Below, piece after piece: positions 1-64,000 of a stretch of 64,000 nt of DNA. Positions within the stretch are counted from its first letter, which is position 1; each line of letters begins with the position of its first letter. Source of the DNA: an uncultured Roseateles sp. (GTDB lineage Bacteria > Pseudomonadota > Gammaproteobacteria > Burkholderiales > Burkholderiaceae_C); contig NZ_CAMFJS010000010.1 of the NCBI RefSeq assembly GCF_945956965.1, positions 62,001-126,000 on the forward strand, given 5' to 3'. A program made the position numbers and the translations under genes. The notes beneath the pieces are model-generated. The model did no database searches. It was not told the origin of the DNA and was given only the letters and a program-made list of their open reading frames with translations.

Positions 1-385
1 AGCTCAGGTCATTGCCGCGATAGACCTGCTGGCCACCGCCGCGCCGGCCGGCACCGCCGCCGCCATTGAAGATGTCGCCAAAGATGTCGCCGAAAGCTTC
101 TGCAAAGCCGCCGAAACCTTCCGCGCCCGGGCCGCCACGGCCGCCCATATTCGGATCCACGCCCGCATGGCCGTACTGGTCATAGGCGGCGCGCTTTTGC
201 GGGTCGGAGAGCATTTCGTAAGCCTCTTTGGCTTCCTTGAATTGCTCTTCGGCCTTCTTGGCACCTTCGCCCTGATTGCGGTCAGGGTGGTGCTTCATGG
301 CCATCTTGCGATAGGCCTTTTTGATCTCTTCCTCGGTGGCGCCTTTGGCGACACCCAGGGCTTCGTAATAGTCACGCTTTGCCAT
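1..385 (-). CDS. dnaJ: DnaJ co-chaperone, partial (N-terminal part only)
   Basis: Hsp40 partner of DnaK: the J domain stimulates DnaK ATP hydrolysis and delivers unfolded clients. Only the first 128 or so codons are inside the window; the gene runs off the left edge. Read from the ATG at 385, it begins [12 protein letters not shown], has the HPD tripeptide (in KHHPDRN) and ends the J domain with YDQYGHAG, followed by the usual Gly/Phe-rich stretch. It lies 118 bp downstream of dnaK in the same direction, the normal grpE-dnaK-dnaJ order. The zinc-finger and C-terminal domains are not visible here, so full length cannot be judged. Confidence 0.97.
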
Positions 386-471
386 GGGGCGGTTCCGTGC
401 AGTTCAAACAACAGCGCCGCGACGAGCTATTCGGGCCTAGGCCCTGGGCTACGACGCGGCGGCGAAACACC

Positions 472-496
472 GGCCAGGCGGCTTGAGCGCCTGGCC
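472..496 (-). other. Hairpin between dnaK and dnaJ
   Basis: Just after the dnaK stop codon a perfect 9-bp stem (GGCCAGGCG at 472-480, CGCCTGGCC at 488-496) encloses a 7-base loop. No U-tract follows on the minus strand, so it is unlikely to be a full intrinsic terminator. A role in setting the dnaK:dnaJ ratio or stabilising the 3' end of the dnaK message is inference. Confidence 0.55.
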
Positions 497-503
497 AGGA
501 GCC

Positions 504-2465
504 TTACTTGGTGTCTTTGACTTCCTTGAACTCGGCGTCAACGACGTTGTCGTCGGCCGGCTTGGCGGAAGCTTGCTGAGCGCCTTGCGGCTGCTCGCCA
601 CCGGCTGCACCTGCGGCAGCGGCGGCTGCAGCTTCGGCGCCTTGGGCGTCAGCGTAGACCTTCTCGCCCAGCTTCTGGCTGGCGGTCATCAGGGCTTCGG
701 TCTTGGCTTCGATGTCGGCCTTGTCCTCACCCTTGATGGCTTCTTCCAGGGCAGCGATCGCAGCTTCGATCTTTTCCTTCTCGCCGGCTTCGAGTTTGTC
801 GCCATGCTCGGTCAAGGACTTCTTCACCGAGTGCACCATGCCGTCGGCTTGGTTCTTGGCTTGCACCAGCTCGACCTTCTTCTTGTCTTCGCCGGCATTG
901 GCTTCGGCGTCCTTGACCATCTTCTCGATCTCGGCTTCAGACAAACCGGAGTTGGCCTTGATGGTGATCTTGTTTTCCTTGCCGGTGCCCTTGTCCTTGG
1001 CGCCGACATGCAAGATGCCGTTGGCGTCGATGTCGAAGCTCACTTCGATCTGCGGCGTGCCGCGCGGTGCTGGCGGGATGCCTTCCAGATTGAACTCGCC
1101 CAGGCTCTTGTTGCCGGTGGCCAGCTCGCGCTCGCCTTGGTAGACCTTGATGGTCACGGCCGGCTGGTTGTCGTCAGCCGTCGAGAAGGTCTGCGAGAAC
1201 TTGGTCGGGATCGTGGTGTTCTTCTTGATCATCTTGGTCATCACGCCGCCCAGGGTTTCGATACCCAGGGACAGAGGCGTCACGTCCAGCAGCAGCACGT
1301 CCTTGCGGTCGCCGCCCAGCACCTGACCTTGAATCGCGGCGCCCACGGCCACGGCTTCGTCAGGGTTCACGTCACGACGTGGCTCCTTGCCGAAGAACTC
1401 CTTGACCTTGTCTTGCACCTTGGGCATGCGGGTCATGCCGCCAACCAGGATCACGTCATCGATGGCGCTGACGGCCACGCCAGCGTCCTTGATTGCCGTG
1501 CGGCAAGGCGCGATGGTGCGCTCGATCAGCTCGTCCACCAGCGACTCCAGCTTGGCGCGGGTCAGCTTGACGTTCAAGTGCTTGGGGCCGGTCGCGTCAG
1601 CGGTGATGTACGGCAGGTTGACGTCGGTCTGGGCCGAGTTCGACAGCTCGATCTTGGCCTTTTCAGCGGCTTCCTTCAGGCGCTGCAGAGCCAGCACGTC
1701 CTTGGTCAGGTCGACGCCTTGTTCCTTCTTGAACTCGGCCACGATGTAGTCAATGATGCGCTGGTCGAAGTCTTCGCCGCCCAGGAAGGTGTCGCCGTTG
1801 GTCGACAGCACTTCGAATTGCATCTCGCCGTCCACATCAGCGATTTCGATGATGGAGACGTCGAAGGTGCCGCCGCCCAAGTCATACACAGCGATCTTGC
1901 GGTCGCCCTTGCCATGCTTGTCCAGGCCGAAGGCCAGGGCCGCAGCGGTCGGCTCGTTGATGATGCGCTTGACGTCCAGGCCAGCGATGCGGCCGGCATC
2001 CTTGGTGGCTTGACGCTGAGCGTCGTTGAAGTAGGCGGGCACCGTGATGACGGCTTCGCTCACTTCTTCACCGAGGTAGTCCTCGGCGGTCTTCTTCATC
2101 TTGCGCAGGATCTCGGCCGAGACTTGCGGCGGGGCCAGCTTCTTGCCGCGCACATCCACCCAGGCGTCGCCGTTGTCAGCTGCAGCGATGGTGTAAGGCA
2201 TCAGGTCGATGTCCTTTTGCACTTCCTTCTCGCTGAACTTGCGGCCGATCAGACGCTTGACGGCGTAGATGGTGTTCTTGGGGTTGGTGACGGCCTGGCG
2301 CTTGGCCGAGGCGCCGACCAGGATTTCGCCATCTTCTTGGTAAGCAATGATGGACGGGGTGGTGCGAGCGCCTTCGGCGTTCTCAATCACGCGCGTCGTG
2401 TTGCCTTCCATGACAGCCACGCACGAGTTCGTGGTGCCCAAGTCAATACCGATGATCTTTCCCAT
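504..2465 (-). CDS. dnaK: Hsp70 chaperone DnaK
   Basis: ATP-driven cytosolic chaperone working with DnaJ and GrpE. The 653-residue product begins [18 protein letters not shown] (phosphate-1 loop), contains the nucleotide-binding [11 protein letters not shown] segment near residue 195, the conserved interdomain linker [14 protein letters not shown] near 390, a substrate-binding domain and the helical lid. The tail ends with an Ala/Gly-rich linker and an acidic EFKEVK motif as is typical for DnaK (interaction site for DnaJ and other partners). Length and order are normal. The start has a good ribosome-binding site (CAGGAGAAAG) 6-7 bases upstream. It sits 156 bp after grpE, and that gap holds its own sigma-32-like promoter. 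Confidence 0.99.
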
Positions 2466-2552
2466 GTGTCTTTCTCCTGAAATCTGTTTGAAGGGCGCTG
2501 CGGGCCTTGCCCGGTCAGCGCCGCCTTGAATGTGGTGAATCCGATGCTTCTA

Positions 2553-2580
2553 AGCTGTGGCCCAGACGCCGCCTTTCAAG
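2553..2580 (-). promoter_or_regulatory. Sigma-32-like promoter for dnaK
   Basis: On the minus strand CTTGAAA (2580-2574) is followed after 13 bases by CCACAGCT (2560-2553). The -35 is a perfect heat-shock element; the -10 matches 5 of 7 fixed bases of the CCCCATNT consensus. It lies about 88 bp upstream of the dnaK start, so dnaK can be transcribed separately from grpE. Confidence 0.6.
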
Positions 2581-2621
2581 AGGCTTTGTGCTGCCAATCG
2601 CCCGAAATGTCGTAATTTTGT

Positions 2622-3155
2622 TTAACGCGGGGCCGAAACGGTGACCAAAGCGGGGCGCAAGACGCGCTCGGCAATGGAGTAACCCTTTTGCAGCACGGCC
2701 ACCACGGTGTTGGGTTCTTGCTCGGCCGGCACCATCGAGATGGCTTGATGCTGATGGGGGTCAAACTTGGCGCCCGCGGCGGGGTTGATCTCCAGCACCT
2801 TGTTGCGCTCCAGGGCGCTGGCCAGCTGGCGCTTGGTGGCGTGCACGCCTTCGAGCACCGTTTCCACCTTGGCGTCGGGCATGGCGATGGCGGCTTCCAT
2901 GCTGTCCATCACCGGCAGCAAGCCTTCGGCGAAAGACTCCACGGCGAACTTGCGCGCCTTGGACATCTCTTCTTCCGCGCGGCGGCGGATGTTTTCCACC
3001 TCGGCCTTGGCGCGCAGATAGGCGTCAGACATCTCGGACAGGCGGGCTTCCACTTCGGCCAGCTTGGCCTCGACCGTCGGCTCAGCGCTCACCGCTGCGG
3101 CGACTTCGGGCTGGTCACTGGAGGAATCGGGGTTGGGTGTTTGAGCTGTTGTCAT
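2622..3155 (-). CDS. grpE: GrpE nucleotide-exchange factor for DnaK
   Basis: GrpE releases ADP from DnaK. The 177-residue protein has an acidic, low-complexity N-terminus, a long coiled-coil segment (residues about 30-85, with the motif [18 protein letters not shown]) and the C-terminal beta-domain containing FDPHQHQAI, followed by VLQKGY, all GrpE hallmarks. It is the first gene of grpE-dnaK-dnaJ on the minus strand and is preceded by a near-perfect heat-shock promoter. The start ATG at 3155 fits family length. Confidence 0.98.
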
Positions 3156-3180
3156 GATGCTAATGAGAGGCAGTGGCCGA

Positions 3181-3209
3181 CATATGGGCGCGAAAACCCC
3201 CAGTTCAAG
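3181..3209 (-). promoter_or_regulatory. Sigma-32 (heat-shock) promoter for grpE
   Basis: Minus strand: CTTGAA at 3209-3204 and CCCATATG at 3188-3181, separated by 15 bases. This is close to the sigma-32 consensus CTTGAAA/CCCCATNT and lies about 26 bp upstream of the grpE start codon. Confidence 0.8.
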
Positions 3210-3400
3210 AGGGCGATTAGGCCGAAAAGTGGGCGATTATCGGATGGAAACCCTAGGCGTTCGACCGTCGGCCTGGGTTTGCTGCGCGTTTGGCTTGGCT
3301 TCGGCCCATGCTTGGCCTGTGTGCGGGCTTGTTTGTGGGCTTGTTTTTGGGCCTGCTTTGCCGGGCTGGCCGCTCCGAAGCGAGGGTGCCCCGGGGCGCC

Positions 3401-3763
3401 TCAACCCTCGTCGCTGGCGCTCCAGCGATCCCATTCAGACAGGCGCCGGCGGTCTTGCTTGGTGGGCCGGCCTTGGGTGATGGTTTGGGCGGGTTCGGGG
3501 GCCAGGCGGCGCTGCTCGGCGGCACGTTCGCGCAGGGCGATGCTCTCGGGCGTTTCTTCGTACAGGGCCTGCGCCTGCGGCGCCGGGCCGCGGGCGTGGC
3601 TCAAGCCGCGCACCCATACCTCCCGCAAGACCTGGCCCTGGCGCAGGCGCACCAAGTCGCCCAGCTTCATCTCGCGTGAGGCCTTGGCCACCAGGCCATT
3701 GATCTGCACCCGGCCATGGCCGATTTCCTCGGCCGCCAGGGCGCGGGTCTTAAAAAAACGTGC
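3401..3763 (-). pseudogene. hslR: hslR (Hsp15), 3' fragment left of the island
   Basis: HslR is a small S4-domain RNA-binding heat-shock protein that recycles stalled 50S subunits with attached nascent chain. This fragment starts in mid-gene with ARFFKTRALAAEEIGHGRV and continues through the S4 domain (QINGLVAKASREMKLGDLVR) to the conserved YEET and GRPTKQDRR tail, ending at 3401. The first 26 codons are missing: reading upstream, island sequence adds only eight codons before an in-frame TAG, with no start codon. The missing start lies 24 kb away at 27745-27822. A GTG at 3709 could start a truncated product lacking the first part of the S4 domain; function is doubtful. Confidence 0.93.
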
Positions 3764-3787
3764 TATGTCCAGTCGGGTGTAAAAAAC

Positions 3788-3838
3788 CTACTACTAAGAG
3801 TCCCCCATGGAGGCGGAACTGCGCATTGAAAGTAGTAG
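3788..3838. repeat. Inverted repeat near the island's left end
   Basis: CTACTACT (3788-3795) and AGTAGTAG (3831-3838) are perfect 8-bp inverted arms 35 bases apart, starting about 24 bp inside the island. The TACTAC core recurs in the operator-like repeat at 4961-4985. It could be a recombinase accessory site or a regulator site; the rest of 3839-4021 is the leader of the first XRE gene and shows no other gene. Confidence 0.5.
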
Positions 3839-4021
3839 ATGCACCAATTTTTCCGCTGGGGCCCTACCACTCCCGCCCGCCCGAGTGAGTAGTTGGTGGG
3901 CGGAGCTACTTGTGGATAGCTTGAGGAAGCATCTAGTCTCGTGGTAACGGGCGCACCTCATCCATATCGCGATTTTTGATACCGCCAGATCTCAGCTACG
4001 GTGCGGGGCTGAGAGCAATCC

Positions 4022-4375
4022 ATGGTCAAGACCCTTCACAGCCGCCACAACAAGGTATTCCTAGACAAGCTGCGAAAGCTGCGGGAGTCGCGTAATCTTC
4101 GTCAGGCCGACCTAGCTCTTCTCCTGGGTCGCAGCCAAGGCTCGGTCAGCTATGTTGAGAGCGGCCAAACCCGCCTGGACATCATTGGCTTACGCGACTG
4201 GCTGGAGGCGCTTGACTACAGCTTCCTTCGCTTCCTGAGGGAGCTCAACGCTGAGCTCCGTCAGGCCGATGCTCTCGGGCCCCGCGCCCAGTCACGGCGC
4301 TCTCGCAAACGCACCTCCCGGCTGATCCAAGCAGGAGGCATTTCAGCTTCACTGACCGGTCAGTCGCCCGAGTAA
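4022..4375 (+). CDS. XRE-family helix-turn-helix regulator (first of a pair)
   Basis: 117 residues. Residues about 12-70 form a Cro/CI-type HTH (LRQADLALLLGRSQGSVSYV, then ESGQTRLDII). The HNKVFLDKLRKLR lead-in and the WLEALDYSFLRFLREL segment after the HTH match, position for position in character, the second regulator at 4409-4675, so the two are paralogues. The C-terminus is a basic Arg/Ser-rich tail with no recognised domain. It is the first gene of the island, reading inwards from the left end. It probably controls island or neighbouring nucleotidyltransferase genes; that is inferred from position only. Confidence 0.8.
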   Translation: MVKTLHSRHNKVFLDKLRKLRESRNLRQADLALLLGRSQGSVSYVESGQTRLDIIGLRDWLEALDYSFLRFLRELNAELRQADALGPRAQSRRSRKRTSRLIQAGGISASLTGQSPE

Positions 4376-4408
4376 ACGGCACTCACTCACATCCTGCAGA
4401 AGTCGCCG

Positions 4409-4675
4409 CTACAGTAGCCCTGGCAGCTGGTGTCGCTGGATGCGCTCGTCCAGCTTTTTGACGAAGGCCTCTAGCGTCGTACCGCAAGCATGGGTCCACA
4501 GCGCCAGCTCGAAGACATCGACACGCCTGAGGCCGGCCTCACAGCGGCTGACAACGTCCTGGCCGATGCCCATCCGATCGGCCAGTTCCGTCTGATTGAG
4601 TCCAGCCTGCCCCCTGAGTAGGTTCAACTCATCAAGAAACAGCTTGTACTTCTCGTGGTGGAGCGGGTATCTCAT
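4409..4675 (-). CDS. XRE-family helix-turn-helix regulator (second of a pair)
   Basis: 88 residues from the ATG at 4675 (MRYPLHHEKYKLFLDEL). The HTH spans about residues 20-60 (GLNQTELADRMGIGQDVVSR) and is followed by a helix rich in Leu/Phe (ELALWTHACGTTLEAFVKKL). An upstream in-frame extension exists but its Cys-rich start is unlike the paralogue, and the chosen start aligns with that of the 4022-4375 gene. It is convergent with that gene and divergent from the nucleotidyltransferase at 4987. An 8-9-8 inverted repeat lies 46-70 bp upstream of its start, a likely autoregulatory operator. Confidence 0.82.
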   Translation of the reverse strand: MRYPLHHEKYKLFLDELNLLRGQAGLNQTELADRMGIGQDVVSRCEAGLRRVDVFELALWTHACGTTLEAFVKKLDERIQRHQLPGLL

Positions 4676-4720
4676 CCTGTAGCAGCTGCGAACGCAACCA
4701 CACAGGATCAAAGGAAGGTC

Positions 4721-4745
4721 GATTTATGTGAAAACGCCATAAATC
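4721..4745. promoter_or_regulatory. 8-9-8 inverted repeat upstream of the second XRE gene
   Basis: GATTTATG (4721-4728) and CATAAATC (4738-4745) are perfect inverted arms separated by 9 bases. The repeat lies in the AT-rich promoter region of the minus-strand XRE gene and has the same geometry as the repeat at 4961-4985. Operator function is inferred. The rest of the 311-bp divergent gap (4676-4986) has no gene I can support. Confidence 0.5.
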
Positions 4746-4960
4746 AATCGCCTCTCCCCTTCAAAGGGACTGTCACGACGCCGTCGTGTCAAAGCGTGAT
4801 CAGAAGAAGCAACCCCTGCCGCAACATCGCGCGCCTTTGCAATCGCGTGCATCGTGGAGGAATCTCGGTGAGAGGGTTCGGGTGTTTTTCCTCAAAACCC
4901 CCTTCTGAAGCGATCCCTTCAGCATTGGTGGACTTCCGACCTTGTGGTCAAAAATTGATG

Positions 4961-4985
4961 TACTACCTCTTATAAAAAGGTAGTA
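4961..4985. promoter_or_regulatory. 8-9-8 inverted repeat abutting the nucleotidyltransferase start
   Basis: TACTACCT (4961-4968) and AGGTAGTA (4978-4985) are perfect arms around the 9 bases CTTATAAAA. The second arm ends one base before the ATG at 4987, and the AAAAAGG inside it is also the only Shine-Dalgarno-like sequence. The central TATAAA may be a -10 box. A protein bound here would block both transcription and start-codon access. Confidence 0.6.
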
Positions 4986-4986
4986 T

Positions 4987-6033
4987 ATGAGCATGTTCGT
5001 TGACAACAGCCTGGCAGCTCAGGCGGCCTACTCCTCCGCACTCTCCGCAGCCCGGATGGCGCAGCTCAATCGATCGCCCGCCGACCTTCCAGGCGGCTTC
5101 GCGTCGAAGCTGATCCACGGCAAGCGGTACCACTACTACCAGCGCAAAGGCCCGGCCGGCCTCGAGCAGATCTACGTCGGTCCGGATGACGAGGCGACCC
5201 GCACGCTCATCGAAGCCGCTCACAACGAGACTGCGGTCGCGAACCAGGCGCACTTGCGCAAGTTGGCCAACGCGGCTGCAGCCTTGGGTTGCTACACCGT
5301 CACACCGAAGCACTTCCGAGTGCTGAAGCGCCTCGCTGATCACGGCGTGTTCTCCGCTGGCGCCCTTGTGGTGGGCACGCATGCCTTCCTGGCCTACCAG
5401 AACGTCCTGGGCGTGATCTGGGGGGATCCTGGCCAGACGGTTGACCTGGACTTCGCACACGCGGGCAGAAACCTCTCATTGGCCGTGGCGCCGGACGCCC
5501 GCGTCGATGCCCACTCGGCGATAGAGTCCCTGCAGATGGGCTTTGTGCCGGTGAACTCTGGAACACGCTACGTCAAGCCGGACGAGCCGGACTTCGATCT
5601 GGACTGGCTGACCTCGCGGACGCGCACCGGTGACGCACCGGTCGAATGCCGTGCGCTGAATGTGACCCTGCAGCCGCTTCGCTTCATGGAGCTGGCGCTT
5701 GAAGCGCCCATCCCGGCGGCCCTACTAGGCAACACTTCGGCCATCGTCGTCAACCTTCCGGCGCCGGCCGCCTACGCCGTGGGCAAGCTGCTTGTGGCGG
5801 CGGAACGGACCGGGGACAGCCGATCCAAGACGAAGAAGGACATCGCACAGGCAGCGGCGCTGATCGACTACTTCGTTCAGCGCGATCCGGACACCATCGT
5901 CGAGATGGTCGCCTTGACACGTGCACGCGGCCCGGCTTGGCGCAAGGCCTTGGACGTTGGCTTGGATGCCCTGAACCGGGCGTGGCCTCGCGTCGGTGAG
6001 AGCTTGGCTGCGGCGACCGAACAAGGGAAGTAA
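4987..6033 (+). CDS. GSU2403-like nucleotidyltransferase-fold protein
   Basis: 348 residues. The minimal nucleotidyltransferase pattern is visible: VVGTHAFLAYQNVLG near residues 125-139 followed by TVDLDFAHAG near 151-160 (Gly-helix and D-x-D metal-binding residues). This resembles the GSU2403-type families and, more distantly, the AbiEii/Type IV toxin fold. The N-terminal about 110 residues include a conserved-looking HGKRYHYYQ strand; the C-terminal half is helical and unassigned. Next to an XRE regulator with an operator over the start codon, it could be the active partner of a toxin-antitoxin-like or abortive-infection module. I see no second partner gene on the same strand. Family assignment is moderate; function is inference. 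Confidence 0.68.
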   Translation: MSMFVDNSLAAQAAYSSALSAARMAQLNRSPADLPGGFASKLIHGKRYHYYQRKGPAGLEQIYVGPDDEATRTLIEAAHNETAVANQAHLRKLANAAAALGCYTVTPKHFRVLKRLADHGVFSAGALVVGTHAFLAYQNVLGVIWGDPGQTVDLDFAHAGRNLSLAVAPDARVDAHSAIESLQMGFVPVNSGTRYVKPDEPDFDLDWLTSRTRTGDAPVECRALNVTLQPLRFMELALEAPIPAALLGNTSAIVVNLPAPAAYAVGKLLVAAERTGDSRSKTKKDIAQAAALIDYFVQRDPDTIVEMVALTRARGPAWRKALDVGLDALNRAWPRVGESLAAATEQGK

Positions 6034-6040
6034 GCGGGCG

Positions 6041-6290
6041 CTACGTGGGCTCTCGACGCCGGCGCTTGGCAGCCAGTCGCTCCATCTCCTGATTGGCGAT
6101 CTCCCGCGCCCGGTCCCGCTCTGCTTGCTCTGCCTCTGCCTCCATGAGCGCCTGGCGGTAGGCCTCAGCCGACTCCCTGGTGATCTGATCCTACCGTTCG
6201 GTCCAAGCCGAGATCTGCTTGTCATAGACGGAGAAGACGAGCCCAAGCAAGGCGAAGCACAAGCCAGATCAGCAACTGCCCATAGTTCTG
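6041..6290 (-). pseudogene. Broken gene for a small membrane-anchored coiled-coil protein
   Basis: On the minus strand a coherent reading runs from a hydrophobic segment (LCFALLGLVFSVYDKQ) through a charged heptad-like helix (AEAYRQALMEAEAEQAERDR) to a TAG stop at 6043-6041. It needs two repairs: a frame change within the hydrophobic segment near 6265-6275 and an in-frame TAG at about 6193 where Trp would fit (TER-stop-DQITRES). The open part after that stop is about 50 codons. It converges with the nucleotidyltransferase gene. I do not recognise a family. Confidence 0.45.
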
Positions 6291-6403
6291 CACGGTGTCG
6301 CAGTCGGCTCTAAATCAAGAGTTTGCATACGGCAGGCCTGCATCAAGAATTTGCCGCCATCAAACCTCTGCCGACGCATCGCCGCGCCTGCCAAGACACC
6401 GCC

Positions 6404-6865
6404 ATGTTCGTTTCTCACCCTCAGTACGAGCTTCCATACCCATTGCTGTTTGAAGAACCTGACACCCGATACTGGCGCGTGATGGCGCTTAACCTTCATA
6501 CACCCTGGTTCTTGCTATCGGTGGAGCATGTCGCTCCCGATGAGCCCGACATGACCTTTGTGCGAACGCTGTGTATCGGGTGGGAGTATGACCTTGTAGA
6601 GACTCTGCGAAACCTCGACTCCTCCCGGGTCAAAGGGCTGGTCTGCATGCTGCCGGCTTGGCAGTCGGACACCGGCCAATGGTCGGCGCGCGAAATCCGC
6701 GAAGTCTGGCTCAGGGGCGACCATGCTGTGCTGGTCGACCCAAATGGCGAGAAGTTTGAGGCCAACCCGATCCTGGAGCCAGTCGGTCAAGCGAAGTTGG
6801 AACTTCTCTTGCGGGTAGCCGCTGCTCGGCCAAGGGGGCGCGGCAGATCCGGCGGCGCGAGCTAG
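6404..6865 (+). CDS. Hypothetical protein, 153 aa
   Basis: I do not recognise this protein. From the ATG at 6404 it reads MFVSHPQYELPYPLLFEEPD and continues with mixed alpha/beta character, several aromatic residues (WRVMALNLHTPWFLLSVEH) and a basic Arg/Gly-rich C-terminus. No signal peptide or membrane segment is evident. An in-frame start 27 codons upstream exists but the added residues look like translated leader. It stands alone between a broken gene and a stretch with an IS66 scrap, typical of cargo in island variable regions. Confidence 0.55.
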   Translation: MFVSHPQYELPYPLLFEEPDTRYWRVMALNLHTPWFLLSVEHVAPDEPDMTFVRTLCIGWEYDLVETLRNLDSSRVKGLVCMLPAWQSDTGQWSAREIREVWLRGDHAVLVDPNGEKFEANPILEPVGQAKLELLLRVAAARPRGRGRSGGAS

Positions 6866-6992
6866 CTGTTGGGTTCATGGATCGTTGCGGGGTGCTTCGA
6901 TGAGATCCCGCAGATCCCGTCTTCCGTAGGCGTCCGGCTAAGTCACCTTGACACGGCGAAGACGCTCTGCACGCGCAACCCGAGTGCGATAG

Positions 6993-7014
6993 TTACCGTA
7001 ACGCGTTACGGTAA
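6993..7014. promoter_or_regulatory. Perfect 22-bp palindrome with a third half-site
   Basis: TTACCGTAACG/CGTTACGGTAA is a perfect palindrome, followed at once by another TTACCGTA (7015-7022). Such clustered half-sites are usual for dimeric operator-binding proteins. The nearest intact downstream gene is at 7491, so the operator may have outlived its own gene. The rest of the 625-bp gap 6866-7490 holds the IS66 scrap and no intact gene. Confidence 0.5.
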
Positions 7015-7053
7015 TTACCGTAGCCCCTGCAGTGCACCACGTGGTTAAGCCCG

Positions 7054-7152
7054 CCGGACGGCAATGGCAAGACCCACCGCGCCTATCTGTGGTGCTACTG
7101 CGGCACGCAATTCAGCCGTAAGCTCCCGCAAAGCCATCCTGAAGTCCGGTAG
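7054..7152 (+). mobile_element. Relic of an IS66-type transposase (TnpC)
   Basis: One plus-strand frame reads PDGNGKTHRAYLWCYCGTQF, which resembles the 'GKTHRAYLW.Y' stretch in the core of IS66-family transposases. It is bounded by a stop after about 33 codons and has no start, inverted repeats or partner genes. It is a short decayed fragment; recognition is from memory of the family only. Confidence 0.4.
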
Positions 7153-7490
7153 CCGGGCTCGGATGCTTGTGTCCGCGACAGCATGCATGGACACATGGGC
7201 ACTTCAGGCCAGAGTGCAGGGGCGCTAACGACACCAGTGGGGTGCAGCTGGCGCCGGCATTCGCCACAGGTCACGGCGCGGTTATCGAGCTGGCACGCCA
7301 GCCAGCGGTCTCCACGGCAGCGAAGGCGTTGGCTAACGGCCTCAACGCCAACATCCTGCGTCGCAGGCCTGGTGAACTGTTGGACATTTGAGGGCAGCAG
7401 CACCACAGCGCTTGGTTGTTGAGGATCATCGCCGCACGCTCGAGAACTCGGCCGCAAGCGCAACAGTGCACGCCACTAACTATCCACCCC

Positions 7491-7739
7491 ATGACCGACA
7501 GCCCACGAAAACACAGCTACTGGAACCTCCGTGTGATCGAGTTCGACGCGGGAGAAGATTCACACAGCGCGGTGCACGAGGTCTATTACGAGGCAGACGG
7601 TCGCCTTCGCGGCTATTCGGTGGATCCAGCAATCATGATGTGGATACCAGACGACGAGCCAGGAGCGGCAAAGCGCGCCCTAGAGAAGTTCCAGCGCGCC
7701 CTTGCGGAGCCGCCGATCAAGGCAAAGGAGTTCGGATGA
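7491..7739 (+). CDS. Small hypothetical protein, 82 aa
   Basis: Unrecognised soluble protein beginning MTDSPRKHSYWNLRVIEFDA, with a beta-strand-rich first half and a helical C-terminus ending AEPPIKAKEFG. Its TGA stop overlaps the ATG of the next gene (ATGA at 7736-7739), so the two are translationally coupled and probably work together. No toxin or antitoxin family is evident. Confidence 0.55.
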   Translation: MTDSPRKHSYWNLRVIEFDAGEDSHSAVHEVYYEADGRLRGYSVDPAIMMWIPDDEPGAAKRALEKFQRALAEPPIKAKEFG

Positions 7740-8020
7740 CATCGCTCAGAAGGCAGCGTGCCAGGATCCACCGCATCTATCAGGACGCCCTTCGCCGGCG
7801 GATGGACGGCACGCTGGAGGACTATCTCTGGGATCGGATGCCCGCCGTCGGGAGAGAGTTCGGCAGCCCGGACTTTGATCGGCTGATGGAGGAAGACTAC
7901 CGGCTCGGGCGAGGTGTGTTCGACCCGGCTGTTCGCCAGGCGTTCGGGGCGGGCAGCAAAGGTCTTGTCGGCGTCGACGTAACCGAGGACCTTCCGTTGC
8001 AGCCCAGGATGCCCGTCTGA
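7736..8020 (+). CDS. Small hypothetical protein, 94 aa, coupled to the gene before
   Basis: Starts inside the upstream stop codon. The product is Arg-rich at the N-terminus (MTSLRRQRARIHRIYQDALR), mainly helical (DYLWDRMPAVGREFGSPDFD), and unlike any family I know. It is convergent with the membrane-protein gene at 8054-8758. With the 82-aa gene it forms a two-gene cassette whose role cannot be read from sequence. Confidence 0.55.
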   Translation: MTSLRRQRARIHRIYQDALRRRMDGTLEDYLWDRMPAVGREFGSPDFDRLMEEDYRLGRGVFDPAVRQAFGAGSKGLVGVDVTEDLPLQPRMPV

Positions 8021-8053
8021 CGACGATGGCGCACAAGCGTCCGCCGAACCCAC

Positions 8054-8758
8054 CTAAACGGCAGCCTTCGGTATCTTCACAGCCGAGTGGACGGCGAGCA
8101 CGGTGCACACAAATCGTTCGGCCGCATGTCTGGCACTCACTCTAGTCAACAGATATTGCGCCACAAAGAGGCCGGCTGCGCCCCAAATTCCGGAGGCGCC
8201 AACCCCGGCGCCCCATAACGCGACTGGGGTTAGCAGCGCCAGCGGCAGTGACAGGACGGCCATGTCTCGGTACATAAGGAAGTCCTTCTGCGCTGACATC
8301 ACCTCGGTGCGTGATTCGATTTGCTTGTACAGCTTGTACCACTTGGAATTTTGCTCCTTGGGGTCCGTTGGAAGCGCCCCTACATTCTTCTTGAGCTGCG
8401 CCATATCCACCCGAGGGTCTGCAGGCCCATGACGCGTGAACGCTTCGCAGCCAGGCAGCACACCCAGCGGCTTCCAGAAGACGAGCATCGCCTTCGCATT
8501 CGAAGACAGCAGATTCAGGAGAAGCAGGACCAGGACCGGCATCAGTGCCGCGCTGAGCGCACGGAAAAGGCCCAACTGCGTCGCGGTCGCCGAAGTAAGC
8601 ACCTCAGGCGCGACAAACAGGCCAAGAAGGATCGCATCCGCTGTAGCCAGCGCGATGTGCCACTTGAAGTTCGAGGACTTCAGCGACCGATCGGCGTTCT
8701 TCATCATATTCTCCGCTCCGTCGAGGTTCGTCTGCTGCTGACCATACGAGTCCGTCAC
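8054..8758 (-). CDS. Multi-pass membrane protein paired with a metallo-beta-lactamase
   Basis: 234 residues from a GTG at 8758, which lies 2 bases past the upstream stop and has AGGAAGAGG as ribosome-binding site. Four hydrophobic segments are visible: about residues 38-58, 66-88, 176-195 and 200-218. Between the second and third is a soluble loop with a helix (YKQIESRTEVMSAQKDFLMY). The two-TM, loop, two-TM layout recalls SLATT/S-4TM-type pore effectors of nucleotide-linked defence, but no diagnostic motif is present. Co-transcribed with the MBL gene. Membrane effector is a hypothesis. Confidence 0.6.
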   Translation of the reverse strand: MTDSYGQQQTNLDGAENMMKNADRSLKSSNFKWHIALATADAILLGLFVAPEVLTSATATQLGLFRALSAALMPVLVLLLLNLLSSNAKAMLVFWKPLGVLPGCEAFTRHGPADPRVDMAQLKKNVGALPTDPKEQNSKWYKLYKQIESRTEVMSAQKDFLMYRDMAVLSLPLALLTPVALWGAGVGASGIWGAAGLFVAQYLLTRVSARHAAERFVCTVLAVHSAVKIPKAAV

Positions 8759-8760
8759 TC

Positions 8761-9831
8761 TCAATCCTCTTCCTGCTCTTCTGGGTACGGCCATTGCGGC
8801 ACCGGAGTCCAACCCCTGCTGATACCCTGAGCAAGGCACAGGTTCTTTCCCTCGGTCGCGGCGAAGTGCCCTCCTCGATGGTGAATGGCCCGGATCACTG
8901 AATTCTTTGGATGATGCTCGTCGGCCTTGGCTGAGCTGCAAAGTGCGTTGAACGAGTGCGTCGTGGCCGGGTTTGCCAGCCTCCCGCCAAGCCACGTGTC
9001 GAGGACTTCCGTATTGACGTTGTGTCGCCCCCCGTGATGCGGAACTTGGAACATCCACAGGCCTGGCAACTGCAGCCCCACATATGGGGCGTACGCGGCC
9101 GCCTCGGCGAGACCCTCACGTCCAGTGTCGCCGGTCAGCAAGATTCGCCTGTCGCAGATGTTGGCGTACTGGACAACGCTCATCTCGTTCTCGGAGCTGG
9201 TTCCTTCGACTGGGAAGTACTCGTGTGCCCATACAGCCTTGACGAGGTTTGCCACGGATTTGATGGCCTTGGTGAACAGGCTTCCTAGCCCGAAAGCCTT
9301 GTCCTCATCGACTGCAGCGGGAGTCTTGTCGGACTCGACGACCAGATCGAGGTATCGGGCTTTCGATGGGGCCATCACCGTAAAACTCCCGATCGATGCA
9401 CCCTGCAATGGCGTACTGATAGGGACACCTCTTGCCACAGCGAGCTCTTCAAGGCTTGCCGCGGCCGCATAGACAGTGCGCAGCCGGCGCCTCAGCGCAT
9501 CCACCGAGTTGTAGGTTTCAAATCGGTGGATTAGTTCATCCGCATAGAGCCAGGGCCGATTCATCCAGAGGCGACCCACCGTGCACTGCTCCAACACCTT
9601 TCTCAGGCCGTTGACGTGGTCCTGGTCTGTATGGGTCAGTACGACGTGATCGACGTGTGTCGTTTGATATTGCGTCTTCAAGTGCTCTACCAGCTTGTCC
9701 CCGGTGTCGAGGAATCCGCCATCAACGACGTGTACGGTGGTCGCACCGTTGACTGAGTAGCGAACGGCGATGGCGTCGCCGCTCTTGGCGGTTTCAACCG
9801 CCAGGAAGTCAATCTCAACAAAGTCGGTCAT
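8761..9831 (-). CDS. Metallo-beta-lactamase-fold hydrolase, ComEC/Rec2-like
   Basis: 356 residues from the ATG at 9831 (MTDFVEIDFLAVE), preceded by AGGGGAGCG. The metal-binding motif is VVLTHTDQDHVNGL (H-x-D-x-D-H as in the ComEC/Rec2 subgroup), with later LLTGDTGREG and VPHHGGRHN elements completing the fold. No transmembrane segments, so it is a soluble enzyme rather than a DNA-uptake channel. The substrate is unknown; such proteins occur in defence islands. It is the first gene of a two-gene minus-strand unit and is divergent from the WYL regulator, sharing a 99-bp gap to the 36-codon ORF. Confidence 0.8.
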   Translation of the reverse strand: MTDFVEIDFLAVETAKSGDAIAVRYSVNGATTVHVVDGGFLDTGDKLVEHLKTQYQTTHVDHVVLTHTDQDHVNGLRKVLEQCTVGRLWMNRPWLYADELIHRFETYNSVDALRRRLRTVYAAAASLEELAVARGVPISTPLQGASIGSFTVMAPSKARYLDLVVESDKTPAAVDEDKAFGLGSLFTKAIKSVANLVKAVWAHEYFPVEGTSSENEMSVVQYANICDRRILLTGDTGREGLAEAAAYAPYVGLQLPGLWMFQVPHHGGRHNVNTEVLDTWLGGRLANPATTHSFNALCSSAKADEHHPKNSVIRAIHHRGGHFAATEGKNLCLAQGISRGWTPVPQWPYPEEQEED

Positions 9832-9886
9832 GGTTTCGCTCCCCTGAAGTGGCAAGTAGGCGGCTCATCGCGCCGCGTGTGCGCGC

Positions 9887-9904
9887 TGAGCCATCATTGG
9901 CTCA
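9887..9904. promoter_or_regulatory. Inverted repeat in the divergent promoter region
   Basis: TGAGCCA (9887-9893) and TGGCTCA (9898-9904) are perfect 7-bp arms around TCAT. It lies 56 bp upstream of the MBL start and 26 bp upstream of the 36-codon ORF. The flanking sequence is AT-rich and promoter-like. It is a candidate binding site for the WYL regulator. Confidence 0.45.
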
Positions 9905-9929
9905 CACGTTATCATCACAAGGATCCCAT

Positions 9930-10040
9930 ATGCGTCGCATTTTGATGCTAACACAAGATTATTTTCAGTCTATATACCGTTTTATGGTGATGCGTTATGA
10001 TGATCTTGACGCCGACTCATTTTTCCGCCGACAACCATGA
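9930..10040 (+). CDS. 36-residue leader ORF coupled to the WYL regulator
   Basis: ATG at 9930 preceded by AAGGA with 7-base spacing. The product begins MRRILMLTQDYFQSIYRFMV and ends in an acidic then basic tail. Its stop codon overlaps the ATG of the regulator at 10037, which itself lacks a clear Shine-Dalgarno, so the regulator may depend on coupling. It may be a real small protein, a leader peptide, or a fortuitous ORF in an AT-rich promoter region. Confidence 0.42.
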   Translation: MRRILMLTQDYFQSIYRFMVMRYDDLDADSFFRRQP

Positions 10041-10945
10041 GAGCCCCAACAGATGAACTGACGCAGCCTCAGCGCGATCGGCTCGCATACATCGAGCTTC
10101 GCGTGCGCTTCCTTGGGGAGGTGCGGCGCCAAGACTTGTTCAACCGGTTCGGCATTCAGGCGGCGGCGGCCACGCGTGATCTCGCCACCTACAAGGAACT
10201 GGTGCCTGGCAACATCGACTACGACAGCAAAGAGAAGGTCTACATTCGCTCGGAGCTATTCCGGCCGCTGTTCGACTTCGCCCCTTCCCGCGTACTGACT
10301 TGGCTAGCGCACGGGTACGGTGATAACGAGCCTGTCCGGCATCGGGCACTCCTGCCCGCGGAGGTGCCCACGGAGATCAATGAGCCAACTCTTGAGGCTC
10401 TCTCAGTGGTGACGCGCGCAATCCATCGGAAGTGCGCTATCCAGGTGACCTATCGCGCTCTTAGCAGCGGAATGACCACCCGTGAGATCGTGCCCTTCGC
10501 ACTCGCGGATGGCGGCAGTCGTTGGCACGTTCGAGCCTTCGATCGCCGCACCCGTGAATTCCGGGACTTTGTCCTGGCCCGAATTGCAGACGCACGTTTC
10601 GTCGACGGTGGCGTCCAGGAAGAGGAGCGCCCGGATCAAGACATCCAGTGGAACCGGATCGTCGAACTAGAACTGGTTCCCCACCCTGCCAACATGCGGA
10701 ACCCCGACACGATTGAAGCCGAGTACCAGATGACCGACGGGTGCCGCGTTGCCCGCGTCCGTGCCGCCTTGGTCGGTTACATGCTTCGTCGGTGGAACGT
10801 GGACTGCACACCGGATCATCGGTTGCGAGGTGGGGAAAACCACCTCTGGCTGCGAAACAGGCAAGCGCTTTACGGCGTAGCTAATCTTGTTCTAGCGCCT
10901 GGCTACGCCGAAGCTGGACTGGCCGAGCCACGTGAGGGCCAGTAG
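10037..10945 (+). CDS. BrxR/CapW-like WYL-domain transcription regulator
   Basis: 302 residues in three parts: an N-terminal winged helix ([20 protein letters not shown], then [13 protein letters not shown]), a central WYL domain about residues 130-215 ([20 protein letters not shown], with the ligand-binding strand [20 protein letters not shown]), and a C-terminal WCX-like segment ([12 protein letters not shown] onward). This architecture is that of regulators that sense nucleic acids or nucleotides at BREX, CBASS and other defence loci. It sits at the head of the helicase-methylase-ATPase genes, 50 bp upstream of the helicase, and likely represses the unit. Confidence 0.87.
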
Positions 10946-10995
10946 AGGCTGGTGGTCGAAAAACATGCATCGAACAGCACCTCAGGGGAGTCCCC

Positions 10996-14523
<3,528 letters not shown>

Positions 14524-14537
14524 AGGAACAACAACAC

Positions 14538-17429
14538 ATGGCGACCATCAAGGCCCCCAAGAAACTCATCGAGGTCGCGCTGCCGCTCGATGCAATTAAC
14601 GAAGCAGCCACTTACGAAAAGCTTGTCAAGGTTGGCAAACCTCAGAGCATTCATCTTTGGTGGGCGCGTCGGCCGCTCGCGGCCGCCCGTGCAGTCCTGT
14701 TCGCCCAGTTGGTAAATGACCCGGGCTACCAGCAGGGCGGCGGATTCCGCTACGGCGTGAACAAGGAGAAGGCCGCGTTAGAACGTGAACGGCTGTTCAA
14801 GATCATCGAAGACCTTGTGCAGTGGGACAACACCAACAACGAGGAGGTCCTGGAGCGCGCTCGAGCCGAGATCCGACGCTCATGGCGGGAGACGTGCGAA
14901 CTGAACAAGAGCCATCCGCATGCACCCGAGCTATTCAACCCGGACAAGTTGCCAGGCTGCCACGACCCATTTGCCGGTGGCGGCGCCATTCCGCTGGAGG
15001 CGCAGCGCCTAGGGCTGGAAAGCTACGCATCTGACTTGAACCCAGTGGCAGTGACGATCAACAAGGCGATGATCGATATCCCGCCAAGATTTGCAGGTCG
15101 AGTCCCCGTAGGTCCTCTGCCGCCTGGTGAGAAGCAGGCCAACCTGCATGAGGACTGGCGTGGTGCTCGCGGGCTTGCCGAAGACGTTCGACGCTACGGC
15201 GCATGGATGCGCGCCGAGGCAGCAAAACGCATTGGGCACCTATACCCGAAGATCAGAGTTACGGCTGATATGGCAGATGAACGTCCAGACCTGAAGCCTT
15301 TGGTAGGACAGTCACTGCCCGTAATCGCATGGCTGTGGGCACGCACAGTCAAGAGCCCCAACCCGGCGTTCAGCCATGTCGCGGTGCCACTTGCATCGAC
15401 CTTCGTTCTGTCGACTAAGGAAGGCAAGCAGGCGTATGTCGCGCCAATAGTTAACGGCGACAACTATCACTTCACTGTGCGCCTCGGCGCGCCAGATGAT
15501 GCCGCGAAGAACGGCACCAAGCTAACCCGCGGAGCAAATTTCCAATGTCTGGTCTCTGACACGCCGATTGAACCCAAACACATCTACGCCGAGGCGAACG
15601 CGGGACGCATGGGCGCGAGATTGATGGCAATAGTGGCAGAGGGAACACGTGGCCGCGTATACCTGTCCCCAACCGCAGACCACGAGGCAATCGCTTGCGA
15701 AGCGGCGCCCGAGTCGAAACCGGAAGTTGCCATGCCGGACAACCCGCGTTGGTTCTCTCCGCCGCTGTACGGGCTCAAGACCTATGGTGACCTGTTCACC
15801 TCCCGTCAGTTAGTTGCATTGAACTCCTTTACCCAACAGGTCCAAGACGCTATTGATCGTTGCCGCAAAGATGCAGTGGCTGCGGGCATGCCCGACGACG
15901 GTGTTCCGCTGGAAGCTGGTGGGAGTGGTGCAGCTGCATATGCAGAAGCCGTAGGTGTCTATCTGGCGTTTGCGCTCAGCCGGACAGCAGACTGGGGAAA
16001 TTCCTTGTCGCGCTGGGAGTCCAAGGCCCAAGTGCCACAGCAGCTCTTTGGGCGTCACGCGATACCAATGGTGTGGGACTTTGCCGAGGCCAACATTCTT
16101 GGATCTAGCACTGGATCCCTCGATGCATCAATTCAAAACATCTACAAGAGCTTTGTGAAGAGCTCAGCGGGTTCTGTAATCCCGGGCCACGCACTGCAGG
16201 ATGATGCTCAGACGCAGAGGGTCACGGCTAACAGAGTCGTTTCTACGGACCCTCCCTACTACGACAACATCGGCTACGCGGATCTTTCTGACTTCTTCTA
16301 TGTTTGGCTGCGCAAGTGCCTCAGGCCGATTTTTCCCAATCTCTATGCGACGGTCGCTGTCCCTAAAGCAGAGGAGTTGGTAGCAACCCCATATCGGCAC
16401 GGGAGCAAGGAAAAGGCAGAGGCCTTCTTTCTGGATGGCATGACTCGGGCGATGCACAACCTAGCGGAGCAGGCGCACCCAGCATTTCCGATCACCATCT
16501 ACTACGCCTTCAAGCAAAACGAAACGTCAGACACGAGCGGCACTACGAGTACCGGATGGGAAACCTTCTTGGAAGCAGTTCTCCGAGCAGGTTTTGCCAT
16601 CTGTGGCACGTGGCCAATGCGGACAGAGATGGGAAGTCGCATGATCAGCGCGGGCACCAATGCTCTCGCGTCCAGCATCGTTCTTGTGTGTCGCCAGCGG
16701 GCGGCGGATGCGCTCACTGTCAGTCGCCGAGAATTCATCCGGGAGCTAAACGCAGCGCTGCCTGTTGCCCTAGACGAAATGACGCGGGGCGGCGTCAACT
16801 CACCCGTTGCCCCGGTGGATCTTTCGCAAGCGATCATCGGTCCCGGCATGGCAATCTTCAGCCAATATGCCGCAGTGCTTGAGGCTGACGGCACACCGAT
16901 GCGGGTGAAGACGGCGCTGCAGCTGATCAATCGCTTCCTTGCTGAGGACGATTTCGATCACGACACACAGTTTTGCCTGCACTGGTTCGAGCAGCAAGGC
17001 TGGGCTACAGGCAAGTTCGGCGAGGCCGACGTACTGGCTCGGGCCAAGGGCACCAGCGTTTCCGGCTTGCAGGCGACGGGCGTCGTCGAGTCTGGCAAGG
17101 GCGACTTGCGCCTGCTGCGCTGGGCCGAGTTGCCGCGCGAATGGTCGCCCGAAACAGACACGCGGCTCCCAGTGTGGGAGGCGCTGCATCATCTCATCCG
17201 CGCGCTGAATCAGGACGGCGAGTCAGCGGCCGGAGCGCTGTTGGCCCGCATGCCAGCCAGGGCCGAGCCCATCCGTGCCCTGGCCTATCGGCTTTACACC
17301 TTGTGCGAGCGCAAGGGCTGGACAGACGACGCCCGTGCCTACAACGAACTAGTCACTGCGTGGAGCGCCGTCGAGCAGGCCGCCGGCGAGGTCGGTGTAG
17401 TCGGTTCGCAAGCGCAACTGGACATCTGA
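14538..17429 (+). CDS. DUF1156 DNA methyltransferase of a defence operon
   Basis: 963 residues starting [20 protein letters not shown], the conserved DUF1156 N-terminus, with [20 protein letters not shown] following. The S-adenosylmethionine site is [19 protein letters not shown] (about residues 141-159) and the catalytic motif is [20 protein letters not shown] (DPPY at about 571), which defines an amino-methyltransferase (N6-adenine or N4-cytosine). The motif order puts the AdoMet site first, with a roughly 430-residue insertion between motifs that could carry target recognition. A longer open frame reaches back into the helicase gene, but the ATG at 14538 with upstream AAAGGAAC is the natural start. 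It likely marks host DNA as self. Confidence 0.92.
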
Positions 17430-17442
17430 TCGGGGAAGAACA

Positions 17443-20292
17443 ATGGCACTGAAACCCTGGCGGGAGATCGCCGTCCCTCACGAGGACGTGCTCAAGGGCA
17501 CGTTCCAGCAAGCCGAGTTCGCGGCGGATCTGTCCCGCGTGCACGCAGGCACTGCGACTGTCGAGTACCAAAACCCGGCGCTGTTCTTCCAGCGCACCTT
17601 CATCACGGAGGGTATGCGCCTGCTTCTCGACTCCGTGGTCAAACGCCTTGCGGGCAAGGGCGGCGACCCGGTCATTCAGCTGCAGACAGCGTTCGGCGGT
17701 GGCAAGACGCACACCATGCTGGCGGTCTACCACATGGCCAAGGGCGAAGTGCCGGCCAGCGACCTGCAGGGCTTGGGAGACATCCTGAATGCAGCGCAGA
17801 TCACCGAGTTGCCGCGCGCCCGCATCGCTGTGCTGGACGGCATCAAGTCCTCGCCCAACCAGCCGGTGAAGCGCGACGGACAGCCGGTGCGCACGCTGTG
17901 GGGCGATCTGGCCTGGCAGCTGGGTGGTGCCGAAGGCTACGCCCTGGTGGCCGATGCGGATGCCTCGGGCACGTCGCCCGGCAAGGCGGTGCTGGAGACG
18001 CTGCTGGCGCGCTGTGCGCCCTGTGTGATCCTGATCGACGAGTTGGTGGCCTACGTTCGCCAGTTCGAGGAGGGCAAGACACTCACGGGCGGCACCTTCG
18101 ATTCCAACCTGTCGTTCGTGCAGGCGCTGACCGAGGCACTGAAGGCCGTGCCCACGGCCGTGCTGCTGGCATCACTGCCCGAGTCGGACAAGGAAGCCGG
18201 CAGCCAGCGTGGTGTGAAGGCGCTGGGGGCACTTGCGCACTACTTCGGCCGCGTGCAGGCGCTGTGGAAGCCGGTGGCCACCGAAGAGGCATTTGAGATC
18301 GTTCGGCGGCGGCTGTTTGCCTCGATCAACGACAAGCTGGCGATGGAATCGGTGTGCCGTTCCTTCGCCGACTTCTACACAGCCAACCGCGACGACTTTC
18401 CACAGGAGACGCAGGAGAGCCGCTACTTCGAGCGGCTGGTGCACGCCTACCCGATCCACCCGGAGGTCTTCGACCGACTCTACGAGGACTGGTCGACCCT
18501 GGACAACTTCCAGCGCACCCGCGGCGTGCTGAAGATGATGGCCAAGGTCATCCACCGGCTGTGGAAGGACGGCAACAACGACCCGCTGATCATGCCCGGC
18601 AGCTTGCCGCTGTACGACGCCGACGTGCGCAACGAGGTCATCTACTACCTGCCCCAGGGCTGGGACCCAGTGATCGAACGCGACGTGGATGGCGAGCGTG
18701 CAGAGACCACCGAGATAGAGAACAAGGACACCCGCTTCGGCAGCGTGCAGGCTTGCCGTCGTTCAGCACGCGCGGTGTTCCTGGGCAGCGCGCCAAGCAC
18801 CACGAACCAACTGGTGCGGGGCCTTGAGCTGGAGCGTGTGATCCTCGGCGTCATCCAGCCGGGCCAGCAGATCGGGTTGTTCAAGGACGCGCTGCGCCGC
18901 CTTGGCGACCGGCTGCACTACCTCAACCACGCCAACAACCGTTTCTGGCTCGACACGCGGCCCAACCTGCGCCGCGAGATGGAGGAGCGCAAGCGTCGCT
19001 TCCAGGATAAGGAAGACGTGTTCCCGACCGTCCGCGAGCGTGTGCAGCGCGGCTTCGCCAGTGGCGCGTTCGGCGGCATCCACGTCTTCACCGACAGCGG
19101 TGACGTGCCCGACGACTGGGCGCTGCGCCTGGTGGTGCTGCCACCCGACGCCGCGTTCAGCAAGAGCGGCCAGAGCTTGGCCATCGACCGGGCGACCGAG
19201 ATCCTGAAGAAGCGCGGCGACCAGCCCCGCTTCAAGCAGAACCGACTGATCTTCCTGGCCGCCGACTACGACAGCGTGAGCCGGCTGAAGGACCATGTGC
19301 GCTCGTTCCTGGCGTGGCGCAGCATCGTGGCCGACTACAAGGACAACCGCATCGTCCTCGACAACCTGATGGCCAAGCAGGCGAACGCCAGTCTGGAGCA
19401 GGCTGAGGAAACCGTGCGCCGCATGATCCGCGAGACCTACAAGTGGCTCGTGGCGCCGATGCAGGAGGCGCGCCCCGGCAAGGGCTTGTCCGAGCTGCGG
19501 TGGGAGCACTTCCAGGTTAACCCCGGCGCGCAGAACTGGTCGCAGGAGATCGAGCGCGTGCTCAAGGAGAACGAGCTGCTCATCAACGAGTGGGCACCGA
19601 TCCACCTGGCCAAGGTGCTGAAGGACTGGTTCTGGAAGGACGACACCAAGGAGACCAGCGCACTCAATGTCTGGCAGCAGAGTTGCCAGCAGCTCTACCT
19701 GCCGCGCCTGAAGGACGACACCGTCTTCCAATTGACGATGGCCGCGGGCGCGGAGAGCCGCGACTTCTTTGGCTTCGCGCAAGGCAAGGAGGATGGCCGG
19801 TATGTCGGATTCAGCTACGGCCGGCGCACGTCGCCGATCATGGACTCGTCGCTGCTGCTGATTGAGCCGTTTGCCGCGGCGGCCTACATTGAGGCGCTGC
19901 GTGTTGCAGAGGAAGCCTCTCGCACCAAGGCCGCTGATGCGGGCGGGGGCGCTTCCACTACGGGCGTGACCGCTCGCGGCGGCGAGGCGCCTCGTGTCGA
20001 AGACTCCGCTAACGGGGGATACCAGACTGGCATGGCTGCGACCGGCCAGGCCTTGAAGAAGCAGTTCTACGGCAGCATCGAGCTCGACCCGATCCTGGCG
20101 AAGAAGCAGTTCGCCGATCTGGTCGATGAGGTCGTGCAGCAGTTCACCATGCGCACCGGCGTGAAGGTGAAGATCGCCATCGAGATCCAGGCCGAGTCGG
20201 TCACGGGGTTCGACGATGGGCTGCAGCGGGCCGTGAAGGAGAACTGCAACGTGCTGAAGTTCAAGAACGCCGAGTTCGAGTTGGGGGGCTGA
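17443..20292 (+). CDS. DUF499 AAA-type ATPase of the defence operon
   Basis: 949 residues starting [20 protein letters not shown]. Walker A is [15 protein letters not shown] (GGGKTHT at residues about 85-91) and Walker B is [13 protein letters not shown] (about 194-206). The C-terminal 250 residues include a Gly/Ala-rich linker near 830-865 and a final alpha/beta domain with [13 protein letters not shown]499 ATPases recur beside DUF1156 methylases and DISARM-like helicases. It starts 13 bp after the methylase and overlaps the next gene by one base (TGATG), so it is translationally coupled on both sides. Confidence 0.92.
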
Positions 20293-21425
20293 TGGCACAA
20301 GACGACGATGCCCAGAGTACCGGTCAGGGTTCGCCAAAACGCAAGACATTAGACCTTGATCTGCTCTTCGGGCCTGTGACGAGCGTGCCGACAACAGTCG
20401 GCACCGTGTACCTCTACGGTCTGCGCGCATCCGACTTTGATGTACTGCAGAAACTGACCGAGGCCGAGCCCTCGGCGCGGTTTCGGGCCCTGCTGCCTTG
20501 CATCGCCAGTCTCGTGGAGAGCAAGGGCTTCAAAGACGAGCGACAGCCAATACCGGCCGAGGAGGTGGATCGGCTGACTGTGTCAGACCTGGATGCGTTA
20601 GCCGAAGCCTACGCTGCAAAAATACAGCAGCGCGTTCGTGCCGACAGCGACACGCGGGAAAGTCCGCCGCAACGCGCCCCTGACGAGCCGTCAACGGCCT
20701 ACTTGGATCGCGTGCTGAAGCAAGAGGTCAAGGCTCAGCTCGATCAGCTTCTAACAGTGCGCGAAAAGATGCTGGCATCAACTAGCAGCATCTTCGATAA
20801 GGTGCGCAAGAGTTCCTCAGCCCTTGGTTCAACTCTGTCCGCATTCGACCAGCTGACTAAGAGCACAGCACCAGTCGAGATCCGCGCTCCGAACATGGAT
20901 CACTTTCACGCCATGAATGAGCAATTCGCTCGGCAGGCGCGTGAGCGCGCTGAAGAGCTGGAGATGGTTCGGCTGACAGGGAAGATGACGGCCGAGTCGG
21001 CCAAGACACTCAAGGACCTTGCAGAGGCGGCGACGGTCCTGTTGCAACAACTCGATGAGCGTGACAAGAAGGCCGATAAGTCGACGAGCAAACAGATCAC
21101 CATTGCCGTGTGGTCGGTGGGGATTTCAGCGGTGCTGGCCTTGTTTGCATTGGTCTTCTCAGGCCTGGCCTACTTCCAGGACAAGGCCAACAATGCGGCC
21201 GGAGACAAGTGGCAATCTGAGCTGATTTCTGCTGTACAAAGCGGCAATCAGCAGCGCGAGGCAGCTGATAAAGAGGCCAGGCAGCTCCGAGATCAGGTTG
21301 CTGCACTTGAAGCCAAGATCGCGCGCATTGAGACGGCTACGACTGCCGCATTGCCTGGCAAGAGCGCGACTTCAGCCTCAGCCCACCGCGCGACCAGTCC
21401 TGACGGCATATTGCCACCACCGTAG
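20292..21425 (+). CDS. Unassigned coiled-coil, single-TM protein, last gene of the defence operon
   Basis: 377 residues; ATG overlaps the DUF499 stop. I do not recognise the family. The N-terminal about 110 residues are globular (LDLDLLFGPVTSVPTTVG, then YLYGLRASDFDVLQKL), faintly like a phage tail-assembly chaperone. Residues 140-260 are helical and coiled-coil-like (MNEQFARQARERAEELEM), followed by one strong transmembrane helix about 271-293 (VWSVGISAVLALFALVFSGL) and a second short coiled coil and Pro/Ser/Ala-rich tail. Coupling to the ATPase argues for a structural or membrane-tethering part in the same complex. Could also be passenger. Confidence 0.8.
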   Translation: MAQDDDAQSTGQGSPKRKTLDLDLLFGPVTSVPTTVGTVYLYGLRASDFDVLQKLTEAEPSARFRALLPCIASLVESKGFKDERQPIPAEEVDRLTVSDLDALAEAYAAKIQQRVRADSDTRESPPQRAPDEPSTAYLDRVLKQEVKAQLDQLLTVREKMLASTSSIFDKVRKSSSALGSTLSAFDQLTKSTAPVEIRAPNMDHFHAMNEQFARQARERAEELEMVRLTGKMTAESAKTLKDLAEAATVLLQQLDERDKKADKSTSKQITIAVWSVGISAVLALFALVFSGLAYFQDKANNAAGDKWQSELISAVQSGNQQREAADKEARQLRDQVAALEAKIARIETATTAALPGKSATSASAHRATSPDGILPPP

Positions 21426-21637
21426 ATCCGCCCACCGACGCACTTCGGCAGCTGTATTGCCCCAGTCCCTCTGATAAACCTGCAACTGCGGTTCGACGTC
21501 GGGAAGCGCCAAGCGCCCATGTTGGGGCTAAAGGCGGTGAGTGATTCTTCCATGTTGCCATGGTCCGAATGGCGAGTTGCAGGTCAGCCGGACGCATGCC
21601 ACAGACGCGACAATAGATAACCTCAGGTTGATACCGT

Positions 21638-22057
21638 ATGGAACGCGTTCGCATTGATAAGTGGCTTTGGGCTGCCCGCTTCTACAAAACCCGTTCGCTT
21701 GCTGCCGACGAAATCACACGCAATCGCGTCCAGGTGAACGGCGATACTGCTAAGGCATCCCGTGAAGTCAAGGTAGGCGATACCGTTTCAGTACGCCAGG
21801 GCTCCGTTACTCGCGTCGTACGAGTGCGTGGTGTAAGCCAAATTCGTGGCCCGGCACCGACGGCACAGGCACTCTACGAAGAAACTGAGGAAAGCCTCCG
21901 GGCCCAAGCCGAGGCGCGCGAGCAACGCCGAATCGCAAACGAACCGGCGCTCAGCATTGAGCACGGCCGCCCAACGAAGAGAGATCGACGTGAGTTGGAT
22001 GCGGTCCAACATGTCGATTGGGATGATAGATGGAGCGCAAAGCTCAGCGAGGGCTGA
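21638..22057 (+). CDS. hslR: Island-borne complete HslR (Hsp15, S4 domain)
   Basis: 139 residues: MERVRIDKWLWAARFYKTRS, S4 domain through VKVGDTVSVRQG, then YEETEESLRAQ and HGRPTKRDRRELD, so the full family length with intact N- and C-termini. It is a divergent homologue of the split host gene, lower in GC, hence acquired rather than duplicated. Its start region is identical to the host gene over 17 bases (GATAAGTGGCTTTGGGC at 21656-21672) at exactly the sequence next to the insertion point. It converges with the recombinase trio and probably supplies Hsp15 activity lost on integration. No strong Shine-Dalgarno is visible. The 212-bp stretch before it has no other gene. Confidence 0.95.
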   Translation: MERVRIDKWLWAARFYKTRSLAADEITRNRVQVNGDTAKASREVKVGDTVSVRQGSVTRVVRVRGVSQIRGPAPTAQALYEETEESLRAQAEAREQRRIANEPALSIEHGRPTKRDRRELDAVQHVDWDDRWSAKLSEG

Positions 22058-22138
22058 CTATCTAGTGCGCCGCCAGTCGACTACAGCCGATCGCGGGATT
22101 CAAAGCGAATTGACAGGACGGACATGTCGCCCCGCCGT

Positions 22139-22786
22139 TCATCTGCCAGCGCCGTCACCAGTAATTTTCCGAAGCGCTGAAACATAACCTACGCGCTGAA
22201 TGGTGCGTCCCTTTGAATTCAGCACGCGCCCATGTTCATCAGTTACCCAACCTTCTGAATCCAGTAGGTCAGTACTAATAGCATATCTGAGAGCAGAAAT
22301 TTCCGACGCAGTCAAGCCATGCGAAGCCGGAAGTATCTCTATCGTGTCACCTGCCGGCGTCGGCGCTTCCGCACGAAGATCGACCACCAAATTAAGATTT
22401 GCTTTGAGTGTTCTGAGCTCCCCCCGCATTTTCCTGTTCTCCGCAATCACCGCGCCAATAATAGATTTAACCGCGATATCCGGGATCTTGCTCAGCACCG
22501 CTGCAATCGGATCATCGGCCACCTGCTTGGGCTTCTTTGTAGAACATGATGAAAAATCGGCCCAAGCCTTTATTAGTCCCCTGTAGTCATCTCCTGTACG
22601 ATTTCTAATAGTCGATTCGGCAGGACCACCTGCTTTGAGTGAAAGCCTTGCAATGGTGGCAGTACTAAAGTCTTTGCTACCGCGATCATGCTGCTCCTGA
22701 CAGACAGCGTTCAAGATAGTCAAGTTTCTCACTTTGCGCGCATTGGATTTCGCACAGAGCAGTTGGAACAGTTCTTCGGGCCTCAT
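22139..22786 (-). CDS. gmtX: GmtX-like third protein of a recombinase trio
   Basis: 215 residues starting MRPEELFQLLCAKSNARKVR. The N-terminal half contains a likely HTH (DFSTATIARLSLKAGGPAES, then TIRNRTGDDYRGLI), in the style of proteins that accompany paired tyrosine recombinases and help bind DNA. Residues 95-150 form a coiled-coil-like helix; the C-terminal part has an ASEISALRYAIS helix and GRVLNSKGRTI strand. It follows the large recombinase after 9 bp. Assignment rests on order, size and the N-terminal pattern of the gamma-mobile-trio. Confidence 0.72.
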   Translation of the reverse strand: MRPEELFQLLCAKSNARKVRNLTILNAVCQEQHDRGSKDFSTATIARLSLKAGGPAESTIRNRTGDDYRGLIKAWADFSSCSTKKPKQVADDPIAAVLSKIPDIAVKSIIGAVIAENRKMRGELRTLKANLNLVVDLRAEAPTPAGDTIEILPASHGLTASEISALRYAISTDLLDSEGWVTDEHGRVLNSKGRTIQRVGYVSALRKITGDGAGR

Positions 22787-22795
22787 TTTCCAAAC

Positions 22796-25700
22796 TCAAT
22801 GCGGTGCGCCGGCTGCAGGAGCTGCCAGCTTCATGATTCTTGCAGCGGGTATCGCAATCATAGATGTCGAAATGACTTCCAAAGCGTCATCCAAAACACC
22901 CAATTCATGCAGTGATTTGCGCCCCTCGATGTACTCCACTGCTCCTTTCAATGTACCAGCCCTCGATTTAATCAACTCAACAACAGCATTTCCCACCTTT
23001 AACTGCTGATCCTGAGACAGTCGGTAAAATATTGGGCTCTTTCCGTTCAGCTCCAGCATGCAGTCCAGGATTTGGCTCCGGCGCAGAGTCGGCCTTCTCG
23101 CGTCTACCTCGGGATACATCACAGCGCTCTGACAAAGCACCTCAATTTGATGAAATTCTGAGTTTGTCTCTGTGAGTGCAAATTTAATATCAGAGATCCC
23201 GCCAACTGGAACAAGGTGAACACCACCCTTCTTGTCTCTGTTGAGAATTTCTATTGAGCGACCGATAAGGTAGTGACACGCCTGCATGTCATTCAATAGC
23301 CCACCCATTGCCTCAGCTTCTGCCTCCATTCGCTGTGAGACCTTTTCGAGTTCTTGATGCCCCCCAAAAATACCGCCGAATTGTTCACAGTGGGAACGCT
23401 CATTCTCAAGCCGAATGACCCTATCACTGAGATCAGAATGGCGCTCGGCGGTCTCATGCGTGCGATAGCTAATCTCATTGAAATGAGCCTGCAAGCCGGG
23501 AAGAAATGCTGGCCCAGTTAAGAAAAACCTACATCGAACACAATTCCGCGTCGCGGGATATCCAGGAACCGGCCCAAATAGTGCACGACGTTTGGCATCC
23601 GATTCATTGCCTATGGGATCCCCACCCACATCACACATCGTCCCGCCAACTGGACAAATTCCCTTATCTTCAAAGATGAATGCAGCCGCAGATGGTTGCT
23701 TGGATGCGGCCAATGCTGCACTGGGTGCAAGACTGGAGAATCGCTTGTCAATCTGCTCCACGGTCGCATTCATGAGAAACCGTCTATGATTTTCCTTATC
23801 TGCTTCGATTGATTTCTTTTCAGCCTCTGACAGGACCTCCGCCATATAAGCTAAGCCTAGCTTGGTATAGTAGATCGTCATGATGATTCTTGAATGTCCC
23901 GCGATAAGCTTGGAAACGACAGAGATAGGCAACTGCAGATCAAGAATTAAGTAGCTAATCAGCGAGACTCGAAGCGAGTGTAGAGGGAAATAGGACTCGC
24001 TACTCCCTTCTCCAACGACAAATCTTATTGGCGTTCCGTCGTCGAGGGTTTCCCCTCGATTTTCACAGCGCAGCTCGAGCTCAGCCAACATGGCGTACCA
24101 AAGCCCTGAAACAGGTATCTTTGTTATCGGCAGAAGTTTATCTGCGCCGCGACCAGCAGCATTACGGAACAGAAAACAGCCAGAACCTCTTTCAGCCAAA
24201 ACCTCCTTACTGGTCGCAGACCCGAGATGCTTCACCTCCAAGGTCGTCCATGGAGTAGGGCAAGCAATCGGGTTATACCGCTCTTGCCAATTTCTCAGTT
24301 TCTCAAGCCAGTACAGAACCTCACGATGTGTCCAAGGTATTACGTATCCCTTCCTGTTTTCCGGCTTATTCAGATCTGCAGTTTTATTCGTATTGACGAA
24401 TAGGCCCGCCCCGCTCTCCCGCGCATCGCGATGAAACACGCCAACTTGGTATGGCCTCTTCTGGCTTCCAATGGCCAAGGCAGATTCGTTAAGAACAAAC
24501 TTGCCGTCCTGATATCTCCATGTGTCGGCCTCACCACTATCAAGAAGCCGAACTTGAGTGGTTCGAAGCGGTAGTTCCAGCTTGATGTAGATCGCCATCG
24601 CTCGAACAGGTGACCAAAGCTCCGTGATTTCAGCGCCTAATCCCCGTTCAAGCTCTGTTCTTGTCGCTGGGCGTACTCGCCAAACACAATCGAGGTCATT
24701 CTTGTCGATTAATTCCGCATCGACAGCAAACCAGTCACCGTAGCCACGATTGCTGTCGCTATCTGTAGCCCTATGCGCCCATTCCCAATCCCTAAAGTTC
24801 TGCCCTGGCGCCAGAAGTCCCCTAAGCTCTTTAATGTAGCGGATCGAGAGTACAGAACGGACCGATTCCGATGGGGTTGCAATCCCCCCAAATGTCAACT
24901 TTGGGACAGGATTGTGGAAATGAGGGGGTACGACACGATTTCCATGCCCGTCATCAATGCTCAATTTTTCATTCAAAATCCATTGAAGGAAATCATGCAC
25001 CGCATTGTTGATCTTCACGCGATGGGATTTTTGGTGCCCTGTTTCATCAGTGGCGCCTTTTTGACGCGCCGAAGACAGCATCGGCTTCGCTGAATCACGC
25101 CGCAGGAATATGATGGGCTGGAGTTCAACCCTTTGGGCGTGAACATAATCTATTAAGAAATGGTTGATCGCTTTAAGTTTCGCCGAGATCCCCCCTCTTT
25201 GCTTTGATAGATACTCCGCAGCCAACGTTTGCCAGTGTATAAGCCCTGGATTGATCTTAAGCAGATGAGCGAATTCAAAATCCGTAGTTTTTCCTAGCAA
25301 TCTATCGGCAAATCGCGAGAACGGATTTCTCAAATGAGAGTGAGGTGAGACTTCCTTTGCACCAACTTTTAACTGATCCAGAACCCATGCCGCAAAGTCA
25401 AAAATTGCGTCGTTTGTTCTAACGATTGTCTTTTCCGAGGACCTCCGTATGTCCCCTATCGTTTGCTTGAGATCAGGAACGGGATGGTTGCCTTCAAAGA
25501 TGAATCTCGGGTCGAGCGGAAGTTCATGTTCAAGCAGATATCCAAGGAAAAATAGATTCAGAGAAGCTTTCGCGAGCTCGTCACCGATCGACTCTTCAGC
25601 AAGCCAGCGCGCTGCAAATGCTCTCCACCCCTCGAAACCCGGATTGAAGTCGAGCAGATACTTAAACTCCGGGTCAAATCCGACATTGAGCGACTTTGCT

Positions 25701-26101
25701 CGCCGTCTCCGAAACGGGCTCCGCAAAATCTCTAGCTCGCCTTCCTTTAGGTTCAACGAAGAACGAATGCTTCGAGCCACCCACTTCACGAAGTCACATA
25801 TCGCATCGTGCATCTTTGTCCGCGTCGTCTCCGCCGTTTTGCAGACGCGTTCAAGAACAACCATTAGGTCGGGCACCGACTTCGTTGAATCAAGCAAGTA
25901 CTTAGGGTCGAGTGGTACACCCTCTCCAAGAAGATAGTCGACGAAGAAATAGACCAACGCTGATTTCACCGTGCCCCGGGTCGTTCCATTTTGCTGAGTT
26001 GCGTACCATTCCTTCGCTAGCAGCCTCCATTCTTCGAAGCCACTATCTAGCTCAAGCAAGAATTTGAAGTTCTCGTCAACGTGCTTGACTGGTCGTCGCA
26101 T
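22796..26101 (-). CDS. gmtZ: GmtZ-like giant tyrosine recombinase with three N-terminal repeats
   Basis: 1101 residues from the ATG at 26101, which has AGGAGG 7 bases upstream (an in-frame TTG two codons earlier is less likely). Three tandem modules span about residues 9-130, 143-262 and 274-392, each with F..LL..(N/D)(S/P)G, W....A..(W/Y), a ....FF.DYLL helix, LDP.(Y/F), DA..DF..W and an ending such as LRNPF. The catalytic part has an Arg candidate in LPLRTTQVRLL, HSLRVSLISYL (H-x-x-R), AGHSRIIMTIYYT (His and Tyr). A Cys-rich segment (CPVGGTMCDVGG, then NCVRCRFF) follows, then coiled coil. It overlaps gmtY by 26 bp and so is coupled to it. Confidence 0.8.
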   Translation of the reverse strand: MRRPVKHVDENFKFLLELDSGFEEWRLLAKEWYATQQNGTTRGTVKSALVYFFVDYLLGEGVPLDPKYLLDSTKSVPDLMVVLERVCKTAETTRTKMHDAICDFVKWVARSIRSSLNLKEGELEILRSPFRRRRAKSLNVGFDPEFKYLLDFNPGFEGWRAFAARWLAEESIGDELAKASLNLFFLGYLLEHELPLDPRFIFEGNHPVPDLKQTIGDIRRSSEKTIVRTNDAIFDFAAWVLDQLKVGAKEVSPHSHLRNPFSRFADRLLGKTTDFEFAHLLKINPGLIHWQTLAAEYLSKQRGGISAKLKAINHFLIDYVHAQRVELQPIIFLRRDSAKPMLSSARQKGATDETGHQKSHRVKINNAVHDFLQWILNEKLSIDDGHGNRVVPPHFHNPVPKLTFGGIATPSESVRSVLSIRYIKELRGLLAPGQNFRDWEWAHRATDSDSNRGYGDWFAVDAELIDKNDLDCVWRVRPATRTELERGLGAEITELWSPVRAMAIYIKLELPLRTTQVRLLDSGEADTWRYQDGKFVLNESALAIGSQKRPYQVGVFHRDARESGAGLFVNTNKTADLNKPENRKGYVIPWTHREVLYWLEKLRNWQERYNPIACPTPWTTLEVKHLGSATSKEVLAERGSGCFLFRNAAGRGADKLLPITKIPVSGLWYAMLAELELRCENRGETLDDGTPIRFVVGEGSSESYFPLHSLRVSLISYLILDLQLPISVVSKLIAGHSRIIMTIYYTKLGLAYMAEVLSEAEKKSIEADKENHRRFLMNATVEQIDKRFSSLAPSAALAASKQPSAAAFIFEDKGICPVGGTMCDVGGDPIGNESDAKRRALFGPVPGYPATRNCVRCRFFLTGPAFLPGLQAHFNEISYRTHETAERHSDLSDRVIRLENERSHCEQFGGIFGGHQELEKVSQRMEAEAEAMGGLLNDMQACHYLIGRSIEILNRDKKGGVHLVPVGGISDIKFALTETNSEFHQIEVLCQSAVMYPEVDARRPTLRRSQILDCMLELNGKSPIFYRLSQDQQLKVGNAVVELIKSRAGTLKGAVEYIEGRKSLHELGVLDDALEVISTSMIAIPAARIMKLAAPAAGAPH

Positions 26102-27635
26102 TTGCAATCCTCCTAAACCTATTTTCTTCCTTGGCGAGAAGCCCTAGAGGATCAAAGTCATGAAATCCAAAGTCAGCCAGATTCGGGCGATCAGGTTCAT
26201 TGCCATCAGATCGGCGCAAACTTTCTTCAATCATCGATTGCACCTGCTCGTACTCTGGCTCCGTATAAATTGCTTGGGATTCAAGTGATCTATGGTGCAT
26301 GGCCTTCTTAATCACCAGCGCTCCAATTTTTGCTTTAGCAAGCTTCTGACCATACGCATGCCTATGCCCATGCGCAGTTGTTCCCAGAACTTTCGCTGGA
26401 ATAAGTCCAATCCGCTCGACCGCCTTTGCATGCTGTCCCATAAAGGTATCTAGAGAATATGGATCCCCCTTCTCCGTCACGAATGCGAAAGGATGAATGC
26501 AGTCAAGCTGGGATCTTGTTGACATGTAGTAGATCCATAGCTTCAAGAAGAGTTCGGCCGCCCATGTCGATGACCAAAAGACGTAAAAGAAGTTGCCTCC
26601 ACCTTCAAGCGCATTTCCTTTCCAACCTGCATGCAATTGGTTTGTCGTTGAATAGAGGTTTCGCGGAAGCAAGCCATATCGCGTTCGCAAGTAGGCCTGT
26701 CGATTCAAGGGCTGCTGTTTAAGCCCTGGAACCCCGGCATCTGGCGGTACTGCTCCCGAAGACGGGTGGTAGATTCGAACCAGAGCCTGATCTGGGTGAA
26801 GTGGATTCGCAGCCACGTCATGGACAAACAAATGGAATGGCTCTGAAACACGCACTCCGCCGTAATGCATGAGCATCGTGATCAGGATGTCTCGCACATT
26901 GAGGCGCTCTTCCAGTCGGGGACTTGTTTGCCGCCCAGGCACGATGAACCCTGCAAAAAGGAGATCAAGAATTCGTTCCCTTGGGAAAATCTTGGTCGCG
27001 CCACGGTCGACAACGGGTGTGCGTCCCAGCATCACGCTGCGGGCCCGCCGAAGTTCTACCGCTGCGGCGCTGCTGCTATAGGTGTGACCGAGAAATGCCC
27101 TGTCGCGTCTCTGATGCCAGGCAGCCCAAGCAAGGGCTTCCTCGCCACGGGTCGCCGTTCGCCAGGGATTGAGTGGCCGTGTGCCATCTCTGTCTGCAAG
27201 CCAATCGCTGAGAGCCGTTATCGGCCCCAACAGACCACGGACAGCGGACTCACCTCGCCCAAACCAGTAGAGACCACTCGGATCGATACCGTCAGGTCCG
27301 ATCGTCCCAGAGTGCAAAGCCCCCGCGAATGCAACGAAGAGGTCCCTAGAGTCCTCAAAGCAGCTCCGATTCGCCAGGAAGTAATCCAGTAGGAGCGAAA
27401 CCCCTAGGACGAGCTTGTTCATCCAGCTCTGGCTGCGGGCGTGGCCTACAAACGCCAAATACCGCGCAAGTGGCATCAGTGGCCCGTGCTCGGTGAGGAT
27501 CACGGGGATCTCTTGCCAAACACCAGAGTTGTCTCGATATGCGCGCCCTCTAACTACCGAGTGGCGCGTGTGCCCCTCAACGACCAGACCTACGTCAGAA
27601 GGATCTGACACCGAGCAAGAAGAAGAACATAACAC
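26076..27635 (-). CDS. gmtY: GmtY-like tyrosine recombinase
   Basis: About 519 residues from a GTG at 27635; GTG at 27611 or 27704 are alternatives. Catalytic elements of the tyrosine recombinase family are visible: HYGGVRVSEPFHL (Arg I), TAHGHRHAYGQKL (box II His/Arg) and AMHHRSLESQAIYTEPE (third His and nucleophile Tyr). A -35/-10-like pair TTGCAG (27693-27688) and TAAAAT (27672-27667) lies just inside the island end, favouring a start below 27660. First gene of the trio, reading inwards from the right end. With GmtZ it presumably catalyses integration and excision at the hslR site. Confidence 0.8.
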   Translation of the reverse strand: MLCSSSCSVSDPSDVGLVVEGHTRHSVVRGRAYRDNSGVWQEIPVILTEHGPLMPLARYLAFVGHARSQSWMNKLVLGVSLLLDYFLANRSCFEDSRDLFVAFAGALHSGTIGPDGIDPSGLYWFGRGESAVRGLLGPITALSDWLADRDGTRPLNPWRTATRGEEALAWAAWHQRRDRAFLGHTYSSSAAAVELRRARSVMLGRTPVVDRGATKIFPRERILDLLFAGFIVPGRQTSPRLEERLNVRDILITMLMHYGGVRVSEPFHLFVHDVAANPLHPDQALVRIYHPSSGAVPPDAGVPGLKQQPLNRQAYLRTRYGLLPRNLYSTTNQLHAGWKGNALEGGGNFFYVFWSSTWAAELFLKLWIYYMSTRSQLDCIHPFAFVTEKGDPYSLDTFMGQHAKAVERIGLIPAKVLGTTAHGHRHAYGQKLAKAKIGALVIKKAMHHRSLESQAIYTEPEYEQVQSMIEESLRRSDGNEPDRPNLADFGFHDFDPLGLLAKEENRFRRIANATTSQAR

Positions 27636-27666
27636 GTATTGATAACATGAAGAGTGCAGATAAATG

Positions 27667-27693
27667 ATTTTAATGCACGATAGACGACTGCAA
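27667..27693 (-). promoter_or_regulatory. Candidate promoter of the recombinase trio
   Basis: TTGCAG (27693-27688) and TAAAAT (27672-27667) on the minus strand, 15 bases apart, followed by AT-rich leader. It sits 50-75 bp inside the right island end, so the trio would be transcribed from within the element irrespective of the host locus. Confidence 0.4.
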
Positions 27694-27744
27694 GCCCTGC
27701 ACACCGATCAAACAAGGACTGGTAGGTTTGCGCGCACCATGTAA

Positions 27745-27822
27745 TGCCCAAAGCCACTTATCCAGGCGCAGGCCATCGGCCTTGGCGGTTTTCTTGTCTG
27801 CGGTGGCGGCTTGATTTTTCAT
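27745..27822 (-). pseudogene. hslR: hslR, 5' fragment right of the island
   Basis: 26 codons starting MKNQAATADKKTAK and ending DGLRLDKWLWA at the island junction. The ATG at 27822 overlaps the tctE stop codon (ATGA), so the original hslR was translationally coupled to the two-component operon. Beyond the junction the frame runs into a stop after a few island codons (TTA CAT GGT GCG CGC AAA ...). Confidence 0.93.
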
Positions 27823-29297
27823 GTGGCGGCATTGTCCGCCAAGCGCGGCGGGCTCGCGATGGGCAGGCGCACCCGCGCGATCAGGCCGCTGCCGTTGGCT
27901 GCGCCTGGCTCGGGCGTGCGGTTGTCTAGGCTCATTTGCCCGCCCATGGACTGCACGATTTCGCGACAGATCGCCAGCCCCAAGCCAGCGCCGCCTGGCG
28001 AGCCGCTGGCAAAGGGCTGCATCAGGCGTGGCCGCAGGCTGGGGGCGATGCCGGGCCCGCTGTCAGCGATGGCGAGTTCGGCGTGCTCACCCATGTCGCG
28101 CAAGCTCACGCTCAGCTGGCCCAGTGGCGGGCTGTGTTTGACGGCGTTATGCAGCAGATTGCGCACCAGCTCGCGCAGCGCCCAGGGGTGGCCCAGCACC
28201 GGGCAGCTCTGCGTGTCCAGCTCGAAGTCCAGACCTGCATCGGCGATCAGCGGGGCCAGATCCAGCGCCACTTCGCGCACGGTGTCGGCCCAGTCCTGCA
28301 GCGGCGGGTCGCCTTGCTGGCGCAGCTGCTCCACTTTGGCCAGGGCCAGCATCTGGTTGGCCAGATTGGTGGCGCCGTCCACGGTCTGACCGATCTCGCT
28401 GAGCGCCTGCATCGGGCTCAGGTCGCCGCGCTGGGCGGATTGCACCTGCACCTTCAGCACCGCCAGCGGGGTGCGAAGCTGATGGGAGGCGTCGCGCACA
28501 AAACGTTTTTGGTGCGCGAGCAGATTGGCTTGGCGGTCCCAGGCGACGTTGATGGCGGCGATCAGCGGGCTCAGCTCGGCTGGGGCGGCGGGCGCATGGA
28601 TGGGGCGCAAATCATCGCCTTCGCGCGCGGTGATGGCGCGGCTGAGCTCTCGCACCGGCCGCGTGGCGCCTTGCACCACCAGCCATACCACCGCAGCAAT
28701 CACCGCCAGCAAGGCGGCCTGATGCCATAGCGTGGACTGCAGCACCCGGTGGGCCAGGGTGCGGCGCAGCTGCAGGGTTTCGGCCACCTGGATGGTGGCC
28801 ATGCCCATGCCGTCTTCATCGGCCACCGGCTGCAGCAGCACGGCAACGCGGACCGGCTCGCCGTGATAGACATCGTCGTAAAAATCGACCAGGGCCGCGT
28901 AGATGCCGCGTGCTGGGATCTGCCCATGCCAGGCTGGCAAGTCCTCAAAGCCCGAAACCAGCTCACCCTTGAAACCGCTGACCTTGTAGACCATGCGGCT
29001 GCGGTTGTCGGCCTCGAAGGCTTCCAGCGCGGAGTAGGGCACGGCCGCATGCAAGGTGGGCACGCCGCCGCTATTGCGCACATCGAGCTGCTCGCCAATG
29101 GCCTTGGCCGAGGCCAAAAGGCTGCGGTCGTAGGCGGTGTCCACGGCGGCCAGGGCGTCGAAATAAAGCCGGTAGGCATTGAGCCCGACCAGCATGCCCA
29201 CCGGCAGCAAGATGCCCAGCAGCAGCTGGCTGCGCATGGACAAGCGACCTATACCTTGGCCCAAACGCTGGCCCAGACCGAAGAACCAAGACTTCAT
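27819..29297 (-). CDS. tctE: TctE-like sensor histidine kinase
   Basis: 492 residues. An N-terminal transmembrane helix about 24-44 (LLLGILLPVGMLVGLNAYRL) and a second about 178-198 flank a periplasmic 2CSK-type sensor domain. Then come HAMP-like sequence, the H-box RFVRDASHQLRTPLAVL, the N-box LLHNAVKHSP, and G-boxes IADSGPGIAPSL and GGAGLGLAICREIV. It partners the response regulator 10 bp upstream and lies divergent from tctCBA, so it likely senses tricarboxylates such as citrate and activates the transporter. The gene end is intact despite the island next door. Confidence 0.9.
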   Translation of the reverse strand: MKSWFFGLGQRLGQGIGRLSMRSQLLLGILLPVGMLVGLNAYRLYFDALAAVDTAYDRSLLASAKAIGEQLDVRNSGGVPTLHAAVPYSALEAFEADNRSRMVYKVSGFKGELVSGFEDLPAWHGQIPARGIYAALVDFYDDVYHGEPVRVAVLLQPVADEDGMGMATIQVAETLQLRRTLAHRVLQSTLWHQAALLAVIAAVVWLVVQGATRPVRELSRAITAREGDDLRPIHAPAAPAELSPLIAAINVAWDRQANLLAHQKRFVRDASHQLRTPLAVLKVQVQSAQRGDLSPMQALSEIGQTVDGATNLANQMLALAKVEQLRQQGDPPLQDWADTVREVALDLAPLIADAGLDFELDTQSCPVLGHPWALRELVRNLLHNAVKHSPPLGQLSVSLRDMGEHAELAIADSGPGIAPSLRPRLMQPFASGSPGGAGLGLAICREIVQSMGGQMSLDNRTPEPGAANGSGLIARVRLPIASPPRLADNAAT

Positions 29298-29307
29298 GCG
29301 CCGCCAC

Positions 29308-30018
29308 TCACGGCTCGGCCTTGAGCAAATAGCCCAGGCCGCGCAGCGTCACTAGGCGGGCCTGGGTGGTGCTGAGTTTTTTGCGCAGACGGTAGGCCAC
29401 CACCTCGATGGCATCGGGCTGCACGTCCACTGCGTCACCAAACACCAGGCTGCTCAGGCGCTCCTTGGCCACCGCCTGGCCGGGGCGCGCCAGCAGGGCG
29501 CGCAGCAGGGCGGCTTCGCGCGGCGGCAGCTCCAGCGCCAGGCCCATGTGATAGATGGCGCCACTTTCCTGATCGGCACGCAGGCCGCAAAAGCTTGGGG
29601 TGTCGGCGCTGTGCGGCGGTAGGGTCGATGCAGCGGAAGGGGTGGAATGGTCGGCGCTGCGGCGGCGCCTTGCCAGCGCGCGCACGCGGGCCTCCAACTC
29701 GTCCAGGTCAAAGGGCTTGGGCAGATAGTCGTCGGCACCGATATTCAGGCCCAGGATGCGGTCACCCACGGTGCCGCGCGCGGTCAGGATGATGACGGGG
29801 GTGCTGAGGTTTTCGGCCCGCGCGTCGGACAGCACTTCCAAGCCATCGCGGCCGGGCAGGGAGAGGTCCAGCAAGACCACGTCGGGCCGGCATTCGCGCC
29901 AGCGTTCCAACGCCTGGGCGCCATCGCCGCAGCTGGTGACATGGATGCCGCGGCGCTCGAAAGAGCGCTGCAAAGCCGTCTGCATGGCCAGGTTGTCTTC
30001 GATCAGCAGCAGATTCAT
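29308..30018 (-). CDS. tctD: TctD-like OmpR-family response regulator
   Basis: 236 residues from the ATG at 30018. The receiver domain has acidic-pocket EDN, the phosphorylation site DVVLLDLSLPGRDG (Asp near 51), the switch Thr in ILTARG and the Lys in YLPKPFD. A 35-residue Ser/Thr/Pro linker leads to a winged-helix DNA-binding domain (RLSSLVFGDAVDVQPDAIEV and VYRLRKKL-type helix). The longer open frame upstream runs through the promoter region and is not used. Transcribed with tctE; divergent from tctC. Confidence 0.93.
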   Translation of the reverse strand: MNLLLIEDNLAMQTALQRSFERRGIHVTSCGDGAQALERWRECRPDVVLLDLSLPGRDGLEVLSDARAENLSTPVIILTARGTVGDRILGLNIGADDYLPKPFDLDELEARVRALARRRRSADHSTPSAASTLPPHSADTPSFCGLRADQESGAIYHMGLALELPPREAALLRALLARPGQAVAKERLSSLVFGDAVDVQPDAIEVVAYRLRKKLSTTQARLVTLRGLGYLLKAEP

Positions 30019-30255
30019 GGCGGCACGATACCAGCGGCGGCGCGGCGCGCGGGCGAGTTTCGCGATCTCTGGTTTACCCGTAGCTTGCGGACAGCGAATT
30101 GACAGGCTCGCCCCGCACCATTCAGGGTCGTGAACTGGTCGGGGCGGGCAGGACCCGCCGGCTCGGTGTTCACGGCCAAGCAGCCTGGCTGCGCCTTCGG
30201 GCGAGAGCAAAATTTCTCATCCGTTCTGGCCCATTCAAAAAAACAGGAGACAAGC

Positions 30256-31218
30256 ATGCGTCGCGATACCTTTCTGAAGTCCTTGCTGGCGCTGACCGCG
30301 GCCGGCGGCCTGCCGCTGGCGGCGCGCGCCTCGGGCGCCAATCTGAAGATGATGCTGCCTGCCAACCCCGGCGGTGGCTGGGATACGACCGGCCGCGCCT
30401 TGGGCAAGGCCTTGCAAGAAGGCGGCCTGGCCAATTCGGTCAACTACGAGAACAAGGGAGGCGCGGCCGGCGCCATCGGCCTGGCGCAGTTCGTCAACGC
30501 CAACAAGGGCGAGGGCAATGCGCTGATGGTGATGGGCGCGGTGATGCTGGGCGGCTTGATTACCGGCCGCCCGCCAGTGACGCTGGACAAGGCCACGCCG
30601 ATTGCGCGCCTGACCAGCGAATACAACGTCTTTGTGCTGCCCGCCAACTCGCCCTTCAAGACCATGGCCGAGGTGATTGCCCAGCTCAAGAAAGACCCCG
30701 GCAGCGTCAAGTGGGGCGGTGGTTCGCGCGGCTCGACCGAGCACATTGCCGCCGCCATGGTGGCGCGCGCCGCCGGTGTGGACCCGAGCAAGATCAACTA
30801 CGTCGCCTTCCGCGGCGGCGGTGAGGCCACGGCCGCCATTCTGGGCGGCAATGTCAGCATCGGCGGCAGCGGCTACAGCGAGTTCTCGCAGTACATCGAG
30901 AGCGGCAAGATGCGCGCCCTGGCCATCACCTCGGACACGCGCCTGAAGGGCATCAATGTGCCCACGCTGCGCGAGCTGGGCCTGGATGTGGTGATCGGCA
31001 ACTGGCGCGGCGTCTACGGCGCGCCTGGCATCACCGAGGCGCAGCGCAAGGCGCTGACCGATCTGGTGGTGGCCGCCACCAAGACCAAGTCCTGGCAGGA
31101 ATCGCTGGAGAAGAACAACTGGACCAGCGCTTTGCTGACCGGTGCGGCTTTCGAGAAATTCGTCGATGACGAGTTCGCCAGCCTGCGCGCCGTGATGGTC
31201 AAGAGCGGCATGCTTTGA
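30256..31218 (+). CDS. tctC: TctC, periplasmic tricarboxylate-binding protein (Bug family)
   Basis: 320 residues from the ATG at 30256 with AGGAGA in front. The N-terminus is a signal peptide, probably Tat/Sec hybrid (MRRDTFLKSLLALTAAGGLP, cleavage near ARASG). The mature protein carries the Bug-type fold features: PANPGGGWDTTGRALGKAL, NKGGAAGAIGL and the ASGK-type loop IESGKMRALAITSD. It delivers substrate to the TctAB membrane permease. The upstream in-frame extension is translated leader. First gene of tctCBA; the stop overlaps the tctB start. Confidence 0.95.
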   Translation: MRRDTFLKSLLALTAAGGLPLAARASGANLKMMLPANPGGGWDTTGRALGKALQEGGLANSVNYENKGGAAGAIGLAQFVNANKGEGNALMVMGAVMLGGLITGRPPVTLDKATPIARLTSEYNVFVLPANSPFKTMAEVIAQLKKDPGSVKWGGGSRGSTEHIAAAMVARAAGVDPSKINYVAFRGGGEATAAILGGNVSIGGSGYSEFSQYIESGKMRALAITSDTRLKGINVPTLRELGLDVVIGNWRGVYGAPGITEAQRKALTDLVVAATKTKSWQESLEKNNWTSALLTGAAFEKFVDDEFASLRAVMVKSGML

Positions 31219-31739
31219 TGAGCAACTCGGTGAACGCGAATAGCGTCAATTTCCGGCAGGTCGCCGTCGCCGGCGGCGTGCTGGCGCTGGCCCTGGTGCT
31301 GGGCTGGGGCGCTTTGTCGATTTCCAGCGATGCCGGCTACGGCGGTGTGGCGCCCAACTTTCTGCCCTGGCTGGTGGCCGGCCTGCTGACGGCCTGCGCC
31401 GCCCGCCTGGTCTGGCAGGCCTGCCGCGGCGGCTTCCCGGATATGGGGGACGCTGACGGTGCCGAGCACGGCCATTGGGCCGGCTTTGCCTGGGTCTCAG
31501 CGGGCATGCTTTTGAATGCCTTGGCCATCACCACGCTGGGCTTCATTCTCAGCTGCACGCTGTGCTATGTGCTGGCCATCCGCGGCTTTCGCTCGGCGGA
31601 AGACCGGCTGGATCTGAGCCCGCGCATCTGGCTGCTGGATGCTTTGGTGGGCATGGCGATCTCCGCACCGGTGTTCTGGTGCTTCACCCAATTGCTGGCA
31701 ATCAGCTTGCCGGGCCTGACGACGAGCGGGTGGATTTGA
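31218..31739 (+). CDS. tctB: TctB, small membrane subunit of the tripartite tricarboxylate transporter
   Basis: 173 residues with four predicted membrane helices (about 14-34, 47-64, 90-125 as two, 143-165). The protein is poorly conserved in general, and recognition rests on position between tctC and tctA, length and the YGGVAPNFLPWLVAGLL pattern. ATG at 31218 overlaps the tctC TGA; the stop overlaps the tctA start, so all three are coupled. Confidence 0.9.
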   Translation: MSNSVNANSVNFRQVAVAGGVLALALVLGWGALSISSDAGYGGVAPNFLPWLVAGLLTACAARLVWQACRGGFPDMGDADGAEHGHWAGFAWVSAGMLLNALAITTLGFILSCTLCYVLAIRGFRSAEDRLDLSPRIWLLDALVGMAISAPVFWCFTQLLAISLPGLTTSGWI

Positions 31740-33235
31740 TGTTGGATGTTTGGAATCAATTGCTGCAGGGCTTTGCCACTGCAGGCACGCCGGTCAATTT
31801 GATGTGGGCGCTGGTGGGTTGCACCATTGGCACGGCAGTGGGCGTTTTGCCCGGCATTGGCCCGGCCACGGCCGTGGCCATGCTGCTGCCGATCACGCTC
31901 AAGGTTGACCCGACCGCCTCGATGATCTTCTTCGCTGGCATTTACTACGGCGCCATGTATGGCGGCTCCACCACCTCGATCCTGCTCAACACGCCGGGTG
32001 AGGCTGGCTCGATGGTGACGGCGCTGGAAGGCAACAAGATGGCCAAAAGCGGCCGCGCCGGCGCGGCCTTGGCCACGGCGGCGGTGGGCTCCTTTGTGGC
32101 CGGCACCATTGCCACCGTCTTGGTAACGCTGTTCGCGCCGCTGGTGGCCAAGTACGCCGTGCTGCTGGGCCCGCCGGAGTATTTCCTGTTGATGGTCTTG
32201 GCCTTCATCACGGTCAGCGCTGTGCTGGGACAAAGCATGGTGCGCGGGCTGACGGCCTTGGGCCTGGGCCTGGCCCTGGGCCTGGTGGGCATCGACCAAA
32301 TCTCCGGCCAGGCGCGTTACACCGCCAATGTGCCGGAGTTGATGGACGGCTTCGAAGTGGTGCTGATCGCGGTGGGCTTGTTCGCCGTGGCCGAGGCGCT
32401 GTACGCGGTGCTCTACCAGGGCAAGGAGGTGGACACGCAAAACCGCATGGGCAAGGTGCACATGACCTTGTCGGAGTGGAGTCGTTCCTGGCCGGCCTGG
32501 CTGCGCGGCACCTTCATCGGCTTCCCCTTTGGCTGCATCCCGGCCGGCGGCAGTGAGATCCCGACCTTTCTGAGCTACGCCACCGAAAAGAAGCTGGCCA
32601 AGGACAAGCAGGCCTTTGGCAGCACCGGCGCCATCGAAGGTGTGGCCGGTCCGGAAGCGGCGAACAATGCGGCCATCACGGCCACGCTGATTCCGCTGCT
32701 GACCCTGGGCATTCCGACCAGCAACACGGCGGCGATTCTGCTGGGTGCCTTCCAGAACTACGGCATCCAGCCCGGTCCGCAGTTGTTCGACACCAATGGT
32801 GCGCTGGTCTGGGCGCTGATTGCTTCGCTCTACATCGGCAATGTGATGCTCTTAATCCTTAACCTGCCGCTGGTGGGCCTGTGGGTCAAGCTGCTCAAGC
32901 TGCCGAAGGCACCGCTGTATGCCGGCATCCTGATCTTCGCCACCGTGGGCGTGTACGGCATGCGCCAGAGTGCCTTCGATCTGGTCTTGCTCTACGGCAT
33001 TGGCCTGCTGGGCGTGGTGATGCGGCGCTTCCGCTTCCCGACCGCACCGGTGGTGGTGGGCATGATTCTGGGCCCCTTGGCTGAGGCGCAGTTGCGCAAT
33101 GCCATCTCGATCGGTGAAGGCCAATGGGGCGTGTTCATGGAGCGGCCGATGTCCGCCTTCTTGCTGCTGGTGCTGGCCACGCTGATCCTGCTGCCGCGCC
33201 TGCTGGCTTGGCGCAAACAGGCGCGCAGTCGCTGA
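31739..33235 (+). CDS. tctA: TctA, large permease subunit of the tripartite tricarboxylate transporter
   Basis: 498 residues and about 11-12 membrane helices. The two family signature stretches are present: [17 protein letters not shown] with [20 protein letters not shown] near residue 75, and [20 protein letters not shown] with [14 protein letters not shown] in the second half, reflecting the internal repeat of this transporter. Last gene of the operon, followed by a strong intrinsic terminator. Confidence 0.96.
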
Positions 33236-33251
33236 GCGACATCAACCTAAG

Positions 33252-33283
33252 AAAAAGGCGCACTGTGAAGTGCGCCTTTTTTT
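33252..33283 (+). terminator. Intrinsic terminator after tctCBA (bidirectional)
   Basis: A 13-bp stem, AAAAAGGCGCACT (33252-33264) and AGTGCGCCTTTTT (33269-33281), encloses GTGA and is flanked by A- and T-tracts. It can also end hemH transcription from the other side, whose stop is 8 bp away. Confidence 0.9.
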
Positions 33284-33289
33284 GTTCGA

Positions 33290-34384
33290 TCAGTTCGCGG
33301 CACCCGCCTGGATGGCCCGCTCACGCTGGCACTTCAAAGCGGCTGTGTCGACCGGCTCCTTGGTGGGCCAGCCTTGCAGATGGCGTTCCGTCAGCGCTGC
33401 CAGGGCGCGCATGCCTTCGGGGGAATCGTTCAGGCAGGGGATGTAGTCGTAGCGCTGACCGCCGGCGTGCAAAAAGGCTTCGCGCGCTTCCATATTGATT
33501 TCTTCCAGCGTTTCCAAGCAGTCGGCGCTGAAGCCGGGGCAGATCACCGCGACATGCTTGACGCCGTCGGCGGCCAGCTTCTTCAGCGTCGGCTCGGTAT
33601 AGGGCTGCAACCATTTGGCCTTGCCGAAACGGCTTTGGAAGGTGACGGTGTATTCCGAGGCGCTGAGCCCCAGGCTCTCGGCCAGCAAGCGGCCGGTCTT
33701 CAGGCATTCGCAGTGGTAGGGGTCGCCCAGTTCCAGGGTGCGCGCGGGCATGCCGTGGAAGCTCATCACCAGGCGCTCGGGCCGGCCGTTGGCAGCCCAA
33801 TGCTGACGCACGCTTTGCGCCAGCGCGGCGATGTAGCCGGGGTCGTCGTGATAACGGTTGACGAAGCGCAGCTCGGGCAGGTGGCGGGTGCGCAGCGCCC
33901 AGCGCGCCACATCGTCCACCACGCTGGCCGTGGTGGCGCCGGAGTACTGCGGATAGGCCGGCAAGACCAGCACCCGGGTCACGCCCTCGGCCCGCAAGGC
34001 ATCGAGCGTGGCGGCAATGGCCGGTGAGCCATAGCGCATGGCATAACGCACCACCACAGCGTGGCCGCGTTCGCCCAGCAAGCCTTGCAGCAGCTTGGCT
34101 TGTTTCTCGGTCCAGACCTTGAGCGGCGAGCCTTCACTGGTCCAGACGCTGGCGTATTTGGCCGCCGATTTGGCCGGCCGCACACGCAGGATCACCCCAT
34201 GCAGGATGAGTTTCCAGACCAGGCGTGGGATCTCCACCACGCGCGGGTCACTGAGGAACTGGCCCAGGTAGCGGCGCAGCGCGGCGGGGGTGGGCGCGTC
34301 TGGCGTGCCGAGGTTGCAAAACAGCACGGCAGTCTTGGGGGCTGTGCCGTGGGCGTAGGGGGCTTCGGGTTTGGGGGCGCTCAT
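33290..34384 (-). CDS. hemH: Ferrochelatase
   Basis: Inserts ferrous iron into protoporphyrin IX, the last step of haem synthesis. 364 residues from the ATG at 34384; a longer upstream frame adds low-complexity sequence. Family motifs: LFCNLGTPDAPTP at the start, LPAYPQYSGATTASV, the catalytic SFHGMPARTLELGDPYHCEC region (active-site His) and TFQSRFGKAKWLQPYTEPTL with VICPGFSADCLETLEEI. The length and motifs fit a complete gene. Its neighbour is a periplasmic binding protein; no operon link is evident. Confidence 0.98.
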   Translation of the reverse strand: MSAPKPEAPYAHGTAPKTAVLFCNLGTPDAPTPAALRRYLGQFLSDPRVVEIPRLVWKLILHGVILRVRPAKSAAKYASVWTSEGSPLKVWTEKQAKLLQGLLGERGHAVVVRYAMRYGSPAIAATLDALRAEGVTRVLVLPAYPQYSGATTASVVDDVARWALRTRHLPELRFVNRYHDDPGYIAALAQSVRQHWAANGRPERLVMSFHGMPARTLELGDPYHCECLKTGRLLAESLGLSASEYTVTFQSRFGKAKWLQPYTEPTLKKLAADGVKHVAVICPGFSADCLETLEEINMEAREAFLHAGGQRYDYIPCLNDSPEGMRALAALTERHLQGWPTKEPVDTAALKCQRERAIQAGAAN

Positions 34385-34467
34385 GGGCGCATTGTCGCAA
34401 GCTCTGCGCAGTCTTGCGGCGAATCCACTGGCCGTTTTTCGGTGGGCTGTCAGGCCAGCTGCCGGGC

Positions 34468-35322
34468 TCAGAACCAGTCCGCGCTGCGCTTGAGGATCTT
34501 GGCCATATCGCCGCTGTCTCGCAGGTCCGCCAAGCCACGGTTGATGTGGCGCAGCACGGCCGGGTGATCGGCGCGGCGCCTTGACAGCGCCATGTGCAGG
34601 GGCATGTCCGCCACGGCAGGTTCCAGCCATTGGAATTGCGCCGCCACGCTTTGCAGTTGGGTTTGCAAAAGATGAAAGGCGACGCCTTTGTCGATCAGTA
34701 CCAAATCGACGCGGCCTGCCAGCAGCTTGCGCAGATTGCTGGCGTCATCCACCGCGAGATCAGTTTGGAAACCCATCTCCTCGAAGCGCGGCGGGTTGGC
34801 GTAGCCCCGCACGGTGCCGATGCGCAGCCCGGGCAGTTGACGCAAGCGGGTCAAATCATCGACGGCCATCACGCTGCCCACGCGCGCGATGAAGCCGATG
34901 CGATTGCTGATGCCCAGCGGCTGCGAGTAGGCGAGATAGCGCTCGCGCGAGGCTTCGTGCCAAATGCCCAGAACGCCGTCGGCGCCCCCGCGCTCAGCTT
35001 CCGCGAGTACACGTGCCCAGGGGCGGAAGAGCACTTCGGCAGCGATGCCGGCGCGCTCCAGCGCGGCGCGGCCCAGGGCGAGTGCCACGCCGCCATCAGC
35101 ACTGCTGCTGCTCATATAGGGCGCGTACTCGGTGGTTAAAAGCGTCAGGCGAGCGGGCGCTGCCGCTTGGCTGCGCGGGCGTGTGGCCGTGGGGCCAGGT
35201 GAGCTTGGCGGCTCGGCCGTCTGGCTAGGGGACGGCAGTGCGGCCATGGCCGATGGGCTTGTGCAGAGCGAAGCCAGCACAGGCGAGGCCAAACTCAGCA
35301 AGGTGCGGCGGCGCGTCAGCAT
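34468..35322 (-). CDS. Periplasmic amino-acid-type binding protein
   Basis: 284 residues with a signal peptide (MLTRRRTLLSLASPVLASLC, then AMAA) and a Pro/Ser-rich linker before a family 3 solute-binding domain: LTLLTTEYAPYMSSSSADGG, VLGIWHEASRERYLAYSQPL, LRIGTVRGYANPPRFEEMGF and a final hinge LADLRDSGDMAKILKRS. No permease or ATPase genes are nearby, so this is an orphan of the type found in Burkholderiales, possibly a sensor-associated or scavenging protein rather than part of a transporter. Confidence 0.85.
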   Translation of the reverse strand: MLTRRRTLLSLASPVLASLCTSPSAMAALPSPSQTAEPPSSPGPTATRPRSQAAAPARLTLLTTEYAPYMSSSSADGGVALALGRAALERAGIAAEVLFRPWARVLAEAERGGADGVLGIWHEASRERYLAYSQPLGISNRIGFIARVGSVMAVDDLTRLRQLPGLRIGTVRGYANPPRFEEMGFQTDLAVDDASNLRKLLAGRVDLVLIDKGVAFHLLQTQLQSVAAQFQWLEPAVADMPLHMALSRRRADHPAVLRHINRGLADLRDSGDMAKILKRSADWF

Positions 35323-35475
35323 GCCGGATGGTAAACGGGCGTTGAGCCCCTTGGGCGGCAGGGGTTGTTGCCGTCGGCGAGGGGGTCAATATCGGTCCAG
35401 GCGGCCTGCCAACTCGTCATCAGAGGGGCACGCCTTCTCGCCAGTCCGTGCTTGCTGCGAGCGCGCCGATGGCGG

Positions 35476-36453
35476 TCAAAGCCGGCTGCGCGCGGATGAG
35501 CCAAGGTGCTGGGGCTGGGTTTCTGCAAAGTGCAGCACTTCAAAGCGCACCACCGGTGAAGTGGCATCGATGGGCGGGCTGCCCAGACCGATCACACCGC
35601 TGCCATGCAGGGTGCAACTGCCGCGCTTGAGGCTGACGGTTTCGCCGGCGCTGCCAAAGCGGACAAAAGTGCCGTTGTAGCTGAGGTCGGTGATGGAAAA
35701 GCTGCCGCCATGCCAGTCGATGCGGGCGTGGGAGCGGGATACGCGGCCGTCGGTGATGCAGTAGGTGGCCTGCACGCTGCGGCCCAGCACGATGGGCATG
35801 CTGTCGATATCAAACACACGGTCCAGGTCCAGCCACTGCAGGCGAATGCCATCGGGTTCAACCGACTGCATCACCTCGCCAAACTGCGTGGCTGCCATGT
35901 CGCCGGTGGCGCCATGGCTGGGTTGGTCCAGCACATGCACATGCACCGGCTCGCTGCGGCCACGCACCGCGATCAAATCGAGGCTGCGAAAGCGCGACTT
36001 GAGCATGCTGCCCAGGCCTTGCAGCACCTCGGCGGTGATCAGGGTTTCGTTGTCGCCGGCATGGTTGAGCAAGCGGGCGGCCACATTGACGGCATCGCCA
36101 AAGCAATCGCCATTCATCTCCACCACTTCGCCGCGGGCCAGGGCCACTTGCATGCGCAGCGAGCGCAGGCCGGCCGAGGCGCCATGCTGTTTGCCGCGAG
36201 CCACCACGCGCTCCAACAACTCATGCATGCGGATGGCGGAATGCACGCCGTCACGCGGCGCTTCGAACACGGCCATCAGGCCATCGCCCAGGGTCTTGAT
36301 CAGCTTGCCATGACATTCGGTGACGGCCTGGCCGACCAGATTGACGGTATGCGTCACCACCGAGGTGGCTTCGGCATTGCCCAGGGTTTCGAAAAGCGCC
36401 GTGCTGCCGCGTAGATCGGCAAACAAGACAGTGCGCTCCCGGATTTGGGTCAT
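35476..36453 (-). CDS. Class III adenylate/guanylate cyclase fused to an FHA domain
   Basis: 325 residues. Residues about 5-180 form the cyclase: VLFADLRGSTALFE with metal-binding Asp, KTLGDGLMAVFEAP with the second Asp, and FGDAVNVAARLLNHAG with the transition-state Asn/Arg pattern. Residues about 215-310 form an FHA domain with PIVLGRS, GRVSRSHARIDW and SYNGTFVRF, which bind phosphothreonine. No membrane segment, so a cytosolic enzyme. The domain pair suggests cyclic nucleotide synthesis gated by Ser/Thr phosphorylation, in keeping with the kinases at 57757-62219. Whether it makes cAMP or cGMP is not readable. Confidence 0.92.
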   Translation of the reverse strand: MTQIRERTVLFADLRGSTALFETLGNAEATSVVTHTVNLVGQAVTECHGKLIKTLGDGLMAVFEAPRDGVHSAIRMHELLERVVARGKQHGASAGLRSLRMQVALARGEVVEMNGDCFGDAVNVAARLLNHAGDNETLITAEVLQGLGSMLKSRFRSLDLIAVRGRSEPVHVHVLDQPSHGATGDMAATQFGEVMQSVEPDGIRLQWLDLDRVFDIDSMPIVLGRSVQATYCITDGRVSRSHARIDWHGGSFSITDLSYNGTFVRFGSAGETVSLKRGSCTLHGSGVIGLGSPPIDATSPVVRFEVLHFAETQPQHLGSSARSRL

Positions 36454-36535
36454 GGTGAAGGCTGAGGGCTAAACAGCAAATTTTTTCGCAGTTTAGCCTT
36501 AGGCATGCTGAGCGATGACTTGAAAAGCCCAATAA

Positions 36536-36563
36536 AAAAGGGCTGGATTGCTCCAGCCCTTTT
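36536..36563 (-). terminator. Intrinsic terminator downstream of rpoD
   Basis: A 12-bp stem, AAAAGGGCTGGA (36536-36547) and TCCAGCCCTTTT (36552-36563), around TTGC. On the minus strand the stem ends in a T-run, so it would stop rpoD transcripts before the cyclase gene. Confidence 0.85.
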
Positions 36564-36620
36564 GCTTAACTTGCCTTGCTTTGGCTTGCGTTCGCCGATC
36601 TGGCTTTTGCGGCCAAGTCG

Positions 36621-36676
36621 CTGCCTATATGTTCAATCAGAGATTGTCCAAGTCGGTGCGCAGCTTGTGCCTGCGG
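36621..36676 (-). repeat. Duplicated rpoD 3'-end, vestigial copy
   Basis: This 56-bp stretch matches 36726-36781 at about 47 of 56 positions, including 17 identical bases AATCAGAGATTGTCCAA. Read on the minus strand in the rpoD frame it gives KLRTDLDNL-stop, a copy of the true RpoD tail KLRTYLDNL. It lies 105 bp past the real stop, between rpoD and its terminator. Confidence 0.85.
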
Positions 36677-36725
36677 CGCAAATTGCGATGCGCCTTTGGC
36701 GCACAGCCAAGCGCTGAGCGCTCGA

Positions 36726-36781
36726 CTGCCTATCTGTCCAATCAGAGATTGTCCAAATAGGTCCGCAATTTGTCACTGCGG
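36726..36781 (-). repeat. Duplicated rpoD 3'-end, functional copy
   Basis: Contains the real C-terminal codons of RpoD (KLRTYLDNL) and its stop plus 16 bases of 3' flank. It is the partner of the vestigial copy at 36621-36676. Confidence 0.85.
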
Positions 36782-38967
36782 CTCGGGTGCTTGAGCTTGC
36801 GGATGGCCTTGGCTTCGATTTGGCGGATGCGCTCGCGGGTGACGTCGAACTGCTTGCCGACTTCTTCCAGCGTGTGGTCCGTGCTCATTTCGATGCCGAA
36901 GCGCATGCGCAGCACCTTGGCTTCGCGTGGGGTCAGGCTGTCGAGGATGTCCTTCACCACATCGCGCAGGCCGGCTTGCATCGCTGCTTCGATCGGCGCG
37001 GTGTTGTTGGTGTCCTCGATGAAGTCGCCCAGGTGGCTGTCGTCATCGTCACCGATCGGCGTTTCCATGGAGATCGGCTCTTTGGCGATCTTCATGATCT
37101 TTCGGATCTTGTCCTCAGGAATCTCCATCTTCTCGGCCAGGGTCGGCGCATCCGGCTCGAAGCCGAATTCCTGCAAATGCTGGCGCGAGATGCGGTTCAT
37201 CTTGTTGATCGTTTCGATCATGTGCACCGGGATACGGATGGTGCGGGCCTGATCGGCGATCGAACGGGTGATGGCCTGACGGATCCACCAAGTGGCGTAG
37301 GTCGAGAACTTGTAGCCGCGGCGGTATTCGAACTTGTCCACCGCCTTCATCAGGCCGATATTGCCTTCCTGGATCAGGTCCAGGAACTGCAGGCCGCGGT
37401 TGGTGTACTTCTTCGCAATCGAGATCACGAGACGCAGGTTGGCCTCGATCATTTCCTTCTTGGCGTCGCGCGAGGCCTTTTCGCCCTCGTTCATCTTCTT
37501 GTTGATGTCCTTGAGGTCATCAATCGGCACGACCGCCTTGCTCTGAATGTCGATCAGCTTTTGCTGCAGCTCTTGTACCGGCGGCAAATTGCGCGCCAGC
37601 ACATTGGAGTAAGGCTTGCCGGCAGCCACTTCCTTCTCGGCCCATTCGCGATTCAGCGCATTGGGCGGGAAGCTCTTGATGAAGTACTCCTGCGGCATGC
37701 CGCACTTGTCCACCACGATCTTGCGCAGTTCGCGCTCGTAGCGGCGCACATCGTCCACCTGTGAGCGCAGCAAATCGCAGAGCTTCTCGATCGTCTTGAC
37801 GGTGAAGCGGATGGTCATCAGCTCGGCGCTGATGGCGGCCTGCGCCTTGTTGTAGGTCGGCGACTTGTAGCCGTCCTTCTCGAAGGCCTTGCGCATCTTG
37901 TCGAAGTTGACGGCCAGCGAATCCAGCTTCACCAGGGCGGCGTTCTTCAGCTCTTCCAGCTTCTTGGTCAGGGCCTTGGAGCCACCGTTGCCGTCGTCAT
38001 CGTCCTCTTCGTCGAACTCGTCGAAGTCTTCTTCGGCCACATAGTCGTCGGCCTCATCGGCGGCGACGAAGCCGTCCACCACTTCCGAGATGGTCTTCTC
38101 GCCGGCGCGGATCTTGTCGGCCAGGTCGATGATGTGGGCGATGGTGGTGGGCGAGGCCGAGATGGCCAGCATCATGGCCTGCAGGCCGCCTTCGATGCGC
38201 TTGGCGATTTCGATTTCGCCTTCGCGGGTCAGCAGTTCGACCGTGCCCATTTCGCGCATATACATGCGCACCGGGTCGGTGGTGCGGCCGAATTCCGAGT
38301 CCACGGTGGACAGGGCGGCTTCTGCCGCTTCTTCGGCTTCTTCTTCGGTCGAGGTGGCGGTGGCGCTGCCCTGGATCAGCAGGGTGGCGGCGTCGGGCGC
38401 CTGCTCGTAGACCGCGATGCCCATGTCGTTCAACATGGAAATGATGGCCTCGAGGATTTCCTCGTTCACCAGCTTTTCGGGCAAGTGGTCGTTGATTTCC
38501 TGATGGGTCAGGAAACCACGCGTCTTGCCCATCTTGATCAGGGTCTTCAGCTCGTGGCGGCGCTTGGCGGCTTCTTCTTCCGTCAGTGCCGTTTCTTCCA
38601 GGCCGAATTCACGCATCAGCGCGCGCTCTTTGGCGCGGCTGACCTTCATGCGCAGGGGCTTGGCCTTGGGCTTGTCCTCAGCAGCTTCGGCCACTTCAGC
38701 TTCGGCTTCGGGCTCGCCTTCCAGATCCGCTTCGAGGTCCGAGAAGTCTTCGTCTTCAACCTCGGCGGCCTTCTTGCCCGCGGCCTTCTTGGTCTCGGTG
38801 GCTGCCTTGGGCTTGCGGCCGCGCTTGGGCTTGTCTTCGGTCGCGGCTGCTGGCGCTGCTACTGCTGCGGCAGTCTTGGCCGCAGCCTTGACGACGCGCA
38901 CGACTTTGGGCGCGGGTTTCTTGATCTCGTCAACGTCGGCCGTAGGCGTGGTCTTCTTGGCAGTCAT
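36742..38967 (-). CDS. rpoD: Primary sigma factor RpoD (sigma-70)
   Basis: 741 residues from the ATG at 38967; the longer frame upstream is untranslated leader. A Lys/Ala-rich and acidic N-terminal extension (about 1-110) precedes region 1.1. Region 1.2 ([20 protein letters not shown]), a long acidic non-conserved region, region 2 ([20 protein letters not shown]), region 3 and region 4 ([20 protein letters not shown] and [20 protein letters not shown]) are all present. It follows dnaG as in the macromolecular synthesis operon, though the rpsU member is not adjacent here. A sigma-32-like promoter in the dnaG-rpoD gap suggests heat-shock induction. Confidence 0.98.
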
Positions 38968-39079
38968 GCAAATCCTCGGGTGGATGGGGGCGGGCGGGCC
39001 AGAAACAAAGGATCGAGCTTTGAAAAATTCTTTCAGAGCCGAAAAAATTTTGTAAAAAAAATCGATCAGGCAATGCAGT

Positions 39080-39134
39080 AGCCACCTGGGGCCGTTTACT
39101 ACGCTTTTCAAGGCGGAGCTCGGCCCAGGTGGCT
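39080..39134. other. Long inverted repeat in the dnaG-rpoD gap
   Basis: AGCCACCTGGGGCC (39080-39093) and GGCCCAGGTGGCT (39122-39134) form a 13-bp stem with one bulge and a 28-base loop. The heat-shock -35 lies in the loop and the -10 in one arm. A second small hairpin, GCCCGC-GCAA-GCGGGC, follows at 39151-39166. The gap 38968-39362 has no gene. Confidence 0.65.
39084..39112 (-). promoter_or_regulatory. Sigma-32-like promoter for rpoD
   Basis: Minus strand CTTGAAA (39112-39106), 14-base spacer, CCCCAGGT (39091-39084). The -35 is perfect and the -10 matches 6 of 7 fixed bases of CCCCATNT. The start of transcription would be about 110 bp upstream of the rpoD ATG. E. coli rpoD also has a heat-shock promoter, so the arrangement has precedent. 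Confidence 0.68.
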
Positions 39135-39362
39135 TTCTAACGCTTTGTTTGCCCGCGCAAGCGGGCAGGGACAAAACGTGGCGCGAGCAAGTTAGCGTGA
39201 CCCTTTATCAGTGCAGCGCTTGGCGGATACAGGTGGCCTTGATGCCTCAAGGGGCGCCCAGTGTCGCTGGGTGGCCGGGTCCGGCAAATCGCTGCGGGCA
39301 CTCTTGCCGCGCGCGGAAAACGGCGAATTATCGTCTAAACGCGGGCAATGGTCAAAAAGCCC

Positions 39363-41405
39363 TTAGGCAGCTGGCGTGTTGACCGCCTCCAGAGCTCGAA
39401 TGCGTTCCAGCAATTGCTTGAAGCGCTCAAACTCCGCGCCTTGCGGATTGCTGGCAGCCAGGCGGCTGGATTCTGCCTTGAGTTGGAGCAGCCACAAGGC
39501 TTTGATCACGGATTGAAAGTCTTCGAACTTGGATTCGTCCTCGCTGTACAACTCGCCGGTGAAGCGTTTGGCTTCGGGCAGCAAGCCTTCATCGGCCAGG
39601 GCAGCTTCGAGCACCGACCAAGGGCTGGCGCCGTGGTTGACCATATGACGCTCCAGCCAAGCCACCAATTCGCCGTGCACGCCGGGCAGTTCGTGCAGCA
39701 GTTGGTGATCGTCCGGGCTCAGGCGTGCCCACCAGTCGCTATTGAGTAGCAACATGCGCACGGCGTGGTCGGCCTTGGCGGCGGGCTGGCGGCGCGGCGT
39801 GCCTATGGTTTCGTCCTCGGGTTCGCCGCGGCGCTTCCAGTTGCCGCTGGGCTTCCAGTCCTTCTTCCACTCTTTCTTTTTCCAGGGCTTGGCGGCGCCT
39901 CCGCCTGCGGGCTCTTCCGCATGGGCAGAGGGCTCGGGGAAGTCGTAGTGCTCGTCGGCGCCGTGGCTGTCAAAGGCTTCCAGGTCTGGGAACTGATCGT
40001 GGCCGAAATCGTCGTGATGTTGCTGCGACTGCTGTTGCGGCGGCTTGGCGGCGCGTTGGCCGCTTCTTTGGCCACCGCTGCCTCCTCCCGTCGAACTGCT
40101 GACTTGCCACAAGCTCATCAATTCCTGGTCGGGCAATTGCGTGCGGCGCGCCAAATCGCCCAGCAATTGGCGCTTCAGCAGGCCATTGGGCAGGGCCTGC
40201 CAGAGCGGCTTGGCATTGGCCAGCATGCGGGCGCGGCCTTCGGCGCTGCCGAGATCGCAGCCTTCGGCGCTGGATTCCATCAATTGGCGCGACAGCGGGA
40301 TGGCCTCGCTCACGCATTGCTCAAAGGCCTCGGCGCCGTATTCGCGCACATAGCTGTCCGGATCGTGTTCGGCCGGCAGAAACAGGAATTTGATGCTGCG
40401 CACATCGGTGGCGTGAGGCAGGGCGGCTTCCAGAGCGCGTCCGGCGGCGCGGCGTCCGGCGGCGTCGCCGTCGAAGCTGAAGACCACCGATTCGGTGAAG
40501 CGGAAGAGCTTGTGCACATGCTCGGCCGTGCAGGCGGTGCCCAGGGTGGCCACGGCGTTGTTGAAGCCGCTTTGCGCCAGGGCCACCACGTCCATATAGC
40601 CTTCCACCACCAGGGCGTAGCCGCGCTGGCGCAGGCCGGCGCGGGCTTCGAACAGGCCGTACAACTCGCGGCCCTTGCTGAACACCGGTGTTTCGGGCGA
40701 GTTGAGGTATTTGGGCTCGCCCTTGTCCAGCACCCGGCCGCCGAATCCGATGGTGTCACCGGTGACGTTGCGGATGGGGAACATGATGCGATCGCGGAAG
40801 CGGTCGTAGCGCTTTTGCTCGGCTTCCGGGCCGTCCGCGTTCTGCACGATCACCATGCCGGATTCGGCCAGCAGCGGGTCGTCATAACTGGGAAAGGCGC
40901 TGGCCAGGGTGCGCCAGCCTTCGGGCGAGTAGCCCAGGGCGAATTGCGCGGCGATCTGGCCGGTGAGGCCGCGCTTTTTCAGATAGTCGATCGCCCGCGG
41001 CGACTTTTTCAGCTGCAGGCGGTAATGCGCGCTGGCTTTTTCGAGCACATCGGTGAGTGTGGCCTGACGCTGCTTTTGCTGGGCGGCGCGCTCGCGCTCT
41101 TCGGCCGAGCGCTCGTCTTCCGGCACCACCATGCCCACTTGCTGGGCCAGGTCTTGCACCGCTTCGACAAAGCCCAGTCCGCTGTGCTCCATCAAGAAGC
41201 CGACTGCATTGCCATGCACGCCGCAGCCGAAGCAGTGGTAGGTCTGGCGCGTCGGGCTGACGATGAAGCTGGGGGACTTCTCTCCATGAAAAGGGCACAG
41301 GCCTTTGTGGTTGATGCCGGCTTTTTTCAGCTCGACATGGCGGCCCACAATGTCGACGATGTCGGTGCGGGAGAGTAAATCTTGGATAAAGCCGGGAGGG
41401 ATCAC
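39363..41405 (-). CDS. dnaG: DNA primase DnaG
   Basis: 680 residues from a GTG at 41405 (MIPPGFIQDLLSRTDIVDIV). The zinc-binding site is C37-x2-H40 with YHCFGCG downstream; the RNA-polymerase-basic region and TOPRIM domain follow (VVEGYMDVVALAQSG with the catalytic Glu, and FSFDGDAAGRRA with the DxD metal site). The C-terminal part has a Gln/Gly/Pro-rich linker about 455-560, longer than in E. coli, then the helicase-binding helical domain. Primes Okazaki fragments. The gene starts 10 bp after the stop of the diguanylate cyclase-like gene, so the two may be co-transcribed. Confidence 0.97.
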   Translation of the reverse strand: MIPPGFIQDLLSRTDIVDIVGRHVELKKAGINHKGLCPFHGEKSPSFIVSPTRQTYHCFGCGVHGNAVGFLMEHSGLGFVEAVQDLAQQVGMVVPEDERSAEERERAAQQKQRQATLTDVLEKASAHYRLQLKKSPRAIDYLKKRGLTGQIAAQFALGYSPEGWRTLASAFPSYDDPLLAESGMVIVQNADGPEAEQKRYDRFRDRIMFPIRNVTGDTIGFGGRVLDKGEPKYLNSPETPVFSKGRELYGLFEARAGLRQRGYALVVEGYMDVVALAQSGFNNAVATLGTACTAEHVHKLFRFTESVVFSFDGDAAGRRAAGRALEAALPHATDVRSIKFLFLPAEHDPDSYVREYGAEAFEQCVSEAIPLSRQLMESSAEGCDLGSAEGRARMLANAKPLWQALPNGLLKRQLLGDLARRTQLPDQELMSLWQVSSSTGGGSGGQRSGQRAAKPPQQQSQQHHDDFGHDQFPDLEAFDSHGADEHYDFPEPSAHAEEPAGGGAAKPWKKKEWKKDWKPSGNWKRRGEPEDETIGTPRRQPAAKADHAVRMLLLNSDWWARLSPDDHQLLHELPGVHGELVAWLERHMVNHGASPWSVLEAALADEGLLPEAKRFTGELYSEDESKFEDFQSVIKALWLLQLKAESSRLAASNPQGAEFERFKQLLERIRALEAVNTPAA

Positions 41406-41415
41406 GGCCGGAAGT

Positions 41416-44400
41416 CTAAGCCAAGCCCGGCACTTGGCCGATAACCTGCGTCGGCCAACGTGACTGGCTGAAGCTGCGCACCCAGGCTGGCACTTCCTCG
41501 GCCGGCATGGCGTGGGCGATGCCATTGCCTTGGCCCAGCACGCAGCCCATGCTCAGCAAGGCGCTGGCATGGGCCACCGATTCCACGGCTTCAGCCACCA
41601 CGCTGCAGCCAAAGGTCTGAGCCAGGCTGATCACGCCTTCGACCAGGGCGCGGTCTTGCGCATCGACCAGCAGGTTGTGCACGAAAGATCGGTCGATCTT
41701 GAGTTCATCCACCGGCAGGCGCTTGAGATAAGTGAGGGTGGAGTAGCCGGTGCCGAAATCATCCAGTGCGAAGCGCACACCATAAGTGCGGCATTGCTGA
41801 ATCAGGGTGTAGGTGGCATCCACGTCGGCCAGGGCGGCGGATTCCAGCACTTCCAGGCACAGGTGCTGAGCGACGGGCTCGGGGTGGCGTTTGATCAGCT
41901 CCAGCAGGCGCGCCGAGAAGTCGGGCGATTGCAACTGCAGCGCCGTGACGTTGACGCTGACGCTCAGCGACAGGCCCTCGGCCAGCCATTGGGCGCTTTG
42001 CTTCAGCGCTTGGGCGATGACCCAGTCGCCCACTTGTGCGGCCAAGCCGGTGGCCTCGATCAGGGGCAGGAAATGCATGGGCGGCAAGAGGCCGCGCTCC
42101 GGGTGCAGCCAGCGCAGCAAGGCTTCCATGCCTTGAACCTGGCCGGTCTGCATATCCACCTTGGGGTGGTAGTACAGGCGCAACTCGCCGGCGTCCAGGG
42201 CTTGTTGCACACGGGTCAGGGCGATCAAGCTGGCTTCGTCACGCAGATGCTTGGCCGTGTCGAACATCTGGTAGCCATTGCGCCCGCCGTGCTTGACGCG
42301 GAAGAGGGCATGGCCGGCATGGCGCAGCAGTGTCTCGGCGTCGGACTTGTCTTGCGGGAAGTGCGTGGCGCCGATGCTGGCGGTCAAGGCCAGTTGCAGG
42401 ACCTCGGCCTTGCCGCCAGGCACCTCCGGCTCGCGCTCGAGGCGGTAGGGCAGGGTCAGCACCTTGAGCAAGCGCTCCAGGGCCAGCTGCGCCTCATCGA
42501 CCCCGCTGCTGCGCAGCAAGAGGGCGAACTCGTCGCCATTCAGGCGCGCCACCGTGTCTGACCATTGAGGCGCGCTGCGTAAGGCGGCGCGCAGGCGCTG
42601 CGCCACTTGTTTGAGCAGGGCGTCGGCGGTCTGGCTGCCGTAGCGGCTGTTGATGTGTTTGAACTGGTCCAGGTCCACCCGGCAGATGCTCAGGCGAAAG
42701 CCTTCCGCCTCGGCCTGCTGCAAGCCGCTCTTGAGGCGCAGCATGAACTCGTCGTGATTGGGTAGCAGGGTCAGGGTGTCGAAGCGGCTTTGCTGCTCCA
42801 GTGCGGCTTGCTGCTGTACCGTGCGCGTCATATCGCTGACGGTGACGACTCGGTAGCGCAGCGGACCGTCTGGTTCCGGAATGGTTGAAACCGTGAGTTG
42901 CAACTGGCAGGGTGAGCCGTCGGCACGTTCGGTCTGCACCTGGGCCTGCCAAAAGCCTTGGGTGTTCAGGTCTTGCTGCAAAGCCTCGGGGGTGAGGCCG
43001 GAGCGGCGCAGTGTCAGCGGCGTCAAGGGGGCGGCGCTGTGGCCCACCAGCACATCGCGTGTGCAGCCCATCATCTCGCAGTAGCTGGGGTTGACGTCCA
43101 GCACTCGGTTATTCATATCGGTGACCAGCAAGCCCTCATGCAGATGCTGGAACAAGCTGATGCTCATGCGCTGGCGTTCTTCGGCGGTATGGCGCCAATC
43201 CACGTCATTCAGGGTGCATTGCAGGTGCAGGGCCTGGCCGCGTTGCGGGCCTTGCGCCCGACGAGCCAAAACCTGGGCGCTCAGATCAAACCAACGCCAG
43301 GTTTTGCCCTGAGCCAGCAGGCGCAGAGTGATTTGCCGCCCATCGTCGCCCGTGGGCGCCAGCAACTCGTTCAAAGTCTGCAAGGCGCGCTCCTTGTCGA
43401 GCGGATGAACGGCTTCCAGCCACATGGTGTGGGAATGCGCCGGGCCCATATGAGGCCCGAGCAGTTCCCGCCACAGCTCGGAGGCGCTCGTCAGGCGCGC
43501 GCCCTGGCGGCTCAGGCGCCATTCGGCTTGTGCCAGATTGGCGTGCTTGAGCGTTTGCAGCCAACGCGCCTGGCGCGCCAGTTGTAAGGTTTTGAGGCTG
43601 TCGGTCAGGCAGGGGAGCGCGGCCATGCAGGCCATAAAGCCCCACAAAGACCACAGCGCTGCGTCCCCGGCTTGACGTGCGAAGGGGCCCAGTCCCTGAC
43701 TCGTGGCCAGCACAGCAAGGGTGTTGATCAGCAGGGCTGAGAGGGTGGCGATTCGGTTGTGCGGCCCCAGCGTGGTCAAGGCCAGCAAGAGCGCTGATGC
43801 GAAGAACCAAGGCAGTGCCGTGCTGGCGCTGCCTGAGGGCGTTTTTCCGGCGCTCTGAGCGGCGAGTTGATTGGCGAAATCAAGCGAGTGCCCGCCCAGA
43901 AAGACCCAGGTTGCCAAAGCGATTGCTGCAAGGCCACAGAGCGATTGGGCGGCCAGCGCCGCCGGGCTGGCTTGCTCAAGCGTCGTGGGGGCGGTGGGCG
44001 AATCCTTTGCCCTTGGATGGGCAAACACCGCCAACGACAGCAGGGCTGGCGCCAAGCTCATCACGCCAGCGGCTTGCGCGCCCCAATGCCGCGTCACGAG
44101 CTGCCAATCGAATGGCGAGCCAGCAGGCAGCAAGCTCAGCCACAGATGGGCTACCCCACTGCTCAGCAAAGGGCCCATCAGGAGCCCGAAAAGGACGAAG
44201 AGCAGCAGGTCGCGACGGCTCGCCATGGGGGCGTGGAAGTCGAAGTGCTGCCATGCGGCGCTTGCGGCGGCGGGGCCAAGCAATTGCAGCCACTCTGCGC
44301 CGGCTTGACCCAGGAGTGCGGCGCTTCCCAGGGGTATGCCGGGCTGAGCCATCGCAAAGAAATTGAGCGCCTGCGACAGTCCCACCCCGGCCAGCAGGCC

Positions 44401-44628
44401 CGACCACGCGCGCCGGCCCCAGGTGTGGCAACTCAGCAGAGCGAGTGTCATTGGCGGCCAGAGCAGCAAAGTGGCGCTGGCGCTGCCGGCGTTCAGCGTC
44501 AAGCATTGCCTGGCCAAGGCTGCGCTCAAGGCGTAGGCGAGTGCCAACAAGGCGCCGCCCAGCACCGCGCGCAGACCGGTTTGAGTCTGGGCAGCGATTT
44601 GATTGGGCTTGCGGGCTAAATCATTCAC
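41416..44628 (-). CDS. MASE1-PAS-GGDEF-EAL cyclic-di-GMP protein
   Basis: 1070 residues. About eight membrane helices in residues 20-340 form a MASE1-like sensor, followed by PAS domains (near 390-500 and 500-620, with SISLFQHLHEGLLVTDMNN). The GGDEF domain is degenerate: the signature reads ARLNGDEFALL and the DxLT motif is DTLTLLPN. The EAL domain is complete: MEALLRWLHPERG, EVLESAALAD, DDFGTGYSTLTYLKRLPVDE and KIDRSFV. The likely activity is c-di-GMP hydrolysis with a regulatory or weak GGDEF. It is 10 bp upstream of dnaG. Confidence 0.92.
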   Translation of the reverse strand: MNDLARKPNQIAAQTQTGLRAVLGGALLALAYALSAALARQCLTLNAGSASATLLLWPPMTLALLSCHTWGRRAWSGLLAGVGLSQALNFFAMAQPGIPLGSAALLGQAGAEWLQLLGPAAASAAWQHFDFHAPMASRRDLLLFVLFGLLMGPLLSSGVAHLWLSLLPAGSPFDWQLVTRHWGAQAAGVMSLAPALLSLAVFAHPRAKDSPTAPTTLEQASPAALAAQSLCGLAAIALATWVFLGGHSLDFANQLAAQSAGKTPSGSASTALPWFFASALLLALTTLGPHNRIATLSALLINTLAVLATSQGLGPFARQAGDAALWSLWGFMACMAALPCLTDSLKTLQLARQARWLQTLKHANLAQAEWRLSRQGARLTSASELWRELLGPHMGPAHSHTMWLEAVHPLDKERALQTLNELLAPTGDDGRQITLRLLAQGKTWRWFDLSAQVLARRAQGPQRGQALHLQCTLNDVDWRHTAEERQRMSISLFQHLHEGLLVTDMNNRVLDVNPSYCEMMGCTRDVLVGHSAAPLTPLTLRRSGLTPEALQQDLNTQGFWQAQVQTERADGSPCQLQLTVSTIPEPDGPLRYRVVTVSDMTRTVQQQAALEQQSRFDTLTLLPNHDEFMLRLKSGLQQAEAEGFRLSICRVDLDQFKHINSRYGSQTADALLKQVAQRLRAALRSAPQWSDTVARLNGDEFALLLRSSGVDEAQLALERLLKVLTLPYRLEREPEVPGGKAEVLQLALTASIGATHFPQDKSDAETLLRHAGHALFRVKHGGRNGYQMFDTAKHLRDEASLIALTRVQQALDAGELRLYYHPKVDMQTGQVQGMEALLRWLHPERGLLPPMHFLPLIEATGLAAQVGDWVIAQALKQSAQWLAEGLSLSVSVNVTALQLQSPDFSARLLELIKRHPEPVAQHLCLEVLESAALADVDATYTLIQQCRTYGVRFALDDFGTGYSTLTYLKRLPVDELKIDRSFVHNLLVDAQDRALVEGVISLAQTFGCSVVAEAVESVAHASALLSMGCVLGQGNGIAHAMPAEEVPAWVRSFSQSRWPTQVIGQVPGLA

Positions 44629-44809
44629 GTCATGACGGCTGGGCTATACGCGGCGGTGGAAACTTGGAGCGCCATGTCGTGTTATTCAGAAGTTATGTGC
44701 CTTAGCGCCTTGATATTCCGTCAGCCGGCAATACCGCGTGTGAACGGGAATTGCCAAGGCCGTCGGACCAACGGGGCGCAATTGCAGGGTATTCGGGTGA
44801 AGCCGCGCC

Positions 44810-44834
44810 GATAGGGCGCACTGCGCGCCCTATC
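44810..44834. other. GC-rich hairpin in the gap upstream of the GGDEF-EAL gene
   Basis: A perfect 10-bp stem, GATAGGGCGC (44810-44819) and GCGCCCTATC (44825-44834), with a 5-base loop and no T-run. The 427-bp gap 44629-45055 holds this hairpin, the H-NS terminator and no gene that I can support. Confidence 0.5.
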
Positions 44835-44985
44835 TCTAGTCGGCGCAGTGCAATATGACCAAACTGCAGCACATAAGCAGCCGGAGAATCCTAGCAGTGA
44901 CAGCCTTGCCTGCCGCCGCTTATTCCCCCCAATTCGAATGGGCGGTTAACCCTGAGTAAGCCCAGCCCAGCTGGAGTGACTGGGC

Positions 44986-45013
44986 AAAAAAAAGCCACCC
45001 TTAACAGGTGGCT
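44986..45013 (-). terminator. Intrinsic terminator of the H-NS gene
   Basis: On the minus strand AGCCACC-TGTTAAG-GGTGGCT is followed by an eight-base T-run. It lies 43 bp past the stop of the H-NS-type gene. Confidence 0.92.
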
Positions 45014-45055
45014 GATTCAATTCAAAGGCATTTGATTGCCCTTGAATCGGGCCGA

Positions 45056-45352
45056 TTAGACGTGGAAATCTGCCAGGTTGGCGCCAGCCGAAATAGCGGC
45101 TTTCAGCCACTTGGGTTGCAGGCCGCGGCCGCTCCAGGTTTCGCCAGTGGCTTGATTGCGATACTTGACCGCCACCTTGGATGTTTTTGCTTGCTTGGCG
45201 GGGCGGCTGCTCAGATCGGCTGCCGTCAAGCCATAGTCGCTCATCAAGGACTTGACTTTCGCAATCGCATCCGCGCGCTCACGTTCCTTGGTTTCCGAAA
45301 TTTGCTCGTCAAGAGCGGCTCGTTGAGCCAAAAGGTCTTTCAGTGATGCCAT
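45056..45352 (-). CDS. H-NS-family nucleoid protein
   Basis: 98 residues from the ATG at 45352. The N-terminal half is a dimerising coiled coil (MASLKDLLAQRAALDEQISE) and the C-terminal half has the H-NS DNA-binding pattern: VKYRNQATGETWSGRGLQPK followed by WLKAAI. This is the short Burkholderiales form. It typically silences AT-rich, foreign DNA, so it may also act on the AT-rich parts of the island. Monocistronic, with its own terminator. Confidence 0.93.
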   Translation of the reverse strand: MASLKDLLAQRAALDEQISETKERERADAIAKVKSLMSDYGLTAADLSSRPAKQAKTSKVAVKYRNQATGETWSGRGLQPKWLKAAISAGANLADFHV

Positions 45353-45538
45353 ATGCAAACCCTCGCGAAATATGGATAAATCCAAACTGGTGCCAGTCAT
45401 TATAGGCACAAGCTGCCCGGAAGATGTATACGGGTATTTTGCGGATGGGTTTGCAAAGGCGGCGGGATGTTGTCTGGCTGATACATCCTGATACACCTGG
45501 GGCGCCATCGAGCGATCTGATACTCGGACTGATTCAGC

Positions 45539-46588
45539 TTATTTGTAGCCGACGCGATCCAGCATTTGCTGCACCTTGGGCAGATTGGCGCCAATCTTGG
45601 CGACCGGAATGGTTTCGCTCTTGAAGGTGCCCATAGCCTCCAGCGCTGGGTTGGCAGGGCGCACGCCCGGCACGGCCGGCCATTCGTTATTACCGTTGGC
45701 GAAATAGCCTTGCGCTTCGTTGCTGCTCAGATACTCCAGGAACTTGATCGCGTTGTCGCGGTGCTTGGCATGCTTGGCGACGGCGCCGCCGGCAATATTC
45801 AGGTGAGTGCCCCAGGATTGTTGATTCGGGAATACAACGCCCACCTTTTCCATCGCCGCGCGGTCGTCCGGCTTATCTGAGCGCATCATCCGCGCCAAAT
45901 AATAGGTATTGGTGATGGCAATGCCGCATTCACCGCTGGCCACGGCCTTGATCTGGTCGGTATCGCCGCCCTTGGGGGCGCGCGCCATATTGGCGACCAT
46001 ACCTTTGAGCCAGCTTTCCGTGGCTTCTGCGCCCAAATGCTCATAGACGGCGCCGAACAGTGACAGGTTATAGGGGTGCGAACCCGAGCGGGTGCACAAC
46101 TGGCCCTTGTTTTTCGGATCGCCCAAATCCTGGTAGTTCAAAACGTCGGCTTTCTTGACGTTCAACTTGTTGTAAACAATGACGCGGGCGCGGGTCGACA
46201 GGCCAAACCATTCGATGCCTTTGTCGTCAGCTTGGGCGCGCAGATTGGCGGGAATGCGCTGCTCCAGCACGCTGGATTTGATAGGCTGAAAAAGACCGTC
46301 TTGGTCGGCTTGCCAAAGGCGGGCCGCATCCACCAACAAAATCACATCGGCGGGGCTGGCCGCACCTTCGCTTTTCAGGCGAGCCAACAGACCCGCATCA
46401 TCGGTATCTACCCGATTGATTTTGATGCCGGTGGCTTTGGTGAAATTGGCGTACAGCGCCTCATCGGTTTGGTAGTGCCGCGCCGAATATAGATTGAGGA
46501 CTTGTTGGTCCTGTGCCGAGGCTTGCAGCGCAATACCGCTGAGCAGGGCGAGAGAGAGCAAGGGCTTGACGAGCTTGGGCAGACGCAT
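45539..46588 (-). CDS. Ferric-iron periplasmic binding protein (FbpA/FutA type)
   Basis: 349 residues with a signal peptide (MRLPKLVKPLLSLALLSGIA, cleavage near ASAQ). Mature features are those of the iron-binding branch: VLNLYSARHYQTDEALYANF, GLSTRARVIVYNK, TRSGSHPYNLSLFGA and the tandem-Tyr motif TNTYYLARMM. It carries iron to an ABC permease that is not in the window. A perfect Fur-box-like palindrome 38-68 bp upstream indicates iron control. Transcribed alone. Confidence 0.93.
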   Translation of the reverse strand: MRLPKLVKPLLSLALLSGIALQASAQDQQVLNLYSARHYQTDEALYANFTKATGIKINRVDTDDAGLLARLKSEGAASPADVILLVDAARLWQADQDGLFQPIKSSVLEQRIPANLRAQADDKGIEWFGLSTRARVIVYNKLNVKKADVLNYQDLGDPKNKGQLCTRSGSHPYNLSLFGAVYEHLGAEATESWLKGMVANMARAPKGGDTDQIKAVASGECGIAITNTYYLARMMRSDKPDDRAAMEKVGVVFPNQQSWGTHLNIAGGAVAKHAKHRDNAIKFLEYLSSNEAQGYFANGNNEWPAVPGVRPANPALEAMGTFKSETIPVAKIGANLPKVQQMLDRVGYK

Positions 46589-46626
46589 GAGGACTCCGAA
46601 CCTAAAAACAGGATGGATGGGAGTCT

Positions 46627-46657
46627 AACTCAAACAAGAATGATTCTTGTTTGAGTT
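46627..46657 (-). promoter_or_regulatory. Fur-box-like 31-bp palindrome upstream of the iron-binding protein
   Basis: Two 15-bp arms, AACTCAAACAAGAAT (46627-46641) and ATTCTTGTTTGAGTT (46643-46657), are perfectly inverted around one G. The centre AAT-G-ATT matches the 7-1-7 Fur core. It lies in the promoter region of the gene starting at 46588. Confidence 0.72.
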
Positions 46658-46763
46658 TTGTCGGTGCTGTTGGCTTGCCGGATTCAGATCGCTGGCGGCA
46701 CCTGCCGGGGTGTGCGCTATGGGCTCCAATAGAGCCGCAGGCCCGGCAGGACCGGGCTGGCGC

Positions 46764-46811
46764 AAAAGCGCCCCTGATGCGCGGCATGAGGGGCGTCGCA
46801 TCAGGGCGCTT
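46764..46811 (-). terminator. Terminator-like hairpin after yggX
   Basis: Arms AAGCGCCCCTGATGCG (46766-46781) and CGCATCAGGGCGCTT (46797-46811) pair over 15 bp with one bulge. On the minus strand the stem ends in TTTTGCG, a short U-tract. It is 22 bp past the yggX stop. Confidence 0.7.
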
Positions 46812-46832
46812 AGGCTTGGGGCTGAGTCGTGC

Positions 46833-47105
46833 TCAGGCCGCCGGTGGCACGTAGCCAGCCACGGCTTCGGCGCCGGTGCCGAAGAAGAACTGCTCCATCT
46901 GGCGGGCCAGGTATTGGCGGGCGCGCAGATCGGCCAGGTTCAGGCGGTTCTCGTTCACCAGCATGGTCTGGTGCTTGAGCCACAGGGCCCAGGCTTCCTT
47001 GCTGACTTCTTGATAGATGCGCTTGCCCAGATCACCGGGGTAGGGCGCGAAGTCCAGGCCCTCGCCTTCCTTCTTCAGATGAACACATTGCACGGTGCGA
47101 GCCAT
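46833..47105 (-). CDS. yggX: YggX-type Fe(II)-trafficking protein
   Basis: 90 residues from the ATG at 47105 ([20 protein letters not shown]). Typical features are the early Cys, the [19 protein letters not shown] stretch and [12 protein letters not shown]. It protects iron-sulphur enzymes from oxidation. The ATG 14 codons upstream adds sequence with no counterpart in the family. It lies between argA and the Fur-box-controlled iron-binding protein on the same strand. Confidence 0.96.
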
Positions 47106-47192
47106 GGCTTTACCTCTTCTCAGCTTGAAAAAATCATGGCGCGCCAATGAGCGCGCCGGGGAAAAAATGAGTGGCGATGACGTTCTGCGGAC

Positions 47193-48533
47193 TTAGCTCA
47201 ACTTCTTGACCAAGACCTGCGAGCGCCTGTCCCAGTTGTATTTTCGCTTGCGTTCCTCGGGCAGCCACTCGGGGTCGACCTGGACAAAGCCGCGCTTGAT
47301 GAACCAGTGCATGGTGCGGGTGGTCAGCACAAAAATGCTGGGGATGCCCATGGCCTTGGCGCGCTGTTCGACCCGCTTCAAGATGCGGTCGCCATCGCCC
47401 TGTCCTTGCACGGCGGGTGAGACGGTCAGCGCCGCCATCTCCGCGGTTTTCGCTTCCACATAGGGGTAGAGCGCGGCGCAGCCGAAGATGACGCCGTCAT
47501 GCTCGATCACGGTGTAGAGCTCGACATCGCGCTCGATCTCGGTGCGGTCGCGTTTGACCAGGGTGCCGTCGCGCTCGAAGGGCTCGATCAAGTTAATGAT
47601 GCCGGCCACATCGTCCGAGCTGGCTTCGCGCAGGCTTTCCAGCTTCTCGTCCACCACCATGGTGCCGATGCCGTCGTGGGTGTAGACCTCTTGCAGCAGC
47701 GCCCCGTCCACCGCCAGCGGCAGGATGTGGGAGCGCTCCACGCCGCCTTGGCAGGCGCGCACGCAGTGCTGCAGATAAAAGCCCACATCCAGCGGCGAGG
47801 TTGGCTTGGGCGCGGCGGCCAGCATGCGCAGGGCGTCTTTCAGGGCCAGTTCGGTGTCGATGGCGCTGGCGGGGTCGCTCGGGTCTTCGGGAACACCGGC
47901 GACTTCGCACACAAACAGCAGTTTGTCGGCCTGCAGGGCGATGGCGGTGCTGGTGGCCACGTCTTCCATGCTCAGATTAAAGGCCTCGCCGGTGGGCGAA
48001 AAGCCAAAGGGCGAGAGCAAGACGATGGCGCCGATGTCGATGGCTTTTTGAATCGCCGTGGCGTCCACCTTGCGCACCACGCCGCTGTGCTGGAAGTCCA
48101 CGCCGTCCACGATGCCCACGGGCCGCGCGGTCAGGAAATTGCCCGACACCACCCGCACGGCTGCATTGGCCATGGGCGTATTGGGTAAGCCTTGGGAGAA
48201 CGCGGCTTCGATCTCAAATCGGAGCTGACCGGCGGCTTCTTGGGCGCAGTCCAGCGTCACGGCATCGGTGATACGCATGCCCTGGGCGTAGCGTTCGGGT
48301 TGGCCCTTGGCGGCGAGTTGCTCGTTCACCTGGGGGCGGAAGCCGTGCACCAGCACGATCTTGATGCCCATGGCATGCAGAATCGCCAGATCCTGCACAA
48401 AGGCGTTCAATTTGCCTGCGGCGACCAGCTCACCGGTCATCCCGACCACAAAGGTTTCCCCTCGGTAGGCGTGGATATAGGGCGCGACGGAGCGAAACCA
48501 GGGGACGAAGGTGTGGGGGAAAACCAGGCTCAT
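47193..48533 (-). CDS. argA: Amino-acid N-acetyltransferase ArgA
   Basis: 446 residues. The N-terminal amino-acid-kinase-like domain (FVVGMTGELVAAGKLNAFVQ, then VLVHGFRPQVNEQLAAKG) is followed by a GNAT domain about 300-446 with the acetyl-CoA loop VSPAVQGQGDGDRIL. This is the feedback-inhibited NAGS of the arginine pathway: acetyl-CoA plus glutamate to N-acetylglutamate. The length matches E. coli ArgA. Divergent from hrpA, with 71 bp between. Confidence 0.96.
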   Translation of the reverse strand: MSLVFPHTFVPWFRSVAPYIHAYRGETFVVGMTGELVAAGKLNAFVQDLAILHAMGIKIVLVHGFRPQVNEQLAAKGQPERYAQGMRITDAVTLDCAQEAAGQLRFEIEAAFSQGLPNTPMANAAVRVVSGNFLTARPVGIVDGVDFQHSGVVRKVDATAIQKAIDIGAIVLLSPFGFSPTGEAFNLSMEDVATSTAIALQADKLLFVCEVAGVPEDPSDPASAIDTELALKDALRMLAAAPKPTSPLDVGFYLQHCVRACQGGVERSHILPLAVDGALLQEVYTHDGIGTMVVDEKLESLREASSDDVAGIINLIEPFERDGTLVKRDRTEIERDVELYTVIEHDGVIFGCAALYPYVEAKTAEMAALTVSPAVQGQGDGDRILKRVEQRAKAMGIPSIFVLTTRTMHWFIKRGFVQVDPEWLPEERKRKYNWDRRSQVLVKKLS

Positions 48534-48604
48534 GCCCGGATTGTGCCGCAGCGATGCCGCCGCTTGCGGCCGCTGGCCTCGCCTGCACGGATAATCCGCG
48601 CCTC

Positions 48605-51600
48605 GTGAACGAAAAGACCACTCCCCCCCAGCCGCCTAAGGCAGCAGCGCAGCGCAAGAACCCGATGGCCGCCCGTGCCGTCTTGGCCAATCCGCTGCCC
48701 CCCATCACCTTCCCGGAATCGCTGCCTGTTTCTGCCCGGCGCGATGACATTGCGCGGGCTCTCGAAGAGCACCAGGTCATCATCGTCTGCGGTGAGACCG
48801 GCTCCGGCAAGACCACCCAGCTGCCCAAGATTGCCCTGGCCCTGGGCCGCGGCCGCGCCAACACCGGCAAGCTGATCGGCCACACCCAGCCGCGCCGCAT
48901 TGCCGCCAGCAGCGTCGCCAAGCGCATTGCCGACGAGCTGAAAACGCCGCTGGGCGAAATCGTGGGCTACAAGGTGCGCTTCCAGGACCGCCTGCAGCCC
49001 GGCGCCAGCGTCAAGCTGATGACCGACGGTATCTTGCTGGCCGAGACGCAGACCGACCCGCTGCTCAAAGCCTACGACACGCTGATCATCGACGAGGCCC
49101 ACGAGCGCTCGCTGAACATCGATTTTTTGCTGGGCTATCTGCGCGAGGTGCTGGCGCGGCGGCCCGACCTGAAGCTGATCGTCACCTCGGCCACCATCGA
49201 CGCCGACCGTTTCGCCAAGCATTTCGAGTCCAGCAAGGGCCCGGCGCCGGTGCTGATGGTCTCGGGCCGCACCTTCCCGGTGGAGCAGCGTTACCGCCCC
49301 TTTGAAGAGTCCCGCGAGTACGACCTCAACAACGCCATCTGCGATGCGGTGGACGAGTTGTGGCGCGAGGGTGGTGGCGATGTGCTGGTCTTCCTGCCCG
49401 GCGAGCGTGAAATCCGCGAAGCCGCCGAGGCGCTGCGCAAACATCACCCGCCCGGCGTGGAGGTCTTGCCGTTGTTTGCGCGCCTGTCGCAGCAAGAACA
49501 AGACCGGGTGTTTGAGCCGCATGGCCAGCGCCGCATCGTCTTGGCCACCAATGTGGCCGAAACCTCGCTGACCGTGCCCGGCATCCGCTATGTGATTGAC
49601 CCAGGTCTCGCCCGCGTCAAACGCTACAGCTACCGCAACAAGGTGGAACAGCTGCAGATCGAGCCGGTCAGCCAGAGCTCGGCCAACCAGCGCGCCGGCC
49701 GTTGCGGGCGGGTGAGTAACGGCATCTGCATCCGGCTGTACGAGGAGAAGGACTACCTCGCCCGGCCGCGCTTCACTGACCCCGAAATTCTGCGTTCCTC
49801 CCTGGCCGGGGTGATTCTGCGCATGAAGTCGCTGGGCCTGGGGCAGGTGGATGATTTCCCCTTCATCGAGCCGCCGCCCCGCAAGGCGATTGCCGACGGT
49901 TATCAGCTGCTCAATGAATTGGGCGCGGTGGATGAGGCCAATGACTTGACGCCCATGGGCAAGGAATTGTCCAAGCTGCCGCTGGACCCGCGGGTGGGCC
50001 GGATGATTCTGGAAGCGCGTTCGCGCGAGGCCTTGAACGAGGTGCTGATCATCGCCAGCGCCCTCAGCGGCCAAGACGTGCGCGACCGGCCGATGGAGCA
50101 GCAACAAGCCGCCGACGAAAAGCACAAAAAGTTCGACGACGAGAAGAGCGAATTTCTGGGCTATCTGAAGCTGTGGAAGTGGATCGAGGAAGCCAAGGGC
50201 GGCCACGGCGAACATAAGCTTTCAAATCGACGGTATGAAGCCCTGCTGCGCGAAAACTTCGTCAGCCCGCGCCGCGTGCGCGAGTGGAAAGACATCTACT
50301 CGCAACTCCACACCGTGGTGGCCGAACATGGCTGGCGCCTGAACGGCAGCCCGGCCACTTACGAGCAACTGCACCTGAGCATGTTGGCCGGCTTGCTCGG
50401 CAATCTGGGTTGCAAGAGTGATGAGGACGAGTGGTATCTGGGCGCCCGCGGCATCAAGTTCTGGCGCCATCCCGGCGCGCATCTGAGCAAGAAGCCGGGG
50501 CGTTGGATCGTGGCCGCCGAGTTGGTGGACACCACGCGCTTGTTCGGCCGCGGCATTGCCAATATCGAGCCGCAATGGCTGCCGGGCATTGCCGGCCACC
50601 TGATCAAAACCCAGCTGCTGGAACCGCATTGGGAAAAGAAGGCGGCCGAGGTGATCGCGCTGGAGCGGGCCACGCTTTACGGCATCGTCATCTACAACAA
50701 CCGCCGTGTCAATTTTGGCAATGTGGATGCCAAGGCGGCGCGCGAGATTTTTATCCGCGAAGCGCTGGTCAACGGTGAGTGGGAGAGCCGCTTGGCCTTC
50801 CTGGCGCACAACGCCAAGCAGATCGCCAAGGTCGAGGAGCTGGAGCACAAATCGCGCCGGCAAGACGTGTTGATCGACGACGAGCTGATCTACGCCTACT
50901 ACGACAGCCAGCTGCCCGCCGATGTGTACTCCGGCGCCACGCTGGAGCGCTGGTACCGCCATGCCTCGAAGTTAGAGCCCAAGCTGCTGCACCTCAGCCG
51001 CGAGGAGCTGATGCGCCACGAGGCCGCCGGCATCACCACCAGCGCCTTCCCCAAAATGATTCGCTTGGGCGGCGTGGACTGCGCGGCCGACTATCTGCAT
51101 CAACCAGGTGATGCACGTGACGGCGTCACCGTCACCGTGCCGATTTACGCCTTGAATCAGGTTAGCGAGGAGCGCTCCGAGTGGCTGGTGCCCGGCATGC
51201 TGGAGGCCAAGGTGATGGCCTTGCTCAAGAGCTTGCATCAGCGCCCGCGTTCGCGCCTGGTGCCTTTGCCGGACTTCATCAAGGAGTTCGTCGCCACGCA
51301 CCCATTTGCGCAGGGGCCGCTGGTCGATGTGTTGCTGAAAGCCGTGAAAGAGCGCAGCCAGATTGCTGTGCAGCGCAATGACTTCAAGCTGGAGCAATTG
51401 CAGCCGCATTTGTTCATGAACTTCCGCGTGGTGGACGAACATGGCCGCCAGCTGGGGCAGGGGCGGCATTTGGCCGCGCTCAAGTCCGAGTTGGGCGGGC
51501 AGGCGCGTTCGGCCTTCCAGGCGCTGGCGGCTTTGAAGATGCCGGCCACGGCTGCTGCACCTTCCGCGCCACCCGCGCCTTTGCCGCCGGTGGCAAAAGG

Positions 51601-52510
51601 CGGCATTCGCGCCGAAGTGGCAGCGCCGCCCAAAGCCTCGGCGGCGGCAACAGCCACCGCCAGCAAGACCTACACCGCCTGGACCTTTGGCGAGCTGCCC
51701 GAGCTGATGGAAGTGCGCCGTGGTGCGCAGACGCTGATCGGCTTCCCGGCGCTGCTGGACCGCGGCACGCATGTGGAGATCGAGGTGTTTGACGAGCCCG
51801 AGGTGGCTGCTGCCAAGCACCGCCTGGGCCTGCGCCGGCTGGTCGCTCTGCAGCTCAAGGAGCCGCTCAAGTTCCTGGAGAAAAACATCCCGGATCTGCA
51901 AAAGATGTCGGTGCTCTATATGAACCTGGGCACGGCCGAAGAGCTGCGCGAGCAGATCATCGGCGTGGCGCTGGAGCGGGCCTTCTTGGCCGAGCCCTTG
52001 CCGCAGGACGAGTTCCAGTTCAAGGCGCGGATTGAAGAAGGCCGCGCCCGCCTGAACCTGATTGCGCAGGAAGTGGCGCGCCAGACCGGTGTGGTGCTGA
52101 CCGAGTTTGCCGCCGCCAGCCGCAAGCTCAAGGACGCCCGCGCGGGCAAGGAGGTGGGCGATGACATCAGCGCCCAGCTGCAACGCCTGGTGCCCAAGAA
52201 TGTCGTCACCGCCACTCCCTGGGCCCAGCTGCAGCATCTGCCGCGCTATCTGAAGGCCATCACGGCGCGGCTGGACAAGCTGCGCGCCGACCCCGCCCGC
52301 GATGCCAAGCTGTTGGCCGAGCTGCGCCCGTTGGAGCAGCGCTATCTGCGCCGCGTCATCGAGCTCAAGGGCACGCAGGACAGTCGCTTGCTGGACTTCC
52401 GCTGGCAGCTGGAGGAATTGCGCGTGAGCCTGTTCGCGCAAGAGTTACGCACGCCGCAGCCGGTCAGCGTGAAGCGGCTGGAAAAGGTCTGGGGCAGTCT
52501 GACGAATTGA
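48605..52510 (+). CDS. hrpA: ATP-dependent RNA helicase HrpA (DEAH)
   Basis: 1301 residues from a GTG at 48605 (an earlier in-frame ATG at 48554 is in the argA promoter region). Helicase motifs: VCGETGSGKTTQLPKIA (I), IIDEAHERSLN (DEAH), VTSATID (III), NVAETSLTVPGIRYVID (V) and QRAGRCGRVSNG (VI). The HA2 and OB-fold parts and the long C-terminal DUF3418 region with KRLEKVWGSLTN at the end are complete. HrpA is linked to resolving ribosome collisions and RNA turnover. An Ala/Pro-rich linker near residues 980-1020 is lineage specific. Confidence 0.96.
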   Translation: MNEKTTPPQPPKAAAQRKNPMAARAVLANPLPPITFPESLPVSARRDDIARALEEHQVIIVCGETGSGKTTQLPKIALALGRGRANTGKLIGHTQPRRIAASSVAKRIADELKTPLGEIVGYKVRFQDRLQPGASVKLMTDGILLAETQTDPLLKAYDTLIIDEAHERSLNIDFLLGYLREVLARRPDLKLIVTSATIDADRFAKHFESSKGPAPVLMVSGRTFPVEQRYRPFEESREYDLNNAICDAVDELWREGGGDVLVFLPGEREIREAAEALRKHHPPGVEVLPLFARLSQQEQDRVFEPHGQRRIVLATNVAETSLTVPGIRYVIDPGLARVKRYSYRNKVEQLQIEPVSQSSANQRAGRCGRVSNGICIRLYEEKDYLARPRFTDPEILRSSLAGVILRMKSLGLGQVDDFPFIEPPPRKAIADGYQLLNELGAVDEANDLTPMGKELSKLPLDPRVGRMILEARSREALNEVLIIASALSGQDVRDRPMEQQQAADEKHKKFDDEKSEFLGYLKLWKWIEEAKGGHGEHKLSNRRYEALLRENFVSPRRVREWKDIYSQLHTVVAEHGWRLNGSPATYEQLHLSMLAGLLGNLGCKSDEDEWYLGARGIKFWRHPGAHLSKKPGRWIVAAELVDTTRLFGRGIANIEPQWLPGIAGHLIKTQLLEPHWEKKAAEVIALERATLYGIVIYNNRRVNFGNVDAKAAREIFIREALVNGEWESRLAFLAHNAKQIAKVEELEHKSRRQDVLIDDELIYAYYDSQLPADVYSGATLERWYRHASKLEPKLLHLSREELMRHEAAGITTSAFPKMIRLGGVDCAADYLHQPGDARDGVTVTVPIYALNQVSEERSEWLVPGMLEAKVMALLKSLHQRPRSRLVPLPDFIKEFVATHPFAQGPLVDVLLKAVKERSQIAVQRNDFKLEQLQPHLFMNFRVVDEHGRQLGQGRHLAALKSELGGQARSAFQALAALKMPATAAAPSAPPAPLPPVAKGGIRAEVAAPPKASAAATATASKTYTAWTFGELPELMEVRRGAQTLIGFPALLDRGTHVEIEVFDEPEVAAAKHRLGLRRLVALQLKEPLKFLEKNIPDLQKMSVLYMNLGTAEELREQIIGVALERAFLAEPLPQDEFQFKARIEEGRARLNLIAQEVARQTGVVLTEFAAASRKLKDARAGKEVGDDISAQLQRLVPKNVVTATPWAQLQHLPRYLKAITARLDKLRADPARDAKLLAELRPLEQRYLRRVIELKGTQDSRLLDFRWQLEELRVSLFAQELRTPQPVSVKRLEKVWGSLTN

Positions 52511-52602
52511 CCTTCCCGTGCGGGGCTGGAGAGGGTGGAGCGCTCAGGCTCATGTCAGCCAGCCAAGGCCACAATGCAAGACGTAGCTGAGCCTCTTGCA
52601 TC

Positions 52603-54438
52603 GTGCCGAACGCCTTCAATTTCAACACCTCGCCCTTTGACTGCCTGAGCCTGGCGGAGCGCCAGCTGGTGCGCGATCAGCTGGACATCGCCTACTTCCG
52701 CCCCGGCGATGTGCTGCTGGCGCCGGGCGTGGCGCCCGAGCACCTGTTCATCATCATCAAAGGCTTTGTGCAGCAATTTGAGGGCGAGGAGCATGTCGCC
52801 ACCTTCGGGCCTGAGGACACTTTTGATGGCCGCGCCCTGGTGGCCGGCAAGGTCAGCGGCCGCTTTGTGGCGGCGCAAGAGGTGCTGGCCTATCAGCTGG
52901 CGCGCAGCGCGGTCAATGAGCTGATCTCCAGCAATGCCACCTTCAGCGCCATGCTCTTCGCCGATCTGTCGAAAAAGATCAACGCCCTGGCCGCGCGTGG
53001 CAGCCAGCATGAGACGCAGTCCTTGGGGCTGGCGCGGGTGGCCCAGGCCGGCGTGCGGGCCGTGCATCAGTTGCCGGCGGCCACCGACATCGTCAGCGTG
53101 GCCCGCTGCTTTGCCGAGCAGCGCTGCGACCATGTGCTGGTGCTGGACGCTCAAACTGAGCCACCCCGCATCGGCCTCTTCAGCAGCAATGATCTGCAGC
53201 GCGCCATTCTGGACGGCCGCCCGCTGGATCGCCTGGCCGTGGGCGAGTTGGCCAGCTTCAAGCTGGTCTGGGTGGCCGAGACCGACTATCTCTTCGACGC
53301 CCTGATCACCATGATCCGCCACAAGGTGCGCCGGGTGGTGGTGCGTCAAGCCGATGCGCCGGATGCGCGCATCCTCGGCACCTTGGATCAGCTCGATCTG
53401 CTGAGCTTTCTGACCAATCACTCCTACCTCATCACCCGCCAGATTCAGGAGGCGCAGGGGCTGGAGGCGCTGCGCCTGGCGGCCCAGCAGATCAATGCCT
53501 TGATCGCCTTGCTGTACCGCGGCGGCACCAAGATCAATCTGATCGCGCGTCTGGTGCAAGAGCTCAATGCCCAGCTGTTCGAGCGGGCTTGGCAGCTGAT
53601 TGCGCCGGCCGATCTGCAGGCCAATAGCTGCTTGTTCGTGATGGGCAGCGAGGGGCGGGGTGAGCAGTTGCTCAAGACCGATCAGGACAATGGCCTGGTG
53701 CTACGCGACGGCTACACGCCGCCGGCCGACCTGGCCGAGATCTGCACACGCTTTTCGCAGGCCCTGGCCGATTTTGGCTACCCCGAATGCCCTGGCGGCA
53801 TCATGCTCAGCCGCCCGGACTGGCGCCACAGTGCCACCGAATTCGCACAGACCGTGCGGCGCTGGCTGCTGATGCCCACGGCGGACAGCTTGATGGCCCT
53901 GGCCATCTTCATCGACGCCCATGCGGTGGCCGGCGATGCCATGCTGCTGGAGACGCTGCGGGCCGAGGTGTTCAAGCAGGTGCTGGACAACGATGCGCTG
54001 CTGGCGCGCTTTTGCGCCGTCATCAACGCCTTCGAGCAAGGCCAGGGCTGGTGGAACAAGTTGCTGCATCTGGGCGACAGCCACGGCCAGCAGTTGGACC
54101 TCAAGCGCGTCGGCACTTTCCCGCTGGTGCATGGCGTGCGCAGCCTGGCGCTGGCCCACCGGGTCACCGCCACCAGCACCGTGGCTCGCATCGAGGCCTT
54201 GGCGGCGCAAGACCATTTGCCGGCCGATCTGGCCACCGATCTGATCGACAGCCTGCACTTCTTCATGGGCCTCAAACTCAAGACCGGCCTGGCCGCGCTG
54301 GAGCAAGGTCAGCAGGGCGGCGCCATCGCGCTGGATCAGCTCTCCAGCCAGGATCGCCACTTGCTCAAAGACACCCTGGGCGTGGTCAAGCGCCTGCGCG
54401 CCTTGCTGCATCTGCGTTTCCGATTGGATATGTTGTGA
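52603..54438 (+). CDS. DUF294 nucleotidyltransferase with cNMP-binding and CBS domains
   Basis: 611 residues from a GTG at 52603. The order is: cyclic-nucleotide-binding domain about 15-125 (YFRPGDVLLAPG, then FTFG-like DTFDGRALVAG), CBS pair about 150-280, DUF294 nucleotidyltransferase about 310-450 with MGSEGRGEQLLKTDQDNGLV (G-S and D-x-D residues) and a helical DUF294 C-terminal domain. GlnD-like in catalytic style; target unknown. It is followed by a DnaQ-like exonuclease after 53 bp; both occur beside the acetate permease actP in many proteobacteria, suggesting a link to carbon signalling. Confidence 0.92.
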   Translation: MPNAFNFNTSPFDCLSLAERQLVRDQLDIAYFRPGDVLLAPGVAPEHLFIIIKGFVQQFEGEEHVATFGPEDTFDGRALVAGKVSGRFVAAQEVLAYQLARSAVNELISSNATFSAMLFADLSKKINALAARGSQHETQSLGLARVAQAGVRAVHQLPAATDIVSVARCFAEQRCDHVLVLDAQTEPPRIGLFSSNDLQRAILDGRPLDRLAVGELASFKLVWVAETDYLFDALITMIRHKVRRVVVRQADAPDARILGTLDQLDLLSFLTNHSYLITRQIQEAQGLEALRLAAQQINALIALLYRGGTKINLIARLVQELNAQLFERAWQLIAPADLQANSCLFVMGSEGRGEQLLKTDQDNGLVLRDGYTPPADLAEICTRFSQALADFGYPECPGGIMLSRPDWRHSATEFAQTVRRWLLMPTADSLMALAIFIDAHAVAGDAMLLETLRAEVFKQVLDNDALLARFCAVINAFEQGQGWWNKLLHLGDSHGQQLDLKRVGTFPLVHGVRSLALAHRVTATSTVARIEALAAQDHLPADLATDLIDSLHFFMGLKLKTGLAALEQGQQGGAIALDQLSSQDRHLLKDTLGVVKRLRALLHLRFRLDML

Positions 54439-54491
54439 GGCGCATCCGGGCTGTTGCAGGGGCGCGCTGCGCTTCCTCAGGCGGGCAGTAA

Positions 54492-55124
54492 ATGTTCTGG
54501 CAACAAATCAAACGCCGCTGGTTGCTCTACCACTTGGGGGAGCCGGCCTTCGCGCCCATGTTCGAGCCGCCGCCGGCGGATGAGTGGGTGTCGCTGGACT
54601 GCGAAACCACCGGCCTGGACCCGCAGTGCGACGAAATCATCGCCATCGGAGCGGTGCGCATCAAGGGCAATCGGGTGCTGAGCAGCCAGCGCCTCGACCT
54701 GCTGGTGCGGCCCGAGAAAAAAGCCATCTCGGCGGAGGCCGTCAAGGTCCATGGCCTGCTGGCGCAAGACGTGGCGGGCGGGGTGGACATTGACACCGCG
54801 ATGCGCCAGTTGCTGCACTTCATAGGCCCGCGGCCCTTGGTGGGCTATTACCTGGAGTTCGACGTAGCGCTGATCAATCGCGCCATCTTCCCGCTGTTGG
54901 GCCTGGGGCTGCCGCAGCCCAAGCTGGAGATCTCGTCGATGTATTACGACTGGAAGCAGCGGCATCTGCCGCCTTATCAGCATGGGGCCAGCATTGATTT
55001 GCGCCTGGCCACTTTGATGCAGGACCTGGGCCTGCCTGAGCGGCCCGCCCACAATGCCCTCAACGACGCCATCATGGCGGCGCTGGCTTTTGTGAAGCTG
55101 CGCAATTTGCTGGCGGAGAAGTAG
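54492..55124 (+). CDS. DnaQ-like 3'-5' exonuclease
   Basis: 210 residues. DEDD motifs are intact: WVSLDCETTGLDP (Exo I, DxE), GYYLEFDVALINRAIF (Exo II) and RPAHNALNDAIMAALAF (Exo III, H-x4-D, the DEDDh type). A 30-residue N-terminal helix precedes the nuclease core. It is not the replicative epsilon subunit (no polymerase-binding tail). Co-directional with the DUF294 gene. Ends before a bidirectional terminator shared with actP. Confidence 0.9.
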   Translation: MFWQQIKRRWLLYHLGEPAFAPMFEPPPADEWVSLDCETTGLDPQCDEIIAIGAVRIKGNRVLSSQRLDLLVRPEKKAISAEAVKVHGLLAQDVAGGVDIDTAMRQLLHFIGPRPLVGYYLEFDVALINRAIFPLLGLGLPQPKLEISSMYYDWKQRHLPPYQHGASIDLRLATLMQDLGLPERPAHNALNDAIMAALAFVKLRNLLAEK

Positions 55125-55172
55125 CGGCGGCAGGCGGCTTGCAGCCAGTACTCAGTGCCGAGCGAGCATAAA

Positions 55173-55197
55173 AAAACCGGGCCGAGGCCCGGTTTTG
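55173..55197. terminator. Bidirectional intrinsic terminator
   Basis: A-tract, CCGGGCC (55177-55183) and GGCCCGG (55186-55192), T-tract. It separates the convergent exonuclease and actP genes and is usable from both sides. Confidence 0.9.
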
Positions 55198-55217
55198 CTT
55201 TTGCGCTGAAGCTGAGA

Positions 55218-56945
55218 TCAGTGGCCCGATGCGCCCGAGGAACCCAGGCCGGTTTCCGAGCGCACCTGCTGCGCATCGAAGTCGGCACGCTCTTTGGCGG
55301 CTTGCGGGCTGCGATCCAGCAGGCTCACCACCCAGATCGTCACGAAGGCGATGGTCATGGAGAACAGCGCGGGCGAGGAGTAGGGGAACCAAGCCGAGCC
55401 CTTGGGGTTGCCCAGCGTGGCTTCCCACACCGAGGGCGACACGATGGTCAGCGCTACCGAAGTCACCAGACCCACAAAGCCGCCGACCACGGCGCCCTTG
55501 GTGGTGCAGTCCTTCCACAACACGCTCATGAACAGCACGGGGAAGTTGGCCGAGGCGGCAATTGCGAAGGCCAGCGACACCATGAAGGCGATGTTCTGCT
55601 TCTCAAAGGCAATGCCCAGCACCACGGCAATCACGCCCAGGCACAGGGTGGTGATGCGCGAGACGCGCAGTTCCTTGGCGCTGTCGGCCTTGCCCTTTTT
55701 GAACACAGTGGCGTAGAGGTCATGCGAGACGGCCGAAGCGCCCGACAAGGTCAGGCCTGCGACCACGGCCAGGATGGTGGCGAAGGCCACGGCCGAGATG
55801 AAGCCGTAGAACACATTGCCGCCCACCGCCTTGGCCACCAGCACGGCCGCCATATTGGCCGTGCCCGCGCCGCCCAGGATCACGCCCTTGGCCACATTGG
55901 CGTACTCAGGATCGGTCAGCACCAGGGTGATGGCGCCGAAGCCGATGATGAAGATCAGCACATAGAAGTAGCCGATCCAGGTGGTGGCCCAGAACACCGA
56001 CTTGCGCGCTTGCTTGGCATCCGGCACGGTGAAGAAGCGCATCAGGATGTGGGGCAGGCCCGCGGTGCCGAACATCAGCGCCATACCGAAGCTGATGGCC
56101 GAGATTGGGTCTTTCACAAAGCCGCCGGGGTTCATGATGGAGGCGCCGATCTTGGCGGCTTCCTCAGCGGTCTTGCCCGAGTTGGCGGCCACGGCGGTCT
56201 TCACTTCCACGCCCTTGGCAAACAAGGCTTCCAGGCTGAAACCGAACTTGGACATCACCATCACCGCCATGAAGGTCACCCCGCACAGCAGCAAGCAGGC
56301 CTTGATGATCTGCACCCAGGTGGTGGCAGTCATGCCGCCGAAGAGCACATAAATCATCATCAGCGCGCCGACGATGACCACCGCCATCCAATACTCCAAG
56401 CCGAACAGCAGCTTGATCAGTTGGCCGGCACCGACCATTTGCGCGATCAGGTAGAAGGCCACGACGACCAGCGTGCCCGAGGCCGCAAAGGCGCGGATGG
56501 GGGTTTGCTGGAAGCGGTAGCCGGCCACGTCGGCGAATGTGAACTTGCCCAGATTGCGCAGGCGCTCAGCCATCAAGAAGGTGATGATGGGCCAGCCGAC
56601 CAAGAAGCCGATGGAGTAGATCAAGCCGTCATAACCATTGGCCATGACGGCAGCAGAAATACCCAGGAAAGAGGCGGCGGACATATAGTCGCCCGCGATC
56701 GCCAAGCCGTTCTGGAAGCCGGTGATGCCGCCGCCGCCGGTGTAGAAGTCGGCCGCGGAACGGGTCTTGGCGGCCGCCCATTTGGTGATGTACAAGGTGC
56801 CGACCACGAAGACGGCGAACATGGAAATGGCGGTCCAGTTGGTGGCCTGTTTGGCCACCTGGCCCATATCGGCGCCGGCGGCGAAGGCCGTAGAAGCGAA
56901 GCCGACCAGGGCGCTCAGGACGAGAGTTTTGCCGAGCTGATTCAT
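55218..56945 (-). CDS. actP: Cation/acetate symporter ActP
   Basis: 575 residues, sodium:solute symporter family, with about 13 membrane helices and an N-terminal signal-like segment ([20 protein letters not shown]). Features include [58 protein letters not shown] and [20 protein letters not shown]. Imports acetate and related short acids. Its ATG overlaps the yjcH stop, so the pair is translationally coupled. Confidence 0.97.
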
Positions 56946-57250
56946 TTCACTTCCTCTTCCAGAATTTCACGCGTCAGGCGGTCGAACTCACCGTTGGCGC
57001 GGCGCACATACAGGGCCGTGATCACGATGGTGAAGACGATCACGCCGAAGGCGATAGGCACACCCACCGTGGTCACGCCAGCGCCGATCTTTTGCGAGAG
57101 GAATTCCTTGTTGAAGGCAATCAGCGAGATGTAGCCGAAATAGACCACCAGCATCAGCACCGTCAGCAAGCGGCCAAAGCCGTCGCGCTTGGATTTAAGT
57201 TCCTGATACTTGGGATTGGCCCGAATCCGGGCCACTACGGTGTCCGTCAT
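56942..57250 (-). CDS. yjcH: YjcH-like DUF485 inner-membrane protein
   Basis: 102 residues with two membrane helices (about 27-49 and 63-83) and the DUF485 pattern [20 protein letters not shown]. Always upstream of actP; role in acetate uptake is unproven. ATG at 57250 is preceded by AGGAG. Its stop overlaps the actP start by 4 bases. Confidence 0.96.
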
Positions 57251-57756
57251 GTTGTCTACTCCTGGTTTGTGACTGCGTGCGCCCTGCCTTGACTGCCTGG
57301 CTGACGCTTGAATACAGGCACAGTGTCTGGGCTCAGACTGACCGGCAACTGACCCGGCCCAGGAGCGGATTGGATTTTTTGGGACAGCCGCGTTGCTTCA
57401 TGCGCCAATCAGTCAGCTGCATGTCAGTTCTTCAGATGCTTGCGCTCCGACTGACTGTGTAGGCGGCGAATCAGGGCGGGCCTGCCTTGGGTGTGCGAAT
57501 GGTGTGCTCGGTCGGCCAAAGCTTTGGCTTGAAGCCCTAACTTTTCAAGTCGGCGGTTTATCCGTACTCAGGCTTGGGTGAATCGCCGGCTTGTGCAAGT
57601 GCCGCCTGCAGCACCAAGGTCGGGTGCTCGAGCCCTGCTGGTAAAAATAGCGTGGCGAAACTGCCTCATGTTGCGGCTTCAAACCTGTAAGTTTTTGTGT
57701 CCAATAGGCGCAAACTAACAAGATACCAATCGCCCGCATTGGTCTGCCTGCCATCC
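57251..57756. other. Divergent intergenic region, no gene found
   Basis: 506 bp between yjcH and the first kinase-HDOD gene. Short open frames on both strands have no recognisable product and no ribosome-binding sites. It must hold the yjcH-actP promoter and the promoter of the kinase-HDOD pair. A GACTGACT-type motif recurs (near 57337, 57411 and 57450) but no clear palindrome is seen. Confidence 0.5.
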
Positions 57757-59739
57757 ATGTCCGCTCCCGACTCCACTGCGAGCACCACCCCTGATTCCGG
57801 CGCCGCGCCCCAAGCGACCCCTGGAGCGTCTGCGCCAGCTCCCGCCGCCTCGCCCAGCGCGACACCGATGCGCCGCTTTGGCCGCTTCGAGTTGCGCGCC
57901 TTGCTCAGCAAGAGCGCGCGCAGCATGTTGTGGCTGGTGTTTGATGCACGCCTGGGCCAGGAGCTGATTCTTTGCTTGCCGCGCACCGCGCCCAACACGC
58001 CTGAAGCCATGAGCCATTGGCTGAAGATGGCCAATGGTGTGTCGCGGGTGCAGCACCCCAATCTGGCCCATGTGATCGAGGTGGGGCAAGTGGAGCAATG
58101 GCCCTTCATTGCTTATGACCGGGCCTTGGGCGAAACGCTGGACGAGCGCCTGGCCCGCCAGGCGGTGCCTGCGCCGCTGGAGGCGGCGGACTGGGTCTGC
58201 CAGTTTCTGGAAGGCCTGGCATTCGCCCATGAGGCAGGGCATGCGCATCGCGATATTCAATGCGCCAGCCTGATCATCAGCTCGACCAACCAGGTGCGCG
58301 TTTTGGGCCTGGAGGTGGCGCAAGAGGTCTTCCCGGCGTCGGCCGACTTCAATACCGTGACGCGGCGTGCGGTCCGCGAGTCCGCCGAAGAGGATGTGCT
58401 GTGCGTGGGCCTGATCCTGCACCGCATCCTCAGTGGCCGCCCCGCCTTGGACCGCGCCGACTTGCAAGCGGCCGTGCAAGAGATGCAGCCTCTGGGTCGC
58501 GAACTGGTGCGCATGGGCTGGGAAACGCCTTACCCGATCCCTGACCCGCTGCGCGCCATTTGCAACCGCGCCACCGACCGCCAAGCCCGCCAGCGCTATC
58601 ACATGGCGCGCAGCTTTTTGCGCGCGCTCGATGGTTGGCGCACGGCGGCCGGCCAGGATCAGGGCGGGCCGATTGCGCTTCTGATGGACAAGCTGCAGCG
58701 CATCGGTCATTTGCCCAGCACCAGCTCGGCCCTGCAGCGGGTGGGGCAGTCCTCGGCCATGGAGCGCCAGCATGCCAGCGCCTTGTCCGGCCTGGTCTTG
58801 CAAGACATGGCCCTGAGCTTGGAGTTGCTGCGCCGGGTCAACAATTCTTTGAAGCAAAACGGTTCGGCCGGTGGCGGCGCGGTGCTGAATATGCAGCGCG
58901 CCATTGCCATGATCGGGCTCGAAGGCGTGCAACAGGCGGCGCGTGCGCTCAAGCCCTGGCCGGGGCCGCTGAGCCCGGTGCAGGCCGAGATGCTGAAAAG
59001 CTTGATGAAGCGCGTTCAGCATGCCGGGCAAATCGCGCAAGCGCTGCGGCCGGCGGGTTATGACGGCGAGGTGGTCTATCTGATCACGGTGATGCAAAAC
59101 CTGGGGCGCCTGCTGATGCAGTACCACTTCCCGGACGATGCTCAGCAAATCCGCCAACTGATGCAGCCGCCAGAACCCACGGTTGAATTCCCCAACCCCG
59201 CCAGCCTGAGTGAACAAGCGGCCGCTTTTGCGGTGCTGGGCTGTGATTTGGATAGCCTGGGCGCCGCCGTGGCCCGGCATTGGAGCTTGGGTGACGAGTT
59301 GCTGCACATGATTCGCCGCCAGTCACCCGACGCCCCGGTGCGCCACAGCGAAGGTGACGCCGACCTGCTGCGCCTGACTTGCAGCTTTGCCAATGAATTG
59401 GAAGACGCCTTGAATCTGCCCGAGAGCAAACGCCAGGCCGGCATCGAGATTGCCACCCGGCGTTATGCCCGGCCCTTGGGTCTGGGCTTGCGCGAGGTCT
59501 ACAACGCCTTGAATCCCGAGGCGCCCAAGGCCGCGGACGACTTTCCTCAGGATCGCGCCGAGGCCTTGCGTGACAAGCCCCAAGCGCCCGTCGATCCTCT
59601 GCAGCCGGGGGCGATTGCTGCGCCTAAGGCCTCGGCATTGCGCTCCCGCTTGGCGGCAATGGCGCCGCCTCAACGTGATGGCGGTAGCGGCGGTAGTAGC
59701 GGTAATGGCGGCAACAGCGGTGCAGGAGGCGCACGATGA
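57757..59739 (+). CDS. Pseudokinase-HDOD signalling protein
   Basis: 660 residues from the ATG at 57757. After an Ala/Pro/Ser-rich N-terminus, residues about 40-300 have the Ser/Thr kinase fold, but key residues are missing: the glycine loop is LLSKSARSMLW, the VAIK lysine position reads LILCLPR, the catalytic loop is HRDIQCAS rather than HRDLKPSN, and DFG is replaced (LGLEVAQ). An HDOD domain about 305-500 follows (LMDKLQRIGHLPSTSSALQR, then LVLQDMALSLELLRRVNNSL), and a Gly/Ser-rich tail. Its stop overlaps the ATG of the active paralogue. It probably works as a scaffold or allosteric partner. Confidence 0.9.
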   Translation: MSAPDSTASTTPDSGAAPQATPGASAPAPAASPSATPMRRFGRFELRALLSKSARSMLWLVFDARLGQELILCLPRTAPNTPEAMSHWLKMANGVSRVQHPNLAHVIEVGQVEQWPFIAYDRALGETLDERLARQAVPAPLEAADWVCQFLEGLAFAHEAGHAHRDIQCASLIISSTNQVRVLGLEVAQEVFPASADFNTVTRRAVRESAEEDVLCVGLILHRILSGRPALDRADLQAAVQEMQPLGRELVRMGWETPYPIPDPLRAICNRATDRQARQRYHMARSFLRALDGWRTAAGQDQGGPIALLMDKLQRIGHLPSTSSALQRVGQSSAMERQHASALSGLVLQDMALSLELLRRVNNSLKQNGSAGGGAVLNMQRAIAMIGLEGVQQAARALKPWPGPLSPVQAEMLKSLMKRVQHAGQIAQALRPAGYDGEVVYLITVMQNLGRLLMQYHFPDDAQQIRQLMQPPEPTVEFPNPASLSEQAAAFAVLGCDLDSLGAAVARHWSLGDELLHMIRRQSPDAPVRHSEGDADLLRLTCSFANELEDALNLPESKRQAGIEIATRRYARPLGLGLREVYNALNPEAPKAADDFPQDRAEALRDKPQAPVDPLQPGAIAAPKASALRSRLAAMAPPQRDGGSGGSSGNGGNSGAGGAR

Positions 59740-62219
59740 GCGCCGAGCAGCCGCCAAGCCGGGCCCGCCCCGGCGCCCTCCCGGTGATGGAGCAGTTGCC
59801 CCAGCTGGGTCGATTCCGTCTGCTCAAAAAACTGGGTGAGGGCGCGCAAGCCACCGTCTGGTTGGCCCATGACCCGCGCCTGGATCGCGAGGTGGCGCTG
59901 AAAGTGCTGCGCCCCGGTACCGACCCAGGCAGCGTGGATGAATGGCTGCACGAGGCGCGCGCCGTCAGCCGCCTGACCCACCCTTTCATCGTGCCGATTT
60001 TTGAGGCCGACACCCAGGGCGCACAGTCCTATATGGTGTTTGAGTATGTGCCCGGCGGCACCTTGGTGGACTTGATGCGTCGCCAGGGCAAGCTGGATGC
60101 TCGCGCGGCGGTGGAGTTGTGCATGGACGTGCTGGACGGCCTGCATGCCGCCCACCAAGCGGGTGTGGTGCACCGCGATCTAAAGCCCAGCAATATCTTG
60201 ATCGACGCCAAGGGCCGTGCCCGGGTGATGGACTTCGGCATTGCCGGCCGTGTGCTTGCGAGCAGTGGCGGGGCGGCGCCGCCAGCGCAGCGCAGCGAGC
60301 GCGTGGTGGGCACGCCCGGCTATTTGTCGCCCGAGGCCGCGGCCGGCATGGCGCCCAGCCCGCAGATGGATGTGTTTGCCGCGTCCATCTTGCTGGTGGA
60401 AATGCTCAGTGGCCGGCGCCTCAACTACGACCCCGACCCCTGGCGCGCGGTGCAGCGGGTGCAGGACGAACAATTCCTGGTGCCCGGCGATCTGGGGCCG
60501 GATGTGGATGACGCCTTGCGGGCCATCATCCAGCGCGGCCTGGCTCGGGACCCGGAGCAGCGTTGGCTGGACGCACATCTGATGCATGACGCTTTAGCGG
60601 AGTGGCTCAACCCCACTGAAGATGCACCGGCCGCTGCGGATGCTACCGGCGAGGGCGCTGCCCTGGAATTCTTGCTGCGGCGCATGCGCCATCAGGGGGA
60701 TTTCCCGGCCATGGCCAATGCGGTCAGCCGGATTCAGCGCCTGACACTGTCGGAGAAGGAAAGCCTCAGCAGCCTCTCCAACGAGATTTTGAAAGACGTG
60801 GCGCTGACCCAAAAGCTGCTGCGTCTGGTCAACACGGTGCAATACAGCCAGGCGGGGGCGGGTGGCATCACCACCATCTCGCGTGCCGTCGCCTTGGTGG
60901 GCTTCGGTGGCATACGCAATCTGGCCTTGTCCTTGATCCTGCTTGAACGCATGGAGAACAAAGCCCATGCGCAGCAGCTGCGCGAGGAGTTTTTGCGCTC
61001 CTTGATGGCGGCCTCGCTGGCGCGGGAGTTGGCTGCGGGTGGGCGCGATGGCGAAGAGGCCTTTCTTTGCGCGATGTTCCATAACCTTGGGCGCTCACTG
61101 ACCGAGTTCTATTTCCCGGAAGAAGCGCGCCAGATCCGCCGCATTACCCGGCCCGAGCGCGGCCCGCTGCTGGTCAAAGATGCGCCCGTCCCGGTGCCGG
61201 AGTGGATTGCCTCGGCCCGCATTCTGGGCATGAGCTATGACCAGCTGGGCATGGGTGTGGCCAAGCAATGGGGATTGCCAGAGAGCCTGCAGCTGAGCAT
61301 GCGCCGCCCCGAAGGTGAACCACCGTTGCGCCAAATCAGCAACCCCGATGAGCGCCAACGCTGGCTGGCCCACGCGGCCAATGATGTGGCGGATGTGATT
61401 CTGCGCACCGAGCCGGCCCAGGCGCATGCCCGGGTTCATGCCATGGCGCAGCGCTATGCCCGCTGCCTGGGCGTGACGGCCGAGGCCTTCGGCCAGGCGG
61501 CTGATCAAGCGCGCCTGCGCCTGGCGCAGATGACGGCCGTGATGGATCTGGCCTTGCCGCAGAACTCGCCCGCGCTGCGCCTGCTCGCACCCCTGACGCC
61601 CACGCCGGATGACTCACTCTCTGACCTGCAGTTGCAAGCCACCCAGGTGCTGGACACGACAGAGAATTTGAGCCAGCAGCAGCAGCTCCGCGACCGCGCG
61701 GTGGAAACCTTGGCCGCCGGCATTCAGGACGTCAGCAATGCCATGGTGGAGAACTTCAAGCTCAATGAAGTGCTGCGCATGATTTTGGAATCCATCTTCC
61801 GGGCCTTGGGCTTCCGGCGGGTGGTTTTTTGCCTGCGCGACCCCAAGCTGGATCAGCTGACCGGGCGCTTTGGTCTCGGCGAGGATGTGGAAGGCGTGGT
61901 GAATTGTTTCAAGATTGCCCTCCAAACCAGCCCTGGCAAACAGGCGGACTTGTTCGAGGCGGTCTGCCAGCGCGGGGTCGATACGCTCATTGCCGACGCC
62001 AAAGCGAGCAAGATTGCCGATCGTCTGCCTGCTTGGTATTGCGGGCCCGTGGCGGCGAATAGCTTTTTATTGCTGCCTCTCGCATTGCGCGGAAAGACTT
62101 TTGCGCTAATTTACGCCGACAAGGCCAAAACCGGCGGCCTGGACCTGGGCGAAAAAGAACTCTCTTTGCTGCGCACCCTGCGCAATCAGGCCGTGATGGC
62201 CTTCAAACAGACCGCTTGA
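59736..62219 (+). CDS. Ser/Thr protein kinase-HDOD-GAF signalling protein
   Basis: 827 residues; ATG overlaps the preceding stop. The kinase domain about 25-280 is complete: KLGEGAQATVWLAHDP, the Lys in VALKVLR, VVHRDLKPSNILID, VMDFGIAG and VGTPGYLSPEAA. HDOD domain about 315-510 (LSSLSNEILKDVALTQKLLR, then FLCAMFHNLGRSLTEFYFPE). GAF domain about 665-815 (ILESIFRALGFRRVVFCLRD, then FALIYADK). No membrane helix. This is a cytosolic multidomain kinase of the type that links stress sensing to c-di-GMP or motility control; no target is visible in the sequence. Confidence 0.94.
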   Translation: MSAEQPPSRARPGALPVMEQLPQLGRFRLLKKLGEGAQATVWLAHDPRLDREVALKVLRPGTDPGSVDEWLHEARAVSRLTHPFIVPIFEADTQGAQSYMVFEYVPGGTLVDLMRRQGKLDARAAVELCMDVLDGLHAAHQAGVVHRDLKPSNILIDAKGRARVMDFGIAGRVLASSGGAAPPAQRSERVVGTPGYLSPEAAAGMAPSPQMDVFAASILLVEMLSGRRLNYDPDPWRAVQRVQDEQFLVPGDLGPDVDDALRAIIQRGLARDPEQRWLDAHLMHDALAEWLNPTEDAPAAADATGEGAALEFLLRRMRHQGDFPAMANAVSRIQRLTLSEKESLSSLSNEILKDVALTQKLLRLVNTVQYSQAGAGGITTISRAVALVGFGGIRNLALSLILLERMENKAHAQQLREEFLRSLMAASLARELAAGGRDGEEAFLCAMFHNLGRSLTEFYFPEEARQIRRITRPERGPLLVKDAPVPVPEWIASARILGMSYDQLGMGVAKQWGLPESLQLSMRRPEGEPPLRQISNPDERQRWLAHAANDVADVILRTEPAQAHARVHAMAQRYARCLGVTAEAFGQAADQARLRLAQMTAVMDLALPQNSPALRLLAPLTPTPDDSLSDLQLQATQVLDTTENLSQQQQLRDRAVETLAAGIQDVSNAMVENFKLNEVLRMILESIFRALGFRRVVFCLRDPKLDQLTGRFGLGEDVEGVVNCFKIALQTSPGKQADLFEAVCQRGVDTLIADAKASKIADRLPAWYCGPVAANSFLLLPLALRGKTFALIYADKAKTGGLDLGEKELSLLRTLRNQAVMAFKQTA

Positions 62220-62336
62220 CGGCCTGCCGGAGTTCAAAAGCTGCTACCTCTAATTGAGTGGTGGCATGTAAGCGTGCGTAAACGTATCATTGCCGCCTTG
62301 TAAAGACGCACGGCCTAGGCCTTGACGTCCAGCATG

Positions 62337-62365
62337 AAAAAGCGCTCGCTTCTGGTGAGCGTTTT
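62337..62365 (+). terminator. Terminator after the kinase-HDOD pair
   Basis: AAAA-G-CGCTC and GAGCG-TTTT (62337-62347 and 62357-62365) form a short stem with a 9-base loop followed by G then TTTG. It lies 118 bp past the kinase stop; the next gene begins at 62421. Confidence 0.55.
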
Positions 62366-62420
62366 GTTTGTATGCCATCGGCGCAGATGCGGGAGTCGCT
62401 CTGCCCGCAGAGGGAACTCC

Positions 62421-64000
62421 ATGACATGGAATGATGGGCTGGCGACAGCGAGGCCGAATGGGTCGACGGGGCCGAATATGCCCCTGGGCGAGCCGCTGAT
62501 GCCCGCCAGCGGACACAAGCTGACGGAGCCAGGCTTGACGCTTGGGGCGTGGCGCCTGGATTGCGCCAATGCCAGCCATATGGCCGGTTTGACCTATGCC
62601 TTCCTGGTTTTCCACCTGCTGCTGTGGACCGTGCTGGCCACGCTGAGCCATCGCGCGCCGCCTTGGGACAATATCGAGCAACTGGTCTGGCAGCAGTCGC
62701 TGGAGTGGGGCTATTACAAGCACCCGCCGTTCCCGACCTGGTGGGTTCACGGCTGGACCGAGTTGTTGGGCCGCAAGATGTGGGTCACCTTCTTCTCGGC
62801 GCAGCTGAGCGTGGTCTTGATGCAGCTCTTCATCTGGCGCATTGCGCTGATGGTGACGACGCCGGCGCGCGCCTTTGCCTCGGTGGTGCTCAGCAGCTTG
62901 GCCATCTATCACGGTGTGCACGGCATCATGGCCAACCACAACACCTTGCAGCTGATGCCCGTGGGCCTGCTGCTGTGGCTGACCTTGCGAGCCGTGCGCG
63001 GCGAAGGGTCGGCGGGGCAGGTCTGGCGCTGGATGCTGGTGGGTGCGGCTGCTGCGCTATGCCTGCTGTCCAAATATAGCGCGCTGATCTGGCTGGCCGT
63101 GATCGGCCTGTGGTTGCTGCAAGATGCGCGCATGCGCAGCTGGCGCGCTTGGGGCGGCGTCGCGCTGGCGATGCTGGTCTGCGTGCTGCTGGTGTCACCG
63201 CATATCAGTTGGTTGACGCAGGAGGGTTCGCCCGGCCTGAACTATGCCGGCCGCGCCATGCAGGGCCAGAACGACCCTGATCAAATCGATCACTGGGGCC
63301 GTTTGGCCAAGTTCTGGGTGATCCAGTTTGGCCGCGTGCTGCCGATTTTTCTGGGCTTGGGCTTGATGCTGGCGCTGCTGCGCCGTGCCAACAAAAAGGC
63401 GGGCGCGGCGCAGGACGACGCTGCTCACTCGACCGTTGATCTGGCCCGCGAACGCCTGTCGGCCAGCCCCGAGTGGCGCTTCGTGCTCTTCATGGGGCTG
63501 GGCCCCATGCTCTTGACCACGGTGTTGGGCGTCTTGGGTGTCCGCTTGGGGTCTGCCTGGGCGGCGACCTATTTTGTGATGGCCGGCATTCTGGCCCTGG
63601 CTTGCCTGCCGCTCAAGCCACCTTCAGCAACGCCTCAGTTTGTGCGCAGCGTGTTGTGGGCAGGTATCGCGCTGGAGGTTTTGCTGGCGCTGGGCATGGC
63701 CCTTGGCAGTGGCTGGCTGGCGGATTTGACCGGCCGCGGTGCGCGCTCCAATTTCCCTGCCGCCAAGCTGGCACGCAAGCTTGATCGCGTCTGGGAGATG
63801 CATGCCAGCACGCCCATGCGTGTGGTGGTGGGTGAAACTTGGTTGGCCGGCAATGTGTCGGTGCGCTCCAAATACCAGCCCTTGGTGTTCATCGAGGCAG
63901 ATACGCAAAAGTCGCCCTGGATCAAGCCCCATATGCTGGAAGACTGCGGTGCCCTGATCGTGGTGGATGGGCGTGATTTGGCCGAGCCCCTGCCTGCGGC
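62421..64000 (+). CDS. ArnT/PMT-like glycosyltransferase, partial (runs off the right edge)
   Basis: At least 526 codons from the ATG at 62421 (MTWNDGLATARPNG). About 45 residues precede the first membrane helix (LTYAFLVFHLLLWTVLATLS); the conserved catalytic-loop stretch follows: NIEQLVWQQSLEWGYYKHPP, then FPTWW. At least eight further hydrophobic helices are seen, typical of family 39/83 enzymes that transfer sugars from polyprenyl phosphate to lipid A or proteins. A soluble C-terminal part (VVVGETWLAGNVSVR) continues past the edge. The closest fit is ArnT-like; specificity is not readable. Confidence 0.83.
   Translation, partial: MTWNDGLATARPNGSTGPNMPLGEPLMPASGHKLTEPGLTLGAWRLDCANASHMAGLTYAFLVFHLLLWTVLATLSHRAPPWDNIEQLVWQQSLEWGYYKHPPFPTWWVHGWTELLGRKMWVTFFSAQLSVVLMQLFIWRIALMVTTPARAFASVVLSSLAIYHGVHGIMANHNTLQLMPVGLLLWLTLRAVRGEGSAGQVWRWMLVGAAAALCLLSKYSALIWLAVIGLWLLQDARMRSWRAWGGVALAMLVCVLLVSPHISWLTQEGSPGLNYAGRAMQGQNDPDQIDHWGRLAKFWVIQFGRVLPIFLGLGLMLALLRRANKKAGAAQDDAAHSTVDLARERLSASPEWRFVLFMGLGPMLLTTVLGVLGVRLGSAWAATYFVMAGILALACLPLKPPSATPQFVRSVLWAGIALEVLLALGMALGSGWLADLTGRGARSNFPAAKLARKLDRVWEMHASTPMRVVVGETWLAGNVSVRSKYQPLVFIEADTQKSPWIKPHMLEDCGALIVVDGRDLAEPLPA

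What the first reader, a model, noticed from the sequence alone, without database searches (positions are those of the whole stretch)
3764..27744. A 24-kb island is inserted between two codons of hslR, with both junctions readable
Left flank: hslR codons from ARFFKTR to the stop (3401-3763). Right flank: hslR start to KWLWA (27745-27822). Joined in silico they restore a 146-codon ORF in frame with the exact family motif KWLWAARFFKTR. No residue is lost, and at most a TGC triplet is duplicated. The target is a protein-coding heat-shock gene near its 5' end, not a tRNA 3' end.
Basis: seen in the sequence. Interest (0 to 1): 0.93.

Follow-up and report, generated by a model that had tools for sequence, protein, structure and literature searches.

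The report
Island splits hslR, carries spare hslR
A 24-kb mobile DNA island sits between two codons of a bacterial heat-shock gene and carries its own complete copy of that gene, and related islands do the same with four other conserved genes, so such islands may land inside useful genes without depriving the host.

Summary
In detail: 3764-27744 interrupts hslR between codons 26 and 27. A same-genus genome is collinear across the join, with no gap. The island is a Gamma-Mobile-Trio (GMT) element: gmtY, gmtZ and gmtX score above NCBIfam cut-offs. Its cargo includes an HmaABC-type defence locus.

The island carries its own intact, diverged hslR (21638-22057, +, 64% identical to the host piece), beside gmtX; the genome has no other intact hslR.

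This is not a one-off. Other GMT islands show the same design at greB (9 of 9 related Vibrio islands, all at D47|Y48), radA, a DUF1244 gene and yhgN. Of 14 gene-splitting islands recognised, 13 hold a copy of the gene they split (12 intact; the radA copy looks frameshifted near its start); one contig was too short. Some were recognised through the copy, so this is no unbiased rate.

Junctions show no long target duplication. One element, seen on an IncHI2 plasmid and an E. coli chromosome, shows a 6-nt 'coupling sequence' carried between sites.

Precedent: an island in Vibrio cholerae recA carries its own recA. New variant of a known kind. Function of the hslR copy is untested.

The parts
27745..27822 (-). 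5' piece of host hslR, codons 1-26 (MKNQ...KWLWA); flank on the gmtY side
   Evidence: collinear with G005
3401..3763 (-). 3' piece of host hslR, codons 27-146 and stop; far flank. The cut falls inside the S4-domain region
   Evidence: S4 placed at residues 4-50 of the island copy
3764..3769 (-). probable 6-nt coupling sequence (GACATA in hslR orientation) at the far end
   Evidence: inferred by eye from comparing the two ends and from relatives; not shown directly here
3764..27744 (.). GMT island (23,981 bp)
26076..27704 (-). gmtY, tyrosine recombinase; its ORF begins 40 nt from the island end
   Evidence: NF040693 501.5 bits (cut-off 340); PF00589
22796..26107 (-). gmtZ, integrase
   Evidence: NF047926 991 bits (cut-off 600); PF13009
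22139..22786 (-). gmtX
   Evidence: NF040692 213.6 bits (cut-off 40); no Pfam family
21638..22057 (+). island's own full-length hslR (139 aa), convergent with gmtX, 81 nt apart; shares GATAAGTGGCTTTGGGC with the split gene
   Evidence: PF01479 S4; NF007673 Hsp15 95.4 bits, below its cut-off of 148
10996..14523 (+). HmaA-like SNF2/DEAD helicase (cargo)
   Evidence: PDLC00659 2131 bits over 1-1174
14529..17429 (+). HmaB-like DNA adenine methylase (cargo; start chosen within ORF 14223-17429)
   Evidence: PDLC00660 1723 bits
17443..20292 (+). HmaC-like AAA+ ATPase (cargo)
   Evidence: PDLC00662 1587 bits
20292..21425 (+). unknown ORF after hmaC; 212 nt before the hslR copy
   Evidence: no family in NCBIfam, PADLOC or Pfam at E 0.001
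10037..10945 (+). WYL-type regulator
   Evidence: PDLC01457, E 2.8e-17
8761..9855 (-). metallo-beta-lactamase-fold candidate defence protein PDC-M48B
   Evidence: PDLC04676, E 5e-148
4987..6033 (+). nucleotidyltransferase (NTP_transf_8)
   Evidence: PF12281, E 3.9e-40
4022..4375 (+). HTH regulator, HipB-like

Best explanation
The region is a GMT island that integrates at a site inside hslR (after codon 26) through its tyrosine recombinases GmtY and GmtZ with GmtX, and that carries a spare full-length hslR so that splitting the host gene costs little. Shown: the split, the collinear empty site in a relative, the trio, the intact copy, and the same split-plus-copy design at four other genes in related islands. 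Inferred: the element leaves as a circle; a 6-bp overlap, not a duplicated target, is exchanged, so each insertion brings a 6-nt coupling sequence from its previous site; the island's HslR is made and replaces the host's; once the host gene is split, careless loss of the island would cost the cell HslR, which would favour retention. The HmaABC and other defence-type cargo then ride along.
For: Trio above curated cut-offs. Empty-site collinearity with G005. The genome's only intact hslR is the island's; it is 64% identical to the host piece and 72% to its best other match among the 399 order genomes, in another genus of the family, so not a duplicate of the host gene. Same design elsewhere: greB in 9 of 9 Vibrio islands, all at D47|Y48 with an intact copy 36-40 nt after the gmtX match; eight of these nine were picked by GmtY similarity alone. 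radA with the copy between gmtZ and gmtX; DUF1244 gene; yhgN with the copy near the far end, found after the split was seen. Family names of the copies are above curated cut-offs. Flank-against-island test on 67 oriented loci (at least 5 are second views): 14 rows = 12 distinct loci hit, all split-plus-copy; 11 were known beforehand, the one new hit was radA. Coupling: one element (98.6% over 11.2 kb) ends in AAGTAT on an E. coli chromosome and CTTTGT on an IncHI2 plasmid; AAGTAT is the plasmid site's own 6 nt between its arms, seen empty in three plasmids.
Against: No expression or function data; no sigma-70-like promoter was found before the hslR copy (0.3 expected by chance). The radA copy in G566 has its start in another frame, so it looks frameshifted near codon 13 (or the assembly errs) and may not work. 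Only one hslR-targeting GMT island was found; the nearest GmtY relatives (at most 60%) sit elsewhere, so site specificity for hslR rests on analogy. G840 has a split yhgN piece but no full copy was found (the contig is 8.4 kb). Recognition is biased: the first greB, DUF1244 and radA cases were noticed through the copy. In one search, 53 of 67 rows gave no hit, among them the window itself, because only 26 codons lie on the gmtY side. The island hslR scores below the NCBIfam Hsp15 cut-off. The copy's position varies (after gmtX, between gmtZ and gmtX, or near the far end), so it is not a fixed module.
Confidence: 0.83

Rival explanations
1. The hslR copy is chance cargo with no tie to the insertion site.
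For: Islands carry many genes; only one hslR case was found.
Against: Five target genes each matched by a copy of that same gene; none of the 12 distinct loci hit was anything else.
Confidence: 0.03
2. The copy is a switch, not a backup: excision and insertion swap one HslR or GreB version for another (different activity or regulation), so the island alters the function.
For: Copies are diverged: 64% from the host piece for hslR, 52% from the split host piece for yhgN. PMC4405046 cites a C. difficile insert with a more active thymidylate synthase (passage read). The nine greB copies have GTG or TTG starts.
Against: No expression data; the greB copy is ordinary-looking GreB, up to 93% like other Vibrio GreB.
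Confidence: 0.1
3. The copy serves mainly to anchor the island (addiction): the split host gene decays and the island becomes indispensable.
For: Host pieces are truncated and the copy is the only intact gene in the window genome.
Against: Cannot be told apart from the backup role by sequence; precise excision would restore hslR.
Confidence: 0.25

Closest known systems
Gamma-Mobile-Trio (GMT) islands (Mahata et al. 2024, doi 10.1038/s41564-024-01840-5; text not held, seen only in reference lists, content recalled)
   Same: gmtY-gmtZ-gmtX in the same order; defence cargo
   Different: Lies inside a coding gene and carries a replacement of it. I could not check whether that paper reports this.
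recA mobile element RME of V. cholerae S24 (Rapa et al. 2014, PMC4405046; abstract, section 5 and passages read)
   Same: Island inside a conserved gene carrying its own divergent, working copy; the authors give the same rationale
   Different: Target recA; reported mobility genes are a phage integrase and a XerS-like recombinase; 9-bp inverted repeats. Whether RME is a GMT element was not tested.
Tn554-type transposons and GInts (GInts: PMC5385486, passages read; Tn554 details recalled)
   Same: Several recombinase genes; sequence variants at the attachment site on excision (GInts); Tn554 carries a 6-nt donor sequence (recalled)
   Different: GInts generate imperfect direct repeats and probably do not fully inactivate the target; homology of gmt genes to tnp or gin genes was not tested.

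Membership tests
Gamma-Mobile-Trio island | GmtY, GmtZ and GmtX above curated cut-offs, adjacent, same strand | tested here: met
   coordinates
Gamma-Mobile-Trio island | Element is mobile (circle, transfer) | not testable with these tools
   sequence only; another GMT element's plasmid-to-chromosome footprint is indirect support
Island with replacement copy of its target gene (RME-like) | Conserved host gene split by the island | tested here: met
Island with replacement copy of its target gene (RME-like) | Full-length diverged copy inside the island | tested here: met
Island with replacement copy of its target gene (RME-like) | Copy is functional | not testable with these tools
   intact ORF with S4 domain only
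Tn554-type transposition | No target duplication, 6-nt coupling sequence from the donor site | tested here: inconclusive
   shown for an E. coli/IncHI2 GMT pair and consistent in 8 of 9 greB islands; in the window only inferred
tRNA-targeting genomic island | Insertion at a tRNA or tmRNA gene | tested here: not met
   no tRNA or tmRNA in the window

The most novel reading that the evidence does not exclude
A branch of GMT elements follows a general 'land inside a conserved gene and bring a spare' strategy: each lineage is specialised for one site in one gene (hslR, radA, greB, a DUF1244 gene, yhgN) and carries a diverged copy of it, while other GMT lineages sit at intrinsic terminators and need no spare.
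Probability: 0.72. Interest if true: 0.78.

Novelty: new variant of a known kind. Interest (0 to 1): 0.72.

Why it matters
Mobile islands are usually thought to avoid harm by using tRNA 3' ends or intergenic sites, which they restore. Here is a second solution, seen at five genes: break a conserved gene and supply a spare. It would explain how defence-carrying islands can use coding targets, why single-gene markers (greB, radA, recA, hslR) can be horizontally swapped, and how a host can come to depend on an island. It gives a simple prediction for any island found inside a conserved gene: look for that gene inside the island.

Tried and rejected
tRNA or tmRNA target: none in the window. Target-site duplication: only GCA is shared at the window junctions; the E. 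coli eno site shows no overlap with MG1655 and the crcB/cspE site 5 nt, so a long duplication was rejected. Viral contigs: two stretches matched a pattern, none encodes a GmtY relative. Plasmids: 25 of 25 hslR hits are under 60% identity, many of the 20 listed in records the size of whole chromosomes; 148 of 148 GmtY hits are under 60%. Terminal repeats of the island: the 20 direct families and 25 inverted pairs shown (of more) give no convincing end repeats.

The six synonymous differences within 27 nt around the window junction (against G005) are only mildly unusual (6 of 36 differences; P about 0.017 for that place). I first thought the element had brought this stretch, but a 6-nt overlap cannot account for it; left unexplained. 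Immunity of the copies to re-insertion by recoding of the site was considered: eight of nine island greB copies read Y(T/V)F where seven of nine split hosts read Y(Q/H)Y, but one split host (G802) reads YTF and one (G860) YTY, so not claimed. In one search the figures for the G860 copy are unreliable (ungapped comparison).

Not tested: whether other GMT islands split genes without carrying a copy; both ends were mapped only for the cases described. The terminator pattern was tested by folding for two E. coli sites and one IncHI2 site and only read by eye in some Vibrio loci. GmtX structure and a gmt/tnp homology test were not run. Matches in G806 were not examined.
Full report
Observation. The host hslR is cut after codon 26. 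Its 5' piece lies at 27745-27822 and its 3' piece at 3401-3763, both on the minus strand; joined in a script they read as one 146-aa HslR. Same-genus genome G005, picked by eye as the most similar at hslR, is collinear through the join: 91.9% over 2023 bases with no gap at the join, and 97.4% over 960 bases further on. In 17 of 17 other same-genus hslR hits the target stretch is uninterrupted; one of them, a second hit in G017, is degenerate with stops, and one of the 17 other genomes had no hit. No tRNA is involved. The genus is unnamed. Its family appears to include Rhodoferax, because a same-family contig (G644:C5, 1,611,501 bp) has the length of Rhodoferax sp. OV413 NZ_FNJA01000001; this is inference.

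The element. The right-hand 5.6 kb holds gmtY, gmtZ and gmtX, all above NCBIfam cut-offs (501.5/340, 991/600 and 213.6/40 bits); Pfam gives Phage_integrase for GmtY and Integrase_2 for GmtZ. In the 2-kb bins from 22 to 26 kb G+C is 50%, against 62-68% in the host bins at either end. The cargo includes proteins matching PADLOC HmaA, HmaB and HmaC end to end, a WYL regulator, a PDC-M48B candidate, and a nucleotidyltransferase with HTH genes.

The spare gene. Between the cargo and gmtX, at 21638-22057 (+), lies an intact hslR of 139 aa with an S4 domain. A search of the whole genome finds only this and the truncated host piece. It is 64% identical to the host piece, 63-67% to the intact same-genus genes, and 72% to its best other match among 399 genomes of the order, in another genus of the same family. 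So it is not a recent duplicate of the host gene. It scores below the curated Hsp15 cut-off (95.4 against 148 bits), so 'HslR family' is safe and exact equivalence is not proven.

Is it a rule? GmtY relatives were taken from named genomes (25 loci), from order and family samples (399 genomes each), from 196 genomes of the genus of Vibrio salinus (matches in 22), and from plasmids and E. coli. Vibrio salinus showed the same design: greB split, with a full greB right after gmtX. The other eight Vibrio islands whose GmtY is at least 57% like that one were picked by GmtY alone; all nine are in greB, all exactly between codons D47 and Y48, and all have an intact greB ORF of 156-160 aa, 36-40 nt after the gmtX match. 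The eight copies are 75-96% identical to the V. salinus copy, the split host pieces 68-94%. A second island in G803 splits a DUF1244 gene, with a full copy about 120 bp after gmtX. G801 has yhgN split; this was seen first from the truncated gene, and a full copy was then found near the island's far end. A family relative of the window, G566, has radA split by a roughly 45-kb island that holds a radA copy between gmtZ and gmtX. That copy covers the gene, but its first codons lie in another frame, so it looks frameshifted near codon 13, unless the assembly errs. The copies of greB, radA and yhgN score above NCBIfam equivalog cut-offs (249/188, 581/403, 226/215 bits) and the DUF1244 copy above Pfam's (120/27). 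With the window this is 13 islands and five genes, 12 of the 13 copies intact. G840 has a split yhgN piece, but its contig is 8.4 kb and no full copy was found: 13 of 14, one open. Recognition is biased, since the first greB, the DUF1244 and the radA cases were noticed through the copy.

Flank-against-island test. For 67 oriented GmtY loci (two more had too little flank; at least five of the 67 are second views), I compared 1.5 kb of flank beside gmtY with the rest of the stretch by tblastx. Fourteen rows, 12 distinct loci, gave a hit below 1e-6, and all 12 are split genes with their copy. Eleven of the 12 were already known and had been put in with extended stretches, so the fraction means little; the one new hit was radA. 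The other 53 rows gave no hit. The test misses cases with little of the gene on the gmtY side (the window itself) and those whose copy lies beyond the stretch (G801 was missed with 20 kb and found with 60 kb).

Other GMT islands avoid the problem. In E. coli, one GMT lies at the eno/ygcG site and one at crcB/cspE; MG1655 gives the empty sites. Both sites fold as terminator-like hairpins, and the element sits at the 3' edge of the loop, within one base pair. These two islands showed no copy of a gmtY-side flanking gene.

How insertion works. The eno-site element is 98.6% identical over 11.2 kb to one on an IncHI2 plasmid. Past the shared end (CTGTATACTC) the chromosome has AAGTAT and the plasmid CTTTGT, then GCTGGC in both. 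Three IncHI2 plasmids without the element at this site read GGCCAGC-AAGTAT-GCTGGC. So the 6 nt between the arms of the plasmid site are what the chromosomal copy carries at its far end: a footprint that fits a move from such a plasmid site to the chromosome, with 6 nt taken along. In the greB islands, read by eye, the gmtY end begins TTAG in nine of nine; the far end has CTAA (seven of nine; CTAT and CTAG in the others) followed by six variable nt in eight of nine (seven nt in G803), all nine different. The radA island has GAGATC at both junctions. By analogy the window's coupling sequence is GACATA at 3764-3769; this is inference.

Literature. I searched for gamma-mobile-trio, gmt gene names, hslR or greB with islands, replacement and divergent copies, and the target genes together; for the broad searches only the top 9-20 rows were seen (for example 10 of 106, 12 of 29). 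The original GMT paper is not held, so I cannot say whether it mentions target genes or spare copies; two citing papers name it only in their reference lists. The key precedent is RME in V. cholerae recA (PMC4405046; abstract, section 5 and passages read): it carries a divergent recA shown to work, excises as a circle and re-inserts at the same site. That paper cites a C. difficile insert in a thymidylate synthase gene that carries another version. In the rows seen I found no paper that reports the pattern for GMT islands or for hslR, radA, greB or yhgN; subscription papers were mostly not searchable.

Verdict. The finding is real and better than reported. It is a new variant of a known kind: a GMT island that targets a coding gene and brings the spare. 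Whether the spare is expressed and works is the main open point.

Noticed in passing
window 3752-3761 and 27745-27757: Six synonymous differences from G005 cluster within 27 nt around the join (P about 0.017 for that place); two of them (AAG, CTT) match the island's own hslR. Unexplained.
   Followed up: partly
L086 (G017:C108), hslR hit at contig 6662-6964: A degenerate second hslR with two stops sits beside a histidine-kinase-like ORF, as at the window's host locus, in a genome that also has an intact hslR on another contig; possibly contamination or another past event.
   Followed up: no
L185, L186, L187: Vibrio GMT islands lie just downstream of what looks like guaC and beside what looks like the SRP RNA gene (read by eye), sites I recall as used by Tn7-like CRISPR-associated transposons too.
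   Followed up: no
L020-L023, L025, L030, L032 (before gmtY) and L034, L035, L039, L191-L195, L197 (after gmtX): Many GMT islands carry a small conserved gene (..GQQ/GQEK..) next to a large helicase-like gene beside the trio (read by eye); I saw neither among the window's ORFs, but ran no homology search for them.
   Followed up: no
window 8761-9855: Full-length match to the PADLOC candidate PDC-M48B (metallo-beta-lactamase fold), next to an ORF at 8054-9058 with no family found.
   Followed up: no
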